Assembly (NCBI GenBank): GCA_905160935.1
Contig: CAJHZI010000802.1
Span: 69,501-133,500, forward strand
Reading direction: 5' to 3'
Source of the DNA: Enchytraeus crypticus
Taxonomy: Eukaryota > Annelida > Clitellata > Enchytraeida > Enchytraeidae
Length of the DNA stretch: 64,000 bases
Shown: in pieces, positions 1-64,000 of the stretch
How positions within the stretch are numbered: position 1 is the stretch's first letter
Layout: each line of letters opens with the position of its first letter
Position numbers and translations under genes: made by a program
The notes under the pieces: generated by a model
What the model was told of the DNA's origin: nothing
Seen by the model: only the letters and a program-made list of their open reading frames with translations
Database searches by the model: none

Positions 1-322
1 CGCTTTCTAAACTAGTATGGTAACGCTTTCTAAACTAGCATGGTAACGCTTTCTAAACTAGCATGGTAACGCTTTCTAAACTAGCATGGTAACGCTTTCT
101 AAACTAGCATGGTAACGCTTTCTAAACTAGCATGGTAACGCTTTCTAAACTAGCATGGTAACGCTTTCTAAACTAGCATGGTAACGCTTTCTAAACTAGC
201 ATGGTAACGCTTTCTAAACTAGCATGGTAACGCTTTCTAAACTAGCATGGTAACGCTTTCTAAACTAGCATGGTAACGCTTTCTAAACTAGCATGGTAAC
301 GCTTTCTAAACTAGCATGGTAA
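1..322. repeat. 23-bp tandem repeat, 14 copies
   Basis: Fourteen consecutive 23-bp units of the form cgctttctaaactagcatgg-taa. Only the first differs visibly (actagtatgg). The array may continue left of the window. Diverged copies of the motif occur two to three times at 18775-18840 and once at 34627-34655, at the junctions of the later duplicated units, so the array is a local expansion of a junction sequence. There are no spacers. Confidence 0.97.
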
Positions 323-1019
323 CGGTGGGTAATTAGCTCTTAAAATTGCTGTTGTATTGCATTAAAATCGGTAGACATAATTTTGATTATTCAAATGAAT
401 AAAAGCGAAAATAAATGAGTTTCCTAAAAAAATATATAAATTTAAAGAACAAATTTAAAAATGAAAGAAAATTAAATTTAAAACGAAAAAAACTTTTAGA
501 AAAAAATGTAATAAAAGGTAGATATAAACACTGAACTTAGTTATTGGTCTTAGAGTTGATTTAATTGTAAGAATTAATGAAGTCGTTAAGACACTCGACA
601 GCGGATCAGTATGTGCGGGTTTCAAATCCTGGACTCGCCCGTCACTGACATCGCTTTCGAGTGAGGAAACTGACGTTAACCTTAGCTTTACCAGCTTTAA
701 CTCTCTTCTTCTCATACACAAGTTGTGTTTTTGTTTTATCACAGAAGCTCTGTCGATCAATGGCATGAAGCCTCCCTCAAAGAGATCAGTTTTACCTGTC
801 GGTGAGTCTATTTCCATGTTGGATTTGCTGGGGGGGGGGGTTCCACCCCCATGGCAGATGTGTGACCCCCTGATTAAAGTCTTTCTGGGGGGGGGGTCAA
901 TTTATACCCCTTATCTGTGCAGTTTCCCTGTTTCTCTCAATCTTCAATTTTAGTTATATTACATAGATTCATACATTGTTTTGATGTATTACAGAGATTA
1001 GTAAAGAAATTAGGTGCAG
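323..1019. other. Non-coding left flank of unit A
   Basis: AT-rich sequence that matches 20525-21180 and 35105-36170 and marks the left side of each duplicated unit. It holds a tRNA-derived SINE (578-705) and two long G runs near 830 and 885 beside C runs. Short reading frames here do not hold between the three copies, so I see no gene. Confidence 0.75.
578..705 (+). repeat. tRNA-derived SINE (family SINE-A), 5'-truncated
   Basis: This copy has the family B box (GGTTTCAAATCC, with an extra T), the segment ctcgcccgtcactgacat and the tail gaggaaactgacgttaacc. The complete A box TGGCGAAGTCGG is seen in the copy at 20027. The two boxes are a pol III type 2 promoter, as expected for a tRNA-derived SINE. 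Members recur at least ten times in the window. Confidence 0.85.
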
Positions 1020-1240
1020 GGGTTTAGTGCACTTGGTTTTGCTTGAGCATCGATAGACGATGTTAAGCAGCGTCAGACTCGGTTAGTAGTTGAATGGAGG
1101 ACCACTTTGAAAAAATTCTCGTATGTTAGAAGGCTAGACTTAATCTGCGCGTACCACAGTACTAAGTAATACACCGTACAGTCTATATAGGTAACGATTA
1201 ATAATAACCTTGTAAAGAAGGAAATAACGAAAAAAATACA
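1020..1240 (+). repeat. 5S rRNA-headed SINE, unit A
   Basis: The head matches the 3' two thirds of 5S rRNA by eye: gatgttaagcagcgtc, then cggttagtagttgaatgg, then gaccactttgaaaa. Established 5S reads AAGUUAAGCA-CGUC...GGUUAGUAC-UGGAUGGGUGACC. A body follows that ends in gattaataataacc and aaagaaggaaataacg. The same element is at 21185 (B), 36175 (C) and, reversed, at 47405. It is too diverged to be a working 5S gene. Confidence 0.8.
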
Positions 1241-1379
1241 AAAAAACAGTACCTCAAGTAAAGCAAGAACAACACATGCTTCAGTCATGCATGGAATCAA
1301 AATAAATTTAATAAATATATGCTTGTCAATTTTGAAATTGGTATTGTTAAAATTTAGAATTTGAAATCTAGAATGTCTA

Positions 1380-1925
1380 ATTTTCTATAGTGAAATGGCC
1401 CATGTCATGAGGTCGTGATGTCGTCATGTCATAAAGTCGTGATAAAGTGATAAAGTAATGTTATGAGGTCGTGATAACGTCATATGATGAGTTCGTCATA
1501 ACGTCTTGTGATGAGTTCGTGATGACGTCATGTGATGAGTTAGTGATGACGTCATGTCATGAGCTCGTGACGATGTCATGTCATGAGGTCGTGATGATGT
1601 CATGTCATAAGGTCATGTTAACTTCATGTGATTAGGTTGTGATGACGTCATATCTTGAGGTCATGATAAGGTCATGTGGTAAGATCGTGATGAAGTCGTG
1701 TCATGAGCAGTCGATGACGTCATATCTGAGTTCGTGTTGACGTCATATCTTGAGGTTGTGATGACGTCATATCTTGAGGTCGTGATGACGTCAAATCTTG
1801 ATGTTGTGATGACGCCACATCTTTATGTTGTGATGATGTCATATCTTGAGGTTGTGATGTCGTCATATCTTGAGGTTGCGATGACGTCATATCTTGAGGT
1901 TGTGATGACGTCATATCTTGAGCTT
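1380..1925. repeat. CRE-like tandem repeat 3' of NHL gene 1 (unit A)
   Basis: Degenerate 20-24 bp repeat built on gatgacgtcatatcttgagg-ttgt. The 8-bp palindrome TGACGTCA, the consensus cAMP-response element, occurs exactly about nine times. It lies just downstream of the minus-strand NHL gene. Shorter versions sit in the same place in unit B (21550-21860) and unit C (36555-36650). Open frames through it come from repeat periodicity. Confidence 0.9.
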
Positions 1926-2097
1926 CCTCCGATTTTCAGATATTTTATCGGCTGAGTGTACAGCAAGAAACAAGACCTAAGCTATGACTAGGCTTAGCTA
2001 CACTGTGCTATTAAGTTCCCGTTGCAAAGAAATTGTGAATCAGTTCTTTCATCGTCATCGTCAGTTGGATTAAAATAATACACGTTTAACATATTTA

Positions 2098-2982
2098 TCA
2101 ATAAGGAGGGTATAAAATAAACAAATGATTCTGTTCGTGAGTATCATTCGCATACAGTCGATCAGTTGAAGGATCATAGCAGAGATTATTGGGTGCTTTG
2201 AAGTCAAGTGGTGTATGAACCTGACCTAGATACTCGAGATGAGTGTCCAACGGTAGAACTCTGTTGCTATCTTGATCAGCTACAAACACAAGTTTATTCT
2301 TAAAATCAGCTGCTATTGAGCGGACATCTCCTAGATTACTTGACATTGAGCTGGCACTGAATTGCTTATCTTCATCTCCTCGCTTCTCTCCAGCGTAAGA
2401 GTTTATGATTTGACCCTCAGTGTTTATTAAAGAGACTCCACGGCTGGAGGAGCTCAACGCCTGACATACGATGAACTGATCACGTGACAATTGAATTGTC
2501 TGCCAGGCGTATTCAATGCTTCTTTCAAATCCTATTTCACTCAGCAGTTGACCCTCACTCGTGTATATGTCACACCGACTCGTTGGTGTCTTGTCGTAGA
2601 GTCTCCACACTGTAACAAGCACATTGTGCTCCTGTGTAACTGATAGACCATGTGGCCGATGATTCTCTCTCATCATCCAGCGAGTAGTAGAGTTGTTGTT
2701 ATTGAGGTCGACTCTGTGGACACTGAAGCGTTTCCCCAAGTCACTGATATACAGAGCTTTGTAGTAGGAGCAACCAGCCAGACCTGCAGGTGTCGTCATA
2801 CCAGGAATATGGTTATCACGTGACGCTTTCAGACTGTGTGAGTCATACACGTTGACTTTTGACTCTTTATATCCCTCCACAAAGATCTCATCATCCACGA
2901 CTGCTACTCCTCTGATCACCTCAGTCTTGACGCGTAAGATCCTATCCCCATTTCCTAAACGTACATAATACGGACGTTCCAA
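2098..2982 (-). CDS. NHL-repeat beta-propeller protein 1 (unit A)
   Basis: About 294 codons uninterrupted on the minus strand. Repeating blades carry NHL-type signatures such as GVAVVDDEIFV, VNVYDS, LYISD, HRVDL, VFVADQDSNRV and LCYDPSTDRLY. NHL propellers usually bind protein or RNA and occur in TRIM-NHL and RING-free proteins; this frame has no RING, B-box, signal peptide or membrane segment. The 5' end is uncertain. The first conserved codons (LERPYYVRL) begin after TTG, no in-frame ATG lies between them and the upstream TAA, and the open frame runs a little further 5'. An upstream exon carrying the start is therefore likely. Paralogues are at 22046 (intact) and 36835 (broken). Function beyond the propeller is unknown. 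Confidence 0.8.
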   Translation of the reverse strand: MERPYYVRLGNGDRILRVKTEVIRGVAVVDDEIFVEGYKESKVNVYDSHSLKASRDNHIPGMTTPAGLAGCSYYKALYISDLGKRFSVHRVDLNNNNSTTRWMMRENHRPHGLSVTQEHNVLVTVWRLYDKTPTSRCDIYTSEGQLLSEIGFERSIEYAWQTIQLSRDQFIVCQALSSSSRGVSLINTEGQIINSYAGEKRGDEDKQFSASSMSSNLGDVRSIAADFKNKLVFVADQDSNRVLPLDTHLEYLGQVHTPLDFKAPNNLCYDPSTDRLYANDTHEQNHLFILYPPY

Positions 2983-3244
2983 CGGCCGAAAGGACGGATG
3001 GTGACAGACTGTTTTACTGACTGAGTGACTTAATTAATTATTGATTGATTGAATGACTCTTTGGCTAAATATACAGACAGGCAGTCAGGGTGATTAAACT
3101 ATTGTTAAAGTAAAATGTAACAAGTTCAATATGAACTTATGAGAATTAAAAAATGTAACAAGTTTAATTTAATATGTAATATGTTTTTACAAAGTGATTT
3201 ACTGGACGAGGCCAGACTGATGGACTGAAAGATTTAGGTTAATG

Positions 3245-3480
3245 CTAATAGCATTAATATTTCCTCACCTACAAACAGCCTATCAGTTGATGAGTCGCAT
3301 TAGTCATAGTCTTTTCCGTGAAAAAGTAAATTTTCATTAGAAAAAAAATCGTAAAATTTATCACGCCCACTGAATGCTTTCTAGAAGTCTTTTTTTTGTT
3401 TACCCAAATATCTTTCCATCACTTATATATTCCACGGCAACGACCATTAAGACTTCCTATCATTATAACGAAGAATTCCA
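3245..3480 (-). pseudogene. Eroded third NHL copy (unit A)
   Basis: Between the two NHL genes is a short minus-strand stretch that matches pieces of NHL gene 2. One is the segment around ttccgtgaaaaa/gaatgctttct, equivalent to the EYLVC and FHETI region. The other is the 3' end, gataggctgtttgtag followed by gtgagg. The middle is missing and the frame is broken. The same remnant lies at 23115 in B and 37925 in C, so the loss predates the segmental duplication. Confidence 0.75.
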
Positions 3481-3584
3481 CAAAACGGTTACAAGAGGCA
3501 TCTTTAATGTATAAATGATAACTCATTTTTATAGTATAAATAGGCAGACATGGTAATTAAGAGCTTGTTAAAACAAATTATTAT

Positions 3585-4388
3585 TTACTCACCTATTAAC
3601 AGCCTCTCGGTTGATAGGTCATAGTGGAGAGCAGATGGGTGAGTGAAGAGACGTGGTGTACGACATAGACCTCTGAGTCTAAGATCAGCATCAAGACAAA
3701 GAACTCTGTGATTGAAATAGTCTGCTACAAATCTCTGCTCTGCGTTCTTGTCAACTGTCACAGAATAGGGACAGTACAGTTTACCTTCACCACTTCCACG
3801 CTTTATACCAAAAGATTTCATAAGCTGCCCCTCAGTGTTGATCACACAGACTCTGTGGAGAGAAGAGTGTTTTCCTTGACAAACTAGATATTCACTCCAA
3901 GACAATCGTAAAGTTTGCCACGTCCACTGAATGGTTTCATGAAACCTGATCTCACTCAATTTCTCACGTGTGTTGGAATATTCTATTACACCGCTTCCTC
4001 CCTCATAACCAAACATTCCTTTGTCATTGCTGACGGCAGTAACGAGCAGAGTGTGCTCAGCTGTCACTGATAGCCCTTCAGGCTTTAGATTCTCTCCCAT
4101 CTCATCCCAGCGAGTGGTGGAGTTATCAGTGAGATCAACTTTGTGGACACAGTTGAGCTCATCGTCGCTGATATACAAAACTTTGTAATGCGAGCAGCCA
4201 GCGACACCTCTCGGTGACTTGAGGTCTGGTATATCTAGTCCAGGTCACATCTTCTTCATACTGACTGAATCATACACACTGACTTGAGATCTGTTCTCAT
4301 GCACTCTGTAGATCTTATCACCTACGACTGTTATTCCTCGTATACTGCGGTCCATGAAGAATGAGCAATCCTGTCTCAGTTCAGCCAT
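3585..4388 (-). pseudogene. NHL-repeat protein 2 (unit A), nonsense-interrupted
   Basis: Counterpart of the intact gene at 23898-24716. The ATG (4386-4388, MAEL) and about 45 codons are kept, then TCA has become TGA (4245-4247 on the plus strand). After the stop the frame stays open to 3585 with clear blade motifs (LYISDDELNCVHKVDL, FVADYFNHRVLCLDADL). A second change turns a CAA near the end into TAA, shortening the C-terminus by six residues. With only one early nonsense codon and no frameshift, decay looks recent. Sequencing error or readthrough is the alternative. Confidence 0.8.
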
Positions 4389-5190
4389 CTTGATGTCAAA
4401 CTCAGCGTTAGTATATAAACATGTAGAGCTTGTATTCGACAGTACATTTCTGTTATTTTAATTTTTATTAACAAGGAAAACTTATACACATGTCACTTTT
4501 GGCCCTGACACTTACATCAGTATCATGGCCGAAGTCGGTCTTCGAGACTCCTTTACAGAAAGAATTCAATACTAATAACAGTTGACTAAATAATGACTAG
4601 TTTAATTATGATTAACTGTATGGATTACAAAGTCCACATAATATCTAGCCTTCGGCACAGATTATTGTATATACTTAATTTTTGCTAAATATAGACGTAA
4701 AATTCCAATAACTTCATATTCCATAGGCGTTAACTTGTGTTAATATTTTGGGTAAAAGTGAATTCATATTCTCTAGTAGGCTATATTCGTCGCTTCAGAA
4801 CATCCAATGCAAACCTTAATATCTGTCGAATTTTATTATTTTTTGACGTAATCTTTCAGCTACATGATTAGGAAAATCTACAAAAAGTCATAACTTTTTG
4901 TAATTGCTAGACATAATTTCGATGTTAACATTTAAATTTCTAAAAATTTCTTACATTTTCACCCCGGGAACAGCAAATATATTCTGTGAATTTAATTAAA
5001 GCACCACCAAGAAGTGGTGTAACTTCTTCTTCTCCTTCAGTGCACTGCTAAGTGGCAGGTTCAAGGTACATATTCATACTCAAAGTCTGTTTTCTCGCTC
5101 CATAAGAGCACCCTTTAGATCAACAAGTTAATCCTTTCACAAAGTCTATGCCTTATCAAACACTCATGTAGCCTATAGTTTGGTGCAGTG
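4290..5190. repeat. Near-identical tract shared with 24636-25513
   Basis: About 0.9 kb covering the 5' end of NHL gene 2 and its upstream DNA is almost identical to unit B. From 4390 to 5190 I saw only two substitutions by eye, at the positions reading aataacagttgac and catccaatgc. The surrounding duplicated DNA differs far more. Identity stops sharply after cctatagtttgg. It contains a short repeat tail (4520-4560) and a minus-strand SINE-B 3' end (about 5000-5190). Confidence 0.85.
5000..5190 (-). repeat. SINE-B 3' end
   Basis: Reverse complement of the 3' half of the SINE-B elements at 35375 and 46148. It includes the hairpin segment cctgccactt-agcagtgcact followed by gaaggag-like tail sequence. 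The 5' part of the element is absent. Confidence 0.75.
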
Positions 5191-5219
5191 GCTTCATCGA
5201 GCAATAAAGTCTGAGTAAA

Positions 5220-5650
5220 ATAGTGAAGAAACGCCGACAGATTGTAGGAAAGAGGTAATTATTCCGATCTACAAGAAAGGAGACAGACAGGAGTGAAACA
5301 ATTCGAGGGGAATGGGCCTAAGTGCACCGAGTAAAGTGTTCACAAGAGTCATACCAAATAGAATTGCAGAAAGGGTGGATGATCCTTATGAGAGAATCAA
5401 TGTGGTTTCAGGAAAAGACGAGGATGTTCAGATCAGATATAACTGATTAGACAAATTATTGAAAAGAAGCTAGAGTACAGTGAAGAAACTCTAATGTGTT
5501 TTATGGATTTTGCTCAGGGTTAAGATTCAGTTTGGAGTAAAGGCACTTGGGAAATACTATAGAAATACGGAGTGAGTGCAAAGTTAGAATCATTAGAAAC
5601 TTGTACATCACGGTATCAGCATGCTTTCGATTAGATAGAGAAGAAACTGA
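5220..5650 (+). mobile_element. RTE-type LINE reverse-transcriptase fragment (unit A)
   Basis: Broken translation with RT landmarks VIIPIYKKGD and, allowing shifts, N-CGFRKGRGCSDQI and TLMCFMDF. These fit the RT fingers and palm of RTE-like elements. Several stops and indels make it inactive. The equivalent fragment is at 26450-26810 in unit B, so insertion predates the duplication. Confidence 0.7.
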
Positions 5651-5699
5651 CAGTTATAGAACATCCAATCTCGCTTTCTAGCCTATAGTCGACTTAATG

Positions 5700-6394
5700 A
5701 GTAACCAGTGGCGGATACAGGAAATTTGTGAGGGGACGAATTTTTTTTACAGTGTACACGTTTTTGCTTATGCCCCGCCTTCTCCGGACATGTGACGTTA
5801 TCAGAAAAAATGCTGCGGAGGGGGGGATAAAAACAATTTCACTACTGCGCTCGGGTCAGAGAGTGCGTGTATCTCCTTATATTACCCCTCCCCCATTCAA
5901 ATCCGTACTGAAGTGAGAGGGAAACCAAAAAAGCTTAAAATTCTACATTTGTTTTGGAAAAAAGTCGGTAAGTTTTTTACCACTGAAGAAACTTCGCAGA
6001 TCTGGATCAATTGCAAAAGTGACCTAATTTTGGAGTCATGGGATGGCTAAAGCCCCTCCCAGCTGGTTGCACCAATGCTCCGGGACAGAGCTCAAATTTT
6101 TATTTATATCCTGTTTTACTTCTACACAGTGGTTAAAGTGAAAACTGAGAGCTAGTGAAACGGTCAACATTTTTCGGGCCCCCTTCAATTATAAAGGACC
6201 CCTAGTATGCCAAAATTTGGCCCCTAGTGGGGCTCATATTTGAATAAAATTCACCTAGTGGGACTGAGTTCCCTCGCGTCCCTCTCCCCTCTAGGCTTTT
6301 CTTTTTGACCACTCATATTCAACCTTTGCATAGGAACTGAGACCAACACATAAACGTTCATTCCACTAGTACCCATCATCGGACTGAATTCCCG
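5700..6394. other. No gene; repeat-like sequence
   Basis: Begins with cagtggcggatacagg, a sequence also seen as gcggatccaggggg-type words at 6962 and 7005, which suggests an old DNA-transposon end. Purine/pyrimidine skew is present but no conserved coding frame. Unit B does not carry this segment at the equivalent place. Confidence 0.45.
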
Positions 6395-6515
6395 GATTTT
6401 GGATAGCATCGTTTGGACCACACACCCTGCTCATCGGATTGGATTTGGTATCAAAGTGCTCAATGTTGTCATGGACGACAGTAGCACTCTAATTCTGTAG
6501 TAGTAGTAGTTGTTG
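6395..6515 (+). repeat. L2-like LINE 3' tail
   Basis: Diverged copy of the 3' end of the LINE at 16505: caaagtgctcaatgttgtca, then gtagcactctaattctg, then a TAG/TTG microsatellite. Such 3'-end fragments with microsatellite tails recur through the window. Confidence 0.75.
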
Positions 6516-7990
6516 TTGTTCGGTAGTTCCCACAGTGAAGCGCTTGTACGTTGAACAGCACAGCCTGGCAGCTGTGTACATAATGGGCCTGTTATTAGCA
6601 GCTGGCTGACATAAGCTGCTGCTGCTAGCAGCTGGTTGGTCTTATTCATCATTAAGTCAAATATGTAATCCTCTTAAATCCGTCAAATAACATTTTCAGA
6701 CTAGAGATAATGCACACAGATTGTTAGAGGATGGTTACTAGGCTAGCAGTAGAATTAATAAAAGCCTTAACAACTATCAGCAGCTGAGACGGCAACTGTT
6801 AGATGACAGCAGCCATACCAGTGATTAGCATGTATTAATAATAATATAATAATAATATTATATTATTATTATATATTGATTATATTGATTATTGATTATA
6901 TTATCCAATAATAATATTAGGATCAGTAATATTAGCGCTTTTCGATACGTTACGCACAGTAGCGGATCCAGGGGGGCCCAGGGGCCCCTGGATAATAATT
7001 TCGGCGGATCCAGGGGGCCCCCTTAGGCCCGCCGATAAAATTTTAAACTCTATTTTCATTTTTATTATGGTAATTTCTAAGTGCAAATATGTGTGTTGGA
7101 GCAGTGGTTAAACCGTCTATGAAACTGCTCATACAGAAGGAAAAGATGATCCGGAGAAGATGAAGGGGTGCGCAAATTGGAAGGAAGAGAATTCCAGATC
7201 TGTTGAGCAGTGTGCTGGAAGGAGCGCTTGGAGAGCTTACTGCGAGAAGGGATGCTAGGTCGCTTTAGAGTAATTATTAGTAGAGAACCTAGTAGATGCC
7301 TACATAGAGGAAGGCTGTCTCACTTGTAATAAGTGGAACATGTTACCTTTATCAGGGGTAGTGATAGTCTTGTATGTCACAGACGCTGCCTTGTAAATTC
7401 GAAAAAACTGCCAATTGATCGCATTTACCTTATTTTGCTAAAACGTAACTCATAGTCCTAACCCCAACCCTAAGTCCTAACCCTAACCCCTAATCCTAAC
7501 AGGACCTAACTCTATTCCTTAACATATTCAGTAAATATGAAAAATGTTAAAATATACTAATATTTTAACAAAACTTGCGTGAGCAGAAACCTAACCCCGT
7601 ACGTCATGCTCTAAAACCTGACGCTCTAACCATTACTCTACGCAGTCTACGGCAACTATCGATCAATTACTGCTTTAAAGTAGCCGCTCCACTAACATCA
7701 GCCGATGCATAAACAGCTGCAGGCTACAGGCTGACGGCTCACGGGCTGTTCAACTACATTACACTAAACACAATAAATAGGCCTAATACAGCCTTTGCAG
7801 CCAAGTTGTTAGTAGCTATAATAGTTAGTAGTCTTTGTGACTTCCTTAATCAGTATAGTTATGTTAAGTTAAGTTAAGTAATCTTAACAATGTGTACATG
7901 TGTTTTAGATTTCTGTTCTGCTTTTTGTATAGGCCTATGTGTAAGTTTTCTGTGGTATGTCAGATTTCATGTATTAAACCATTATACGTA
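6516..7990. other. Non-coding interspersed repeats
   Basis: Contains AT-only inverted sequence near 6838-6905, GC-rich palindromic words at 6962-7030 (caggggggcccaggggcccc), a segment from about 7140 shared with 26815-27640 of unit B, and a short run of ccctaa-like telomere words at 7455-7500. I see no splice-consistent exon. Confidence 0.6.
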
Positions 7991-7995
7991 TACAG

Positions 7996-8671
7996 GGTGG
8001 TCCAGATTAAATAAAACTACTTTCAAGGCTAATAACTTTGATAATTTTTATCCAAACATGATATATTAAATTAGAGACAATTCTATTTTCTGTCACCTTG
8101 CTAAGTATCTAAGAGATACTATTACATATGTTTGAGAAATTATCATTAGTCGCCGATATGTAATTTTCAATGAAATTGTGTGAAAACTGAAAATATGAAA
8201 AAATAATTTAACATTATGCGCATTATGCCACACTATTTCAGAATGCGCATTGCAGTTTCAACCCATGTCCTAAATGAATTGAGAATTAATTGAACAAATG
8301 TTCAATATGTCCACCATGTGCCCGAACAATAGATACGTGATACACGTGATAGACTAATTGCTGAAGACAGTAGTAAACAATCGAATAGTAAATCGGGTTC
8401 AAATCAGGGGGAGGGCTATTAGTTGTCCAATTCTACGGTTCAATAAACTCTGGCAGGTTTACTTTCGTACAGGCGATCATTTGACGTGAAAATTACATAT
8501 CGGCCATTAATGGTACTTTCTCAAACATTGGTGAGAATATCTCCTAGATATTTACCAATTTAATAGAAAAGAGAATTGTTTTTCAGTCAATGTATCAAAT
8601 ATGATGTTTGGATAAAAATTGTCAAAGTTATTAGCCTTCAAAATAGTTTCATTTACTCGGGACCACGCTGT
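7996..8671. mobile_element. Inverted-repeat DNA transposon remnant, unit A only
   Basis: Arms of about 190 bp are mutual reverse complements with mismatches. The outer ends read cagggtggtcc and ggaccacgctg, each flanked by TATA, consistent with a TA target duplication of the Tc1/mariner type. The interior on the minus strand encodes a short C-terminal peptide, AHGGHIEHLFN then stop, like the tail of a DDE transposase. Unit B lacks the element: its sequence goes from attaaacgaat straight into (TA)n at 27640. Non-autonomous. Confidence 0.78.
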
Positions 8672-8689
8672 ATATAGTATATACATGTA

Positions 8690-8752
<63 letters not shown>
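8690..8752. repeat. (TA)n microsatellite
   Basis: About 55 bp of uninterrupted TA dinucleotides directly after the inverted-repeat element. Confidence 0.97.
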
Positions 8753-8758
<6 letters not shown>

Positions 8759-9004
8759 GGCCTATATTTGTCTTCGTAATTACTATAATTAGCACTGGCG
8801 GCGATATATAATTTAATTATATAATTTTTATATATTTCACATATTTTAATATTCCTTATTATACTGCAAATAAATGCTTAATTTATAAATTAACAAATTT
8901 TACTATCAGATGTTCATTTAAAAACGTGTCATTCACCCATTATTTCTTTCTTATATGCTTTCTTATTGTAATATAAAGTTAGGTATTCAGGCAGTCTTGA
9001 TTTT

Positions 9005-9565
9005 TCGGAATATGGTAGTAATTTCATTTACTTTGGCCATAATTTCATTTACTTTGGTAATAATTTCATTTATTTAGTTAATAATTTCATTTAATTTGGT
9101 AAAAATTTCATTTACTTTGGTAATGATTTCTTTACTTTGGTAATAATTTCTCATTTACTCTGGTAATAATTTCATTTACTCTGGTAATAATTTCATTTAC
9201 TTTGGTAATAATTTCATTTACTCTGGTAATAATTTCATTTACTTTGGAAATAACTTCAATTACTTTGGTAATAATTTCATTTACTTAGTTAATAATTTCA
9301 TTTAATTTGGTAATAATTTCATTTACTTTGGAAATAATTTCAATTACTTTGGTAATAATTTCACTTACTTTGTTAATAATTTCTTTTACTTTGGTAATAA
9401 TTTCATTTACTCTGGTAATAATTTCATTTACTTTGGTAATAATTTCATTTACTCTGGTAATAATTTCATTTACTTTGGTATAAATTTCAATTACTTTGGT
9501 AATAATTTCATTTACTTTGGTAATTATTTCATTTACTTTGGAAATAATTTCATTTACTTTATCCT
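9005..9565. repeat. About 20-bp tandem repeat, roughly 28 copies
   Basis: Units of the form tttggtaataatttcattta-c with small substitutions (actctgg, acttagt). The homologous place in unit B (29015-29060) has only about two units, so nearly all expansion or contraction happened after the duplication. Confidence 0.93.
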
Positions 9566-9689
9566 TGTATGGTTAATTATTCTACTTACAAATTCGCACA
9601 TCAATTTCAAATGTTACTACAGTTTATGGGAAATCTTCACTAGAATTATTCTAGCAACATGTTTATCAGAAGCAAATATTAAAAGTGCG

Positions 9690-9940
9690 GAGTTTACTAG
9701 CTCAGTTGATTTAGCCTGCGAGCCTGTTAACGAAGTTAAACTACGTTGTTAGTATCATTTATGGGCGACTACCTTGAAAGCCCGAGTGCTGACAAGTTTG
9801 AATGAAATTCTCAGATTGTTGGAAGATTCACCCTTATCTTTGTTTGCCACTATGTACCGCACTGCATTGTAGACCATATATGGGCCAAGATTAGTAATAT
9901 CCATGGAAAGAAGGATATAACGTAAAATTATTAAAATGAA
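9690..9940 (+). repeat. tRNA-headed SINE (same body as the 5S-headed SINE), unit A
   Basis: The head has a tRNA-like A box, tagctcagttgattt, followed by gcgagcc. The body (about 9820-9935) aligns with the body of the 5S-headed SINE at 1020: taccgcactgcattgtag, then gattagtaatat and gaaaggaaggatataacg-like words. The B box is decayed. The unit B copy at 29200 has a better head. Confidence 0.65.
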
Positions 9941-10212
9941 TCTATTAAAAACCATTAAGCTTAACTCCTGTAATTCTCGACTAATTCAAAAATTAAAAAT
10001 TTCTAATATGAAAATTTGGAATATGTTGTTTGTAGTGATTTTGTAGTTGCTTTTAAAAACACTCGTGCTTGCACGCTTACAAATAGGCCTATAATCCTAC
10101 AATGTGCCAGTTGAAATAAAGTAAAACTGAATAATTGACTAGAAATGCTAAATCAAGAAATTTCATATAACTGCCGACTACCCGCGCCTTAAAAAGAACC
10201 AAAATTTAATGG
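9941..10212. other. No gene seen
   Basis: AT-rich, conserved with 29446-29735 of unit B at moderate identity. No frame or RNA gene that I can support. Confidence 0.5.
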
Positions 10213-11068
10213 TTGGATAGACTGATTTATGCACTGTGTTTTTTTATAACTGATGCCCCATATTTCTTTTGCAATAAGGTCGTAAGGAGTTGACCAATGT
10301 TCTTGAAATTTGCAAGACTTGACCAACAGCCAATCCTACCAAATATAGAATAATTGCGTTTGAATATCTTTAAAAATGCTAAAGTTATAATTTTTCAAAT
10401 AATAGTGGGGTCAGACAAGAAATTTCCAGTACACGATTACGGCGTGTTACGCGCAGGGTAAAATTATCTCTATAAAATAATAGCGAACACGTCAATTAAA
10501 ATTTCTGCTACTGCTATTTTGAAGAGCAATCATTTCTTTTCAAAATGAAGTAAAATACGTGCTGATATGTTCTTAATTGACAAATTTATTGAACTTTCAA
10601 TGCATAGCTATTTCTGTCAGTTGTAGCCAGATATCTAACCAGCCTGATTTCCTAGCAGTTGAAATCGTTTCACTTCATGCAATGCATGCATTAAAAGTTC
10701 AATAACTTTGTCAATTACGAACATATCAGCACGTATTTTACGTCGTTTTGAAAATAAATGATTGATCTTCAAAATCTTATTAGCAGAAATTTGATATGAC
10801 GTGTTGGTAATTATTTTACTTTGATAATTTTACGCTGCGTGTAACACGCCCGTAATCCCGTAGTGGAAATTTCTTATCTGACCCCACTCCTATTCGCTAA
10901 ACTATAACTTTCACATTTTTAAAGATATTCAAACTAAATTTCACTATATTTGGTAGAACTGGCTGCTGGTTGAGTACTGTGAATTTCAAGAACTTTGGAC
11001 AACTCTTTATGATTTTATTGTAAAAGTAATTTGGGGTATCAGTTATAAAAACACAGTGTATAAACAAA
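10213..11068. mobile_element. Foldback/MITE with about 400-bp inverted arms, unit A only
   Basis: Left arm (about 10213-10610) and right arm (about 10680-11068) are imperfect reverse complements. Shared landmarks are tttttataactgat near each tip, ggggtcaga with aagaaatttcca, and cgtgctgatatgttc beside the short centre. Tips are tgcactgtg and cacagtgta with flanking TA. Unit B at 29735 reads gattgatataaactaattc with nothing inserted. No transposase frame. Confidence 0.82.
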
Positions 11069-11240
11069 TTCTTACTCTATTAAAATGTCTGCTGCCACTG
11101 ACAGATTCAGATTTAGCACGTCGTCTAAAAAAGATTGTGCCTCCGTGAGTCGGCAATTCTAAAATTGTGACCAAAAAAATTGAATTTTTTCAAAATGACT
11201 TTGAGATAGAATAGTAAATGCTTATTGTTGTATTTTTCAG

Positions 11241-12687
11241 GGCTGTTCATGGCAATTATTGTCGGTATCGTGCTTGGCATACTGTTCGGAGCCGCAATGC
11301 TCATCATGGTCTTCCTCATAAGAGTCAGGTAGGTCAGGGTCTTCTTCATTAGAGTCAGGTAGGTCTAGGTCTTCCTCTCTACACTCAGGTAGGTCAGGGT
11401 CTTCCTCTCTAGACTCAGGCAGGTCAGGGTCTTCCTCTCTAGATTCAGGCAGGTCAGGGTCTTCCTCTCTATACTCAGGTACGTCTAGGTCTTCCTCTCT
11501 AGACTCAGGTCTAGACTCAGATAGGTCAAGACAGGCTGCAGTCTCTCCAACTGCTCGGTGTTTAATTCTTGATCTGCATTTATTTGTCCCCTGCTGTTAA
11601 TAATTATAACTATACGGCTCTAATAGTAATTTCGTACTTAATCATTCTTATTTGTATTTTCATTTCATGATGTTTTCCCCTTATATTACCTTTAATTTGT
11701 TTAAAAGTATAAAATAACTACAACTGATCCCTTGTTTAATGTAGTTTGTTATTGTTTTCTCTGGTATTACTCGACTATATGAAACTATCTAGTGGCAGTT
11801 CATGTCAGCTTGCACTCTAAAGAGAGGTCAGAGTTTTAGGCGAGGGATTGGTTCTTCTCTCTTGTTCTCTCTATTCGTGTTTTAACATTGTAATGTTTGA
11901 AGACAGATGAGGGCAAGCTTTACACTTGACGAAGTCCGTAATGTCATCAAAAAACAAAGAAACACACGCAAAATATTGAGTTAATATTTTATTAAATATT
12001 AACTTAAATATTTGATGTCATTGATTCAGGCACAGGCGGATGAGTGTTAACAAGTCACGTGCTCTACTACACACTGGTTGTTCTTCAAAATCTCGTGACC
12101 TAGCAACATGTCGACCCTCTGACTACGACCCTACAGGTTCAATCCTGGACGAGGCTTGTTCAAGAGTTAGACGAGGTCACAGCTCTGGGTTTAGCATGCC
12201 CAAACAATGCCCTATCCATGAAGCTTCAAGCCCGACTCTGCCGACCCACCAATGCCCACGTGGTCACGGGTTCTTTAATTACAAAGCCGGGTTTTGCTGT
12301 TCCCAAGATTCAACATATTCAGCAGAATCTGGTTGTCATTTGGGGTTTCCCTGCCACACTGCAGGGCCATTTAGTCCATTAGGACCGTTCAATCATCATT
12401 CCAGTGTCCTCCCTTCCCTGCATGTCAACCCGGACTGTGAACATTTCAACATTTCTCAATCGTTTGGAGATCATCTCACTGAATGTCCTTCCACTCGAGG
12501 TTGTCTCACTGAAAGCACAGCTTCAGAGAGAAATTATGATGAAAGAAAGGAAATGATAACATCAGCAAAAGATGTGGTAGTGTCACAAGGCGGAGACTGT
12601 AGTGATGAAGATATGACGTCAACACACGTTTTAGGGACGTCACCAAAGAATGATATGACATTAGTACATCAACAGAGACCGTCGTAG
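11241..12687 (+). CDS. Single-pass membrane protein with Cys/Pro-rich tail, 3' exons (unit A)
   Basis: Two exons join in phase. The first (11241-11328, acceptor tatttttcag, donor AG|gtaggt) encodes a hydrophobic helix, LFMAIIVGIVLGILFGAA and on, ending in basic LIRVR. The second (12030-12687, acceptor ttgattcag) continues RHRRMSVNKSRALLHTG to a TAG. Phase 2 out of exon one matches one base plus codons in exon two. The tail of about 220 residues is rich in Cys, Ser, His and Pro (CPIHEASSP, HLGFPCHTAGPFSPLG). Basic residues after the helix predict that it is cytoplasmic. Unit B keeps the same exons and frame. Earlier exons were not found; translation could start at the ATG in the helix exon (11249). 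I recognise no family. Confidence 0.7.
11309..11520 (+). repeat. 30-bp splice-donor array after the TM exon (unit A)
   Basis: Exact 30-bp period. Each unit repeats the exon end (gtcttcctc...agagtcag) plus the donor. Donor positions read gtaggt at 11329, 11359 and 11389, gcaggt at 11419 and 11449, gtacgt at 11479 and gtctag at 11509. Reading past the first donor gives AGG TAG, an immediate stop after LIRVR. Confidence 0.9.
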
Positions 12688-13535
12688 AATTCCGAAATAC
12701 AGCTAGAAGTAATGACGTCACCGCAACAAATCTCTGAGACATTTCAGAGAAAGGTGAATTCATAGCATTGACTCTCCGATCCTTCAGCAGCTCATACTCA
12801 CAGTTCGACAACGTCACCACATAAACTAATGACGTTTTTCTGAGCTGCTGCTCTTCAACGAATCACTGCAGAGGTTGTTCTAACAAACCAGGCAGACGTT
12901 CTAAGGCATTTGCTACTGCTTGCCTGTTCATTTTTATTAATAAATTAATCATTTCACGCAATGCAGTTATAAAAATTTCACACAATACAGCAATTCATTT
13001 GAATTGAAAAAGGACACAAAGGTCCGAAGAATCAAACATGCGCCCTAATTAAAGAGTAAAATAATTTAGCAATTTAGCAACTTTACAGAATAGCATTTAC
13101 AACATATCAAAGATCGCATTATTTGTATATTCTAAAACACATCATCTCAGGTAGTGAATGTAAGAGAAGCACACGAGATGATGACGTCAGCGAATGTTGT
13201 GTGTATGACGTGCTACACAGATTAGAGTAGTGAGGTAGCGAATGACGTGCGGATTAGCAACCTCTCACCTTCTTTCATAACTTCTATAAATCCAACGTGG
13301 TCGAAAAGCTAGACAAGAGTCGAAATTTGCTTGGGCTCAAATGGGCAAAATTCAACACAAAAATATAAATTTTTAACTTTGAGAGTTTATTAAATGTAAT
13401 ATTTGCTTGCGAAACAATATGGCGCCTCGTTTGCATCATTGTGAAAGTAATGCGGATATTTAGCAACTGCTGCATGAAGTTTATTACAATTATTTTACTA
13501 ACTGCACTTTTATTAATTAGCTATACAATTTTGAG
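12688..13535. other. 3' flank of the membrane-protein gene
   Basis: Conserved with 31407-32345 of unit B. Several TGACGTCA and gatgacgtca words occur (12712, 13178 region). No reading frame is shared by both copies after the stop. Confidence 0.5.
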
Positions 13536-13539
13536 CCGT

Positions 13540-13760
13540 TGTTATATAATAATACCATGACCACTAGAGTGCGATTGTCGTCAGTGACAACGTTTACTCC
13601 TTTAGATACAAAATTTCGTAAAGCAAAGTTTAACGTCTGTTTCATTAACACAAGGGATGCTGTCCGAGACATGGCTGAGAGTAGAGCCGATGTCCTCCTG
13701 CTTCTTAGGCAAGACTGCTATCCATTCGGCCATCCAACCCTTACATCAAATCATAAATCA
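13540..13760 (-). repeat. tRNA-like SINE plus LINE-tail remnant
   Basis: Minus strand reads ggatggccgaatggatagca, a tRNA-like A-box region, with gtctgtttcatt/gtttaacgtc words typical of other SINE tails here. The stretch actagagtgcgattgtcg resembles the L2-like LINE tail. Absent from unit B, where a different insertion sits at 32390. Confidence 0.5.
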
Positions 13761-14279
13761 AATCCAAGTCTAAGAACAATCAATATGAAAGTGTTCAAAT
13801 AAAGTTTTAACGTCCAAAATCCAGAAAACCAATCCAAAGAGGAAAAATCGGGTGATGGTGTTAATGTTGGTTACTGGCATTTTGGTGTCTGATGTATGGC
13901 TGTATGGGATCTATTGTAAACATTTCTAGACTAGCCTAGCTAGGCTCTTAACGGTTTAACACATGTTGAGTGTAAATATCATTCGCGATGATATTTAATA
14001 CTTGCTTTGATTGTTTTCTGAACAAGTTAGTGATTTATCTATTTTACCAGTCCTAAGCATTCCTAGATTTTACTATCTGATAAACTCACCCTGAAATTGA
14101 TCCCCTGATCCCATAACGCAATAGTAATAAGTCTCTGCGAGGTTATCCAGCCCTATATGCACTGGGCTGTTTGGACGTTTGAGTGACTCGTTTAGTTTGT
14201 TGAATGTAATGGGTGAATTTCTACTTTAAAACCATCATTCAAGTTCAGACTAAGTAAGAATAATACTAATACTAATACT

Positions 14280-14580
14280 AATAATTATAATAATCTGAGT
14301 CAATTTCTAGAGCGCTGTCATGGCCGGTGTCCGGTTTCGAGACCGCTTTACAAGTTCCTGACAGGTTATTATTAATCCTTTCCATGGTTAATCATATTTT
14401 TGCTAGTGATAGCACCATTCTGCAGCAAGCTCCGGTACAAGATTAACATTCCATGGGCCCAAGGAGATATCCATCACTTCTTGACTGACCTGGACTTTGA
14501 ACCCAGGCCATTTATAACCGAGGCGAACACTCTAACCGTTACGCCACATCCCCTCCCCAGAGAAACTCCCGATAATTGAC
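14280..14580 (-). repeat. tRNA-derived SINE (family SINE-C)
   Basis: Minus strand begins ggggatgtggcgtaacggtt-agagtgttcgcctcgg, a good tRNA-like A box, and has a B box in gggttcaaagtcc. The body ends with ctggacaccggccatgac words and an ATT microsatellite. An internally deleted copy is at 32920-33115. Confidence 0.8.
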
Positions 14581-14639
14581 GGCGCTTTATTCCAAAAGCA
14601 ACGCTCAAAGAGCTAAGGTGTTAAACTGAGTTGAGTTTA

Positions 14640-14735
14640 AAGTGTTAGAATTAATGACATGGACCTGACGACTGGCAGTTCACTGAGAGATGGAGAGAGA
14701 GAGAGAGAGAGAGAGCAAGAGAGAGAGACAGAGAA
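14640..14735 (+). mobile_element. RTE LINE 3' end with (GA)n tail
   Basis: Matches the RTE 3' terminus (atggacctg...ggcagttcactgagaga) followed by a GA microsatellite. See 56840 for the best copy. Only the last tens of bases are kept. Confidence 0.7.
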
Positions 14736-15240
14736 ACATGCGAGGAACAGAGTAATTTTTCGACAATTTGATAATCAAAGTTAATAGTCAAATAATATAA
14801 AAGTCAATAATATACCCATATAAAATAAAAAATATTTATGTAAAGGGCTACCGTCCGCTTCCTCGTACAAGGATGATTTTATGAACATAATAATATAATA
14901 ATATAAGTCAGTAATCGAAATTATGTTACATTTTTAATCTCTTTATATTGGTGATTATATTTAAATCGTTTATTTAATTGTTTGCGTATTGAAGTGTGAG
15001 TGAGTGTTATCTTTAATTGCAATACTATTTAATATTATAGGTTAGTTATATCTACACAACCAGAGGTGTTTTGTTTAATGGTTCAACATTGTGAGTGTTA
15101 TATTTAACACCACTAGAGACTACCTAAAGAAACGTCCAACACTGTACTATTTAATTTGAGTTTATTAATGCGAATTATAGTTAACACAACTAGAGGTTAC
15201 CTGAAGAAACGTGCACTACCGACACCTAAGCCCGACTGTC

Positions 15241-15365
15241 ACTGGTGAAACTTCACTGTCCACTCCACAAACATGACTAAGACTCGTGAAACTTCACTGT
15301 CCGCTCCCCAAACATGACTGAGACTCGTGAAACTTCACTGTCCACTCCCCAAACATGACTGAGAC
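15241..15365. repeat. 41-bp tandem repeat, 3 copies
   Basis: Three units containing gtgaaacttcactgtccrct-ccccaaacatgactgaga. No equivalent was seen in unit B. Confidence 0.9.
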
Positions 15366-15819
15366 TCCCGTATATTAACTCTCTCAGCCTAACACTGACC
15401 TCCACGGGTCACTGGTCACACGTGCATAGACACTAACTAAGCCACTGACCAGGAGGAGTGTTCAACCGAAAGCAGAACACTACAATTATGCTTTCTCGTC
15501 GTGCATTGATCGAATGATTTTATCAAACTTAGGGTTCTTTGCACCGAAAGAAAACAAAAACTTAAAAATTAAAAATATTATATTATTAGACCTACCAATT
15601 AATTAGTTCTAATAACCGACAACTTCTACAGCGGTATCATGGGCGGTAACCGGTCTTCGAGACTGCTTTACAGGTACCATTGAAAGACGCATTAACTACT
15701 CCTCACGTTTATCTTAGAAAAGATATGAATTACATGTCAAATGTAAAATACAAAAAATTACCAGTCACGTGTATAAAAGAAATGACATGCTTCTCTATGG
15801 CAGACACGCAGCATTCCTA

Positions 15820-15847
15820 TCGCTATCTCTCTTTCTCTCTCTCTCTT

Positions 15848-15886
<39 letters not shown>

Positions 15887-15925
15887 GTGCCCTGCCAAAA
15901 CTCGTATGTCCACGGTATATAACAG
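15820..15925 (-). mobile_element. RTE LINE 3' end with (CT)n tail
   Basis: A CT microsatellite (antisense GA tail) followed by cttagtgccctgcc and gtccacggtatataac, the reverse complement of the RTE 3' end. The unit B copy is at 33780. Confidence 0.75.
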
Positions 15926-16334
15926 AAAATATTTATATTTTTATAATATATTTCAGTCTCATACTCCTGCCGCTACATTGTATTAATACCCCGGAGGCTG
16001 AATTTAAAACAGCATTTTGGTTTCAACCAGATTTACGCTAGAGCGCGTTTGCGTCATTTTCTGCTAACAAACAAAAGCTACAAGAGAGTCAATCCTAGAT
16101 TTACAGAAGTCAAGTCGAGAGAGCATTGAGGTGATGATGTACACATTTATATGTAGTTAGGTACACATTGGTCCGGTTTTTAGGCACACGACAAGATTTA
16201 TTGCGGGGAGAAGTATGATGTTTGATCAGACAACGAACACGTCGATCAGCCAGTCGAGCTGTGGAGGAATCAACTCAGACCAGGTGTGACTGTAGTTAAT
16301 TGAGTTATGAACCAAATAGCCACTACAGGGTAGT
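15926..16334. other. Non-coding, conserved with unit B
   Basis: Well conserved with 33870-34280, including ccggaggctgaatttaaaac and cacgtcgatca. No splice-consistent frame was found. Confidence 0.5.
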
Positions 16335-16355
16335 GGAGATATATATATATATACA

Positions 16356-16428
<73 letters not shown>

Positions 16429-16451
16429 CATTATATATATGTATATATACA

Positions 16452-16500
<49 letters not shown>
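16335..16500. repeat. (TA)n microsatellite hosting a LINE insertion
   Basis: Long TA tracts broken by cagtatata words. The homologous tract in unit B (34280-34470) is uninterrupted by the LINE. Confidence 0.95.
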
Positions 16501-16504
<4 letters not shown>

Positions 16505-16507
<3 letters not shown>

Positions 16508-18530
16508 TTATATTTATCAATGCTAAGAAAGAGTACTACTCTTCTTCGTTCATTAAGGCTGTTAATGTCAAGAGAGTATGGAAAACTGTCAAAGATCTGT
16601 TACATAGATATATTTCTCCTTCTCTTTCTTCTACTCCTGTTGAGTCACTGCCTGAACAATTTTTCAGTTACTTTACAGATAAGATAAATCTATCACTCCA
16701 GCGCCTAATTCTACTCCTCATACTCCAGTAGAGACTCATTCCAAGGATTATCTTTCTAATTTTACTCCAGTTACTATTGAAGAGATTACTAAATTAGTTT
16801 TAGACTCTCCAGCTAAACATTGTGACTTAGATCCTATCCCAACCTCTCTTTTAAAGAAGTGTATTCACATACTTGCTCCAGTATTAACATTGATTGTTAA
16901 CCTCTCTCTCTCTCTCTACTGGCAAATTTTCTCGGGCTTTTAAGCGTGCAGTTATTACTCCATTGCTTAAAAAGCCACAATGGATAAGGAATCATTGTCA
17001 AATTACAGGCCTATATCTAATCTGTCATACATATCTAAACTCACTGAAAGAATTGTTCTTCAGAGGCTTTCTACTCATCTTACAATGATCTATTTAATAA
17101 GCATCAAGCTGCTTATACTAAGCATCGTTCAACTGAAACAGTGCTTCTATCTGTGTACAATTCTATTGTTAATGCCATGTGCACACAACGCTTAACTGAA
17201 TTATGTATGCTTGATCTTTCGGTCGCTTTTGATACCATTGATCACAATATTCTTCTGGAACGTCTTTCTTCCTGGTTGTGGAATTGTTCTTGATTGGTTC
17301 TCCTCCTATCTAACGGATCGTTCTTTTAGGGTGAAAGTGATGGAGAACATCTCTTCGCCTTCCCACTTAAGTATGGTGTGCCTCAAGGCTCCGTTCTTGG
17401 TCCTATCCTTTTCAACCTCTATACAGCACCCTTAAGCTCACTGATCTCTTCTCATTCTATTGATCATGAACTATATGCTGATGACACTCAACTGTACACT
17501 TGTTTCACCCCTAACTCCTACTCTGATGCTGAAACCCTCCTGCAACAAAGTTTTCAGTCTATATCCTCTTGGATGTCTGCTAATTTTTTGGCACTTAATC
17601 CATCTAAGACTGAATTCTTATTGGTTGGGACACCTCAACAGCTTTTGAAGCTGAATGGGAAAACGCTTTCGTTATCTTCAGGTATTTCAATATCACCTGT
17701 TTCTTCTGTGAGAAATCTCGGTGTTATCCTTGATAAACACCTAACCTTCCATGAACACATAACTAAAACTTCACAAGCACGTTTCTTTCATATCCGAGAT
17801 CTTCGTCAAATACGTCCATATTTGTCACGTGAAACAGCTGCTACAATTGGTGCTGCTCTTGTACAATCGAAATTGGACTACTGCAATTCCCTGTTTTTAA
17901 ATCTCCCTGGCTGTGAGATAAATCGATTGCAGTTTGTTCAGAATTCTCTTGCGCGAGCAATTTTTTGTAGTTCCAAGTACTCATATGTTACGCCCATTTT
18001 AAAGTCTTTGCACTGGCTAAAGATTAAAGAGCGTATCATTTACAACACAGCTTCGTTAACCTATAAGTCCATCACCATCCCTGGACAAACTCGTATGTCT
18101 CACTTGCTTAAAGTGATGCAGCCTGCTGTTACTCGGTTTTCTAAATTACTTATTCGTGTTAGACCTAGCGTAACTTCGCGCTGTAAGCTATCTAATCGTT
18201 CTTTCCAGCATGCTGCACCGCAGATCTGGAATTCTCTTCCATCCAAACTTCGGTAATCTTCATATGAAGCACATCGGCCTTTGCATTCCTATGAGCAGTT
18301 CCATAGGCAGTTGAAGACCTATCTTTTCCATCTCTCTTTTCCATCCAGTGTCCATGAGCAGCGACCTGCGCCTAAACCTCCTTTTCTTTAATTCCCTTTA
18401 CTTTGGACTGATTATCTGGATTTTGGAACTTGCACCGCTTTTCGACCTTCTTTTGCTCGCCGGCTTGATTTTGTCTCTATAGTGCTCGATGCTGTCATTG
18501 ATGACTGTAGCACTCTAATTTTTGCTATTT
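16505..18530 (+). mobile_element. L2/CR1-like LINE, 5'-truncated, unit A only
   Basis: RT in order: PLLKKPQ and NYRPISNLSYISKLTERIV, LDLSVAFDTIDHN, VPQGSVLGPILFNLYTAPL, then the catalytic YADDTQLY (about 17480), then thumb motifs SWMSANFLALNPSKTE and LVQSKLDYCNSL. The endonuclease is absent and the 5' half has at least three frameshifts; the frame from 17378 to 18256 is open. The 3' UTR ends gtcattgatgactgtagcac-tctaatt before (TA)n. The clade assignment rests on motif style. Unit B has the empty site at about 34440. Confidence 0.88.
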
Positions 18531-18870
18531 ATATATATATATATATAATATATATATATATAAATTTGTAGATATAAATTTATGACCTTGTTGATCTGGA
18601 TATAGACAATTATTCATCTGGTTTTGACACACGCTGATCTGGCTTTAGACACATTGGGATTTAGTTGAACATCTGCTGGTGTCGTGTTGCAATCCCACAC
18701 AAATTCGATTAAGTAGCAGAGCTGGCATTGCTGTCTTATATTCAACTGTGACAGGAGAATTTAGAATAGCGTGATACCGCTGTCTAAACTAACATGGTAA
18801 AGCTGTCTAAACTAACATGGTAACGCTGTCTGAACTAGCTAGCAAAATAGCAGTCCTGGATGGAGCATTG

Positions 18871-19790
18871 ACAAGCGGTTCATTGAAAGAATCATTTCCA
18901 ACTATTGTGCATGCGCACAAGAACTGTTATAAGAATTTGTTTATATAAGAATACGATGTTATAGTACGACATGTTGACATCATCTATTCAATTGGATCCA
19001 AAGAATCCCCTGTGCAGTGCGGTATATAGCTAGACTTTATATTATGAGATTCGGGTTTCGATTCTGGCACTAGTCAATGTAATTTTTTAAGTTTTATTAA
19101 AATTAATTACTTAGGAATATATATTCATTTCTTTATTCGTCAAAAACAGACAGGATCACGATGCATCACATATAAATATATACACACACATACACACAAA
19201 AACATGGGATCATAAAACAATCAAAAATGAAATACTAGAAACTTAACTAGAATTCCTGCTAATACCAGCACAGCATTAGAAGCTTCGTAAATTAAATACA
19301 CGCTTCTACCATAAGACACTCTATTGTCTAGAACCATCGAACAATTTACAGGCAATCTAAAGCAATGACACAGTTTATCTAAATCCTTCAACAAATATCT
19401 AATTAAAAAATGCTTTAAAATTATATTTATACTGAATCTATTTAGGCTGCTTCTAAAGAAATTAAACATAAGTTTAACTCTAATTCGCTTAAAATCCAAC
19501 TTACCCAACCCTATCATAATTGGCTTAACAGATTCCCATTTATGATAGTTAAATAGCTTTCTATAAACACTGTTCCAGGTAACATTTAAATCATGAATTT
19601 GATCGTTTCTAAGTGAAATAATGGTTAGAACTAGAGTAAAGGGTAGGCGTTAGGGTTAGGGATTGTTTAAAATATTATAACTTAAATTATAATATCGTTA
19701 TCCTATCTAAACAAATTATTAAAACAATTCTTGTGCGCATGCGCAATACTTTGTAATGATTCCTTCCTCGAACCGCTTGTGGAGAATAGA
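18871..19790. mobile_element. MITE with about 70-bp terminal inverted repeats at the A/B junction
   Basis: Left end acaagcggttc...tgcatgcgcacaagaa and right end ttcttgtgcgcatgcgcaa...gaaccgcttgt are reverse complements over about 70 bp. The interior contains cgttagggttaggg and a tRNA-like B box (gggtttcgattctgg). The copy at 34680-35093 is only about 413 bp because it lacks the LINE fragment inserted here. Confidence 0.82.
19121..19625 (-). mobile_element. LINE 3' fragment inserted in the MITE
   Basis: About 500 bp absent from the unit C copy of the MITE (where aggaatatgattagaac is continuous). On the minus strand it has a degenerate frame (MIGLGKLDFKRIRVKLMFNF) that resembles LINE RT C-terminal ends, then gaataaagaaatg near the 3' terminus. 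Assignment is tentative. Confidence 0.5.
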
Positions 19791-20490
19791 TAAGTTCGGT
19801 AATTGAAAAAATATTTTATTGCATGTTAACACTGGTTTGTTTATGTGGACAGCTGATCCATATATTTACATGTAAATGTAATGGGTCTACAGGTAAAATA
19901 GCCTAATTATCTCCGAATATATAATTTATATGAGAGACCTATAATTATTAGATAGAAGAAACCGGGATCATGCAAGCCAATTAGGTAAAAGAATTAGCTT
20001 TTAAGGATAGGAGGATGGTAGCAGTTGGCTGGAGCCAGTGGCGAAGTCGGTAAGATACTCGATCGCGGATCAGTAGGTGCGGGTTCAAATCCTGGACTCG
20101 CCCGTCACTGACATTGCTTTCGAGTAAGGAAACTGACGTTAACCTTAGCTACCAGCTTTTCATTATTGCTGGGCCAGATGCGTTCACACTATATGTAATG
20201 ACATTCTGTAACAGTAAGCCCATGCTTATCGCTATAATGCACGCATATCGTTATAATGGGTGTCAGAATTAAACGCTAAGTGTTAAGTTATTCTTTAATT
20301 AATATCCGTATAATAGGTAATATAGTAAATAACATCTCTAAAGAAAGCTTGTATTAATAACTTTATGAGGAACTAGTACATTTCAATATCATTCTATGCA
20401 ATGTTTACGTTTTCTTGTCCACTGTTTACATTTGGTCTCCCGGATGTTCTATTTATACCTATTACCGAAAAGATCTATTGACCTCTAATC
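19791..20490. other. Insertion relative to unit C, contains a SINE
   Basis: In unit C the sequence runs from the MITE end straight to ctactatatg. Here about 700 bp intervenes, including SINE-A (20027-20160). The rest is AT-rich with no gene seen. Confidence 0.6.
20027..20160 (+). repeat. SINE-A, best-preserved copy
   Basis: Head gagccagtggcgaagtcggt holds an A box (TGGCGAAGTCGG). B box is GGTTCAAATCC, then cgcccgtcactgacattgc and the tail gaaactgacgttaacc. Bases between the boxes do not fold into a normal tRNA, so it is a SINE rather than a tRNA gene. Confidence 0.88.
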
Positions 20491-21184
20491 TGGCCTACCA
20501 TATGATGCACAAAGTCTATATAAATCAGCTACCAGCTTAAATTGCTGTTTATTGTAAATTAAATCCTTAGACATAGGTTGATTATTCAAATGAAAAAAAG
20601 CGAAAAGAATACGAGTTTCCTGATTTAAAGAAAAAAATAGCCTAATCTTAAAGAACAAATTTCAGAAAGAAAGAAAATTTAATTTAAAAGGAAATAAAGT
20701 TTTAGAAAAAAGTATATGTAGATATAAGCACTAAATTTAATTACTAGTCAATTAATAATTTAATAATAACTAATTATTATATCAACTTAATTAGTTAATG
20801 TAATTGTAAGATTTTCAGAACATTATTCCTCCCATACAAAAGTTGTATTTTTATTCTATCACAGAACCTCTATCTATCAACGGCATGAAGCCGCCCATTC
20901 AGAGATTAGTTCTTAGTTGTCCTTGAGTCTATTTCTATGCGGGTGTCGGTGGGAGGTGTTCCACCTCCTTGGAGGATGATTGACCCCTGACTAAAGTCTT
21001 TCTTGGGGTTAACTTTAACCCCTACTCTGTGCAAAATCGAATAGGGTAAAGGCATATCCATTTGACCGCCAACGACCCCACTTTAAAAATCTTAACAAAT
21101 CTAACCCTGTTTCTTTCTATCTTCAATTTTAATTATATTACTTAGTTCATACATTATTTTTCTGTATTACGTAGAAATTAGGAG

Positions 21185-21395
21185 CAGGGTTTAGTGTACT
21201 TGGTTTAGCTCTAGCATTGATAGACAATGTTAAGCAACGTCCGACTCGGTTAGCAATTGAATGGAGGACCACTTTGAAAAAATTTCTGGATGTTGGAAGG
21301 CTACACTTAATCTGCGCGTACCACTGTATCATGTATTACATTGTACAGTCAACGATTAATAATAGCCTTGTAAAGACGGAAATAACAAAAAAACT
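21185..21395 (+). repeat. 5S rRNA-headed SINE, unit B
   Basis: 5S-like core gttaagcaacgtccgactcg-gttagcaattgaatgg-aggaccacttt, then the shared body ending gtaaagacggaaataacaaa. Orthologous to 1020 and 36175. Confidence 0.8.
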
Positions 21396-21549
21396 ACAAA
21401 AACAGTAATTCAAGTTAAGCAAGAACAACACATGCTTCAGTCATGCATGGAATCAAAATAAATTTAATAAATATATGTTTGTCAATTTTAATAATAGTAT
21501 TGTTTAAATTTAAAATAAGAAATCTAAAATGTATAATTTTCTATAGTGA

Positions 21550-21860
21550 AATGGCCCATGCGATGAGATCGTAATGACGTAATACCATAAGTTCGTGACT
21601 ATGTCATGTTATGAGGTCGAGATAACGTCATAATGACGTCATATGATGAGGTCGTAATGACGTCATGTGAGAGGCTGTGATGACGCCATATCTTGAGGTC
21701 GCGATAAGGTCATGCGATGAGGTCGTGATGATGTCGTGTCATGAATTGGCGATGACGTCATATCTTGAGGTTGTGATGACGTCATATCTTGAGGCTGAGA
21801 TGAGGTCATGTCTTAAGGTCGTGTTTACGTCATATCTTGAGGTCGTGGTTAGAGCTGCCT
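21550..21860. repeat. CRE-like tandem repeat (unit B)
   Basis: Same degenerate unit as 1380-1925, shorter, with about four exact TGACGTCA sites. Lies 3' of NHL gene 1-B. Confidence 0.88.
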
Positions 21861-22045
21861 CCGACTTTCAGTGAGATATTTTATCGGCCAAGTATAAAAG
21901 AAGAAACAAGACCCAAACTACGACAAGGCTTAGCTACACTGTGCAAATCAAGTCCCCGTTGTAAAGAAATTGTGAATCAGTTCTTTCATTGTCATCCTCA
22001 TTGTCATCGTCACTGATTTTATATTATATTCGTTTAACATATAAG

Positions 22046-22897
22046 TCAATGTGGAGGGTATAAAATTAACAAATGATTTTCTTCGCAAGTATCATTAGCA
22101 AAAAGTCGATCAGTTGAAGGATCATAGCAGAGATGATCGGGTGCTTTGAAGTAACGTGGTGTATCAACCTGACCTAGATAATTGAGGTCTGTGTCTAACA
22201 GTAGCACTCTGTTGTTATCTTTATCAGCCACAAATACGAGTTTATGTTTGTAGTCAATAGCTATTGAGCTCTGACAGAACGGCGTATCTTTATCTCCTCG
22301 TTCCTCTCCAGCATACGATTTTATGATTTGACCCTCAGAGTTGATCAGAGAGACTCTTCTCGAGGAGCTCAACCCGTGAAGTACGATGAACTGATCACGT
22401 GACAACTGAATAGTCTGCCAGGCGTCTACAGTGTTTCTATCAAATATTATTTCACGCAGCAGTTGACCCTCACTTGTGTACAGATCACAGCCACATGGTG
22501 ATGTCTTGTCGTTGAGCCTCCACACTGTAACAAGCACATTGTGCTCGTGCGTCACTGAGAGACCACGTGGCCGATGATTCCCTCCCTTGATCCAGTGTGT
22601 AACAGAGTTGTTGTTGTTGAGGTCGACTCTGTGGACATAGAAGCGTTTCCTCCAGTCACTGATATACAGAGCTTTGTTGTAGGAGCAACCAGCCAGACCT
22701 GCAGGTGACGTCATACCAGGAATTTTTATATCACGTGACGCTTTCAGACTGTGTGAGTCATACACGTTGACTTTTGACAGTTTATATCCTACCACAAAGA
22801 TCTCATCATCCACGACTGCTACTCCTCTGATCACCTCAGTCTTGATGCGTAAGATCCTATCCCCATTTCCTAAACGTACATAATACGGACGTTCCAA
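22046..22897 (-). CDS. NHL-repeat beta-propeller protein 1 (unit B)
   Basis: About 283 uninterrupted codons, closely similar to 2098-2982. Blade motifs include GVAVVDDEIFVVGY, KALYISDWRKRF, HRVDLNNNNS, RDQFIVLHGLSS, KLVFVADKDNNRVLLLDTDL and LCYDPSTDRLFAND. It differs from unit A by short internal deletions rather than frameshifts, which argues that both have been under coding constraint. As in A, the conserved start (LERPYYV) lacks an ATG and the open frame runs about 20 codons further 5' without one, so an upstream exon is likely. A soluble, probably cytosolic propeller; ligand unknown. Confidence 0.82.
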   Translation of the reverse strand: MERPYYVRLGNGDRILRIKTEVIRGVAVVDDEIFVVGYKLSKVNVYDSHSLKASRDIKIPGMTSPAGLAGCSYNKALYISDWRKRFYVHRVDLNNNNSVTHWIKGGNHRPRGLSVTHEHNVLVTVWRLNDKTSPCGCDLYTSEGQLLREIIFDRNTVDAWQTIQLSRDQFIVLHGLSSSRRVSLINSEGQIIKSYAGEERGDKDTPFCQSSIAIDYKHKLVFVADKDNNRVLLLDTDLNYLGQVDTPRYFKAPDHLCYDPSTDRLFANDTCEENHLLILYPPH

Positions 22898-23114
22898 CGG
22901 CCGTAAGGACGGATGCTTATTGACAGTTTTACTGATTGGGTGCTTTATTTAATTATTGATTGATTGAATGACTGCTTGGTTAAAGATACAGATAGGCAGG
23001 CAGGGTGATTAAATTAGTGTTAATATGAAATTAATATGTTCTTGCAAATTGATTTACTGAACGAGACCAGACTTATAGACTGAAAGATTTAGTTTAATGC
23101 TAATAAGATTAATA

Positions 23115-23300
23115 TTTCCTCACCTACAAACAGCCCGTCAGTTGATGAGGCACAGTCTCTTCCGTGACAAACTAAGTACTCCTTCGAGAAAATCGTAAGG
23201 TTTGCCTAGCTCACGGAATGCTTTCTGGACGTCTTATCTTTATTTATCTCAATACATATATCTTTCCGTAACAGGTATATTCCACGACACGGCTACGACC
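23115..23300 (-). pseudogene. Eroded third NHL copy (unit B)
   Basis: Matches 3245-3480: acaaacagcccgtcagttga at the 3' end, then cttccgtgacaaactaagta, then the ggaatgctttctgg segment. Frame destroyed. Confidence 0.72.
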
Positions 23301-23429
23301 ATTAAGACTTCAAATAAGAATTATATGAAGAATTCCACAAAACGGTTACAAGAGGAATCTTTAAAGTATAAATGATATGTCATTTTAATAGTATAGATAG
23401 GCAGAATAGTATGGGTAAACAGGATTGTT

Positions 23430-23660
23430 TTATCAGGGAATGACGCCCCTGCCCTCGAAGCTGAGGAAGGCATAGGAGGCTCACCTCCTCATAAGCAGAA
23501 TCTCCCAAGAATAATGGTATATCAAGAGGAATGTTATAGATGTTAATATGGATGTTCAGATCAGATATAACTGATCAGACAAATTATTGAAAAGTACAAT
23601 GAAGAGAAGGCGTTACACATGGAAGAAACCAGGAAGCACCGTAAGCGAGGGAAGATACCA
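23430..23660. mobile_element. RTE-derived fragments
   Basis: Antisense of a segment also at 50600-50740 (gggagattctgcttatga region) next to gatgttcagatcagatata, an RT fragment shared with 5400 and 26730. Rearranged and inactive. Confidence 0.55.
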
Positions 23661-23754
23661 GATAGACTATATTCTGATAAAGCAACGGTACCGGAATAGT
23701 CTGAAGAATTCAAGGAATGATGTTAGGAATTTTATGATGATCTAAAGATTCACT

Positions 23755-23839
23755 GGTGTGTGGACGTGAAGAGGAAAACGGAAGATAAAGATGGGTGGAG
23801 GCGTTATATACAATGGACCTGCCAGTAGGCAGTACACTA

Positions 23840-23877
<38 letters not shown>

Positions 23878-23878
23878 G
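23755..23878 (+). mobile_element. RTE LINE 3' end with (GA)n tail
   Basis: Reads tggacctgccagtaggcagt-acactaagaca followed by about 30 bp of GA. The preceding gtgaagaggaaaacggaag and gtggaggcgttata match the RTE coding end. Confidence 0.85.
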
Positions 23879-23897
23879 CAGGGTGATTGACAGATTT

Positions 23898-24716
23898 TTA
23901 AAATAACGATATTATTTGCTCACCTATTAACAGCCTGTTCGTTGATGAGTCATAGCAGAGAGCAGATGGGTGAGTGAAGAGACGTGGTATACGACATTTA
24001 CCTCTGAGTCTAAGATCAGCATCAAGACAAAGAACTCTGTGATTATAGTAGTCTGCTACAAATATTCGCCCTGCATTCTTTTCAACTGAGACAGAGATAG
24101 GGCCGTTCAGTCTATCATCTCCTCTTCCACTCTCAATACCAAATGATTTTATCATCTGCCCCTCAGTGTTGACCACGCAGACTCTATGGAGAGAATTGTT
24201 TTTTCCGTGACAAACTAGATATTCATTCGAAGGTAGTCGTAAAGTCTGCCACGCCCACTGAATGGTTTCATGAAACCTTATCTCAATCAATATATCACCG
24301 TTGTTGGTATATTCCACTGCACCGCTGCCTCCCTCATTACCGAACATTCCTTTGTCATTGATGACGGTAGTAACGAGAAGAGTGTGCTCAGCTGTCACTG
24401 ATAGACCTTCAGGCTTTAGATCCTCTCTCCTCACCCAGCGAGTGGTGGAGTTATGAGTGAGATCAACTCTGTGGACACAGTTGAGCTCATTGTCGCTGAT
24501 ATACAAAACTTTGTTATGCGAGCAGCCAGCGACACCTCTCGGTGACCTGAGGTCTGGTATATCTAGTCCAGGTGACACCTCCTTCATAGTGACTGAATCA
24601 TACACGCTGACTTGAGGTCTGTTCTCATGCACTCTGTAGATCTTATCACCTACGACTGTTATTCCTCGTATACTGCGGTCAATGAAGAATGAGCAATCCT
24701 GTCTCAGTTCAGCCAT
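23898..24716 (-). CDS. NHL-repeat beta-propeller protein 2 (unit B), intact
   Basis: 272 codons from a real ATG (MAELRQDCSFFIDRS) to TAA. Repeating motifs mark four to six blades: GITVVGDKIYRV, VSVYDSVTMKEV, VLYISDNELNCVHRVDL, LKPEGLSVTAEHTLLVTTV, NEYLVCHG, IFVADYYNHRVLCLDADL and HPSALCYDSSTNRLLIGE. No RING or coiled coil in this exon. It is the only copy of gene 2 with both ends intact: A has a stop and C has lost its upstream DNA. Near the end, TTAATAG|gtgagc would also serve as a 5' splice site and is kept in all copies, so a downstream exon is possible. Paralogous to gene 1 at low identity. Confidence 0.85.
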   Translation of the reverse strand: MAELRQDCSFFIDRSIRGITVVGDKIYRVHENRPQVSVYDSVTMKEVSPGLDIPDLRSPRGVAGCSHNKVLYISDNELNCVHRVDLTHNSTTRWVRREDLKPEGLSVTAEHTLLVTTVINDKGMFGNEGGSGAVEYTNNGDILIEIRFHETIQWAWQTLRLPSNEYLVCHGKNNSLHRVCVVNTEGQMIKSFGIESGRGDDRLNGPISVSVEKNAGRIFVADYYNHRVLCLDADLRLRGKCRIPRLFTHPSALCYDSSTNRLLIGEQIISLF

Positions 24717-25513
24717 CTTGATGTCAAACTCAGCGTTAGTATATAAACATGTAGAGCTTGTATTCGACAGTACATTTCTGTTATTTTAATTTTTATTAAC
24801 AAGGAAAACTTATACACATGTCACTTTTGGCCCTGACACTTACATCAGTATCATGGCCGAAGTCGGTCTTCGAGACTCCTTTACAGAAAGAATTCAATAC
24901 TAATAACAATTGACTAAATAATGACTAGTTTAATTATGATTAACTGTATGGATTACAAAGTCCACATAATATCTAGCCTTCGGCACAGATTATTGTATAT
25001 ACTTAATTTTTGCTAAATATAGACGTAAAATTCCAATAACTTCATATTCCATAGGCGTTAACTTGTGTTAATATTTTGGGTAAAAGTGAATTCATATTCT
25101 CTAGTAGGCTATATTCGTCGCTTCAGAACATCCAATTCAAACCTTAATATCTGTCGAATTTTATTATTTTTTGACGTAATCTTTCAGCTACATGATTAGG
25201 AAAATCTACAAAAAGTCATAACTTTTTGTAATTGCTAGACATAATTTCGATGTTAACATTTAAATTTCTAAAAATTTCTTACATTTTCACCCCGGGAACA
25301 GCAAATATATTCTGTGAATTTAATTAAAGCACCACCAAGAAGTGGTGTAACTTCTTCTTCTCCTTCAGTGCACTGCTAAGTGGCAGGTTCAAGGTACATA
25401 TTCATACTCAAAGTCTGTTTTCTCGCTCCATAAGAGCACCCTTTAGATCAACAAGTTAATCCTTTCACAAAGTCTATGCCTTATCAAACACTCATGTAGC
25501 CTATAGTTTGGGT
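24636..25513. repeat. Near-identical tract shared with 4290-5190
   Basis: See the unit A entry. Here the tract is followed by a second, diverged copy of the same segment (25511-25960, from gggtaaaagtgaattcatat). Unit B therefore has a young copy next to its own older one. Confidence 0.85.
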
Positions 25514-25959
25514 AAAAGTGAATTCATATTCTCTTGTAGGCCTATATTCTACGCTTCAGAACATCCTATTAAATGCTTAATATCTGGCGTATTTAATTAT
25601 TATTTGTGACAAAATATTTAAGCTACATGTTTAGGAAAATCTATAAAAAAAACACTTAAAGCATCAAATGAGAACTTTTTATAATTGCTAAATATAATTT
25701 CTATGTTGAAATTAAAATTTCTAAAAATTTCTTACATTTTCACCCCGATAACAGCAAATTTATTCTGTGAATTTAATTAAAGCAACGCCAAGAAGTGCAG
25801 TATCTTCGTCGTCTTCTTCAGTGAACTGCCATTTTGCAGGTTTAAGGTACATATTCATACTCAAAATCTGAACTCTTTCTCCATAAGACCGCTCCTTAGA
25901 TCAACAAGTTAATCCCTTCGTAAAGTATATACCTTATCAAAATATTATATAGCCTTTAG

Positions 25960-26290
25960 CTTTGGAAAAGTTTGGTCTTGGAGGTGGTTGCCCGTTGTTC
26001 TCCTAAGTTAGAAAGTATATGCCTTTTCAAAACCTTATATAGCCATTAGCTTGGGTAAAGTGTGGCTTCTGAGGTGGTTTCCCGTTTTCCTCCTCAGTTA
26101 GCTGGATTAATTGCCATTTAATCCTGGGGGAAAAGATTTCATGGTGAGGTGGTCCTCTCTTGCCATCCTCAGCTCCTGCCTTAGTAGCCTCATACGAACA
26201 CGCAGCAGATTGTTTGCGGTTGCCCTATTCTTCAATACGATTAGAGTGCTACTGTTGTCCATGACAACATTCAGTGGTCCAACCACACCC
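25960..26290 (-). repeat. SINE-B with an inserted LINE-tail scrap
   Basis: Reverse complement of the SINE-B 5' half (35375), with gccatcctcagctcctgcct and gcagattgtttgcggttgcc. It is interrupted at about 26237-26277 by gattagagtgctactgttgt, a piece of the L2-like LINE tail. The open frames on both strands here are by-products. Confidence 0.75.
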
Positions 26291-27640
26291 GAGTACGTCA
26301 CGGGGGTGGAGTATCTAGAAGCAGAGATATCAATAGAGGAAGTCGAGAAGAGAAAGCCGCCAAACAAATGAAGAAAAATAAACATCAGGAGTTTGTAAGA
26401 TATCAGCAGAACTGCTACAGAATACGGGAGTATAGGCCTACACGGCGAAGTGGCTTCATCGAGTAATCAAGTCAGTGTAGAAGAATGAAGAAATGCTGAC
26501 AGATTGGTGGAAAGCAGTCATTATTCTTTTTCCACAAGAAAGGAGACCGACAGGAGTGCAATAGTTCAAGTGGAATAAGTCTATTAAGTGTACCGGGTAA
26601 AGTGTTCATAGGAGTCATATTAAATAGTGTTGCAGAAGATAGAATTAATAATCATAATAATAGAATTGCAAAAAGGGTGGATGAAGCTTTAAGGGAGAAT
26701 CAATGTGGTTTCAGAAAAGGACGAGGATGTTCAGATCAGATATAACTGATCAGACAAATTATTGAAAAGGAGCTAGAATACAATGAAGAAACACTAATGT
26801 GTCTCGCAGTAAGCTCTCCCTTGGAGAGCCTACTGTGTGAGAATGATTGAGAGGTGGCTCTAGAGAAATTAACTTAGAGGACCAAGTAGATGACCGCATA
26901 GAGGGAGGCTGCATCACTTATAATAAGTAACTTATAACCTTTTCCCGGGGAAGTGATAGTCTTGTATGTCAGAGAAGCTGCCTTGTAAATTCCAAAAAGC
27001 TGCCAGTTCGTCGCATTGCGCTTATATTGCTAAAACCTAACTCACAGTCCTAACCCTAACCCCTAACCCTATCAGGGCCTAACTCTAGTCCTTAACATAA
27101 TCAGTAAATTTGAAAATGTAAAAATATACTTTACAAATATGTTGACAAAAGTTGCGTGAGCAGAAATCTAACCCCGTACGACATGATCTAAAGCCTGACG
27201 CCCTAACCATTAATATAAGGCAAATGTCGATCAACTACCGCTTAACAGTAGCCGCTCCACTAACATCAGCCGATGCATAAATAGCTATAGGCTACAGGCC
27301 CTGGCGGCTCACAGGCTGTTGAACTACATTACACTGTACACGTAATACGTAATACAGCCTCTGTAGCTAAATTGTTAGTAGCGCTATCATCAGGAACAAA
27401 GAGCATGTCTTGCACCGGCTTCTTCCGCCGCTTAACTTACTTTAGGCTCAATGAGAGGGCTCATCCTTTCTCTTTAACGTCTAAGCCCTTACCATTGGTG
27501 GATAAGAACTTTATAATAAGAATACTACATAAAGACTCATATTAAGTCTAATTTGTATATGTGTTTTTTTGCTTTCTGTTCTGCTTTTTTGTTTAGGCCT
27601 ATGTGTAAGTTTTCTGTGGTATGTCAGATTTCATGTATTA
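26291..27640. other. RTE fragment and interspersed repeats, no gene
   Basis: 26450-26810 is an RTE reverse-transcriptase fragment (CGFRKGRGCSDQI in one frame, with stops). 26815-27640 matches 7200-7960 of unit A and contains telomere-like ccctaaccctaacccctaac words at 27050-27085. No conserved coding frame. Confidence 0.65.
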
Positions 27641-27644
27641 AACG

Positions 27645-27690
<46 letters not shown>

Positions 27691-28434
27691 ATGTATATAT
27701 ATAATATAACGAATATTATATATATATATATATAATATATATATAAATATATATTATATATATATAATATATATATATGTATATGTATATATATAATATA
27801 ACGATTATTATATATATATATATATATATATACATATAGACTTCATTTCACCAATATATGGTAGATTCAAACAAATAAAAAAATTAAAAAGTAAAGTAAA
27901 CGAAAAGAGATAAAACTTATCCCATCCTATTATTACATTTTAAAAATGAGCATGATTTTTCAATTTCTCTCGAAGTTCATCAAAGAATATAATATCGGGT
28001 ATTTACATGAGCGGTAAATGAATAATGAATAAAACGGTCTTATTCTTTAAACCTGAGGTAATAAAGTTATTGACGTAATAACTTACTAATAGATGTAATA
28101 CTAATAGACGTAATAGATGATCGCTATGTCTACATGTGTGTTTTTGCACAAGTGTGAGAGATGACCTAATATATTACGTCAAAGTTGAAATTTGAATTCC
28201 ATATGCTAAGAAAAGCCGAATAAGCTGTATTCACTTATGACATGGGCCTACCTGCAAAGCATTGTTCCTTTTTGTTTAGCGTTAATTTAATTTTTCGCTA
28301 ATATAAGTCAAAATGAGAAGCTAAGCTTAAACAAATGCTTGTTCTTTAACCAGAAAATATAGGAAGCTAAAAGTGAAAGTTTCATCCTACTAACAATAGA
28401 TGTCTAGACACAGGCTCTGGGCTTTGCCATATAT

Positions 28435-28482
<48 letters not shown>

Positions 28483-28707
28483 TGTATATATATATATACA
28501 TTATATATATACATTATATATATATATATATAATGTATATATATAACGTATATATATATATATACAGTATATATATACATGTATATATATTGGCCTATAT
28601 ATATATATTACATACAGTGTATATATATTTTACATATATATATATATATATATATATGTAGGCCTATATATATATATATATATTATATATATATATATAT
28701 ATTTTAC

Positions 28708-28749
<42 letters not shown>

Positions 28750-28770
28750 ATGTGTGTGTGTGTGTGTCTT
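27645..28770. repeat. (TA)n-rich tracts
   Basis: TA microsatellites at 27645-27835 and 28430-28730, with a (TG)n run at 28730-28765. The 600 bp between has no gene signal. At the unit A position of the first tract lies the 7996 transposon. Confidence 0.93.
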
Positions 28771-29199
28771 CGTAATTACTATAATTAGCACTGGCAGTTA
28801 CATATAATTTAATTGTATTATTTTCATATATTTCACATACTTTAATTTTTCTTACTATACTGCAAATAAATGTTTAATTTATAAATTATCAAATTTTATA
28901 TCAAATGTTCATTTAAAAACGCATCATTCGCACATTTATTTCTTTTTTATTTGCTTTCTTATTCATGTATTGTAATATACAGTTAGGGATTCAGACACTC
29001 TTCGTTTTTAGGGATATGGTAAAAATTTCATTTACGTTGATAATAATTTCTTTTACTTTATCCTTTTATGGTTAATTATTCTACTAACCACTAATTAACC
29101 ACTTTTTTTTTTTTTTTTTCACATCAATAAATGTTACGACAGTTTATGGGAAATCTTCACTAGAAATATTCTAGCAACATATTTATCAGAAGCAAATAT

Positions 29200-29445
29200 T
29201 AAAAATGCGGAGTTTACTAGCTCAGTTGGTTTAGCTTGCGAGCCGATTAACGAAGTTAAACTACGTCGGGCCCGGTTCGTATAATTTATGGGCCTTGAAA
29301 GCCCGAATGCTGACAAGTTTGAATAGAAATATCAGAAAGTTCCAAGATTAGCCGTAATCTTCGCTTACCACAATGTACTACTCTGCATTGTACAGTATAT
29401 ATGGACCAAGATTAGTAATATTCATAGAAAGAAGGAAATAACGAA
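29200..29445 (+). repeat. tRNA-headed SINE (5S-SINE body), unit B
   Basis: Head ggagtttactagctcagttg-gtttagcttgcgagcc is tRNA-like, with a B-box-like cccggttcgtata. The body shares taccacaatg, ttgtacagtatatatgg, gattagtaatatt and agaaggaaataacgaaa with the 5S-headed SINEs. Confidence 0.68.
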
Positions 29446-29916
29446 AAATTATTAAAATAAAACTATTAAAAACTATAAAGCTAAAAACCGGTAGGCCTAA
29501 TGCACGACTAATTCAGTAAAAATATCTGATATGAACATTTGGAGTATGTTGTTTGTAGTGAATTTGTTGATGTTTTAAAAATACTCGTATTTGTACGCTT
29601 ACAAGTACAATACGCCAGTTGAAATAGAGCAAAATGGAATAATTGATTAGAAATGCTAAATTAAGAAATCTTATATAACTGCCCACAACCAGCGCCTTAT
29701 AAAAGAACTAAAAGGTTGGATAGACTGATTGATATAAACTAATTCTTGCTCTATTATAAAATCGTCTGCCTCTGTCAGATTCAGATTTAGTACGTCGCCT
29801 AAAAAAAAGATTTTGCCTCCGCGAATCGGCAATTCTAAAAGTTTGGGAAAAAAGGTTAAATTTTCTCAAAATTACTTTGAGATAGAATACTAAAAGTTTA
29901 CAGTTGTGTGTATCAG

Positions 29917-31406
29917 GTCTGTTCATGGCAATTATTGTTGGTATCGTGCTTGGCATTCTGTTCGGAGCCGCAATGCTCATCATGGTCTTCCCCATAAGAC
30001 TCAGGTAGGTCAAGGTCTTCCTCGTAAGAGTCAGGTAAGTCAAGGTCTTCCTCTCTAGACTCAGGTAGGTCAAGGTCTTTCTCTGTAGATTCATGTAGGT
30101 CAAGGTCTTCCTCTCTAGACTCAGGTAGATCTAGGTTTTCCTCTCTAGGCTCTTGTAGGTGAAGGTCTTCCTCTTTAGACTCAGGTAGGTCAAGGTCTTC
30201 CTCTCTAGATCCATGTAGGTCAAGGTCTTCCTCTCTAGACTCAGGTAGATCTAGGTCTTCCTCTCTAGACTCTGGTACGTCAAGGTCTTCCTCTCTAGAC
30301 TAAGGTAAGTCAAGGTCTTCCTCAGTAGACCCAGGTAGATCGTTTTATTATTCAATCAACTTATGACAGGCTGCATTCTCTCCAAATATTCGCTGACTAT
30401 TTCTTGATCTGCTTGGAATTTTGTCACCCCGCCATTAAAAAATATAACAATAGGACACTAAATATTTAATCAACTTTATTTCATTATTACATTTCATGAA
30501 ACTTTCCCACTATTTATATTTAATTTTATTAAAATACTTAACTAACTAAAAGTGCTCCTTTATTCAACGTAGATTACTGCTATTTTCATTGGAAATGCTC
30601 GACTAGATGAATCTATTTAGTGGAACACTATGGCAGATTCCGCTCTAAAGATCGGTAAGAGTTCTAAGCGAGAAATTGGTTCTTTCTCTTGTCGTGTTAT
30701 ACCTATCACATTTTTGAAATGAGTTGAGAGCATAACAAACACTTGAAGATTTTACGTAACGCTCACTTTAAAATTTTCCGTGAATACATCTAAATAGATG
30801 GAAACACACGTTAAATATTCAGTAAATATTTAATTAAAAATTAATTTAAATATTTGATGTCATTGATTCAGGCACAGGCGGATGAGTGTTAACAAGTCAC
30901 GTGCTCTCCTACACACTGGCTGTTCTCCAAGATCTCGTGACCTAGCAACACTTCGACCCTCTGACTGCGACCCTACAGGTTCAAGCCTGGACGAGGCTTG
31001 TTCCAGAGTTAGGCGAGGTCACAGCCCAGGACTTAGCATGCCCAAACAATGCCCTATCCATGAAGCTTCAAGCCCATATCAGCCGAGCCACCAATGCCCA
31101 TGTGGTCACGATCTCTCTAATTACAAAGTGGGGTTTTGCTGTTCCCTAGATTCAACTTATTCAGTAGAATCAGGTTGCCATGTGGGGTTTCCCTGCCACA
31201 CTGCAGGGCCATTTAGTCCATTAGGAACGTGCAATCATCATTCCAGTGTCCTCTCTTCCCTGCATGTCAACCCGGACTGTGAACATTTCAACATTTCTCA
31301 ATCGTTTGGAGATCATCTCACTGAATGTCCTTCCACTCGAGGTTGTCTCACTGAATGCACTTCTTCAGAGAGAAATTGTGATGAAAGAAAGGAAATGATA
31401 ACGTAA
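29917..31406 (+). CDS. Single-pass membrane protein, 3' exons (unit B)
   Basis: Orthologous exons to unit A. The helix exon 29917-30004 has acceptor gtgtatcag and donor TCAG|gtaggt, encodes LFMAIIVGIVLGILFGAAML and on, and ends FPIRLR. Exon 30872-31406 begins RHRRMSVNKSRALLHTGCSP. Phases again fit (2 then 1). Over about 164 tail residues there are no indels against unit A despite many substitutions. The tail ends early here: ATGATAACG is followed by TAA where unit A has TCA, removing about 40 C-terminal residues. Conserved splice sites and frame support a real gene family. No known domain recognised and upstream exons not located. Confidence 0.7.
29985..30345 (+). repeat. 30-bp splice-donor array after the TM exon (unit B)
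   Basis: Twelve units in exact 30-bp register from 30005: gtaggt, gtaagt, gtaggt, gtaggt, gtagat, gtaggt, gtaggt, gtaggt, gtagat, gtacgt, gtaagt, gtagat. Most are preceded by cag or close variants, and each unit repeats the exon-end word ggtcttcctc. Unit A has about seven units. Confidence 0.92.
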
Positions 31407-32389
31407 GCGAAAGATGTTGAGATATCACATGGCAGAGACAGTAGTATTGAAGATATGACGTCAGCATACGTTTTAGGGACGTCAACAAAAAAATTTATGA
31501 CATCATCATTTCAACAGAGACAGTCGTAGAATTTCGAAATAAAACTCGAAGTAATGACGTCACCTCAACAAATCTCAATAAATCTCTGGGACCTTTCAGA
31601 GAAAGGTGAGCTCATAGCATAGACTCTCTCATCTTTCTTCCGCTCATACACACAGTAGGACTACGTCACCGCATAAACTAATGACGTCGGTCCTGAGCTG
31701 CTGCTCTTCAACGAATAATTGCAGAGGTTGTTCCAATACACCAGGCAGACGTTCTGAGGCATTTAATACTGCTTGCATGTCATTTTAAAAAAACTTTTTA
31801 ATCATTTCACACAATGTTGTTACAAAATTTCACGCTATATAGAAATTCATATGAAATGAAAATGGACACAAAGGTACGAAGACTCTATCGTGCGCCCTTA
31901 TAAAAGAATAAAAGAATTAAGTAACATTGCAATATCACAGAATAGCAATTACAACATATCAATGATCACTTTATTTCTATATTCTAAAACACATCATCTA
32001 AAGTAGCGATTGTAAGAGAAGCATAAGTGAAGGTTACGTCTGCGAAAGTTGTGTATATGACATACTTCAAAGATTAGACGAGTAAGGTAGTTAATTGCAC
32101 GCGGATTAGCAATCTCTCACCTTCTTTCATAACTGCTTCGAATCCGACGTGTTCGAAAAGTTAGACAAAAGTCAATATTTGCTTGGACTCATATGAATAG
32201 AATTCAATACAAAAAAATTAATATCTAATTGCTTGCAAAGCAATACAGCGCTCGTGACGTAATCCGAGATTCTCCATATCATCGTAAAAGTAAAGCGAAT
32301 GATATTCAGCAGCTGCAAAATCTGATCATTTATTTACTGCACGTATATTAATTAGCTACAACATTTCGAGCAGTTGTTATATAACAATA
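31407..32389. other. 3' flank of the membrane-protein gene (unit B)
   Basis: Homologous to 12688-13535. Contains tgacgtcag and tgacgtcacc words. No gene seen. Confidence 0.5.
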
Positions 32390-32530
32390 CCCTGTGTTGT
32401 CCGGGTTGTTGAAGAATTGACCAACCGGTGACTACACGAGTCGTAGAAGGCGACAAAAGCGCTAAGATCCACACCAACGTCAGAAAGGACATTCGGTTGG
32501 TGAGCGCCTAGGCTCCAGAATTTGCTACAT
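32390..32530 (+). repeat. SINE-B-type head
   Basis: Reads ccctgtgttgtccgggttgt-tgaagaattg, then gagtcgtagaaggcgac, the 5' segment of the SINE-B family. Inserted only in unit B. Confidence 0.6.
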
Positions 32531-32919
32531 AATTTAAACGAATATGAGAGACTTTGATACGGTATGGGAGAAAGACGATTGGAGAAGATTCATTCGTATC
32601 CCGACCCATATTGAGTGTATATAGCATCCACGATTGATAATAGCAATAATATAATTATATTATATTACTGCATTTTTTTACTATTAACTTCGATTAGCAA
32701 ATGTCGAAAAATTAGTCTACTCCTCGCATGTTTGTCTGTCTCTCTCTCTCGCTCTCTCTCTCTCGGTCTCTCAGTGAACTGTCTGTCGAAAGGTTCATGC
32801 CATTTATTCTAACACTTTCTACTCAACTCAGCACTTGTTGCTTAAATTCCTTTTATCAAACACGAGGTTCTTTACACCGGGGTAAACAAAATAATTAAAA
32901 ATAATAATAATAATCTGAG

Positions 32920-33115
32920 TCAATTTCTAGAGCGCTGTCATGGCCGGTGCCCGGTCTTCAAGACCGCTTTGCAGGTTCCTGACAGGTTATTATTAATCCA
33001 GGTCAGTCAAGTAATGATATCCATCATTACTTGACTGACCTGGACTTTGAACACAGGCCATTAATATCCGAGGCGAACACTCTAACCGTTACGCCACATT
33101 CCCTCCCCAGAAAAA
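32920..33115 (-). repeat. tRNA-derived SINE-C (unit B)
   Basis: Internally deleted copy of the element at 14280: the same head (tctaaccgttacgccacatt on the plus strand) and body (agagcgctgtcatggccggt). Confidence 0.8.
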
Positions 33116-33194
33116 CTCCAGATAGTTGATTGCGCTTAATTCCAACAGCAACGCTCCAAGAGGTAAGGTGTTAAACTGAGTTGAGTTGAATAAA

Positions 33195-33265
33195 TGGCAT
33201 TAACCTGTCCACAGACAGTTCACTGAGAGAGCGAGAGAGAGAGAGAGCGAGAGAAAGAGAGAGAT
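33195..33265 (+). mobile_element. RTE LINE 3' end with (GA)n tail
   Basis: Reads aacctgtccacagacagttc-actgagagagc. Compared with the usual cctgccagtaggcag, both sides of the hairpin have changed (CTGTC with GACAG), preserving pairing. Confidence 0.75.
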
Positions 33266-33779
33266 AGAGAAACATGCGAAAAGTAGACTAAATTTTCGAC
33301 ATTTGCTAATAGAAGTTAATAGTCAAATAATGTAATAATATAAGTCAAAATATACCAATATAATATAAAAATTATAACAGTAAAGGTTTAACGTCCGTTT
33401 CCTGGTACAAGGATGATGTCATGAACATAATAATATAATAATTTGATAATATAAGTCAATAATCGAAATCATGCTCTCTCATCATGTATTGCTCGAATGA
33501 ATTTTATCAAACTTAGGGTTCTTTACACCGAGAGAAAATAAAAATAAAAACAATAATAGACCTACTAGTACTTATTAGTTCTAATAAACGGCAACTTCTA
33601 CAGCAGTGTCATGGGCGGTAACCGGTCTTCGAGACTGATTTATAGGTATGATTGAAGGAGGCGTTAACTACTCCTCACGTGTATCTTAGAAAAGATATAA
33701 ATTACTTTCAACTGTAAAATACAAAAAGCTAAAAATTCCCAGTCACGAATAATAGAAAAGACCTGCTTCTCTATGGCAG

Positions 33780-33795
33780 ACACTAAGCATACCTC

Positions 33796-33834
<39 letters not shown>

Positions 33835-33870
33835 TTCTTAGTGCACTGCCTACTCGCATGTCCACGGTAT
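33780..33870 (-). mobile_element. RTE LINE 3' end with (CT)n
   Basis: CT microsatellite then cttagtgcactgcctactcg-catgtccacggtatat. Orthologue of 15820. Confidence 0.78.
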
Positions 33871-34279
33871 ATAACAGAAAATCTTTATATTTTTATAATA
33901 CATTTCAGTCTCATACTCCTGCCGCTACGTTGTATTAATACCCCGGAGGCTGAATTTAAAACAGCCCTTTGGTCTCAACCAGATTTACGGTAGAGCGCGT
34001 TTGTGTCAACTTCTGCTAACAAACAACTGAACTACATGAGAGTCAATCCGAGATTTACAGTAAGTCAGGTCGAGAGAGCTGTGAGGTGATGATTTACACA
34101 TTTATATGTAGTTAGGTACACATTGGTCGGTTTTTAGGCACACGACAAGATTTATTGCGGGAGAAGCTTGATGTTTGATCAGACAACGAACACGTCGATC
34201 AACCAGTCGAGCTGTGGAGGAATCAACTCAGACCAGGTGTGACTGTAGTCAATTGAGCTATCAACCAAATAGCCACTGC

Positions 34280-34289
34280 AGGGTAGTGC

Positions 34290-34340
<51 letters not shown>

Positions 34341-34351
34341 TATATATATAC

Positions 34352-34393
<42 letters not shown>

Positions 34394-34470
34394 ATTATAT
34401 ATAATGTATATATATATACAGTATATATATATATATTTATTGATATATAATATATATATATATATATTTG
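34280..34470. repeat. (TA)n tract, empty site for the unit A LINE
   Basis: TA tract bounded by gccactgcagggtagtgcag on the left and tttgtagatataaatttatg on the right. The same flanks bracket the LINE in unit A. Confidence 0.92.
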
Positions 34471-34679
34471 TAGATATAAATTTATGACCCTGTTGATCTG
34501 GCTTTAGACACATTGGGATTTAGTTGAACATCTGGTGTCGTGTTGCAATCTCACACAAATTCGATTAAGTAGCAGCGCTGGCATTGCTGTCTTATATCAA
34601 ACTGTGACCGGAGAATTTAGAATAGCGTGATAACGCTGTCTAAACTAGTTAGCAAAGTAGGAGTCCTGGATGTAGCATT

Positions 34680-35093
34680 GACAAGCGGTTCAATGAAGGA
34701 ATCATTTCCAACTATTGCGCATGCACACAAGAACTGTTATAAGAATTTGTCTATATAGGACTACGATTTTCTAGTACGATATGCTGACATCATCTATTCA
34801 ATTGGATTCAAAAAGAATCCCCTGTGCTGTGGGTATATTGCTAGGCTTTATATTATGAGACTCGGGGTTCGATTCTGGCTCGAGTCGATTTAATTTTTTA
34901 AGTTTTATTAAAATTAATTACGTAGGAATATGATTAGAACTAGAGCAAAGAGTAGGCGTTAGGGTTAGGGATAATTTAAGAAATTGTAACTTAAATTATA
35001 ATATCGTTATCCTATCTAAACATATTATTATAACAATTCTTGTGCGCATGCACAATACTTGGATATGATTCCTTCCTCGAACCGCTTGCCTAC
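34680..35093. mobile_element. MITE, uninterrupted copy at the B/C junction
   Basis: Ends caagcggttcaatgaagga and tccttcctcgaaccgcttg are inverted repeats, as is the inner gcgcatgcacacaagaa/ttcttgtgcgcatgcac. No coding frame. Confidence 0.82.
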
Positions 35094-35374
35094 TATATGT
35101 TGCACGAAGTTTATATAAATCAGCTACCAGCTTAAAAATGATGTTTATTGCAATCTAAATCCTTAGACAAAATTTTGATTATTCAAATGAATAAAAGCGA
35201 AAATAATACGAGTTTCCTGATTTAAAAAAAATTTCATCTTAAAGAAAAGAAATTTCAGAAAGAAGGAAAATTTAATTTAAAAGGAAATAAACTTACAGAA
35301 AAAAAGTAATAATAGGTAGATATAAACACTCAATTTTAATACTAGTCAGTTAATAACTTAATAGTAACTAATTA

Positions 35375-35750
35375 TTCCGCGTGTCGTGTTCGGGTATGGC
35401 TGGGACCACTGCAGAATTGGGCAACCGCAAACAATCTGTTGCGTGTACGTAAGAGGCGACTAAAGGCAGGAGCTGAGGATGGCAAGAGGGGACCCACCTC
35501 ACCATGAAATATTTTCCCCTAGGATTAAATGGTAATTAATCCACCTAACCGAGGAAGGCAACGGGAAACCACCTCAGAAGCCATACTTTTCCCAAGCTAA
35601 ACAAGGTATGGATAAGGCATAGAGGTTGTGAAGAGATTAACTTGTTGATCTAAGGAGTGCTCTTATGGAAAGAGAAAGCAGACTTTGAGTATGAATATGT
35701 ACCTTGAACCTGCCACTTGGCAGTGCACTGAAGAAGAAGAAGAACAAATT
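35375..35750 (+). repeat. SINE-B, near full length
   Basis: Starts ccgcgtgtcgtgttcgggta, then gaattgggcaaccgcaaac, cgtaagaggcgactaaaggc, and ends gaacctgccacttggcagtg-cactgaagaagaagaa. The last 30 bases copy the RTE 3' hairpin, but the tail is GAA rather than GA. Present in unit C only at this place. Confidence 0.85.
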
Positions 35751-36174
35751 ATTACATCAATTGAATTGGTTGATGTAATTGTTAAATTTTCAGAACTCTA
35801 TTCGTCTAATACAAAAGTTTTGTTTTTGTTTTATCACAGAAGCTCTCTCGATGAATGGCATGAAGCCTCCCACAAAAAGATCTGTACTACCTGCCGGTGA
35901 GTCTATTTCCATGTGGGATTTGTTTTGGTTCGGTGGGAGGGTTCGACCCTCATGGCAGATGTGTGACCACACCCCCTGATTGAATCTTTCTGCAGGTCCC
36001 TTTCTTAACCCCTTCTCTGTGCAAAATCGGATAGGGTAAAGGTATATCCGTTTGACCCCAAACAACCCCACTTTGAATAACTTAACAAGTCCAATCCAGT
36101 TTCTTTTTATCTCTAATATTAATTATATTACTTAGTTCATACTTTGTTTTGATGTATTACAAAGAAATTAGGAG

Positions 36175-36400
36175 CAGGGTTTAGAGCACTTGGTTTTGCT
36201 TGAGCATCTATTGACGATGCTAAGCAACGTCAGACTCGGTTAGTAATTGAATGGACGATCACTTTGAAGAAAATTCCCGGATGTTGGATGGCTAGACTTA
36301 ATATGCACGTACCACAGTATCATGTAATGCTTTGTACAGTCTATACAGGTAACGATTAATAATAACCTTGTAAAGAAGGAAATAACGAAACAATTACAGA
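36175..36400 (+). repeat. 5S rRNA-headed SINE, unit C
   Basis: 5S-like gatgctaagcaacgtcagac-tcggttagtaattgaatgg, then the shared body ending gtaaagaaggaaataacgaa. Confidence 0.8.
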
Positions 36401-36554
36401 AATTGTAACTCAAGTAAAGCAATTACAAGACATGCTTCAGTCATGCTTGAAATCAAAATAAAATTTTAAAAAGTTATGCGTGTCAATATTTAAACTATTT
36501 TTTTTAAATTTGGTATTTTGAAATCTAAAATACTAAATATTCTATAGGGAAACG

Positions 36555-36650
36555 ACCCATGTCATGAGGTCGTGATGACGTCATATCTTGATATTGTGAT
36601 GGCGTCATATCTTGATGTTGTGATGGCGTCATATCTTGAGGTCGTGGTAG
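36555..36650. repeat. CRE-like tandem repeat (unit C), short
   Basis: Three to four units of the same repeat, one exact TGACGTCA and two gtgatggcgtcatatc variants. Confidence 0.85.
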
Positions 36651-36834
36651 GAGCTTCCTCCGATTTTCAGTGAGATATTTTATCAGCTAAGTATAAAAAA
36701 ACAAGACCTAAGCTACCACATTAGCTTAGCTACACTGTGCAATCAGGTCCCAGCTGTAAAGAAATAGTAAATCAGTTCTCTCACCGTCATCGTCATCATC
36801 AGTGGTTTAAGACAATATACGTTTAACATATAAA

Positions 36835-37660
36835 TCAATGTGGAGGGTATAAAATACATAACAGATATTGTTCGCAAGTCTCATTCGCAAACAGTCGATC
36901 AGTTGAAGGATCATAGCAGAGATTATTGGGTGCTTTGAAGTCACGTGGTGTATGAATCTTTCGCAGATACTTGAGGTCTGTGTCTAACAGTAGCACTCTG
37001 TTGTTATCTTTATCAGCCACAAATACGAGTTTATGTTTGTAGTCAACAGCTATTGAGCTCTGACAGAACGGCGTATCTTTATCTCCTCGTTTCTCTCCAG
37101 CATACGATTTTATGATTTGACCCTCAGAGTTGATCAGAGAGACTCTTCTCGAGGAGCTCAACCCGTGAAGTACGATGAACTGATCACGTGACAACTGAAT
37201 AGTCTGCCAGGCGTCTACAGTGTTTCTATCAAATCTTATTTCACGCAGCAGTTGACCCTCACTTGTGTACAGATCACAGCCACATGGTGATGTCTTGTCG
37301 TTGAGCCTCCACACTGTAACAAGCACATTGTGCTCGTGTGTCACTGAGAGAACACGTGGCGTATGATTCTCTCTCATCATCCAGCGAGTAACAGAGTCGT
37401 TGTTGTTGACGTCGACTCTGCGGACACTGAAGCGTTTCCTCCAGTCACTGATATACAGAGCTTTGTTGTAGGAGCAACCAGCCAGACCCAATGGTGATCT
37501 CATACCAGGAATGTTGATATCACGTGACGCTGTCAGACTGTGGGAGTCATACACGTTAACTTGTGACTGTTTATATCCTACCACAAAGTCTTAGTCTTGA
37601 CGCATATGTTCCTCTCCCCATTTCCTAAAAATACATAAGACGTTCCAACGGCCGGAAGGA
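36835..37660 (-). pseudogene. NHL-repeat protein 1 (unit C), 5' end deleted
   Basis: The frame is intact from the codons FVVGYKQSQVNVYDS to the stop, nearly identical to unit B in the middle (RDQFIVLHGLSS, SSIAVDYKHKLVFVADKDNNR). Its 5' part is damaged. About 38 bp encoding most of VIRGVAVVDDEI are gone (sequence jumps from ccacaaag to tcttagtcttgacgc), shifting the frame, and a few bases are missing near taagacgttccaac. The remaining 249 codons could only be translated from another start. Confidence 0.78.
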
Positions 37661-37924
37661 CGGATGCTGACTGACTATTTTACTGACTGGGTGATTTATT
37701 TAATTATTGATTGATTGAATGACTGCTTGGCTAGATATACAGAGAGGCAGTCAGTGTGACTAAATTGTAGTTAAAGTAAAATGTCATAAGTTCAATATGA
37801 ACTATAAGAATTAAAAAATGTAACAAGTTTAATTTAATATGCAATATGTTTTTACAAAGTGATTTACTGGACGAGGCCAGACTGATGGACTGAAAGATTT
37901 AGGTTAATGCTAATAGCATTAATA

Positions 37925-38105
37925 TTTCCTCACCTACAAACAGCCTATCAGTTGATGAGTCGCATTAGTCATAGTCTTTTCCGTGAAAAAGTAAATATTC
38001 ATTCGAAAAAAATCTTAAAGTTTGTCACGCCCACTGAATGATTTCTGGAAGTCTTTTCTTTGTTTACCCAAATATCTTTCCGTCACCTGTATATTTCAAG
38101 GCAAC
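37925..38105 (-). pseudogene. Eroded third NHL copy (unit C)
   Basis: Same remnant as at 3245 and 23115 (cctacaaacagcctatcagt, aaatattcattcg, gcccactgaatgatttctgg). Less decayed internally than A. Confidence 0.72.
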
Positions 38106-38265
38106 GACCATTAAGGCTTACTATAATTATAATGAAGAATTCCACAAAACGGTTACAAGAGTAACCTTTAATTTATAAATTATTTATATATTAAAAATTT
38201 TTTATATATAAATGATAATTCAATTGTAATTGTATAAATAAGCAGACAGGATGATTGGCAGATTG

Positions 38266-39075
38266 TTAAAATAGCATTAATATTTTCTCACCTACAAGCA
38301 GCCTATCAGTTGTTGAGTCATAGTAGAGAGTAGATGGGTGAGTGAAGAGACGTGGAGTACGACATTGACCTCTGAGTCTAAGATCAGCATCAAGACAAAG
38401 AACTCTGTGACTAAAGTAGTCTGCTACAAATATCCGCTCTTCATTACTATCAATTGAGACAGAGAATGGGCCGTTCAGTCTATCATCTCCTCTTCCACTC
38501 CCAACACCAAATGATTTTATCATCTGCCCCTCAGTGTTGCTCACACAGACGCCGCGGAGATAAAAATGACAAACTAGATATTCATTCGAAGACAATCGTA
38601 AAGTTTGCCCAGCCCACCGAATTTTTTCATGAAACCTTATCTCTCTCAATATCTCACCGTGGGTGGTATATTCCACTACACCGCTGCGTCCCGGATCAAA
38701 GGACATTATTTTGTCTTTGCTGACGGTAGTAACGAGCAGAGTGTACTCAGCTGTCACTGATAGCCCTTCAGGCTTTAGATCCTCTGTCATATCCCAGCGA
38801 GTGGTAGAGTTATCAGTGAGATCAACTCTGTGGACACAGTTGAGCTCATCGTCGCTGATATACAAAACTTTGTTATACGAGCAACCAGCGACACCGCTCG
38901 TTGACTTGAGGTCTGGTATATCTAGACCAGGTGACACCTCCTTCATACTGACTGAATCATACACACTGACTTGAGATCTGTTCCCATGCACTCTGTAGAT
39001 CTTATCATCTACGACTGTTATTCCTTCTATACTGCGGTCCATGAAGAAAACGCTATCCAGTCTCAGTTCAGCCAT
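38266..39075 (-). CDS. NHL-repeat protein 2 (unit C), upstream region replaced by a LINE
   Basis: About 270 codons from ATG (MAELRLDSVFFMDRSIEGI) to stop, with the same blade motifs as unit B (IYRVHGNRSQVSVYDS, LYISDDELNCVHRVDL, IFVADYFSHRVLCLDADL, YDSTTDRLLVGE) and no stop or shift. The sequence matches A/B only to about 16 bp beyond the ATG, where a LINE insertion of about 4.4 kb begins; the frame stays open a little into the LINE. If the upstream tract of A/B holds the promoter or first exon, this copy has lost it, so expression is doubtful although the coding exon is intact. Confidence 0.78.
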   Translation of the reverse strand: MAELRLDSVFFMDRSIEGITVVDDKIYRVHGNRSQVSVYDSVSMKEVSPGLDIPDLKSTSGVAGCSYNKVLYISDDELNCVHRVDLTDNSTTRWDMTEDLKPEGLSVTAEYTLLVTTVSKDKIMSFDPGRSGVVEYTTHGEILREIRFHEKIRWAGQTLRLSSNEYLVCHFYLRGVCVSNTEGQMIKSFGVGSGRGDDRLNGPFSVSIDSNEERIFVADYFSHRVLCLDADLRLRGQCRTPRLFTHPSTLYYDSTTDRLLVGEKILMLF

Positions 39076-39091
39076 CTGGATGTCAAATTCT

Positions 39092-42000
39092 TCATTTGAA
39101 TACATTGTCAAACGCGTATAAGGTGTGAAAGTTGCCAATGACTGCAAGCAATTCGAGGTACAATGGATAGCGCTTATAGATAACGGTAAAACAATGTTAA
39201 TTGGTGGTTTATATCACCCACCTAACCCTGTGAATGATAGTTGTGAGTTAACGCCTACCCGTGGAAATAATATAGGCCTAATAGATCACATTGTTCTTTC
39301 CGAAATATAATACAGTAAGATAAAAATAATTAAATCTACAGTTATAAGTGATCATTCTGGCATAGTATCTTACAACGGATATGTCAAAGTCGGTTCAACT
39401 AAAACTAGGGAGACATACGCATGTACCTATTTTCGTAAAACACCATCTAATAATGCTAAGTATCAGTCGCACATTTCATCTATTGCATTCTCAGAATTAT
39501 TTAATCCTTTAATCACCAATGTGCAGGATTCATTTAATCACTTCTATTCAAAGGCAATATCTCTCCTTAATAGTTTTTTCCCGACTAAAACTGTTACAAT
39601 AACATCCAATGAACCAGACTATATTAAACCCGAAATTAAGTCACTCCTTAGAAAGAGGAGCGACTTAATGCACAAAAGGAAAGTTAAATATAGCTAATGA
39701 TATCCCGGAAATAATAGAAAAATTCATAACGAAATATAATTCATATCAGTTAACAAATCCAAACTCTGCCACTAACTCCTATGATCTATGGGCTGCAGCA
39801 AAGAAGGTCACTGGTAAGAAGAAATATCGAAGATCTTCTCCCAATCCGAGCATAAATGCTGAAACGCTTAATAGCTATTATGCACTGGTCTTCACCGACA
39901 ATGAGTATAGCGGACCAATCATAAGCCAAGTGAATAATCTACCCATTGATCCAATTTCAGAATTTACAATTTTCCATATTCTGGACAAATTAAAACCAAC
40001 AGACACTGGTCCCAATGACCTTCCTTCATGTTTCTTGAGACTATCCGCTTCAGTTTTTGCAGTCTACTATCTTCACCTTCAAATGCTTGCTTTCACCAAT
40101 CAGTATGCATTGCGCCCTGCAGGACCCACTACTGCTGCTCTCATTGCCTTCTTTCACAAACTTTCAGTTTATGCTCAAAACTGTGGCCTTCGTCAGACTA
40201 ATAGCGTTAAACTTTAGCAAGGCGTTTGATACAGGCAGACATTCAAAAATTATTGATAAATTATGCACCAGAGAGAGATATATGCGTTTATTTAAGCATT
40301 AACATCAAATCACTGGCAAACACAAATAGAAATAAACATTTAAAAGAAACAAAATAAAATATATAAAAATATCCATAAACACATGGTATCAAACAGTCTG
40401 AAGAAACTAGAACAACGGCCGTCAGGGAAGATGATATACATGTACATCTTATCTACCTGACCACCGTCTACAACTACATTAATGTCATGTATAATGCAAA
40501 ATCAACTAAAATACACACTTTAGCTAAGTAAACAATTCTAGCTGGACAATTAGACCAAAAAAAATCGAAAACTTTTTAATTTAAAAGCCACCAAACAATG
40601 TATATTTGTAACGTTTAGTGAATTCGGCTAGGGATCTCGAACTGCGGATGTCAGGATGTATTTGGTTCCAAGAATTGATATACTTATACACATAAGATTT
40701 TAAAAATTCGGAAGTAGTTCTAGAACACAAATAATTGGTCTCGGAGAGCCTTGTATTTTACGGAAACGAGATCTGATTATCAATAAAAATACATTTCATG
40801 TATACTGACAAAGCAAGATCGGGGAAAGTAATATATTTAAAAACAAATTTACCAGTAATTGGAATAACTGAAAAATTAGTAATACATTATAATTGATATA
40901 AAGTTGCCTAGCATTATGAAACTTGTGTCTATTCTGTAAAGTTCTTAGTAAACGGTTACATGCTACATGCAATGGTTGAAGCAACTGTTTGGTTGCATTA
41001 GCATAAACTTCAATTCCATATTGTGTTCTTGATTGCACCAAAGAAAGGTATAAATTTCTACTACAATTCATAGGAATAAAATCTCTACGATTGTATAACA
41101 TACTATTAAAATTATTAATTGTACAGCTTAATGATTTAATATGAGCACAAAAAGTCAAATTTTCATATAATGTTAAGCTAAAAATTTGGTAACATATGTT
41201 CTATTAATCCAGTTACTATCAAGGGATACAGTTAAATTGTTAGTTCGAATAAGAGCTTCATCGTCTTTAGTGGGGTAGAATAATACATATGAAGACTTCG
41301 AGCAATTTACAGTTAGCTTGTTACTTATAAACCATTTACTTATTTCAGAGCAAGCTAGATTCGCAGAGATAAACAATTCACCAATAGACTTATGCTTAAA
41401 AAAACAAATTAGAATCATCAGCATACAGTTTAATGGACCCAAATGTACAGGCATTATGAATATCATTCATATAGATTACAAAAAGTAAAGGTCCTGAAAT
41501 GAAACCTAGAGGAACACCGATACTAAGAGATAAGACACTAGATATGCTATCACCAATTAAGGTGTATTGTTTTCTTCGAGATAAATAAGAGCTAAAACAA
41601 TCATAGACAGTACCACGTATTCTATAAAAATGTAATTTGTGGAGCAGAATGTTATGATCAACAGTACCAAAGGCTTTTGAGAGATCTAAAAATATACCAA
41701 GTGTCTTACTTTTATGATTATGTTCAGTAGATAAGAAAGTAACACTAGAGAAAAGTGCATCAGTGGTAGAATGGCAGGATCTATAACCAAATTGATTTTC
41801 ATTAAGGATTTTGAACTTATTTATACCATGTAGTTATGTTTATTGCATTGATGTTTATTGCATTGCAATGCGTTTATGCATGATTTTCTCAAATATTTTA
41901 CTTAAATTATTGAGGAGGGAAATTGGTCTATACTTTTCCGCTAAGTCATGTTTACCTTTTTTATAAACAGGGATGACCTTGGCTAATTTGAAATTCTCAG

Positions 42001-43478
42001 GAAAGTAGCCTAATTCAAACGATTTATTAATGATAAAGGTAAGTGGGTTTACAATGTAATTAGCAGATAATTGTAAAATTTTACTAGATATAGAGTCAGT
42101 GCCAGTAGAATAACTCTTATTCATGGAGTGAATGAAATTTAAGACTTTCACTGTTGGAAGTTGGAGTTAGGAAAATAGAGTGTGGTAAAGCCCTGTTAAG
42201 AAAACTCTGATATGATACATCATTTCGTGAGATTGCTTCTGCTAGCCGTATACTATTTTGTATAAAATATTCTTTTGTACCAAAATCTTTTGTACCATAG
42301 ATTTGCCAAGCAATATTAATGGGTGGATTGCCATCTTCCTCTCTGCTCGTTCACACACCACTATCTTTGATGGTCAAACATCGTCATCAGAAGCAATCAA
42401 TGTCAGCATAGTCTAAGGATCAGCCCTTGGACAAACTGAATTTGTCATTGTTACATCAGACTTAAAGACCCTACAGCCTACAAACTCTCTGTTCAAATAT
42501 GCCGAAGTCACATACTTGATTTTTGCCTGCCTTTAATCTTCACTCAACGAAAGAGGAATTAGTTTATATCGAAAACTGGCCCTGCTCTAATAATCTATTA
42601 TTAAATCGAAATAAAACAGAAGAAATTCTCTTCCAATCACCCAAGCAAAAAAGGCAGATACGAGATATCCCTCACCTTGAAGGAATTGTGCGGGTTTCTA
42701 ACTTCAAATGCTTAGATGTCATATTATCTAATAACTTTTCGTTTTCTGCTCACATCACAAGTACCATTAGCTTGTTTTCGAGCAACATTTTGCGCTTTAC
42801 TCTTTAAGTACTGAAGGTTTGGCAAATGCTCTTCTTCAAAGAGTCTTACGAGCCTCCACACTCTCTAAGCTTCTGTATGCCTCCCAGTTTTGGTTGGGCT
42901 TTACAAATTCTGAAGAGAGAACACGTCTTGAAACCTTTTTCAAAAAGGCAAAGGGAGCTGGATTCTACTGAAATGAGTCTAATTTAAAGGATCTATGTAA
43001 CTCTGCTGACATCAATCTTTTCAAGGCAATCTGTAATAACCCTGCACATTTACTGGCGCATTTGTTACCTCCACAAATCAATCATAGTTACCTAAACTGA
43101 AGAAATACTGCTAGGAGATGTGTTTCCCTTCCCATAAAACGAAGCAGTCTGAGCGATAAAAACTTCATTACCCGTATGATTCTAGATGATGCTTGTTAAT
43201 TTAATGAATACTAAACAAATATTTCTTTACTCATAGTACCATACGCCCTATGTGGTAGTTAAGAATTGCAAAAGCCAAGGATTTATGTAATGTTGTAATA
43301 TACATGTGGTAATTGTTATTGAAAGCTATTTTAGTTTTATCTCTCTTATATCTAGCCTATTAACTGTTTATGCTATAGACTATCTGTAATTTGTTATGCT
43401 GTTTCTGTTGGAATTTATGTGCTGTAATTTTCTGCGGTTGTCAGATTGAACGCAAATTAACGAATATATTGTTATTAC
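39092..43478 (+). mobile_element. Jockey/CR1-like LINE, defective, split by a second LINE
   Basis: Part one (39110-40300): degenerate endonuclease pieces (MLIGGLYHPPNPV, PTRGNNIGLIDHIVLSE), then RT with HILDKLKPTDTGPNDLP, LRPAGPTTAALI and FSKAFDTGRHS. Part two (42290-43478): sarSHTTIFDG-type motif, then the active-site region decayed to YAEVTYLI, NLLLNRNKTEEILF, and a C-terminal segment resembling GFTNSEERTRLETFF and DKNFITRMI with shifts. Internal deletions and stops make it dead. It ends aacgaatatattgttatta. Inserted upstream of NHL gene 2-C. Confidence 0.8.
40300..42290 (-). mobile_element. Second LINE nested in the first, 5'-truncated
   Basis: Minus-strand RT in order: STGTDSISSKILQ, KLAKVIPVYKKGKHDLAEKY with RPISLLNNLSKIFEKI, a degenerate VPLGFISGPLLFVIYMNDI, the active site LYADDSNLFF (about 41420), NKLTVNCSKSSYV, and SLVQSRTQYGIEVY. 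At least two frameshifts. A non-coding 3' region runs down to about 40300. Its two ends abut the two halves of the outer element, so it inserted later. Confidence 0.85.
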
Positions 43479-44190
43479 TAATACTAAGTTGCAATCGGCA
43501 GTAAATTTCTAATTTTCTATAAACGTTATTTTAAGATCTTTGGTTAACGTGAATTCATATTCACTTGTGTAGGTGACAGGTCATAACATCCAGTTCATAA
43601 ATTAATATCTGGAGTATTTCAGCATCGTTTGTGATCTAGTCTTTCAGCTACTCGTGTAAATCTATAAAAACTCACTTAAAGCATGAAATTCATAATTTTC
43701 TGACATTTTTACACGGACACAGTAATTAGTTTTGTGAATTTAATTAAAGCATCACTCTTAGAAACCAAATTAGTGCTTTGAAGTTATGCTGTAAAATGTA
43801 AGGATAAAATAATACTATTACATTAGAAAATATCTCCCTGCACATATTAATTTTCAAAACCCAGTAAATTATTAAAATATAGCTAAAGAAGTAGACTATA
43901 GTTTTCCGAAAGTGAATATCCTTTAACAGATGGGAATTGCCAAAACGTCACGTGACTGTATACTCTTCAACAGCTTTCGACGAGGGCTTCCGTTAACTAA
44001 CAAAAAGTAAAAATGCAAATATTATCGGGGCCGTAACCACAAATGAATAGCCTATATGTACCTGGACAAATAGTAACATGTAGTCAGGAGCGTCCGCTAC
44101 CCCCAGATCATCTAAGCATGCTTCCTAAGTCGCTTAGCAATGTGTAATTTGTTTGCCCAGATTTCTAAATAAAATATTTTTAAAGCTATT
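43479..44190. other. Unit C sequence resuming after the LINE nest, then unique DNA
   Basis: 43490-43775 aligns with 4740-5010 and 25510-25790 (gtgaattcatattcacttgt, atctggagtatttcagc, gtgaatttaattaaagca). That places the nest inside unit C and marks its right end near 43.9 kb. No gene. Confidence 0.7.
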
Positions 44191-44194
44191 TAAA

Positions 44195-44365
44195 AATGTT
44201 GGACACACATTGAACTTGTTTTAGACACACATTGAACATGTTTTAGACATACATTGAACTAGTTTTAGACATACATTGAACTAGTTTTAGACACACATTG
44301 AACTAGTTTTAGACACACATTGAACTAGTTTTAGACACACATTGAACTAGTTTTTGACACACACC
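44195..44365. repeat. About 22-bp tandem repeat, 7 copies
   Basis: Units of ttttagacacacattgaact-ag with one or two substitutions. Confidence 0.93.
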
Positions 44366-44723
44366 TACTGATTGTGTCCTTGAGTTATGTTGATTTTCTG
44401 ATTTAACTATTATTTTGAGATTTGATTTAATTGATTAGGCTGCTAGTGTCGCTATTAATTAATGGAATTAATATTAATAGAATTAATATTAATTTATAGA
44501 ATTAAAATTAATAAAACTATTATTAAATAATAAAATTTATATTAATAGAATTAATATTAAAAAATAGAATTAATATTAATTAAGAACGACACCTCTAATA
44601 AGCATAAATCTTGACTTATCGGTGAATTACGAGAATATTATGTTTTAATAGTTTATTTGAACTTTTCACTACTGAAAAGAATTATGCACTCTTTATATAC
44701 CATTTACGTACATGTATGTCATG
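44366..44723. other. AT-rich palindromic sequence, no gene
   Basis: 44450-44590 is built from attaatattaatagaatta words that can fold on themselves. Confidence 0.6.
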
Positions 44724-45029
44724 TCATGTGATCATCCTGGGGCTGGTTCCAGCCAAAGATTTCTCTAGGCTGTTCCTCCAATAAACTCCATTTGTCGTTT
44801 CCTTGTTTTTCATTCTTTTTCTTCCTTTTGTTCTTTCATAAATGCTAACTCTAACAGCCTTCAAGTCTTCTTCGAGGCAGTCCTTCCATCTTCTTTTAGT
44901 TCTTCTCGCTGTTCTCTTGCCGTCTGCTATATAGTTAAATTTCTTTCGAGTGTTTCTGTTATCTTCCATGCGCATAGCATGTCCAGCCCATTTCATTCTT
45001 CTTTTCTTGATATGTAGATGTATAATCAT
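44724..45029 (-). mobile_element. RTE-type LINE 3' coding end
   Basis: About 100 open codons with the RTE C-terminal signature RRMKWAGHAMRMEDNR, GKRTARRTKRRWKDCLEEDL. It is a different subfamily from the GA-tailed one. No upstream RT nearby. Confidence 0.75.
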
Positions 45030-45127
45030 ATTTAATCGTATTCGTGCGTATAATATAAGCGATCGATTAACGTAAATAATGTGATATATTTATATCGTGA
45101 AACGACTATTTTACACATATCACCGGT

Positions 45128-45175
45128 TAATAATAATAATAACAACAATTAGAGTGCTACAGTCATCAATGATTA
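45128..45175 (-). repeat. L2-like LINE 3' tail fragment
   Basis: An ATT microsatellite (antisense aataataataacaacaatta) next to gagtgctacagtcatcaatg, the tail of the 16505 LINE. Confidence 0.78.
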
Positions 45176-45399
45176 TGATCTCAGACATATCTATTTTGCA
45201 ATTGATATTCTGAGATGTTGGGTCAGCTCTGACCGTGTTATCTACATGTACATTAAAAACTTTTTATTTATTTGTAAATCATTCACTTCAATTATTTTAA
45301 ACGAAATGCTACTCTATAATCAATACTAATAAATAAATAATAAATACTACTCTAAAAGCAACTTTGCTTTCAATGTTCTGAGTAATTACGTGACATAGA

Positions 45400-45785
45400 A
45401 CGTCTTATTAGCGCATCGGTTAGAGGCGTCAGGAAACGTCGATAAGTTTTAAATGACGGATTCTGAGGTGAATTGAACTCTCATGGGTTCGATTCCCGGC
45501 AGCGCTGATCTGAAAGTATAATTGCCGATATTCACTTGACTGGTTGCACGGAAATGGACTAAATTGCTTAACAGTTTAATTATGTGATATTAAAAGTGAT
45601 AGATATCAACATAGTTTATCATTTCACAATAATGCGGGTTATTTAAATGTTATCATCTAACTGGTTCTTTACAGACACATACAGTTATCGACACTTTAGT
45701 GACTAAGTGTTGGGGACGTCCCTGACATCATCCCTGGATGAGGAAACGGACGTTAAACCTTTATTATTATTATTATTATTATTAA
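45400..45785 (+). repeat. tRNA-derived SINE-D with (ATT)n tail
   Basis: Head ttagcgcatcggttagaggc, B box gggttcgattcccggc, body with gtgatagatatcaacatagt, and a 3' end gacatcatccctggatgagg-aaacggacgttaaacc before (ATT)n. The ggatga...acgttaaacc word is reminiscent of the MetaSINE central domain, which is inference. A second copy is at 51545-51775 and tail-only copies at 57950 and 48310 (minus). Confidence 0.75.
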
Positions 45786-46147
45786 GGACGTCCGTCCAAC
45801 CTTTCTCTGTGTTGTGTTACGGATTTAAGAAAGCTGGAAATTGTTCAGCCATTTCCTAAGTTTTAAAGTCGTCAGTTGGGGTGTCTTGGTTTAAACTACC
45901 ACTCAAACAAGGCTACTCCATTAATTGCAGATTTTAGCTTGAATGACATACCTTTTTTTATTTGAACAGAGATTATTTAGCTTAATATCAACGCTAACAA
46001 TTTCGCTCTGCGCAACCCTTTACTCACCCTTTCATTGAATTAATTAAAACTTTAATCCATGGAAGATTCAGTCTCAGTGTATTATAGCATATATTTATTT
46101 TTTATCTATTACATGCATGAAATTAAATTTACTATACTATATAATAT

Positions 46148-46500
46148 CCCCGTGTTGTGCTCGGGTGTGGTTGGACCACTGCAGAATTGGGCAACCGCAA
46201 ACAATCTGATGCGTGTACGTAATAGACGACTAAGGCAGGAGCTGAGGATGGCATGAGGGGACCCACCTCATCATGAAATATTTTCCCCCAGGATTAAATG
46301 GTAATTAATCCACCTAACTGAGGAAGGCAACGGGAAACCACCTCAGAAGCCATACTTTTCCCAAGCTATAGGCTACATAAAGTATGTATAAGGCATAGAT
46401 TTTGTGAAGAGATTAACTTGTTGATCTCTTATGGAGCGAGAAAACAGACTTTGAGTATGAAAAAGTACCTTGAACCTGCCACTTGGCAGTTCACTGAAGA
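46148..46500 (+). repeat. SINE-B, near full length
   Basis: Same as 35375: gaattgggcaaccgcaaac, gaggaaggcaacgggaaacc, then aacctgccacttggcagttc-actgaaga. Confidence 0.85.
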
Positions 46501-46602
46501 GAGGATTATATAATATTAACTAAAACTAGAATGTCAAATATCAATAGATAAAATAGAGATGTATATCGCTGTATGTCGCTTTTCTTTATCACTTTTGTTT
46601 AT

Positions 46603-46722
46603 CGCGACGTCGGTAAGATACTCCACCGCAGATCAGTATGTGCGAGGTTCAAATCCTGGGCTCGCCCGTCACTGACATCGCTTTCGAGTGAGGAAACTGA
46701 CGTTAAACTTACCTTTACCAGG
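46603..46722 (+). repeat. SINE-A
   Basis: gacgtcggtaagatactcc, B box ggttcaaatcc, ctcgcccgtcactgacatcg and gaggaaactgacgttaaac. An adjacent open frame is a by-product. Confidence 0.85.
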
Positions 46723-47404
46723 TTTTCTAACACAGTTTCTGATGCTTCTTTATATTTGGTAAGATAATTTGGTTATCTCATTGAACTACGACGATTGAAG
46801 GTTTAGACGAATAGATATTCCCAACTTGATTTTAGACCACAAACATGTCTGACAACTTCTGACATATCTGACAGTCTGGTATCCAATCAGTGCTGTTGAA
46901 AGCAGATCTTGACAAGATTGCATTGACACCCGACTAATTGAAAGTCTGTGTCACTGCATAGTTTCAGATAGAAAGACATAGGGGGGGGGAGTTATCATCA
47001 CGTCGTTTATAGAAATATCACAGTACTAGTAACATCTTATCGATATTACCGTACTGATATTACCGTACTGATATTACCGTACTGATATTACCGTACTGAT
47101 ATCATTGTACTGATATCACTGTACAGATATCACTGTACTGATATCATTGTACTGATATCATTATACTGATATCATTGTACTGATATCATTGTACTGATAC
47201 CATTGTACTTATATCATTGTACTGATATCACTGTACTGATATCATTGTACTGATACTACTGTACTGATACTACTGTACTGATACTACTGTACTGATAGCG
47301 TTATATACAGATTTGGATGAAATTTAAATTAAGCCCAGTAGAGACATTTCATTTTTATGTTATTATTTAACATAAAATATAACATACCACAGGGTCAGGA
47401 AGCA
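46723..47404. repeat. 14-bp tandem repeat within non-coding DNA
   Basis: 47042-47300 contains about 18 units of gatattaccgtact/gatatcattgtact, grading from one variant to another along the array. A nine-base G run sits near 46981. No gene. Confidence 0.9.
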
Positions 47405-47620
47405 CAGACGCTTGTTTAAGGCCCATTTCCTCCTTCCTCTCCATGGTTATTATTAATCGTTGTCTTTTGATGGCGCATCAATTGCAGCTGGTGCGGATTT
47501 AAGAATAATCTTCCAATATCCTGGGATTTTTTTTCATTTGAAGCTGTCAACACTCGGTCTTCCAAGGTGGTAACCCAACCATGTACCAACCGATGCGATG
47601 CGGACATAACTTCGATTAAT
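47405..47620 (-). repeat. 5S rRNA-headed SINE, reversed
   Basis: On the minus strand, atcgaagttatgtccgcatc, then cggttggtacatggttgggt, taccaccttggaagaccgag and tgttg follow the 3' half of 5S rRNA more completely than the other copies. The body ends gattaataataaccatgg and gaaggaggaaat. Confidence 0.78.
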
Positions 47621-48379
47621 TACGACTTACGAGCAACTAAATGCGCTGAATCCCGCCGGCTGATGTATTTAATTTAGTGCAGGTCATGCAGCCTCGGCTA
47701 ATAGATTATAATTATTTGACCCATTTGTAATTGTATTTTAAAAATTTGTAGATCCGAACAGCTATTAATTAACAAATGTGTTCGTTAGTGAAGTCACGCA
47801 TAAACTGATAATCTGAGATAGAAAGATACGTACTCGAATAATAAAATAACAAATTTCTTAACAAATATTATGTAGCTGTGTTTTGCAAACCAAGAAATCG
47901 ATAAACAGAAGAGGAAATGCGAGTTTAGGGTAAATATCACTTCGAGGCCGCTCTCCACCGCTTCTCAACTATTTATGTATTTATGGACTTGACTGGATCA
48001 AAGGACTACTGAATATACATGCATTACACCGTCACTAGAAACAGCAACGGCTCTGTATGGAGCATTCTAGAGGATCGTAGGCTGGTAGTACGGGTTAACG
48101 CTAGAGAAGTAGATTGGCTAATACCTACTACTGTTTTAATTAAATCAAATGTCGTCAAATAACTTTAGCCAAGAGTTACCTGTATGATTAACTGTAAACT
48201 TTGCATTTTTCTTAATTCAACAATTAGCACAACGTTCAACATGGCATGAGTATATTATTAGCATAACCTATAGCATTAATGTAATTTCTATGATTAATCA
48301 ATCTATCAATCCATATGAATTTAACGTCCGGTTCCTCGCCATAAGGCAATGTCAGGGACGTCACTCAGGGACGATTAGC
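47621..48379. other. No gene seen
   Basis: Mixed-composition DNA. The only recognisable piece is a minus-strand SINE tail (48310-48365, taacgtccggttcctcgcc). Confidence 0.5.
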
Positions 48380-48815
48380 ATAATGTATAGCGTAGCATAA
48401 GTATATGATTAGCATAATGTACATGTATAGCATAGCATGAGTATATGATTAGCATAATGTATAACATATAATGAGTATATGACTAGATAATATATAGAAT
48501 AGTATGAGTATATGATTAGCATAGTATATAGCATAGTATGAGTATATGATTAGCATAGTATATAGCATAGTATGAGTATATGATTAGCATAGTATATAGC
48601 ATAGTATGAGTATATGATTAGCATAGTATATAGCATAGCATGAGTATATGATTAGCATAGTATATAGCATAGTATGAGTATATGATTAGCATAGTATATG
48701 GCATAGTATGAGTATATGATTAGCATAGTATATAGCATAGCATGAGTATATGATTAGCATAGTATATAGCACAGCATGAGTATATGATTAGCATAATGCA
48801 TAGCATAGCATGAGT
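48380..48815. repeat. 34-bp tandem repeat, about 12 copies
   Basis: Units of tatgattagcatagtatata-gcatagtatgagta, homogeneous in the middle and diverged at the edges. Confidence 0.93.
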
Positions 48816-49457
48816 GTAATGTTACAGCAGACTCTTGAACTTCCTTATTCATAGATTTCGGTAGAACGGAACCTGTAAATTTCAGATTTCAGTATTTCAC
48901 TTACAAATTTACTTCTTTAGTTGCTTTTAGTTACTCACGTAAAAAGGTGCCTTAGAAAATGAAATGTGTAAATTATTATGTGAACATTTATAATTCAAAT
49001 TTTGGCCAGAATTTTTAGTTTAGTTTGAGTTATTGATTTATTAGATTGATTGACCGAGTGATTGATTGATAGATTTAGAGATTGACTGATAGATACATGG
49101 AGAGATAGATCGATTGATTAACTTACTGAATGATTGATTGACTGACTGATTGATCGATTGACCGACTGACTGATTGATTTATTGATTGAGTGAGCGAGCG
49201 AGTAAGTGAGTTCACTGGTGTACTTCCCTCATTAGAAGGATTGTTGGGTCAACTTTTATCAAACGCTCTGATGGTTTGCCATATTCTATCAATTCATTTA
49301 TTACTACAAATTCATTTAAGTTACAAATCAATGCTCTACCGTTAGTTCGAAGTATATTTTATTGAGTGTGTTGCTTGTTCGTTTGGCGAAATTTTCAGTA
49401 ATTTCCTGAGCCGCTGGACATATCAGAATCGGTTGTTTAGAGGTGAATGAATCAGTC
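48816..49457. promoter_or_regulatory. Upstream region of the astacin gene
   Basis: Contains a gattgattgactgac tetranucleotide tract (49060-49210), then about 250 bp of more complex sequence leading to the start codon at 49458. I see no convincing TATA box at a fixed distance. Assignment as promoter/5' UTR rests only on position. Confidence 0.4.
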
Positions 49458-49590
49458 ATGGACACTGCACTCCTGTATTCAGCCCTAGTCTCTTGCTTGA
49501 TCATCTCTCTCTGGTCTACGTCACTGGCAGATAAACTTACTTCAGGATTCCTGCCCACCACTGTCGGGGACTATCCAAATAACCTTACTG
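49458..49590 (+). CDS. Astacin exon 1: signal peptide
   Basis: ATG in the context agtcATGg. The first 24 codons give a classic signal peptide (MDTALLYSALV, then a hydrophobic core, then WSTSLA with cleavage after Ala). The mature prosequence begins DKLTSGFLP. Donor ACTG|gtaggc, phase 1, joins exon 2 to make GAT (Asp). Confidence 0.82.
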
Positions 49591-52500
49591 GTAGGCACAG
49601 TTTTTCTCAAATTGATTGATTGATTTTTAAATTGTTTTATTGATTTAGTATTACTTATTTATTGATTTTTATCCACTAATCTGACTGAATGCTCTATTTC
49701 GCATTTTGTTTTGTTTAATTTGTTTAATTTTTGTAAGGATTTGTTCAAATGTTTATTTAACTAATAATTTAGATTAAATATTTACTTATTTATTTATTCA
49801 GTTATTTCAGACCACTGCACTTTACAAAAATAACGCGACAATAGACAATAAACTGAACATGTGACAATGGTTTGTGGCTTCCTGAGGAGCCCTAAGGTCA
49901 TCGAGCAGGACACCAAATATTACTATATTAATTTATTATTGTGATTTATTATATATTTGAGAGAATAAAAACCTAATAAAATTAAAAAACCTAGTCGTGT
50001 ACACTTTGTTGTATCAGGCCGATGGATAGCCGACCTGAATGTTTCATTTTTTCTCTAATCCCCTCCGTGTCGACCCCTGATAGGGATATAGGCCTAAGGC
50101 ACACTAAAAGGAAGTTTTTTAATTATTTATTTTATAGATATTTTATTTTATGAAGGACACAGAGAAGATGGAAGTTTAAACACTGAACGAGGAATAAGAA
50201 GAAAGAGGAAGGCTGTGTCACGCGATGATCAGCTGTGGACAGATGGCGTCGTACCCTATACACTCTCTGGTTTCTCTCTCTCTCTCTCTGTCTCTGTCTC
50301 TCTCTCTCCATCTCTCTCTCTCTCTCGCTGCTGTCTCTCTCTTTCTCTCTCTGTCTCTGTCTCTCTCTCTCCCCATCTCTCCCTCTGTCTCTCTCACTCT
50401 CTCTCTCTCCATGACATATTGTATTTTTGTAGGGTATTTCTATTATATTCCTATCTCTCTATCTCTCTCTTAGTGCACTGCCTACTGGCAGGTCCATGGT
50501 ATATAACGTCTCCACGCATCTCAATCTTCCGTTTCCTCTTCATGTCTACATGTTTCCTCTTCATGTCTTCATGTTTACGATTGGATCCTGAAATCATTTA
50601 TAACATTCCTTTTGATATACCATTAATCTTGGGGGATTCTGCTTATGACGAAGTGGGCCCCCTATGCTTCCTTAGCTTCGACTAACATTTACTGGGCAGC
50701 GGCGTCATTCCCCGAGAAAACAATCCTGTCTACCCTGTATTTCTATTTATATATTTCCATGTATTTAATTTTTTACCCTGTATTTATATTGTTTTTCTAT
50801 GTAGCTAATTTTATTCAAGCTCCTTATGTAAAGCAGTCTCAAAGAGGGGCTTAGAACGTGATAGTATTATGTACGTTTTCGTTGTTAATATTACTACACT
50901 AATAATAACAACATTATTAATAAGTACTTCCAATCAATTCCTCATTATGAATAATTGATATAATATATGATTGTCACAATCATGTTCAATAATGTATAGA
51001 ATATGGTTGATAAGCTGATATAGTACATAGCAATTTCATTATGGTGAAACACCATTTTTACAGAGATGAAATGTTTTATTATTCTTTGCAGATGTATTAA
51101 TTTTAGATGCTCGCGTTAAATGTTGGTCAAACATCTAATCAGAAATTTCAGTATTCATTATTTCTTTAAAGGTAAAGCAAAGGTTAATGTCAGTTTCCTC
51201 AATCGAAAGCGATGGCAGTGACGAGAGAGTACAGGATTTGAACCCCGCACCTACTGATCCGCGGTCGAGTATCTTACCGACTACGGCACTGGCTCCAGCC
51301 AGTGGCCGTTAAATACACTTGGACCTCATGACAGAGAGTGTAAAATCTAGAATATAGTACGTAAATGTGCTGTGATGGCCAGCACTGTAAATGCTGATCT
51401 ATGTCTCAAGATGAAGGTGTCTAAAGACGTACAGGAAGTGAAAGAAATTTCTTACGCCGTTAATACGGCAAGGACAAGTTACCAGACAGAAAACAAGCCA
51501 CTAGGCAGCTTCCACTAGGCAGCCACTAGGCAGATTATTGCTTTGAATGTCTCAATAGCGTAGGGGTAAAGTCATGAAGTTTTAAATGACAGATCCGGAA
51601 GTTTAATTGAACTCTCGCGGGTTCGAATCCCAGTCGCGCTGATCTGAGAATAAAATCTCGGACATTCACTGGACTGATTATACGGAAAATGGTCTAAATT
51701 GCCTAACGGTATAAACATGTGGTTGTAAAAGTGATAGATATCAACATAGTTGATCATTTCATTATAATGCGTGTTTACTTTTTTCTATTACTTCCTGTAT
51801 CCCAAGAATGGAGTACAGCACAACTGACGTAGTACATAGCAGCTGATGTAGTACAACGCAGCTGATGTAGTACAACGTAGTTGATGTAGTACAACACAGC
51901 TGATGTAGTACAGAACAGCTGATGTAGTACAACACAGCTGATGTAGTACAAGCAGCTGTGAGCTTCTGACGTTGACGCTAAATCCACATTATTAGTTAGT
52001 TAGTTTAGATTTGCCATAGATATAGAGCTATTGAATAGGCCTTTAGCTAAGAAATATGCAATAGGATTATTGCATAATCAAAAGAGGCCTTCGGTGATAG
52101 GAAAGAGCTTTTTACAAAAAATCAAAAGAAGATCACAAAAATCGAAAACTTTGCTACGATCACGCTATTATATGGCTAGGAAAATAGACTTTAAGGAGGG
52201 AAAGTGTTAGGAAACTGGAAGCGTTGGAAATGTGGATATGAAGAAGAATGGAACAGATTTTAGCTGGGCACAACAAGTTACAAACAAACATTTTCCAGAG
52301 AGTGTTGGTACAACTGAAAAAATGCATTAAGAAATTGGACACATTCTAAGGGACGGTGAGATAATATAATAAAGAATAGCAGTGAATGTAGAATGAATGA
52401 AAAGAGAAGCAGAGGCCGGTTGAGATTAGGAATGTTTAATGATTTTAAGATACACTTACACGTATATATGGATATGAAGAGGAAAACAGAAGACTGAAAA

Positions 52501-55500
52501 TAGTGGAGGTGTTATAAACCATATACTTGCTATTATGCAGTGCAATGAGAGAGAGAGAGAGAGAGATATAGAGAGAGCGAAAGAGAGAGAGAGAGAGCAT
52601 AGGCCATGGCTAAACTTGACTGGAGTGTTGGCGCTTGGCCATTAACGTAATCTGTGACGGTAGCTGGAGTGTGTCGGATCATCTTCATGCTAAATACACT
52701 ACTACGTACGGCGGAAGCCAATGGCGATGTCGGTTGAATATTCGACCGCGGATCAGTATGTGGAGAGTTCAAATCCTGGGCTCGCCCGTCACTGACATCA
52801 CTATTGAGTCAGGAAACTGACGTTAACCTTAGCTTTATCAGTTTTCTTTGCTTTACCTTTATACTGCATCTCATTGTCATTCCAGAAACGCATAAATAAC
52901 GATGCTGGATTATTTATTTTTTAATTTCAGCCAGTATTCGAGGTGACGCTCGTCTAAGAGCGCTTCTGGAAGAAAGCATGCAACACTTTATGAACGTTAC
53001 CTGTGTCAGATTCGTTGAGTACAATGACTCCACTGTGCACGAGAAAAATCTCCTGTCTAGTGGAAAATATGCTAAATTTATTAGAAACCACACGTGAGTA
53101 CTACACTGGTATAAATTGCTACTAAATAAACCTATTATTGAAGGTTAAAGTTGATATATATGTGTTTTTTGTGAGTGCTTGTGTGCCAGTGTGTGCCAGT
53201 GTGTGCCAGTGTGTGCCAGTATGTGCCAGTGTGTGTCAGTCTGTGCTAGCGTGTGTCAGTATGTGCCAGTGTGTGTCAGTGTGTGCCATTGTGTGCCAGT
53301 GTGTGCCAGTGTGTGCCACTGTGTGCCAGTGTGTACCAGTGTGTGCCAGTGTGTGCCAGTGTGTATCAGTGTGTGCCTGTGTGTGCCAGTGTGTGCCAGT
53401 GTGTGCCAGTGTGTGCCTGTGTGTGCCTGTGTGTGCCAGTGTGCACGTATGTTTATGAGTATTGCTGTGTGCGTGTTTGAGTGCTTGTTTGTGTGAGTGT
53501 TTGTGTTAATGTTTGTGTGACTGTTTGTGTGAACGTTTGTATCTGTGGTTGCTGTTGCTTTATACCTTAAATATAAAAACTGCGACACTATTTACCTTTT
53601 TTTAAATGAAATATACATGTAAATGTCTTTAGAAAAAAAGAATAATGTTTAACTACCTTTTACTAGTGCTTAATCACTTCGCATGAATCATTTGTTTGGA
53701 ATTGATTGATTTGGAATTTTTACAATAGTTTCAAACATCCCGTCCTTGACATTTCCTTATTGCGAGTGATCAATCTGGAACTTTGTGCCCTCGTTATCTT
53801 ATCTCTCTCTTAGTGCACTGCCTACAGGCATGTCCATGATATATAGCGCCTCCACTCTTCTCTGTCTTCCATTTTCCTCTTCATGGCCACATTCGACTGG
53901 ATCTTTGCGTCATCTTTAAATCTTTCCACTAACTTTCAGATGTGAGGCAAACGTTGGAGTATCAAGAACCAGAGGACCTGAGCACATCAGTATCGACAGC
54001 CAGTGCTCCCAGGTGAGAGTAAAGCAATTGAACAGTTTATGAGAATTTAACTCCGGTTTTCTACACTTGTTTTTCTTCGTATGAGATGTTTACGTGCAGT
54101 CGACAAGCTAATTCAATATTGTTATGAATTTTTTTACAATTCAAATAAAACAGGGATATGTCAAAAGAGAAAGCTGAACTTCACCCTGTCTCATTTATAT
54201 TAATATTTTTATTTTATATTTATTTAGATTAATATTTTATTCGTTTTTTAAAACAATCAATAAAGAATAAACAATTATTTTTATATTTAAGTTTTAATAT
54301 TTAATTAGCTTAGCGTATTTAAATAGCTCATCACCAGCACGGCAATGTCATGAAATCTAAAGGGCTTGATGCAGTTCCAGAATATCTAATGTATTTAGAG
54401 AATAAGATAGAAGAGGATAAGAGAACAATTCATTGAGCTGCACAGAGCGGTTTAAAATGGTAACATTAAAAGTGATAGGTGAATATTCATGAGCCAGGTC
54501 ACGTGCCTCTTTGTTTTTGAGAAAAATGATTATTAATTCACAACTTACTTCATGGGTATGGAGCGGTTTTAGAGAGATATTTATATTCATGAGCTAGGTC
54601 AATTGCCTGTGTATGTAGCAGAGAGAAATAATTATTCATGAGCTAGGTCTGTGCATGTTCAAGAGAGAAATCAATATTCATGAGGTAGGTCACGTTTCTC
54701 TGTATGTTTCAGAGAGAAATGATTATTCATGAGCTAGGACTGTGTATATTTCAGAGAGAAATGATTATTCATGAGCTATGTCTGTTTATGTTCCAGAGAG
54801 AAATGATTATTCATGAGCTACGTCACGTTCCAGTGTCTGTTCCAGAGAGAAATGATTATTCATGAGCTAGGTCTGTTTATGTTTCAGAGAGAAATGATTA
54901 TTCATGAGCTAGGTCACGTGCTAGGCCTATGGCACGAGCATGCGCGGTACGACAGAGACAATCACGTGATCATCATGTGGACAAACATCGCCGCAGCCTA
55001 TAGGCACAACTTTATAAAACAGCGCGATACCCGCCTAGTGGCTCCTTACGACCTGTCGTCCATGATGCACTACAATCTAAACGTATGAATCACTGTGAAA
55101 CGTAATACGTCTAAAATAGTAATCTCTCTGTTATGCAACTTTTACAATCTAAACGTTTGCTACACTTATCCTGGTGTTACATTTCGACTATATCTAGTAA
55201 GATTTTTAGTGATTACAAAAATTGTGAGGTATTATCTGCTACTATTATCTTAGAAGTTTAAAACAGTAAGTTCTAAAAATCTCCAAAATCTAAGCGCATG
55301 CTGCACTAGCTGTCGTACTAGCCTAATAACAACAATCAATAACAACAATTAGAGTGCTACAGTCATCAATGACAACATCGAGCACTATTGAGACAAAATC
55401 AAGCCGGCGAGCAAAAAAAGAAGGTCCAAAAACGGTGCAAATTCCAAAATCTAGAAATTCAGTCCAAAGTAAAGGGAGTTAAAGAAAAGGTGGTTTAGGC

Positions 55501-55559
55501 GCAGGTCGCTGCTCATGGACACTGGATGGAAAATTTTAAATTAAAGAAAAAAGGAAGAA

Positions 55560-55590
<31 letters not shown>

Positions 55591-56245
55591 CAGAAAGAGA
55601 GAAAAAGAGAGACAGACAAATATATAGATAGACAGACGGAAAGATATAGAGGCATTATAGGATACGTCTAAATGTCACTGGAGCTCTTGATGTTGTCGTA
55701 GACGTTTGCAGACAATGGAGAGAATTCACTGCGAGCGGTTGATGAGGATTTAGAGTTTTTGATTGGCTACAGAAGAGAGATGAGTTTCTACGACGCTCTC
55801 ACTCTCAACTCTCTCTATAACTGCTCTAGTAAGCTCTTAGTTTAGCCACAATTCTATTCTTAACTCTCTCTATAACTGCTCTAGTAAGCTCTTAGTTTAG
55901 CCACAGTTCTATTCCTAACTCTCTCTATAACTGCTCTAGTAAGCTCTTAGTTTAGCCACAATTCTATTCTTAACTCTCTCTAACTGCTCTAGTAAGCTCT
56001 TAGTTTAGCGACAGTTCTATTCTTAACTCTCTCTATAACTGCTCTAGTAAGCTCTTAGTTTAGCCACAGTTCTATTCTTAACTCTCTCTATAACTGCTCT
56101 AGTAAGCTCTTAGTTTAGCCACAGTTCTATTCTTAACTCTCTCTATAACTGCTCTAGTAAGCTCTTAGTTTAGCCACAGTTCTATTCCTAACTCTCTCTA
56201 TAAATGACCATTCAAGATCTGAAATTTTGAAGGTTCTAGTCATTG

Positions 56246-56282
<37 letters not shown>

Positions 56283-56326
56283 TCTCTCTCTCTCTCTCTA
56301 TTTCTCTCTTTCTCTCTCTCTCTCTA

Positions 56327-56377
<51 letters not shown>

Positions 56378-56562
56378 CTCTCTCTCTTTCTCTCTCTATC
56401 TCTCTCTATCTCTATCTCCATCCCTATCTATCTATCTCTCTCTCTCTCTCTTTCTCTCTCTATCTCTCTCCATCTCTATCTCCATCCCTATCTATCTATC
56501 TCTCTCTCGCTCTCTTTCTCTCTCTATCTCTCTCCATCTCTATCTCCATCCCTATCTATCTA

Positions 56563-56615
<53 letters not shown>

Positions 56616-59384
56616 TTTCTCTCTCTCAAATTCAGCGTTTCAACTTTCATTTTTGTATTGTCTCGACTTATCGAGAAAGCGCCATTGGGCAGCTAAAAGC
56701 AAAAGCTTGTAACGCTAATGTTAAAATCAGTTCAGAGAGGCACTTAAGAATAAATTATGCGTTAACTGGGCTTATTGCAAGAGACGACTAAGCAAGAACT
56801 GAGGAAGTTAAAGGTAAACCGTCACAAAAGCCATATTTTCTAATTATGTCTTACGTCCTTAAAAAGAGGTCATAGAAGGTAGAATGGAAGGAAAAAGAAG
56901 CAGGGGCGGGCGAGATTAGGTATGTTAGATGATTTAAAAACCCACTCCTATGTGGAAATGAAGTGGAAAGCGGAAGGCAGAGAAGAGTGGAGGCGTTGTA
57001 TACCATGGACCTGCCAGTAGGCAGTGCACTAAGAGAGAGAGAGAGTCTTACATCCAGGTTAGCAACAGTTTCATTGTGCTGGCAATTTGTTATTATTTCT
57101 ATCATGACAGGAAGATGTGACGAGGAGAGATTGAGATGTGAGAATGAAGGTTACCTGAACGAGCTTTGCCAGTGTGTGTGTCCCAAGCCACTTATAGGAA
57201 CCCTATGTGATTACATCAGTACTGATCCAGGTAGGTAGGTTGTAGTGTGTTTAACGTCAAGGTTCAGAAGCACAAGGCTTCTCTTCAAGACGACTCGAAC
57301 AAACTCGAGCTACCGTCCCAAAGATTAATTAACAGTAGGTTACTATTCATCCAGGTAAGCGGTTTATATCATATCTGGATTTGCAGTTGGATATTTAAGG
57401 TAGGTTGTAGCGTACATGTTTAACGTCCATATTCAGAAGCACAAGGCTTCTCTTCAAGACGACTCGAACACACTCGAGCTACCGTCACAAAGATTAATGT
57501 AATAGTAAGTCAACTCACAGTTATCCACGATTTTACAATTTGTTTATGGATTTATCAGCATTAAATTTAATTTAGTGAAAGACAGCATTAATTTTCTTTA
57601 TTTTGAATTTCTTTATTTCAATTCTTTAATTTCTACTTTATATTTTCGTTTTAAGCTCACCATGGTTCACATTTAAATTGTGCTCACTTATTGCATTTAC
57701 TTGTTTGTTTGCATTGATTGTGAACTATACAGGGTTGAATTGACCCTTCTTGGTGATCTAAATAAATAAATAAATAAATAAAATGGACCCCTGATGAATT
57801 AAAGACGTACTCGATTATCTACATGTAGATGAGGAGAAAAGCTGAGAGCTAGGGGAGTTTGTTAAATGTCATATAACTAGCTTTCGTTTAGGGCCTTACT
57901 TCTCAGCACATTTCTTTTGCAAATTGATCTGGGTGAATTGATCTGTAGTGATGTGTGCAGTGGGGACGTCCCTAACATCATCCCTGGATGAGGAAGCGGA
58001 CGTTAAACCTTTATTATTATTATCATTATTAGTATTATTATTATTAATTTATTTTTATTATTATCTGCTATTGAACTGTTGAGAGATATATTTTCTATTT
58101 AGTGGACTGTTTTCTGTTATGAAAACAACGTTTTTAAAACTTATTACTTTCATAAATTGTGTTTTAAATTATTTATGTATTTCACTGCTTCTTATCCTAC
58201 TTTGCACTGATTTTCTGAATTATGGAACTTGCACCGTTTTTGAACCTTCCTTTCGTTCGCCGACTTGATTTTGTCTCAATACTGCTCGATGTTGTCATTG
58301 ACGACTGTATCACTCTAATAGTTGTTATTATTATTACATCGTATTTTATTTACAGAATGCGGAGGAAAATTCAATCTTGAATATTGGCCCCCCAGAATTA
58401 TATCATCACCCCTCTACCCCAGACACTACCCCCCTGTGCTTGACTGCGCCTGGCTGATCAGTGTGGGTACATTTTCATGCTATGATAACTATGTGTATAT
58501 TACTAGTGTGTAATGCGTCCTAATGTAATACATACTAGTATGTAATACATACTTGTATTTAATACATACTAGTATGTAATACCTAATAATGTAATAGGCA
58601 ATATATAGTTTATAATATCTACATGTATTGATCCGCTGTCGAATATCTTACCGACATCGACACTGGCTCTAGCCAGCATATATGTTGATCCTCAGAAGCG
58701 GTAATATGTTAATATGGCTCATATTATTTTAATATAAGTATACAGAATTGTAACATTTTAGCTACTAATATCTGGTACTACTGATACTACTGGTGAAAGT
58801 ACTACTGGTACTACTGGTGAAAGTACTACTGGTACTTTCCTGTGGTGGTCGGCTAGATAGAGCACCTTGTGCCCTCTCTGATGTTATGTTATTCAATGAA
58901 TAATATGTTAGATTTTGATTTGAATGATTGATGAGATTTAAGTGTCTGATGCATTTATGTTCATTGATATAATGTTTGCATTATGTGTCTGTATGCTGTT
59001 ATTTCTTTCTTCATGTATTTTTACTATTTATCTTTTTACTATTTATATATTACTATTTGTAATTTTACTATTTACTATTTTTGATAATATTTACTCATAT
59101 GTGGAAATGAATAGGAAAGCGGAAGACAGAGAAGAGAGGACGCATTATATGCCGTGGACCTGCCAGTGGGCAGTGCACTAAGAGAGAGAGAATATTTTTA
59201 CTTTGGTTCTAACAACTATTTCAGAGTCCACTAAACACCATTATTTCACTGACTCTAGACGATCTTGACATTGAAGCAACAGATGTCAACAGCAATCAGT
59301 GCAAAGACTGGCTGGAGATCAGATACCATTACATCGGTATCGAACAGGGGCCTAGGTAAGTTAAGTATTCACTGTTTTCTCTCT

Positions 59385-59431
<47 letters not shown>

Positions 59432-59455
59432 ACCACACTGTCTCTATCTCTCTCT

Positions 59456-59498
<43 letters not shown>

Positions 59499-62400
59499 CT
59501 CTCTCCCCTTCTCTTCCTCTCTCCTCTATTTATCTCTGTGTTATCTTGGTTATTCAGTTCTTTCTAGTATAACTACATTAGCCGGCCGTTGCTAACATCG
59601 AACGAATATTTTCCGTATATATAGGCTGACTAATCACTACATTCGAGTATGGGAGAACGTCCCTGATATCTTCCTTTTAATTCGAAACGGACGTTAAATC
59701 TCTATTATAATAATAATGATAATTATTATTATTGTTATTATTATTATTATCTTTATTATTACTATTATTATTATTACTATTATTATTATTATTAATATTT
59801 TTATTATTTTATATTTTATTTTACTTTTTATAATTAATTCATTTTGTAGTTTCTAGATATATAATACGAGTGTCCCCTGTATAATATAAAAAGAGAATAG
59901 CAGTATATTACTCGCCACCACTGAATGCCGTAAAGTGTGGACACAGGAGAAGGCTTAATCTTTTCTCAATTGATTAGTTAATCGATTATGTGCTCCTAAT
60001 AGATAGTGAAAGGAGAATTTGAGCTGGAATGTGTACCTTGGGCCTGCCTAGTAGCTGAGAGAGAGAGCGAGAGCGAGAGAGAGGGGTGGGAGAGAGAGAG
60101 AGCGAGAGAAAGAGAGACAGAGAGCGAGAGAGAGAGAGGAGAATAATGTGAATGTTGTAAGATGTTCATGTTATTAGTATAATTTTTCTTTCATTGATTG
60201 ATTTACAGATTGATGGACCAAAGGGTTACGAATTGTAATTAAATCCGTAGTAATAGATTGAATGATAATTTTTGTCAATTTACAGTTTGTTATTCGATAC
60301 ACCCAACAGAATACTTGAAAAAATTAGTCAAGGCGGTAGTGTGTTTAACGTCAAGGTGAAAAAATTAGTCAAGGCGGTAGTGTGTTTAACGTCAAGGTTC
60401 AGAATCACGAGATTTCTCTTCAAGGCGACTTGACACACTCAAGCTGTCGTCACAAAAATTTCGTTTGTCATATTTATTCTCACTTTCAAAGTAGTTATTA
60501 TCACCATGAAATAACCCGTATTATCAGAATATCACAACCCATTGCAGATTCAAAATCAATCAAATATATCATTTTTTATATATAACGACTCAGCGAGCAG
60601 ATAAAACAGGTATTAACTTTCTTGCTTTCTTTGCTCGCTAACAGATTATGCGGGCAACTGAGAGATTTAAAGAAACTCGAATATAAATCTACAACAAACA
60701 GAATGATAGTCAGCTTTCGAGCCAACTCTCATAAGAGCGGCAGAGGTTTCAAAGCTACGGTCAAAGTTCTGCCGCAACAGAGTAAGCGGTACACTAGGAT
60801 ATAAGACAATACGGATTAGCTAATTATATAATAATTAATTAATTAATTAGTTAATTATTGTTAATAGTAATAATAATAATTATCATTATTACTCTGTCAT
60901 AAATTTATTTTTTATCGTGTTGTGTATGAGACTCTGAAGAATGGATCAACCGTAAACTACATGTGTCGTAAGAAACGACTAAGTAAGAACTAGGGAAGAC
61001 AACCAGGAAACCACATCAGAAGCCACTATCCCTGGGCTACAGTCAAGAGGGGATAGGGCTTAGCCTTTGTGTAGGGATTAAAGCTGGTAAAGCTAAGGTT
61101 ATCGTCAATTTCCTCACTCGAAATTTCGTCAGTGACGGGCGAGCCAAGGATTTGAACCCCGCACATACTGATCCGCGGACGAATATCTTACTGACATCGC
61201 CACTGGCTCCAGCCAGGTGATGATGGTAAACCTGGATAAATAACAACAATCTGCCGGTAAGGTGAACAAGATGTGATATGATATAAGAGTTCTATGTATC
61301 ATCATTGATGATCATTTCACTAAAATATATTCTTATCAGCCGTCTGTAGCCAACGTCATCTCTGAAATTAATTAATTGATTGATCGATTTAATTACTGAC
61401 TGGAGCCAGTGGCGATATCGGTAAGACACTCGACCGTGGATCAGTATGTGCGGGGTTCAAATCCTTGGCTCGCCCGTCACTGACATCGCTTTCCAGTGAG
61501 GAAACTGACGTTAACATTAGCTATACGAGCTTTTACTGACTGAAGGATGTTCGTATATCTGTGCTAGACTGCGCGTCAACATTAGCTGTATGAGCTTTTA
61601 CTGACTGAAAAGGATGTTCGTATGTCTGTGCTAGACTGCGCGTCAACATTAGCTATATGAGCTTTCACTGACTGAAGGATGTTCGTATATCTGTGCTAGA
61701 CTGCGCGCCAGGTCCCTGTCAGAACGGGGCGTTGTGCAGGGACGTGAGGAGAGCGGGGGGAGTGCAGTGTGAGTGTAGGGAGGGGTGGGTGGGGAGGTAC
61801 TGCGAGAGACAAATCTGTAAGTAAGCTACGCTAAGCTGGTAAGCTAAGGTTAACGTCAGTTTCCTCACTCGAAAGCGATGTCAGTGACGGGCGAGCACAG
61901 GATTTGAACCCGCATCAACTGATCCGCGGTCGAGTATCTTACCGACTTCGCCACTGGCTCCAGCCGGTGGCGAAGTAATTAGTTAAGTACTCAGCATTGT
62001 AAAGTACTTAGTACTGTAAGTACTTAGTATTGAAAGTACTTAGCATTTTAAGTACTCAGTATTGTAAGTAATTATTATTGTAGGTACTCAGTATTGTAGT
62101 ACTCAGCATTGTAAATATTCAGTATTTTAAGTACTCGGTACTGTAAGTACTCGGTATTGTAAGAACTTAGTATTGTAAGTAGTCAACATTGCAAGTTCTC
62201 AGTATTGTAAGTATTCAACATTGTAAGTACTCAGAATTTCATGTACTAAGTACTGTAAATACTAGTATTGTATGCGGTTGCATTGAGATGACTATATTGA
62301 AACTTAAACATTAGAACTTAAACATTTAAACTATCAAAGGATTCTACAGAAGTATTTAAAGTCAAGTTAATATATAATTTGTGCCAATTAGGAATGTGTC

Positions 62401-62526
62401 ACATAAAAACATTTTACTGCAATTGGCTGTTTTAAATAAAAACTAGAATTAATTAGCTTAATTAAAACAGAGTATATGAAGTGTATGTAAAAATAAGGTA
62501 GAAAAATCATAAGGTAGTGAACGAAA

Positions 62527-62596
<70 letters not shown>

Positions 62597-62857
62597 GTGC
62601 ACTGCCAACTAGCAGGTCTATGGTAACCTCCACTCTTCTTTGTTTACTTTTACTTAAGTGGACGGCAGGTGGAGCCAGTGGTCAGAGTGGACTGGCTGTG
62701 TGGCTGAGTGCGGCAGAGAATCTAGGTCAAGGTCATGTGTTCAGCCAATCAATGGAGGACGTCTGTGTTCTGGGTCAAGTCTACAGAGCAGAGCCTGTAG
62801 TGGAGATAGAAAGATCTGCAGAGGTGCAATCAATCAATCAATATATCTATCTTCAAT

Positions 62858-62899
<42 letters not shown>

Positions 62900-63814
62900 C
62901 AATTAGAGTGCTACAGTCATCAATGACAACATCGAGCACTATTGAAATAAAATCGAGCCAGCTAGCAAAAAAGAAGGTCCAAAAACGGTGCAAATTCCGA
63001 AATTCAGAAATTCAGTCCAAAATTCATTCCATCAAGCGTTCACTCCAACAAATATTCCCTCCATCAATCAATCAATCAGTTCATCAATCTATCTTAGTTT
63101 AGACTTTGGAGTTAAAACATATATAGAGAAATATTCATAGAGAAATATTCACATAAAATATTTACATAAAATATCTACAGTGAAATAGTCATCCTTGATG
63201 ATACTTGTCGCTTGTGATATCAATTGATCAAAGCTTGTTATAGACATCTTATCCATCTTACCGGTCCAGTCTGAATGTCCCAAAGTGTGTTCTATGATAG
63301 GCTGTACCGGGAATTGATCGAACAACCTTAGGAACAACAATTTAAAATGTCTTGATACCACCTGGTACTCTGAACTCTGAATTAATTTATACTTAATTAA
63401 TTATTCATTATAATAAATAATATATTAATAATAATTCATAATAATTAAAAATATTAATTACTAATAATAGTAATAATTAATAAGAAATAAATAAATAAAT
63501 AATATTAAATATAAATTAATAAATATTAAATAAATAAGAATTATTATATTATATTATAAATACCTTTTTTTTATTTTTTCCTTCAGGTTCATATCGTTGT
63601 GATTTTGGCTCCACGGCGACACCTAGTGACTGCGGCATAGTACAGGAGGCGACCAGTGACGCAATGGATTGGAGTTTTGGGTCAGATGGGACCCCCTCAG
63701 GTAACACTGGACCCCCCAGCGGTCACACGACCGGACAGGGGGACGATCGGTTCATCTACCTAGAGGCCAGTCTAGGGTCACCCGGCGACAACGCCATGTT
63801 AGCTATTCTTCATT
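49458..63814 (+). CDS. Secreted astacin metalloprotease, EGF-CUB-EGF-TSP1-MAM (13 exons, 3' incomplete)
   Basis: Exons: 49458-49590, 50138-50269, 52931-53093, 53940-54012, 54888-55082, 55702-55828, 57111-57230, 58356-58462, 59225-59355, 60645-60781, 61712-61816, 62659-62823, 63587-63814. Each has AG/GT borders and every junction keeps frame. Order: signal peptide, propeptide, astacin domain, EGF, CUB, EGF-like, TSP1, MAM start. Astacins are secreted zinc endopeptidases that cut matrix, hatching-envelope or growth-factor substrates. The HExxHxxGxxH motif, catalytic Glu, Met-turn and four domain cysteines are present, so the enzyme should be active. C-terminal modules usually direct substrate or matrix binding. 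Exons 7, 11, 12, 13 and the CUB block are all phase 1-1, the class used in domain shuffling. Substrate and exact orthologue unknown; a weak donor (gtttct) follows exon 2. Confidence 0.88.
50138..50269 (+). CDS. Astacin exon 2: propeptide, activation site, catalytic start
   Basis: Acceptor tttatag. Starts DILFYEGHRED, like the conserved propeptide FEGD segment of astacins whose Asp or Cys caps the zinc. A basic cleavage site RRKRK follows, then DDQLWTDGVVPYTLS, the usual start of the mature domain. The donor gtttct is weak and is directly followed by a (CT)n tract of about 150 bp, which may affect splicing. Confidence 0.85.
50270..52930. other. Intron 2 contents
   Basis: (CT)n at 50273-50412 and an RTE 3' end (minus, 50455-50580) with an internal RTE-type fragment to about 50740, SINE-A (minus, 51171-51304), SINE-D (51545-51775), a 19-20 bp gatgtagtacaacacagct tandem repeat (51830-51955), an RTE coding end with GA tail (plus, 52205-52600; LEALEMW-like peptide) and SINE-A (plus, 52710-52846). 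No other gene. Confidence 0.75.
52931..55082 (+). CDS. Astacin exons 3-5: catalytic core
   Basis: Exon 3 (52931-53093) encodes ALLEESMQHFMNVTCVRFVE, with the first domain cysteine. Exon 4 (53940-54012) encodes HTCEANVGVSRTRGPEHISI and then DSQCSQ, with the second and third cysteines. Exon 5 (54888-55082) carries the zinc site HELGHVLGLWHEHARYDRD and the Met-turn SMMHY, whose Tyr is the fifth zinc ligand. Catalytic Glu follows the first His. Phases 1, 2, 0, 0. The usual Pro of HExxRPDRD is Tyr here. Confidence 0.9.
53094..53939. other. Intron 3 contents
   Basis: A 10-bp tandem repeat (tgtgccagtg) fills 53170-53460 and gives false Cys- or His-rich frames on both strands. An RTE 3' end in minus orientation (53800-53925) ends about 14 bp before the exon 4 acceptor. 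Confidence 0.85.
54475..54930 (+). repeat. Array of duplicated 3' splice sites before astacin exon 5
   Basis: About nine units, each a T-rich stretch, an AG, and the exon start agagaaatgattattcatga. Exon-like starts fall at 54522, 54573, 54622, 54664, 54713, 54755, 54797, 54846 and the true 54888. Spacings are 51, 49, 42, 49, 42, 42, 49, 42. The last five upstream units are nearly identical to the real junction. The last decoy is exactly 42 bp upstream and in frame. Confidence 0.93.
55083..55701. other. Intron 5 contents
   Basis: Minus-strand L2-like LINE 3' end (55322-55530) matching 18350-18525, followed by a GA-rich run (55555-55620). No gene. Confidence 0.75.
55702..55828 (+). CDS. Astacin exon 6: end of catalytic domain
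   Basis: Acceptor gttgtcgtag, phase 0. Encodes TFADNGENSLRAV, then IGYRREMSFYDALTLNSLYN and CS. IG-R-xxS-xD-xxxNxLYNC is the C-terminal signature of astacins (IGQRxxLSxxDI), with the fourth cysteine. Gln is replaced by Tyr in IGxR. Donor TCTA|gtaagc, phase 1. This short exon is the start of the 55-bp donor array. Confidence 0.82.
55807..56210 (+). repeat. Array of duplicated 5' splice sites after astacin exon 6
   Basis: Units start at 55807, 55862, 55917, 55972, 56025, 56080, 56135 and 56190 (55 bp, one of 53). Each repeats the exon end aactctctctataactgctc-ta plus donor gtaagctc and about 25 bp of intron; the 55972 unit lacks two bases. The last unit is partial and has no donor. Reading past the first donor meets an in-frame TAG (gtttag) within the first unit. 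Confidence 0.95.
56211..57110. repeat. (CT)n tract and RTE/SINE pieces in intron 6
   Basis: 56250-56630 is an impure CT/CTAT microsatellite that gives false SL-repeat frames. 56770-56835 is SINE-B head-like. 56840-57045 is the best RTE 3' end in the window: open codons MLDDLKTHSYVEMKWKAEG, then WRRCIPWTCQ and stop TAG inside ccagtaggcagtgcactaag, then (GA)n. It lies about 65 bp before the exon 7 acceptor. Confidence 0.85.
57111..57230 (+). CDS. Exon 7: EGF-like domain 1
   Basis: Acceptor atgacag, donor CCAG|gtaggt, phase 1-1. Encodes RCDEERLRCENEGYLNELCQ, then CVCPKPLIGTLCDY. Six cysteines with the Cys-x-Cys-Pro pattern typical of the EGF that follows astacin domains in invertebrate family members. 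Confidence 0.88.
57231..58355. other. Intron 7 contents
   Basis: Two copies of a short repeat (57237-57335 and 57400-57505; ggcttctcttcaagacgact) that also occurs at 60328-60455, a SINE-D tail with (ATT)n (57950-58065), and a plus-strand L2-like LINE tail (58195-58335) whose microsatellite ends about 20 bp before the exon 8 acceptor. Confidence 0.7.
58356..60781 (+). CDS. Exons 8-10: CUB domain
   Basis: Exon 8 (58356-58462) encodes ECGGKFNL, then IISSPLYPRHYPPVLDCAWL. Exon 9 (59225-59355) encodes SPLNTIISLTLDDLDIE, then CKDWLEIR. Exon 10 (60645-60781) encodes LCGQLRDLKKLEY, then MIVSFRANSHKSGRGFKATV. All four CUB cysteines and the GFKA(T/Y) end are present. The exon 8 donor is AGT|gtgggt, chosen because it alone keeps phase 0 into exon 9. 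Block phase 1-1. Confidence 0.88.
58463..59224. other. Intron 8 contents
   Basis: Short SINE-A piece (minus, 58627-58678), a tactactggtgaaag minirepeat (58795-58845) and an RTE 3' end with short GA tail (plus, 59090-59190), about 35 bp before the exon 9 acceptor. Confidence 0.7.
59356..60644. other. Intron 9 contents
   Basis: (CT)n at 59380-59530, ATT microsatellite (59705-59800), RTE tail with GA run (60040-60140), and a tandemly duplicated piece of the 57237-type repeat (60328-60455). No gene. Confidence 0.7.
60782..61711. other. Intron 10 contents, with a 66-bp array at the exon 11 acceptor
   Basis: SINE-B head-like (60915-61070), SINE-A minus (61081-61216), SINE-A plus (61398-61535), then three 65-67 bp units (61512-61711) that begin with the SINE 3' tail and end gtgctagactgcgcg. 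Only the last unit ends in ccag and gives the acceptor; the first two read gtcaac there. Confidence 0.85.
61712..61816 (+). CDS. Exon 11: EGF-like domain 2
   Basis: Acceptor gcgccag, donor ATCT|gtaagt, phase 1-1. Encodes SPCQNGALCRDVRRAGGVQC, then ECREGWVGRYCERQ. It has the PCQNG-x-C and C-x-C-x-GWxGxxC pattern but only five cysteines; the usual first cysteine before PCQNG is absent. GC content is clearly higher than in neighbours. Confidence 0.85.
61817..62658. repeat. Intron 11: SINE-A, GTAAGTA-rich repeat, (CT)n
   Basis: SINE-A minus (61833-61969). 61980-62275 is an irregular repeat of gtaagtactcagtattgtaa with six exact GTAAGTA words. 62520-62595 is (CT)n, followed by an RTE 3' end in minus orientation (cttagtgcactgccaactag) running into the acceptor region of exon 12. 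Confidence 0.88.
62659..62823 (+). CDS. Exon 12: thrombospondin type 1 repeat
   Basis: Acceptor ttacttaag, donor AGAG|gtgcaa, phase 1-1. Encodes DGRWSQWSEWTGCVAECGRE, then SRSRSCVQP, CSGSSLQSRACSGDRKIC. It has the WxxWxxW motif (a C-mannosylation site), six cysteines and the RSRSC basic layer. The O-fucose motif CxxS/TCG is not met (CVAECG). TSP1 modules occur at the C-terminus of some nematode NAS proteases. Confidence 0.9.
62824..63586. other. Intron 12 contents
   Basis: ATT microsatellite plus L2-like LINE tail in minus orientation (62860-63025), tcaatcaatca runs, and an AT-rich stretch (63385-63580) up to the acceptor ttttttccttcag. No gene on either strand. Confidence 0.7.
63587..63814 (+). 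CDS. Exon 13: start of MAM domain
   Basis: Acceptor ccttcag, likely donor CATT|gtaaaa, phase 1-1. Encodes YRCDFGS, SDCGIVQEATSDAMDWSFGS, TPSGNTGPPSGHTTGQG, DRFIYLEAS and NAMLAI. CDFE-xxxCG-W, TGPxxDHT and YLEAS are MAM landmarks. MAM modules mediate oligomer formation in meprins. The rest of the domain should lie beyond the window. Confidence 0.87.
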
Positions 63815-63819
63815 GTAAA

Positions 63820-64000
63820 AGCTAAAAGCTAAGGTTAACGTCAGTTTCCACACTAAAAAGCGATGTCAGAGGCGGGCAGGCTCAAGATTTTAACCCTGGT
63901 CTGTAAGATATTCGACCGAGGATCATTATGTGCGGGGTTCAAATCCTGGGCTCGCCCGTCACTGGCATGGCTTTCGAGTGAGGAAACTGACATTAAACTT
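63820..64000. repeat. Head-to-head inverted SINE-A pair
   Basis: 63820-63895 is a minus-strand SINE-A 3' half (ctaaggttaacgtcagtttc). 63899-64000 is a plus-strand copy (gatattcgaccgaggatc, ggttcaaatcc, ctcgcccgtcactggc). They begin six bases after the exon 13 donor. Confidence 0.82.

Follow-up and report, generated by a model that had tools for sequence, protein, structure and literature searches.

Minisatellites at exon edges of a transmembrane gene and an astacin-type protease gene, with a coding exon edge as their outermost unit

The window analyzed in this study, a stretch of 64,000 nucleotides, carries minisatellites of 30- to 65-bp units with the same layout in two unrelated genes, a transmembrane (TM) gene (gene A, present in two copies) and an astacin-type protease gene (gene B). 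The outermost unit of each array is the coding edge of an exon, and the remaining units repeat this edge and its splice site head-to-tail within the intron, amounting to 3 to a dozen units per array. The exons and arrays described below lie on the plus strand, and a slash marks the exon edge in splice-site words.

In the first copy of gene A, the TM-helix exon (LFMAIIVGIVLGILFGAAMLIMVFLIRVR; 11241 to 11328), supported by reading frames and by dN/dS between copies, ends at the donor CAG/GTAGGT. Array A1 (11304 to 11510, from TRF) starts within it: unit 1 of its 30-bp units consists of the final 20 nt of the exon and the donor (GTCTTCCTCATAAGAGTCAG/GTAGGT), units 2 to 7 are intronic, and the cytoplasmic-tail exon (12030 to 12687) follows in a phase that fits the first donor. 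The same layout is found in the second copy at the paralogous TM-helix exon (29917 to 30004), where array A2, paralogous to A1, holds 12 units of 30 bp (29985 to 30344; 29997 to 30338 in TRF) and the cytoplasmic-tail exon (30872 to 31406) is in frame with the first donor. Phases join in frame across both arrays, and translation past the first donor runs immediately into a stop in A1 (...FLIRVR-stop) and in A2 (...PIRLR-stop). A homologue search with the tail of gene A gave no hit at E 0.001 among 96 candidates, and the tail had no Pfam match, so that gene A rests on the conservation between its two copies, whose TM exons differ by a dN of 0.033 and a dS of 0.10.

Both arrays lie within a tandem segmental duplication, at the same edge of paralogous exons, and they therefore have one origin, which rules out counting the two 30-bp arrays as independent cases. 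The original prediction had described four arrays in two genes with a single layout; the four named arrays are real, being present in the TRF output and on direct reading, and their layout stands, but the count does not, since A1 and A2 are paralogous. The copies differ in unit number (7 in A1 versus 12 in A2). Their inner units (A1 units 2 to 6 and A2 units 2 to 11) are hardly more alike within than between the arrays, with 4.8 and 4.7 differences per 30 within and 5.06 between (permutation P=0.22), and the expected stronger likeness within each array was not found. Since paralogous arrays occupy one and the same edge, array A most simply, and probably, predates the gene duplication.

In the protease gene, Pfam recognizes an astacin domain (E=5e-39) as well as CUB, EGF, TSP1, and MAM domains above their cut-offs. 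Downstream of an astacin exon (CEANVGVSRTRGPEHISIDSQCSQ; 53940 to 54012; Pfam and reading frames) lies the acceptor-side array B1 (54483 to 54919; 54571 to 54915 in TRF), of a 42/49-bp unit, whose upstream part consists of older, diverged units. In its last unit, TTTCAG/AGAGAAATGATTATTCATGAGCTAGGT opens the astacin active-site exon (REMIIHELGHVLGLWHEHAR...HYNLN, containing HELGH; 54888 to 55082; Pfam). The start of this exon is supported by the homologues P0002 and P0003; in a protein-level comparison, three database proteins include the exon, and two of them lose resemblance just upstream of its predicted start. The third is uninformative on this point, as its own sequence starts within the exon. 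The last astacin-domain exon (TFADNGENS...LNSLYNCS; 55702 to 55828; Pfam and reading frames) ends at the donor GCTCTA/GTAAGC, and this exon end with its donor forms unit 1 of the donor-side array B2 (55803 to 56203), made of seven full 55-bp units and a truncated eighth. The donor word is identical in all seven full units, and the units show 96% matches (TRF); B2 is young or recently homogenised. An EGF-like exon (57111 to 57230), called by eye and assigned to none of the Pfam families, is in frame with the first B2 donor (phase 1); the phases join in frame across B1 and across B2. Array B3 (61509 to 61707), on the acceptor side of an EGF exon (CAPGPCQNGALCRDVRRAGGVQCECREGWVGRYCERQI; 61700 to 61816; Pfam EGF, E=5e-9), has three 65-bp units, all with CTAG/ACTGCGCG at the acceptor; its left end sits within the tail of a dispersed repeat. 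B3 is a fifth array with the same layout, lying within the region of the original prediction and absent from its four. A 41-bp duplication at 60316 to 60398 was also considered as an edge array and rejected: its translation has similar counterparts near 57239 and 57404, and it was therefore taken as part of a dispersed repeat and not an exon. Neither Rfam at gathering scores nor ARAGORN (tRNAs) returned any match.

Altogether, four independent edge arrays are found among 11 hand-picked arrays with units of ~30 bp or more. In each of them a tandem unit spans an exon-intron boundary, and the reading frames identify the terminal unit as the authentic exon edge and the others as intronic; both sides of introns are affected, donors in A and B2 and acceptors in B1 and B3. 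The distance to which the arrays reach into the exons is not fixed (8 to 32 nt).

A usable-looking splice site had been predicted in every unit. This holds for A2, where the donor GT is intact in all 12 units, coding unit included, but not for A1 (5 of 7, again with the coding unit, one of the five being CAGGTCTAG) nor for the truncated eighth unit of B2, which has no donor. Could the inner sites be decoys maintained by selection to tune splicing, giving for example a tail-less TM protein or a longer astacin exon? The full conservation of sites in A2, in the seven full units of B2 and in the three B3 acceptors, coding units included, would fit, as would the nearest inner acceptor of B1, which would add 14 residues in frame. 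Against this, 13 of the 15 intronic units of array A retain the donor GT, a count that falls between the extremes for the other dinucleotides of the unit (8 to 15 of 15), and B2 is near-uniform throughout, so that its intact sites may reflect youth only. Moreover, the inner sites whose reading was checked in gene A, B1, B2, and B3 lead to a stop codon in all but one: eight acceptor-like places lie upstream of the coding B1 acceptor, of which six were translated and five gave stops, translation past the first B2 donor reads NCSSKLLV-stop, and both upstream B3 acceptors give stops if their phase is that of the coding acceptor. We consider decoy selection very unlikely, and the array A counts and the prevailing stops argue against the suggestion that it is the general cause.

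A minisatellite-rich and intron-rich genome could also place some arrays on exon edges by accident, and the window is indeed crowded with arrays (106 TRF rows). Random-placement controls give 0.2 to 1.0 edge arrays expected versus the 4 observed. By Monte Carlo, a count of 4 in the window comes up in only 5 of 60,000 sets, and the 3 of 5 arrays at edges in the protease gene have P=0.007. When exon edges were shifted and the outermost unit alone was counted, none of 63,400 shifts reached 4 (mean, 0.19), and 35 of 13,800 reached 3 in gene B. Counting any overlap, the edge shift gives P=0.005 for the window and is not significant for gene B alone (P=0.14), and with all TRF arrays of period 10 or more, 4 of 46 are at edges versus 0.99 expected (P=0.017). 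Thus, the predicted excess over random placement is borne out for the window by most controls, but not by the any-overlap control within gene B alone. Together with the published recurrence of such arrays across several amphioxus genes (PMC3087553 and PMC3902484, in their available text), these controls make accident an improbable explanation.

Arrays and edges were called for these figures as follows. For the Monte Carlo and both edge shifts, 11 arrays were chosen by hand among the 106 TRF rows; A2 was dropped as a paralogue, and two AT-rich loci (27669 and about 63.4 kb) were excluded. A TRF threshold of period 30 or more gives 13 arrays. Array limits were widened by eye in the Monte Carlo (B1, 54483 to 54919; B3, to 61711), and TRF limits were used in the edge shifts. 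The test on all TRF arrays took every merged row that passed the period threshold and removed 3, 1, or 0 paralogous copies (A2, 21625/21633, and 36572). Exon edges, most of them without homologue support, were chosen by hand among listed splice candidates; two entries differ from the list, namely the donor of the first astacin exon (50264, listed as 50269) and the end of the MAM exon (63813, listed as 63814), and minus-strand ORFs were counted as single exons. The outer-unit rule was formulated after the arrays had been seen.

The edge excess in the window would also be expected if slippage or repair at AGGT-like words, or a process linked to transcription or splicing, favored duplications at exon edges. 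AGGT is present at the breakpoint of B1 on the exon side and, in array A, close to the breakpoint on the intron side, but it was not seen at the unit junctions of B2 or B3, so that AGGT-seeded slippage, as had been suggested, finds no support as the general cause. In addition, the position of the left end of B3 within a dispersed-repeat tail and the lack of a single fixed place for array ends within the exons speak against such a mechanism, and longer persistence of anchored arrays would produce an equal excess. We regard mutation linked to junctions as unlikely.

The original prediction regarded reiterated arrays of this kind as something more than known tandem duplications across splice sites. 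This kind of array has, however, already been described in amphioxus under the name of mirages (PMC3087553, PMC3902484), and the window arrays fit this little-studied repeat type. In the available text of these reports, mirages occur at the 5' and 3' boundaries of the globins BflGb6 and BflGb9 (PMC3087553), in Adh3 (cited in PMC3087553), and in PGBD5, Adh, and TnC (PMC3902484); for the globins, regular splicing was undisturbed as judged by RT-PCR, haplotypes differ in unit number, and boundary units are exempt from homogenisation (PMC3087553). The arrays described here likewise consist of boundary-spanning tandem units on both 5' and 3' sides, with the coding unit at the array end, AG/GT in many units and a changing unit number, here between A1 and A2. 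Unlike those in the available amphioxus descriptions, they lie in a TM protein gene and in an astacin-CUB-EGF-TSP1-MAM protease gene, with three edges affected in one gene and one array present twice through a segmental duplication; their units are 30 to 65 bp versus 150 to 160 bp in the globins and 10 to 72 bp cited for Adh3 (PMC3087553). Internal tandem repeats of human segmental duplications are similar, as far as the available text describes them, in being minisatellites of ~30-bp units at exon-intron boundaries of recently duplicated genes (PMC2812944). In that human case, the variable repeats alter exons or give rise to novel introns, whereas the reading frames here predict that inner units stay intronic.

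We propose that the window arrays are very probably mirages, in which the duplication of an exon edge is tolerated through its exon-most site, intronic units expand and contract, and the coding unit stays fixed. A short tandem duplication would arise across an exon-intron junction, and it would be tolerated because a duplicate that retains the complete exon along with its exon-most splice site could still yield the normal mRNA, probably by exon definition, every other copy therefore being intron. Unequal exchange or slippage would then expand and contract the intronic units, which would drift; the array could grow only into the intron, and selection would hold the outermost unit in place because it is coding. 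A conserved reading frame kept with the exon-most site, and this layout at four independent edges, are shown here. That the exon-most site is the one actually used is suggested by the reading frames, edge duplications would be nearly neutral, and unequal exchange probably drives unit turnover. Points against this reading are B3, which reaches only 8 to 12 nt into its exon, and the inner units of A1 and A2, which lack the expected closer likeness within each array. Moreover, a purely neutral model alone does not explain the edge excess, unless anchoring gives arrays a longer life or a higher rate of origin. Mutation linked to junctions is compatible with the mirage reading and would supply its missing first step.

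A broader reading, which we put forward only tentatively and lean against, is that edge-anchored minisatellites form a general animal repeat class. Since an array cannot lose its coding unit, exon edges would anchor it permanently, and such arrays would outlive ordinary minisatellites, pass through gene duplications, and continuously provide duplicate splice sites from which new introns could form. This would hold if the host is not a cephalochordate and if the excess in the window is genome-wide. The literature matches listed comprise gene-by-gene amphioxus reports and one human survey, on segmental duplications (PMC2812944), in their available text; none among them is a genome-wide mirage count for amphioxus or other invertebrates. 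The four independent cases in two genes suggest that an exon-edge excess could be measured.

Mirages bear on the origin of new splice sites and introns. In the available text on intron gain, the Rogers model (cited in PMC3087553) and the potato RdRp case (PMC4974935) involve tandem duplications that carry splice signals, as here; unlike that model, the window has reiterated arrays beside existing introns, and no new intron between duplicated splice signals was recognized in inner units from the gene structure of the window. Mirages also bear on splice-site choice by the spliceosome where several sites are identical, as in B2, where seven identical donor words follow one another and the reading frame requires the first.

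The pattern of tandem arrays at exon edges seen in the original prediction is real, and the shared layout of its four arrays stands; the two gene A arrays count as one origin, and a fifth array (B3) had been left off that list. In the arrays A1 (11304-11510) and A2 (29985-30344), on the donor side of the TM-helix exon in the two copies of gene A, the first 30-bp unit consists of the last 20 coding bases of that exon and the donor CAG/GTAGGT. In the astacin gene (gene B), the first 55-bp unit of the donor-side array B2 (55803-56203) comprises the end of the final astacin exon and GCTCTA/GTAAGC, a word present in all seven full units. On the acceptor side, the last unit of the 42/49-bp array B1 (54483-54919) is TTTCAG followed by 28-32 bases from the start of the active-site exon (HELGH), and the last of the three 65-bp units of B3 (61509-61707) reads CTAG/ACTGCGCG at the acceptor of an EGF exon. 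The start of B3 falls inside the GTGAGGAAACTGACGTTAAC tail of a dispersed repeat (window about 61390-61515 and 61826-61975, with nine further tail matches), a tail matched 11 times at ≤3 mismatches versus 0 in shuffles. This repeat looks like a tRNA-derived SINE; ARAGORN found no tRNA.

The DNA of the window looks animal, with long introns and an abundance of tandem repeats (106 TRF rows). Gene A encodes a membrane protein on the plus strand, with TM-helix exons at 11241-11328 and 29917-30004 and cytoplasmic-tail exons at 12030-12687 and 30872-31406 in copies 1 and 2, respectively; no exons upstream of the TM-helix exon were found in the window. The second copy is explained by a tandem segmental duplication (1-39213, ~15-20 kb, with what appear to be two complete copies and part of a third). 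This duplication also holds minus-strand ORF pairs with a beta-propeller (NHL-like) look, matching Pfam NHL weakly (E=0.19) and DUF4082 at E=0.0034, under its cut-off. An ORF at 17330-18256 appears to resemble a non-LTR retrotransposon reverse transcriptase. Between copies, dN and dS are 0.033 and 0.10 for the TM exon and 0.069 and 0.111 for the tail exon (175 codons), while 365 of 497 aligned bases are identical in the intron 3' of the arrays; because the exons are thus more conserved than the intron, they were taken as coding. The tail has neither a homologue nor a Pfam family in our searches. Gene B, also on the plus strand, is an astacin protease: of the eight pieces compared with Pfam, five pass the cut-off (astacin, E=5e-39; CUB; EGF; TSP1; MAM), the second astacin exon scores under it, and the N-terminal and first EGF-like pieces have no Pfam match. 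Searching with the astacin piece gave three homologous proteins from three candidates; for P0002 and P0003 the resemblance to the active-site exon ends slightly upstream of its predicted start at B1, and the third protein starts within that exon. Long CT microsatellites also lie near exon edges in gene B introns (50273-50409, 56249-56627, 59378-59527, and 62527-62594), one beginning 46 bp past the end of B2.

Exon edges are spanned by 4 of 11 independent arrays with units of ~30 bp or more, a set picked by hand with A1 and A2 counted once. For the window, 5 of 60,000 sets placed by Monte Carlo had at least four edge arrays; for gene B, where three of five arrays lie on edges, P=0.007. When all 24 splice edges were slid round the window (21 for gene B alone), counting outermost-unit hits only, the mean was 0.19 and four or more were reached in 0 of 63,400 shifts; for gene B, three were reached in 35 of 13,800. 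With any overlap counted, P was 0.005 for the window (mean 0.68) and a non-significant 0.14 for gene B alone (mean 1.35). Taking all TRF arrays, those on edges numbered 4/46 at period ≥10 (P=0.017), 4/38 at ≥15 (P=0.010), 4/25 at ≥20 (P=0.003), 4/14 at ≥25 and 4/13 at ≥30 (P=0.00075 each), and 3/9 at ≥40 (P=0.004). Since the outermost-unit rule was framed after the arrays had been seen and exon edges were assigned manually, these figures are indicative; the pattern is probably non-random.

In each array, of the sites that were translated, it is the exon-most one that leads to the conserved protein in phase. Reading through the first donor meets a stop immediately in A1 (after FLIRVR) and A2 (after PIRLR), and after SSKLLV in B2. 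Eight acceptor-like places were listed upstream in B1; of the six translated, five run into a stop codon, and use of the nearest would lengthen the protein in frame by 14 residues. The two upstream acceptors of B3 also lead to a stop, provided that their phase is that of the coding acceptor. Among donors the exon-most site is transcribed first, among acceptors last; the rule common to both is hence the shortest exon, which would be consistent with exon definition. The inner donors of the gene A arrays show no special conservation: of the 15 intronic units compared (A1 units 2-6 and A2 units 2-11), 13 retain GT, and the other dinucleotides persist in 8 to 15 of them, a span that includes the GT figure. 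A1 is also open for 92 codons in an alternative frame outside that of the TM exon (11322-11597), a serine/arginine-rich repeat that is probably a chance product of the 30-bp unit.

Most simply, the gene A array predates the duplication of the gene: it lies at the same edge in both copies, and two units from one copy differ almost as much as units from different copies (P=0.22). The same comparison did not demonstrate concerted evolution within each array.

Tandem duplications of exon-intron boundaries, termed "mirages," have been described in amphioxus, where splicing is reported to be normal and both boundaries to be affected (PMC3087553; PMC3902484), and human internal tandem repeats are also reported at exon-intron boundaries (PMC2812944). 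Our arrays likewise consist of tandem units over the boundary, on donor and acceptor sides, and thus belong to an already known class. Worth pursuing are the surplus of arrays at exon edges and the anchored array present in both copies of gene A.
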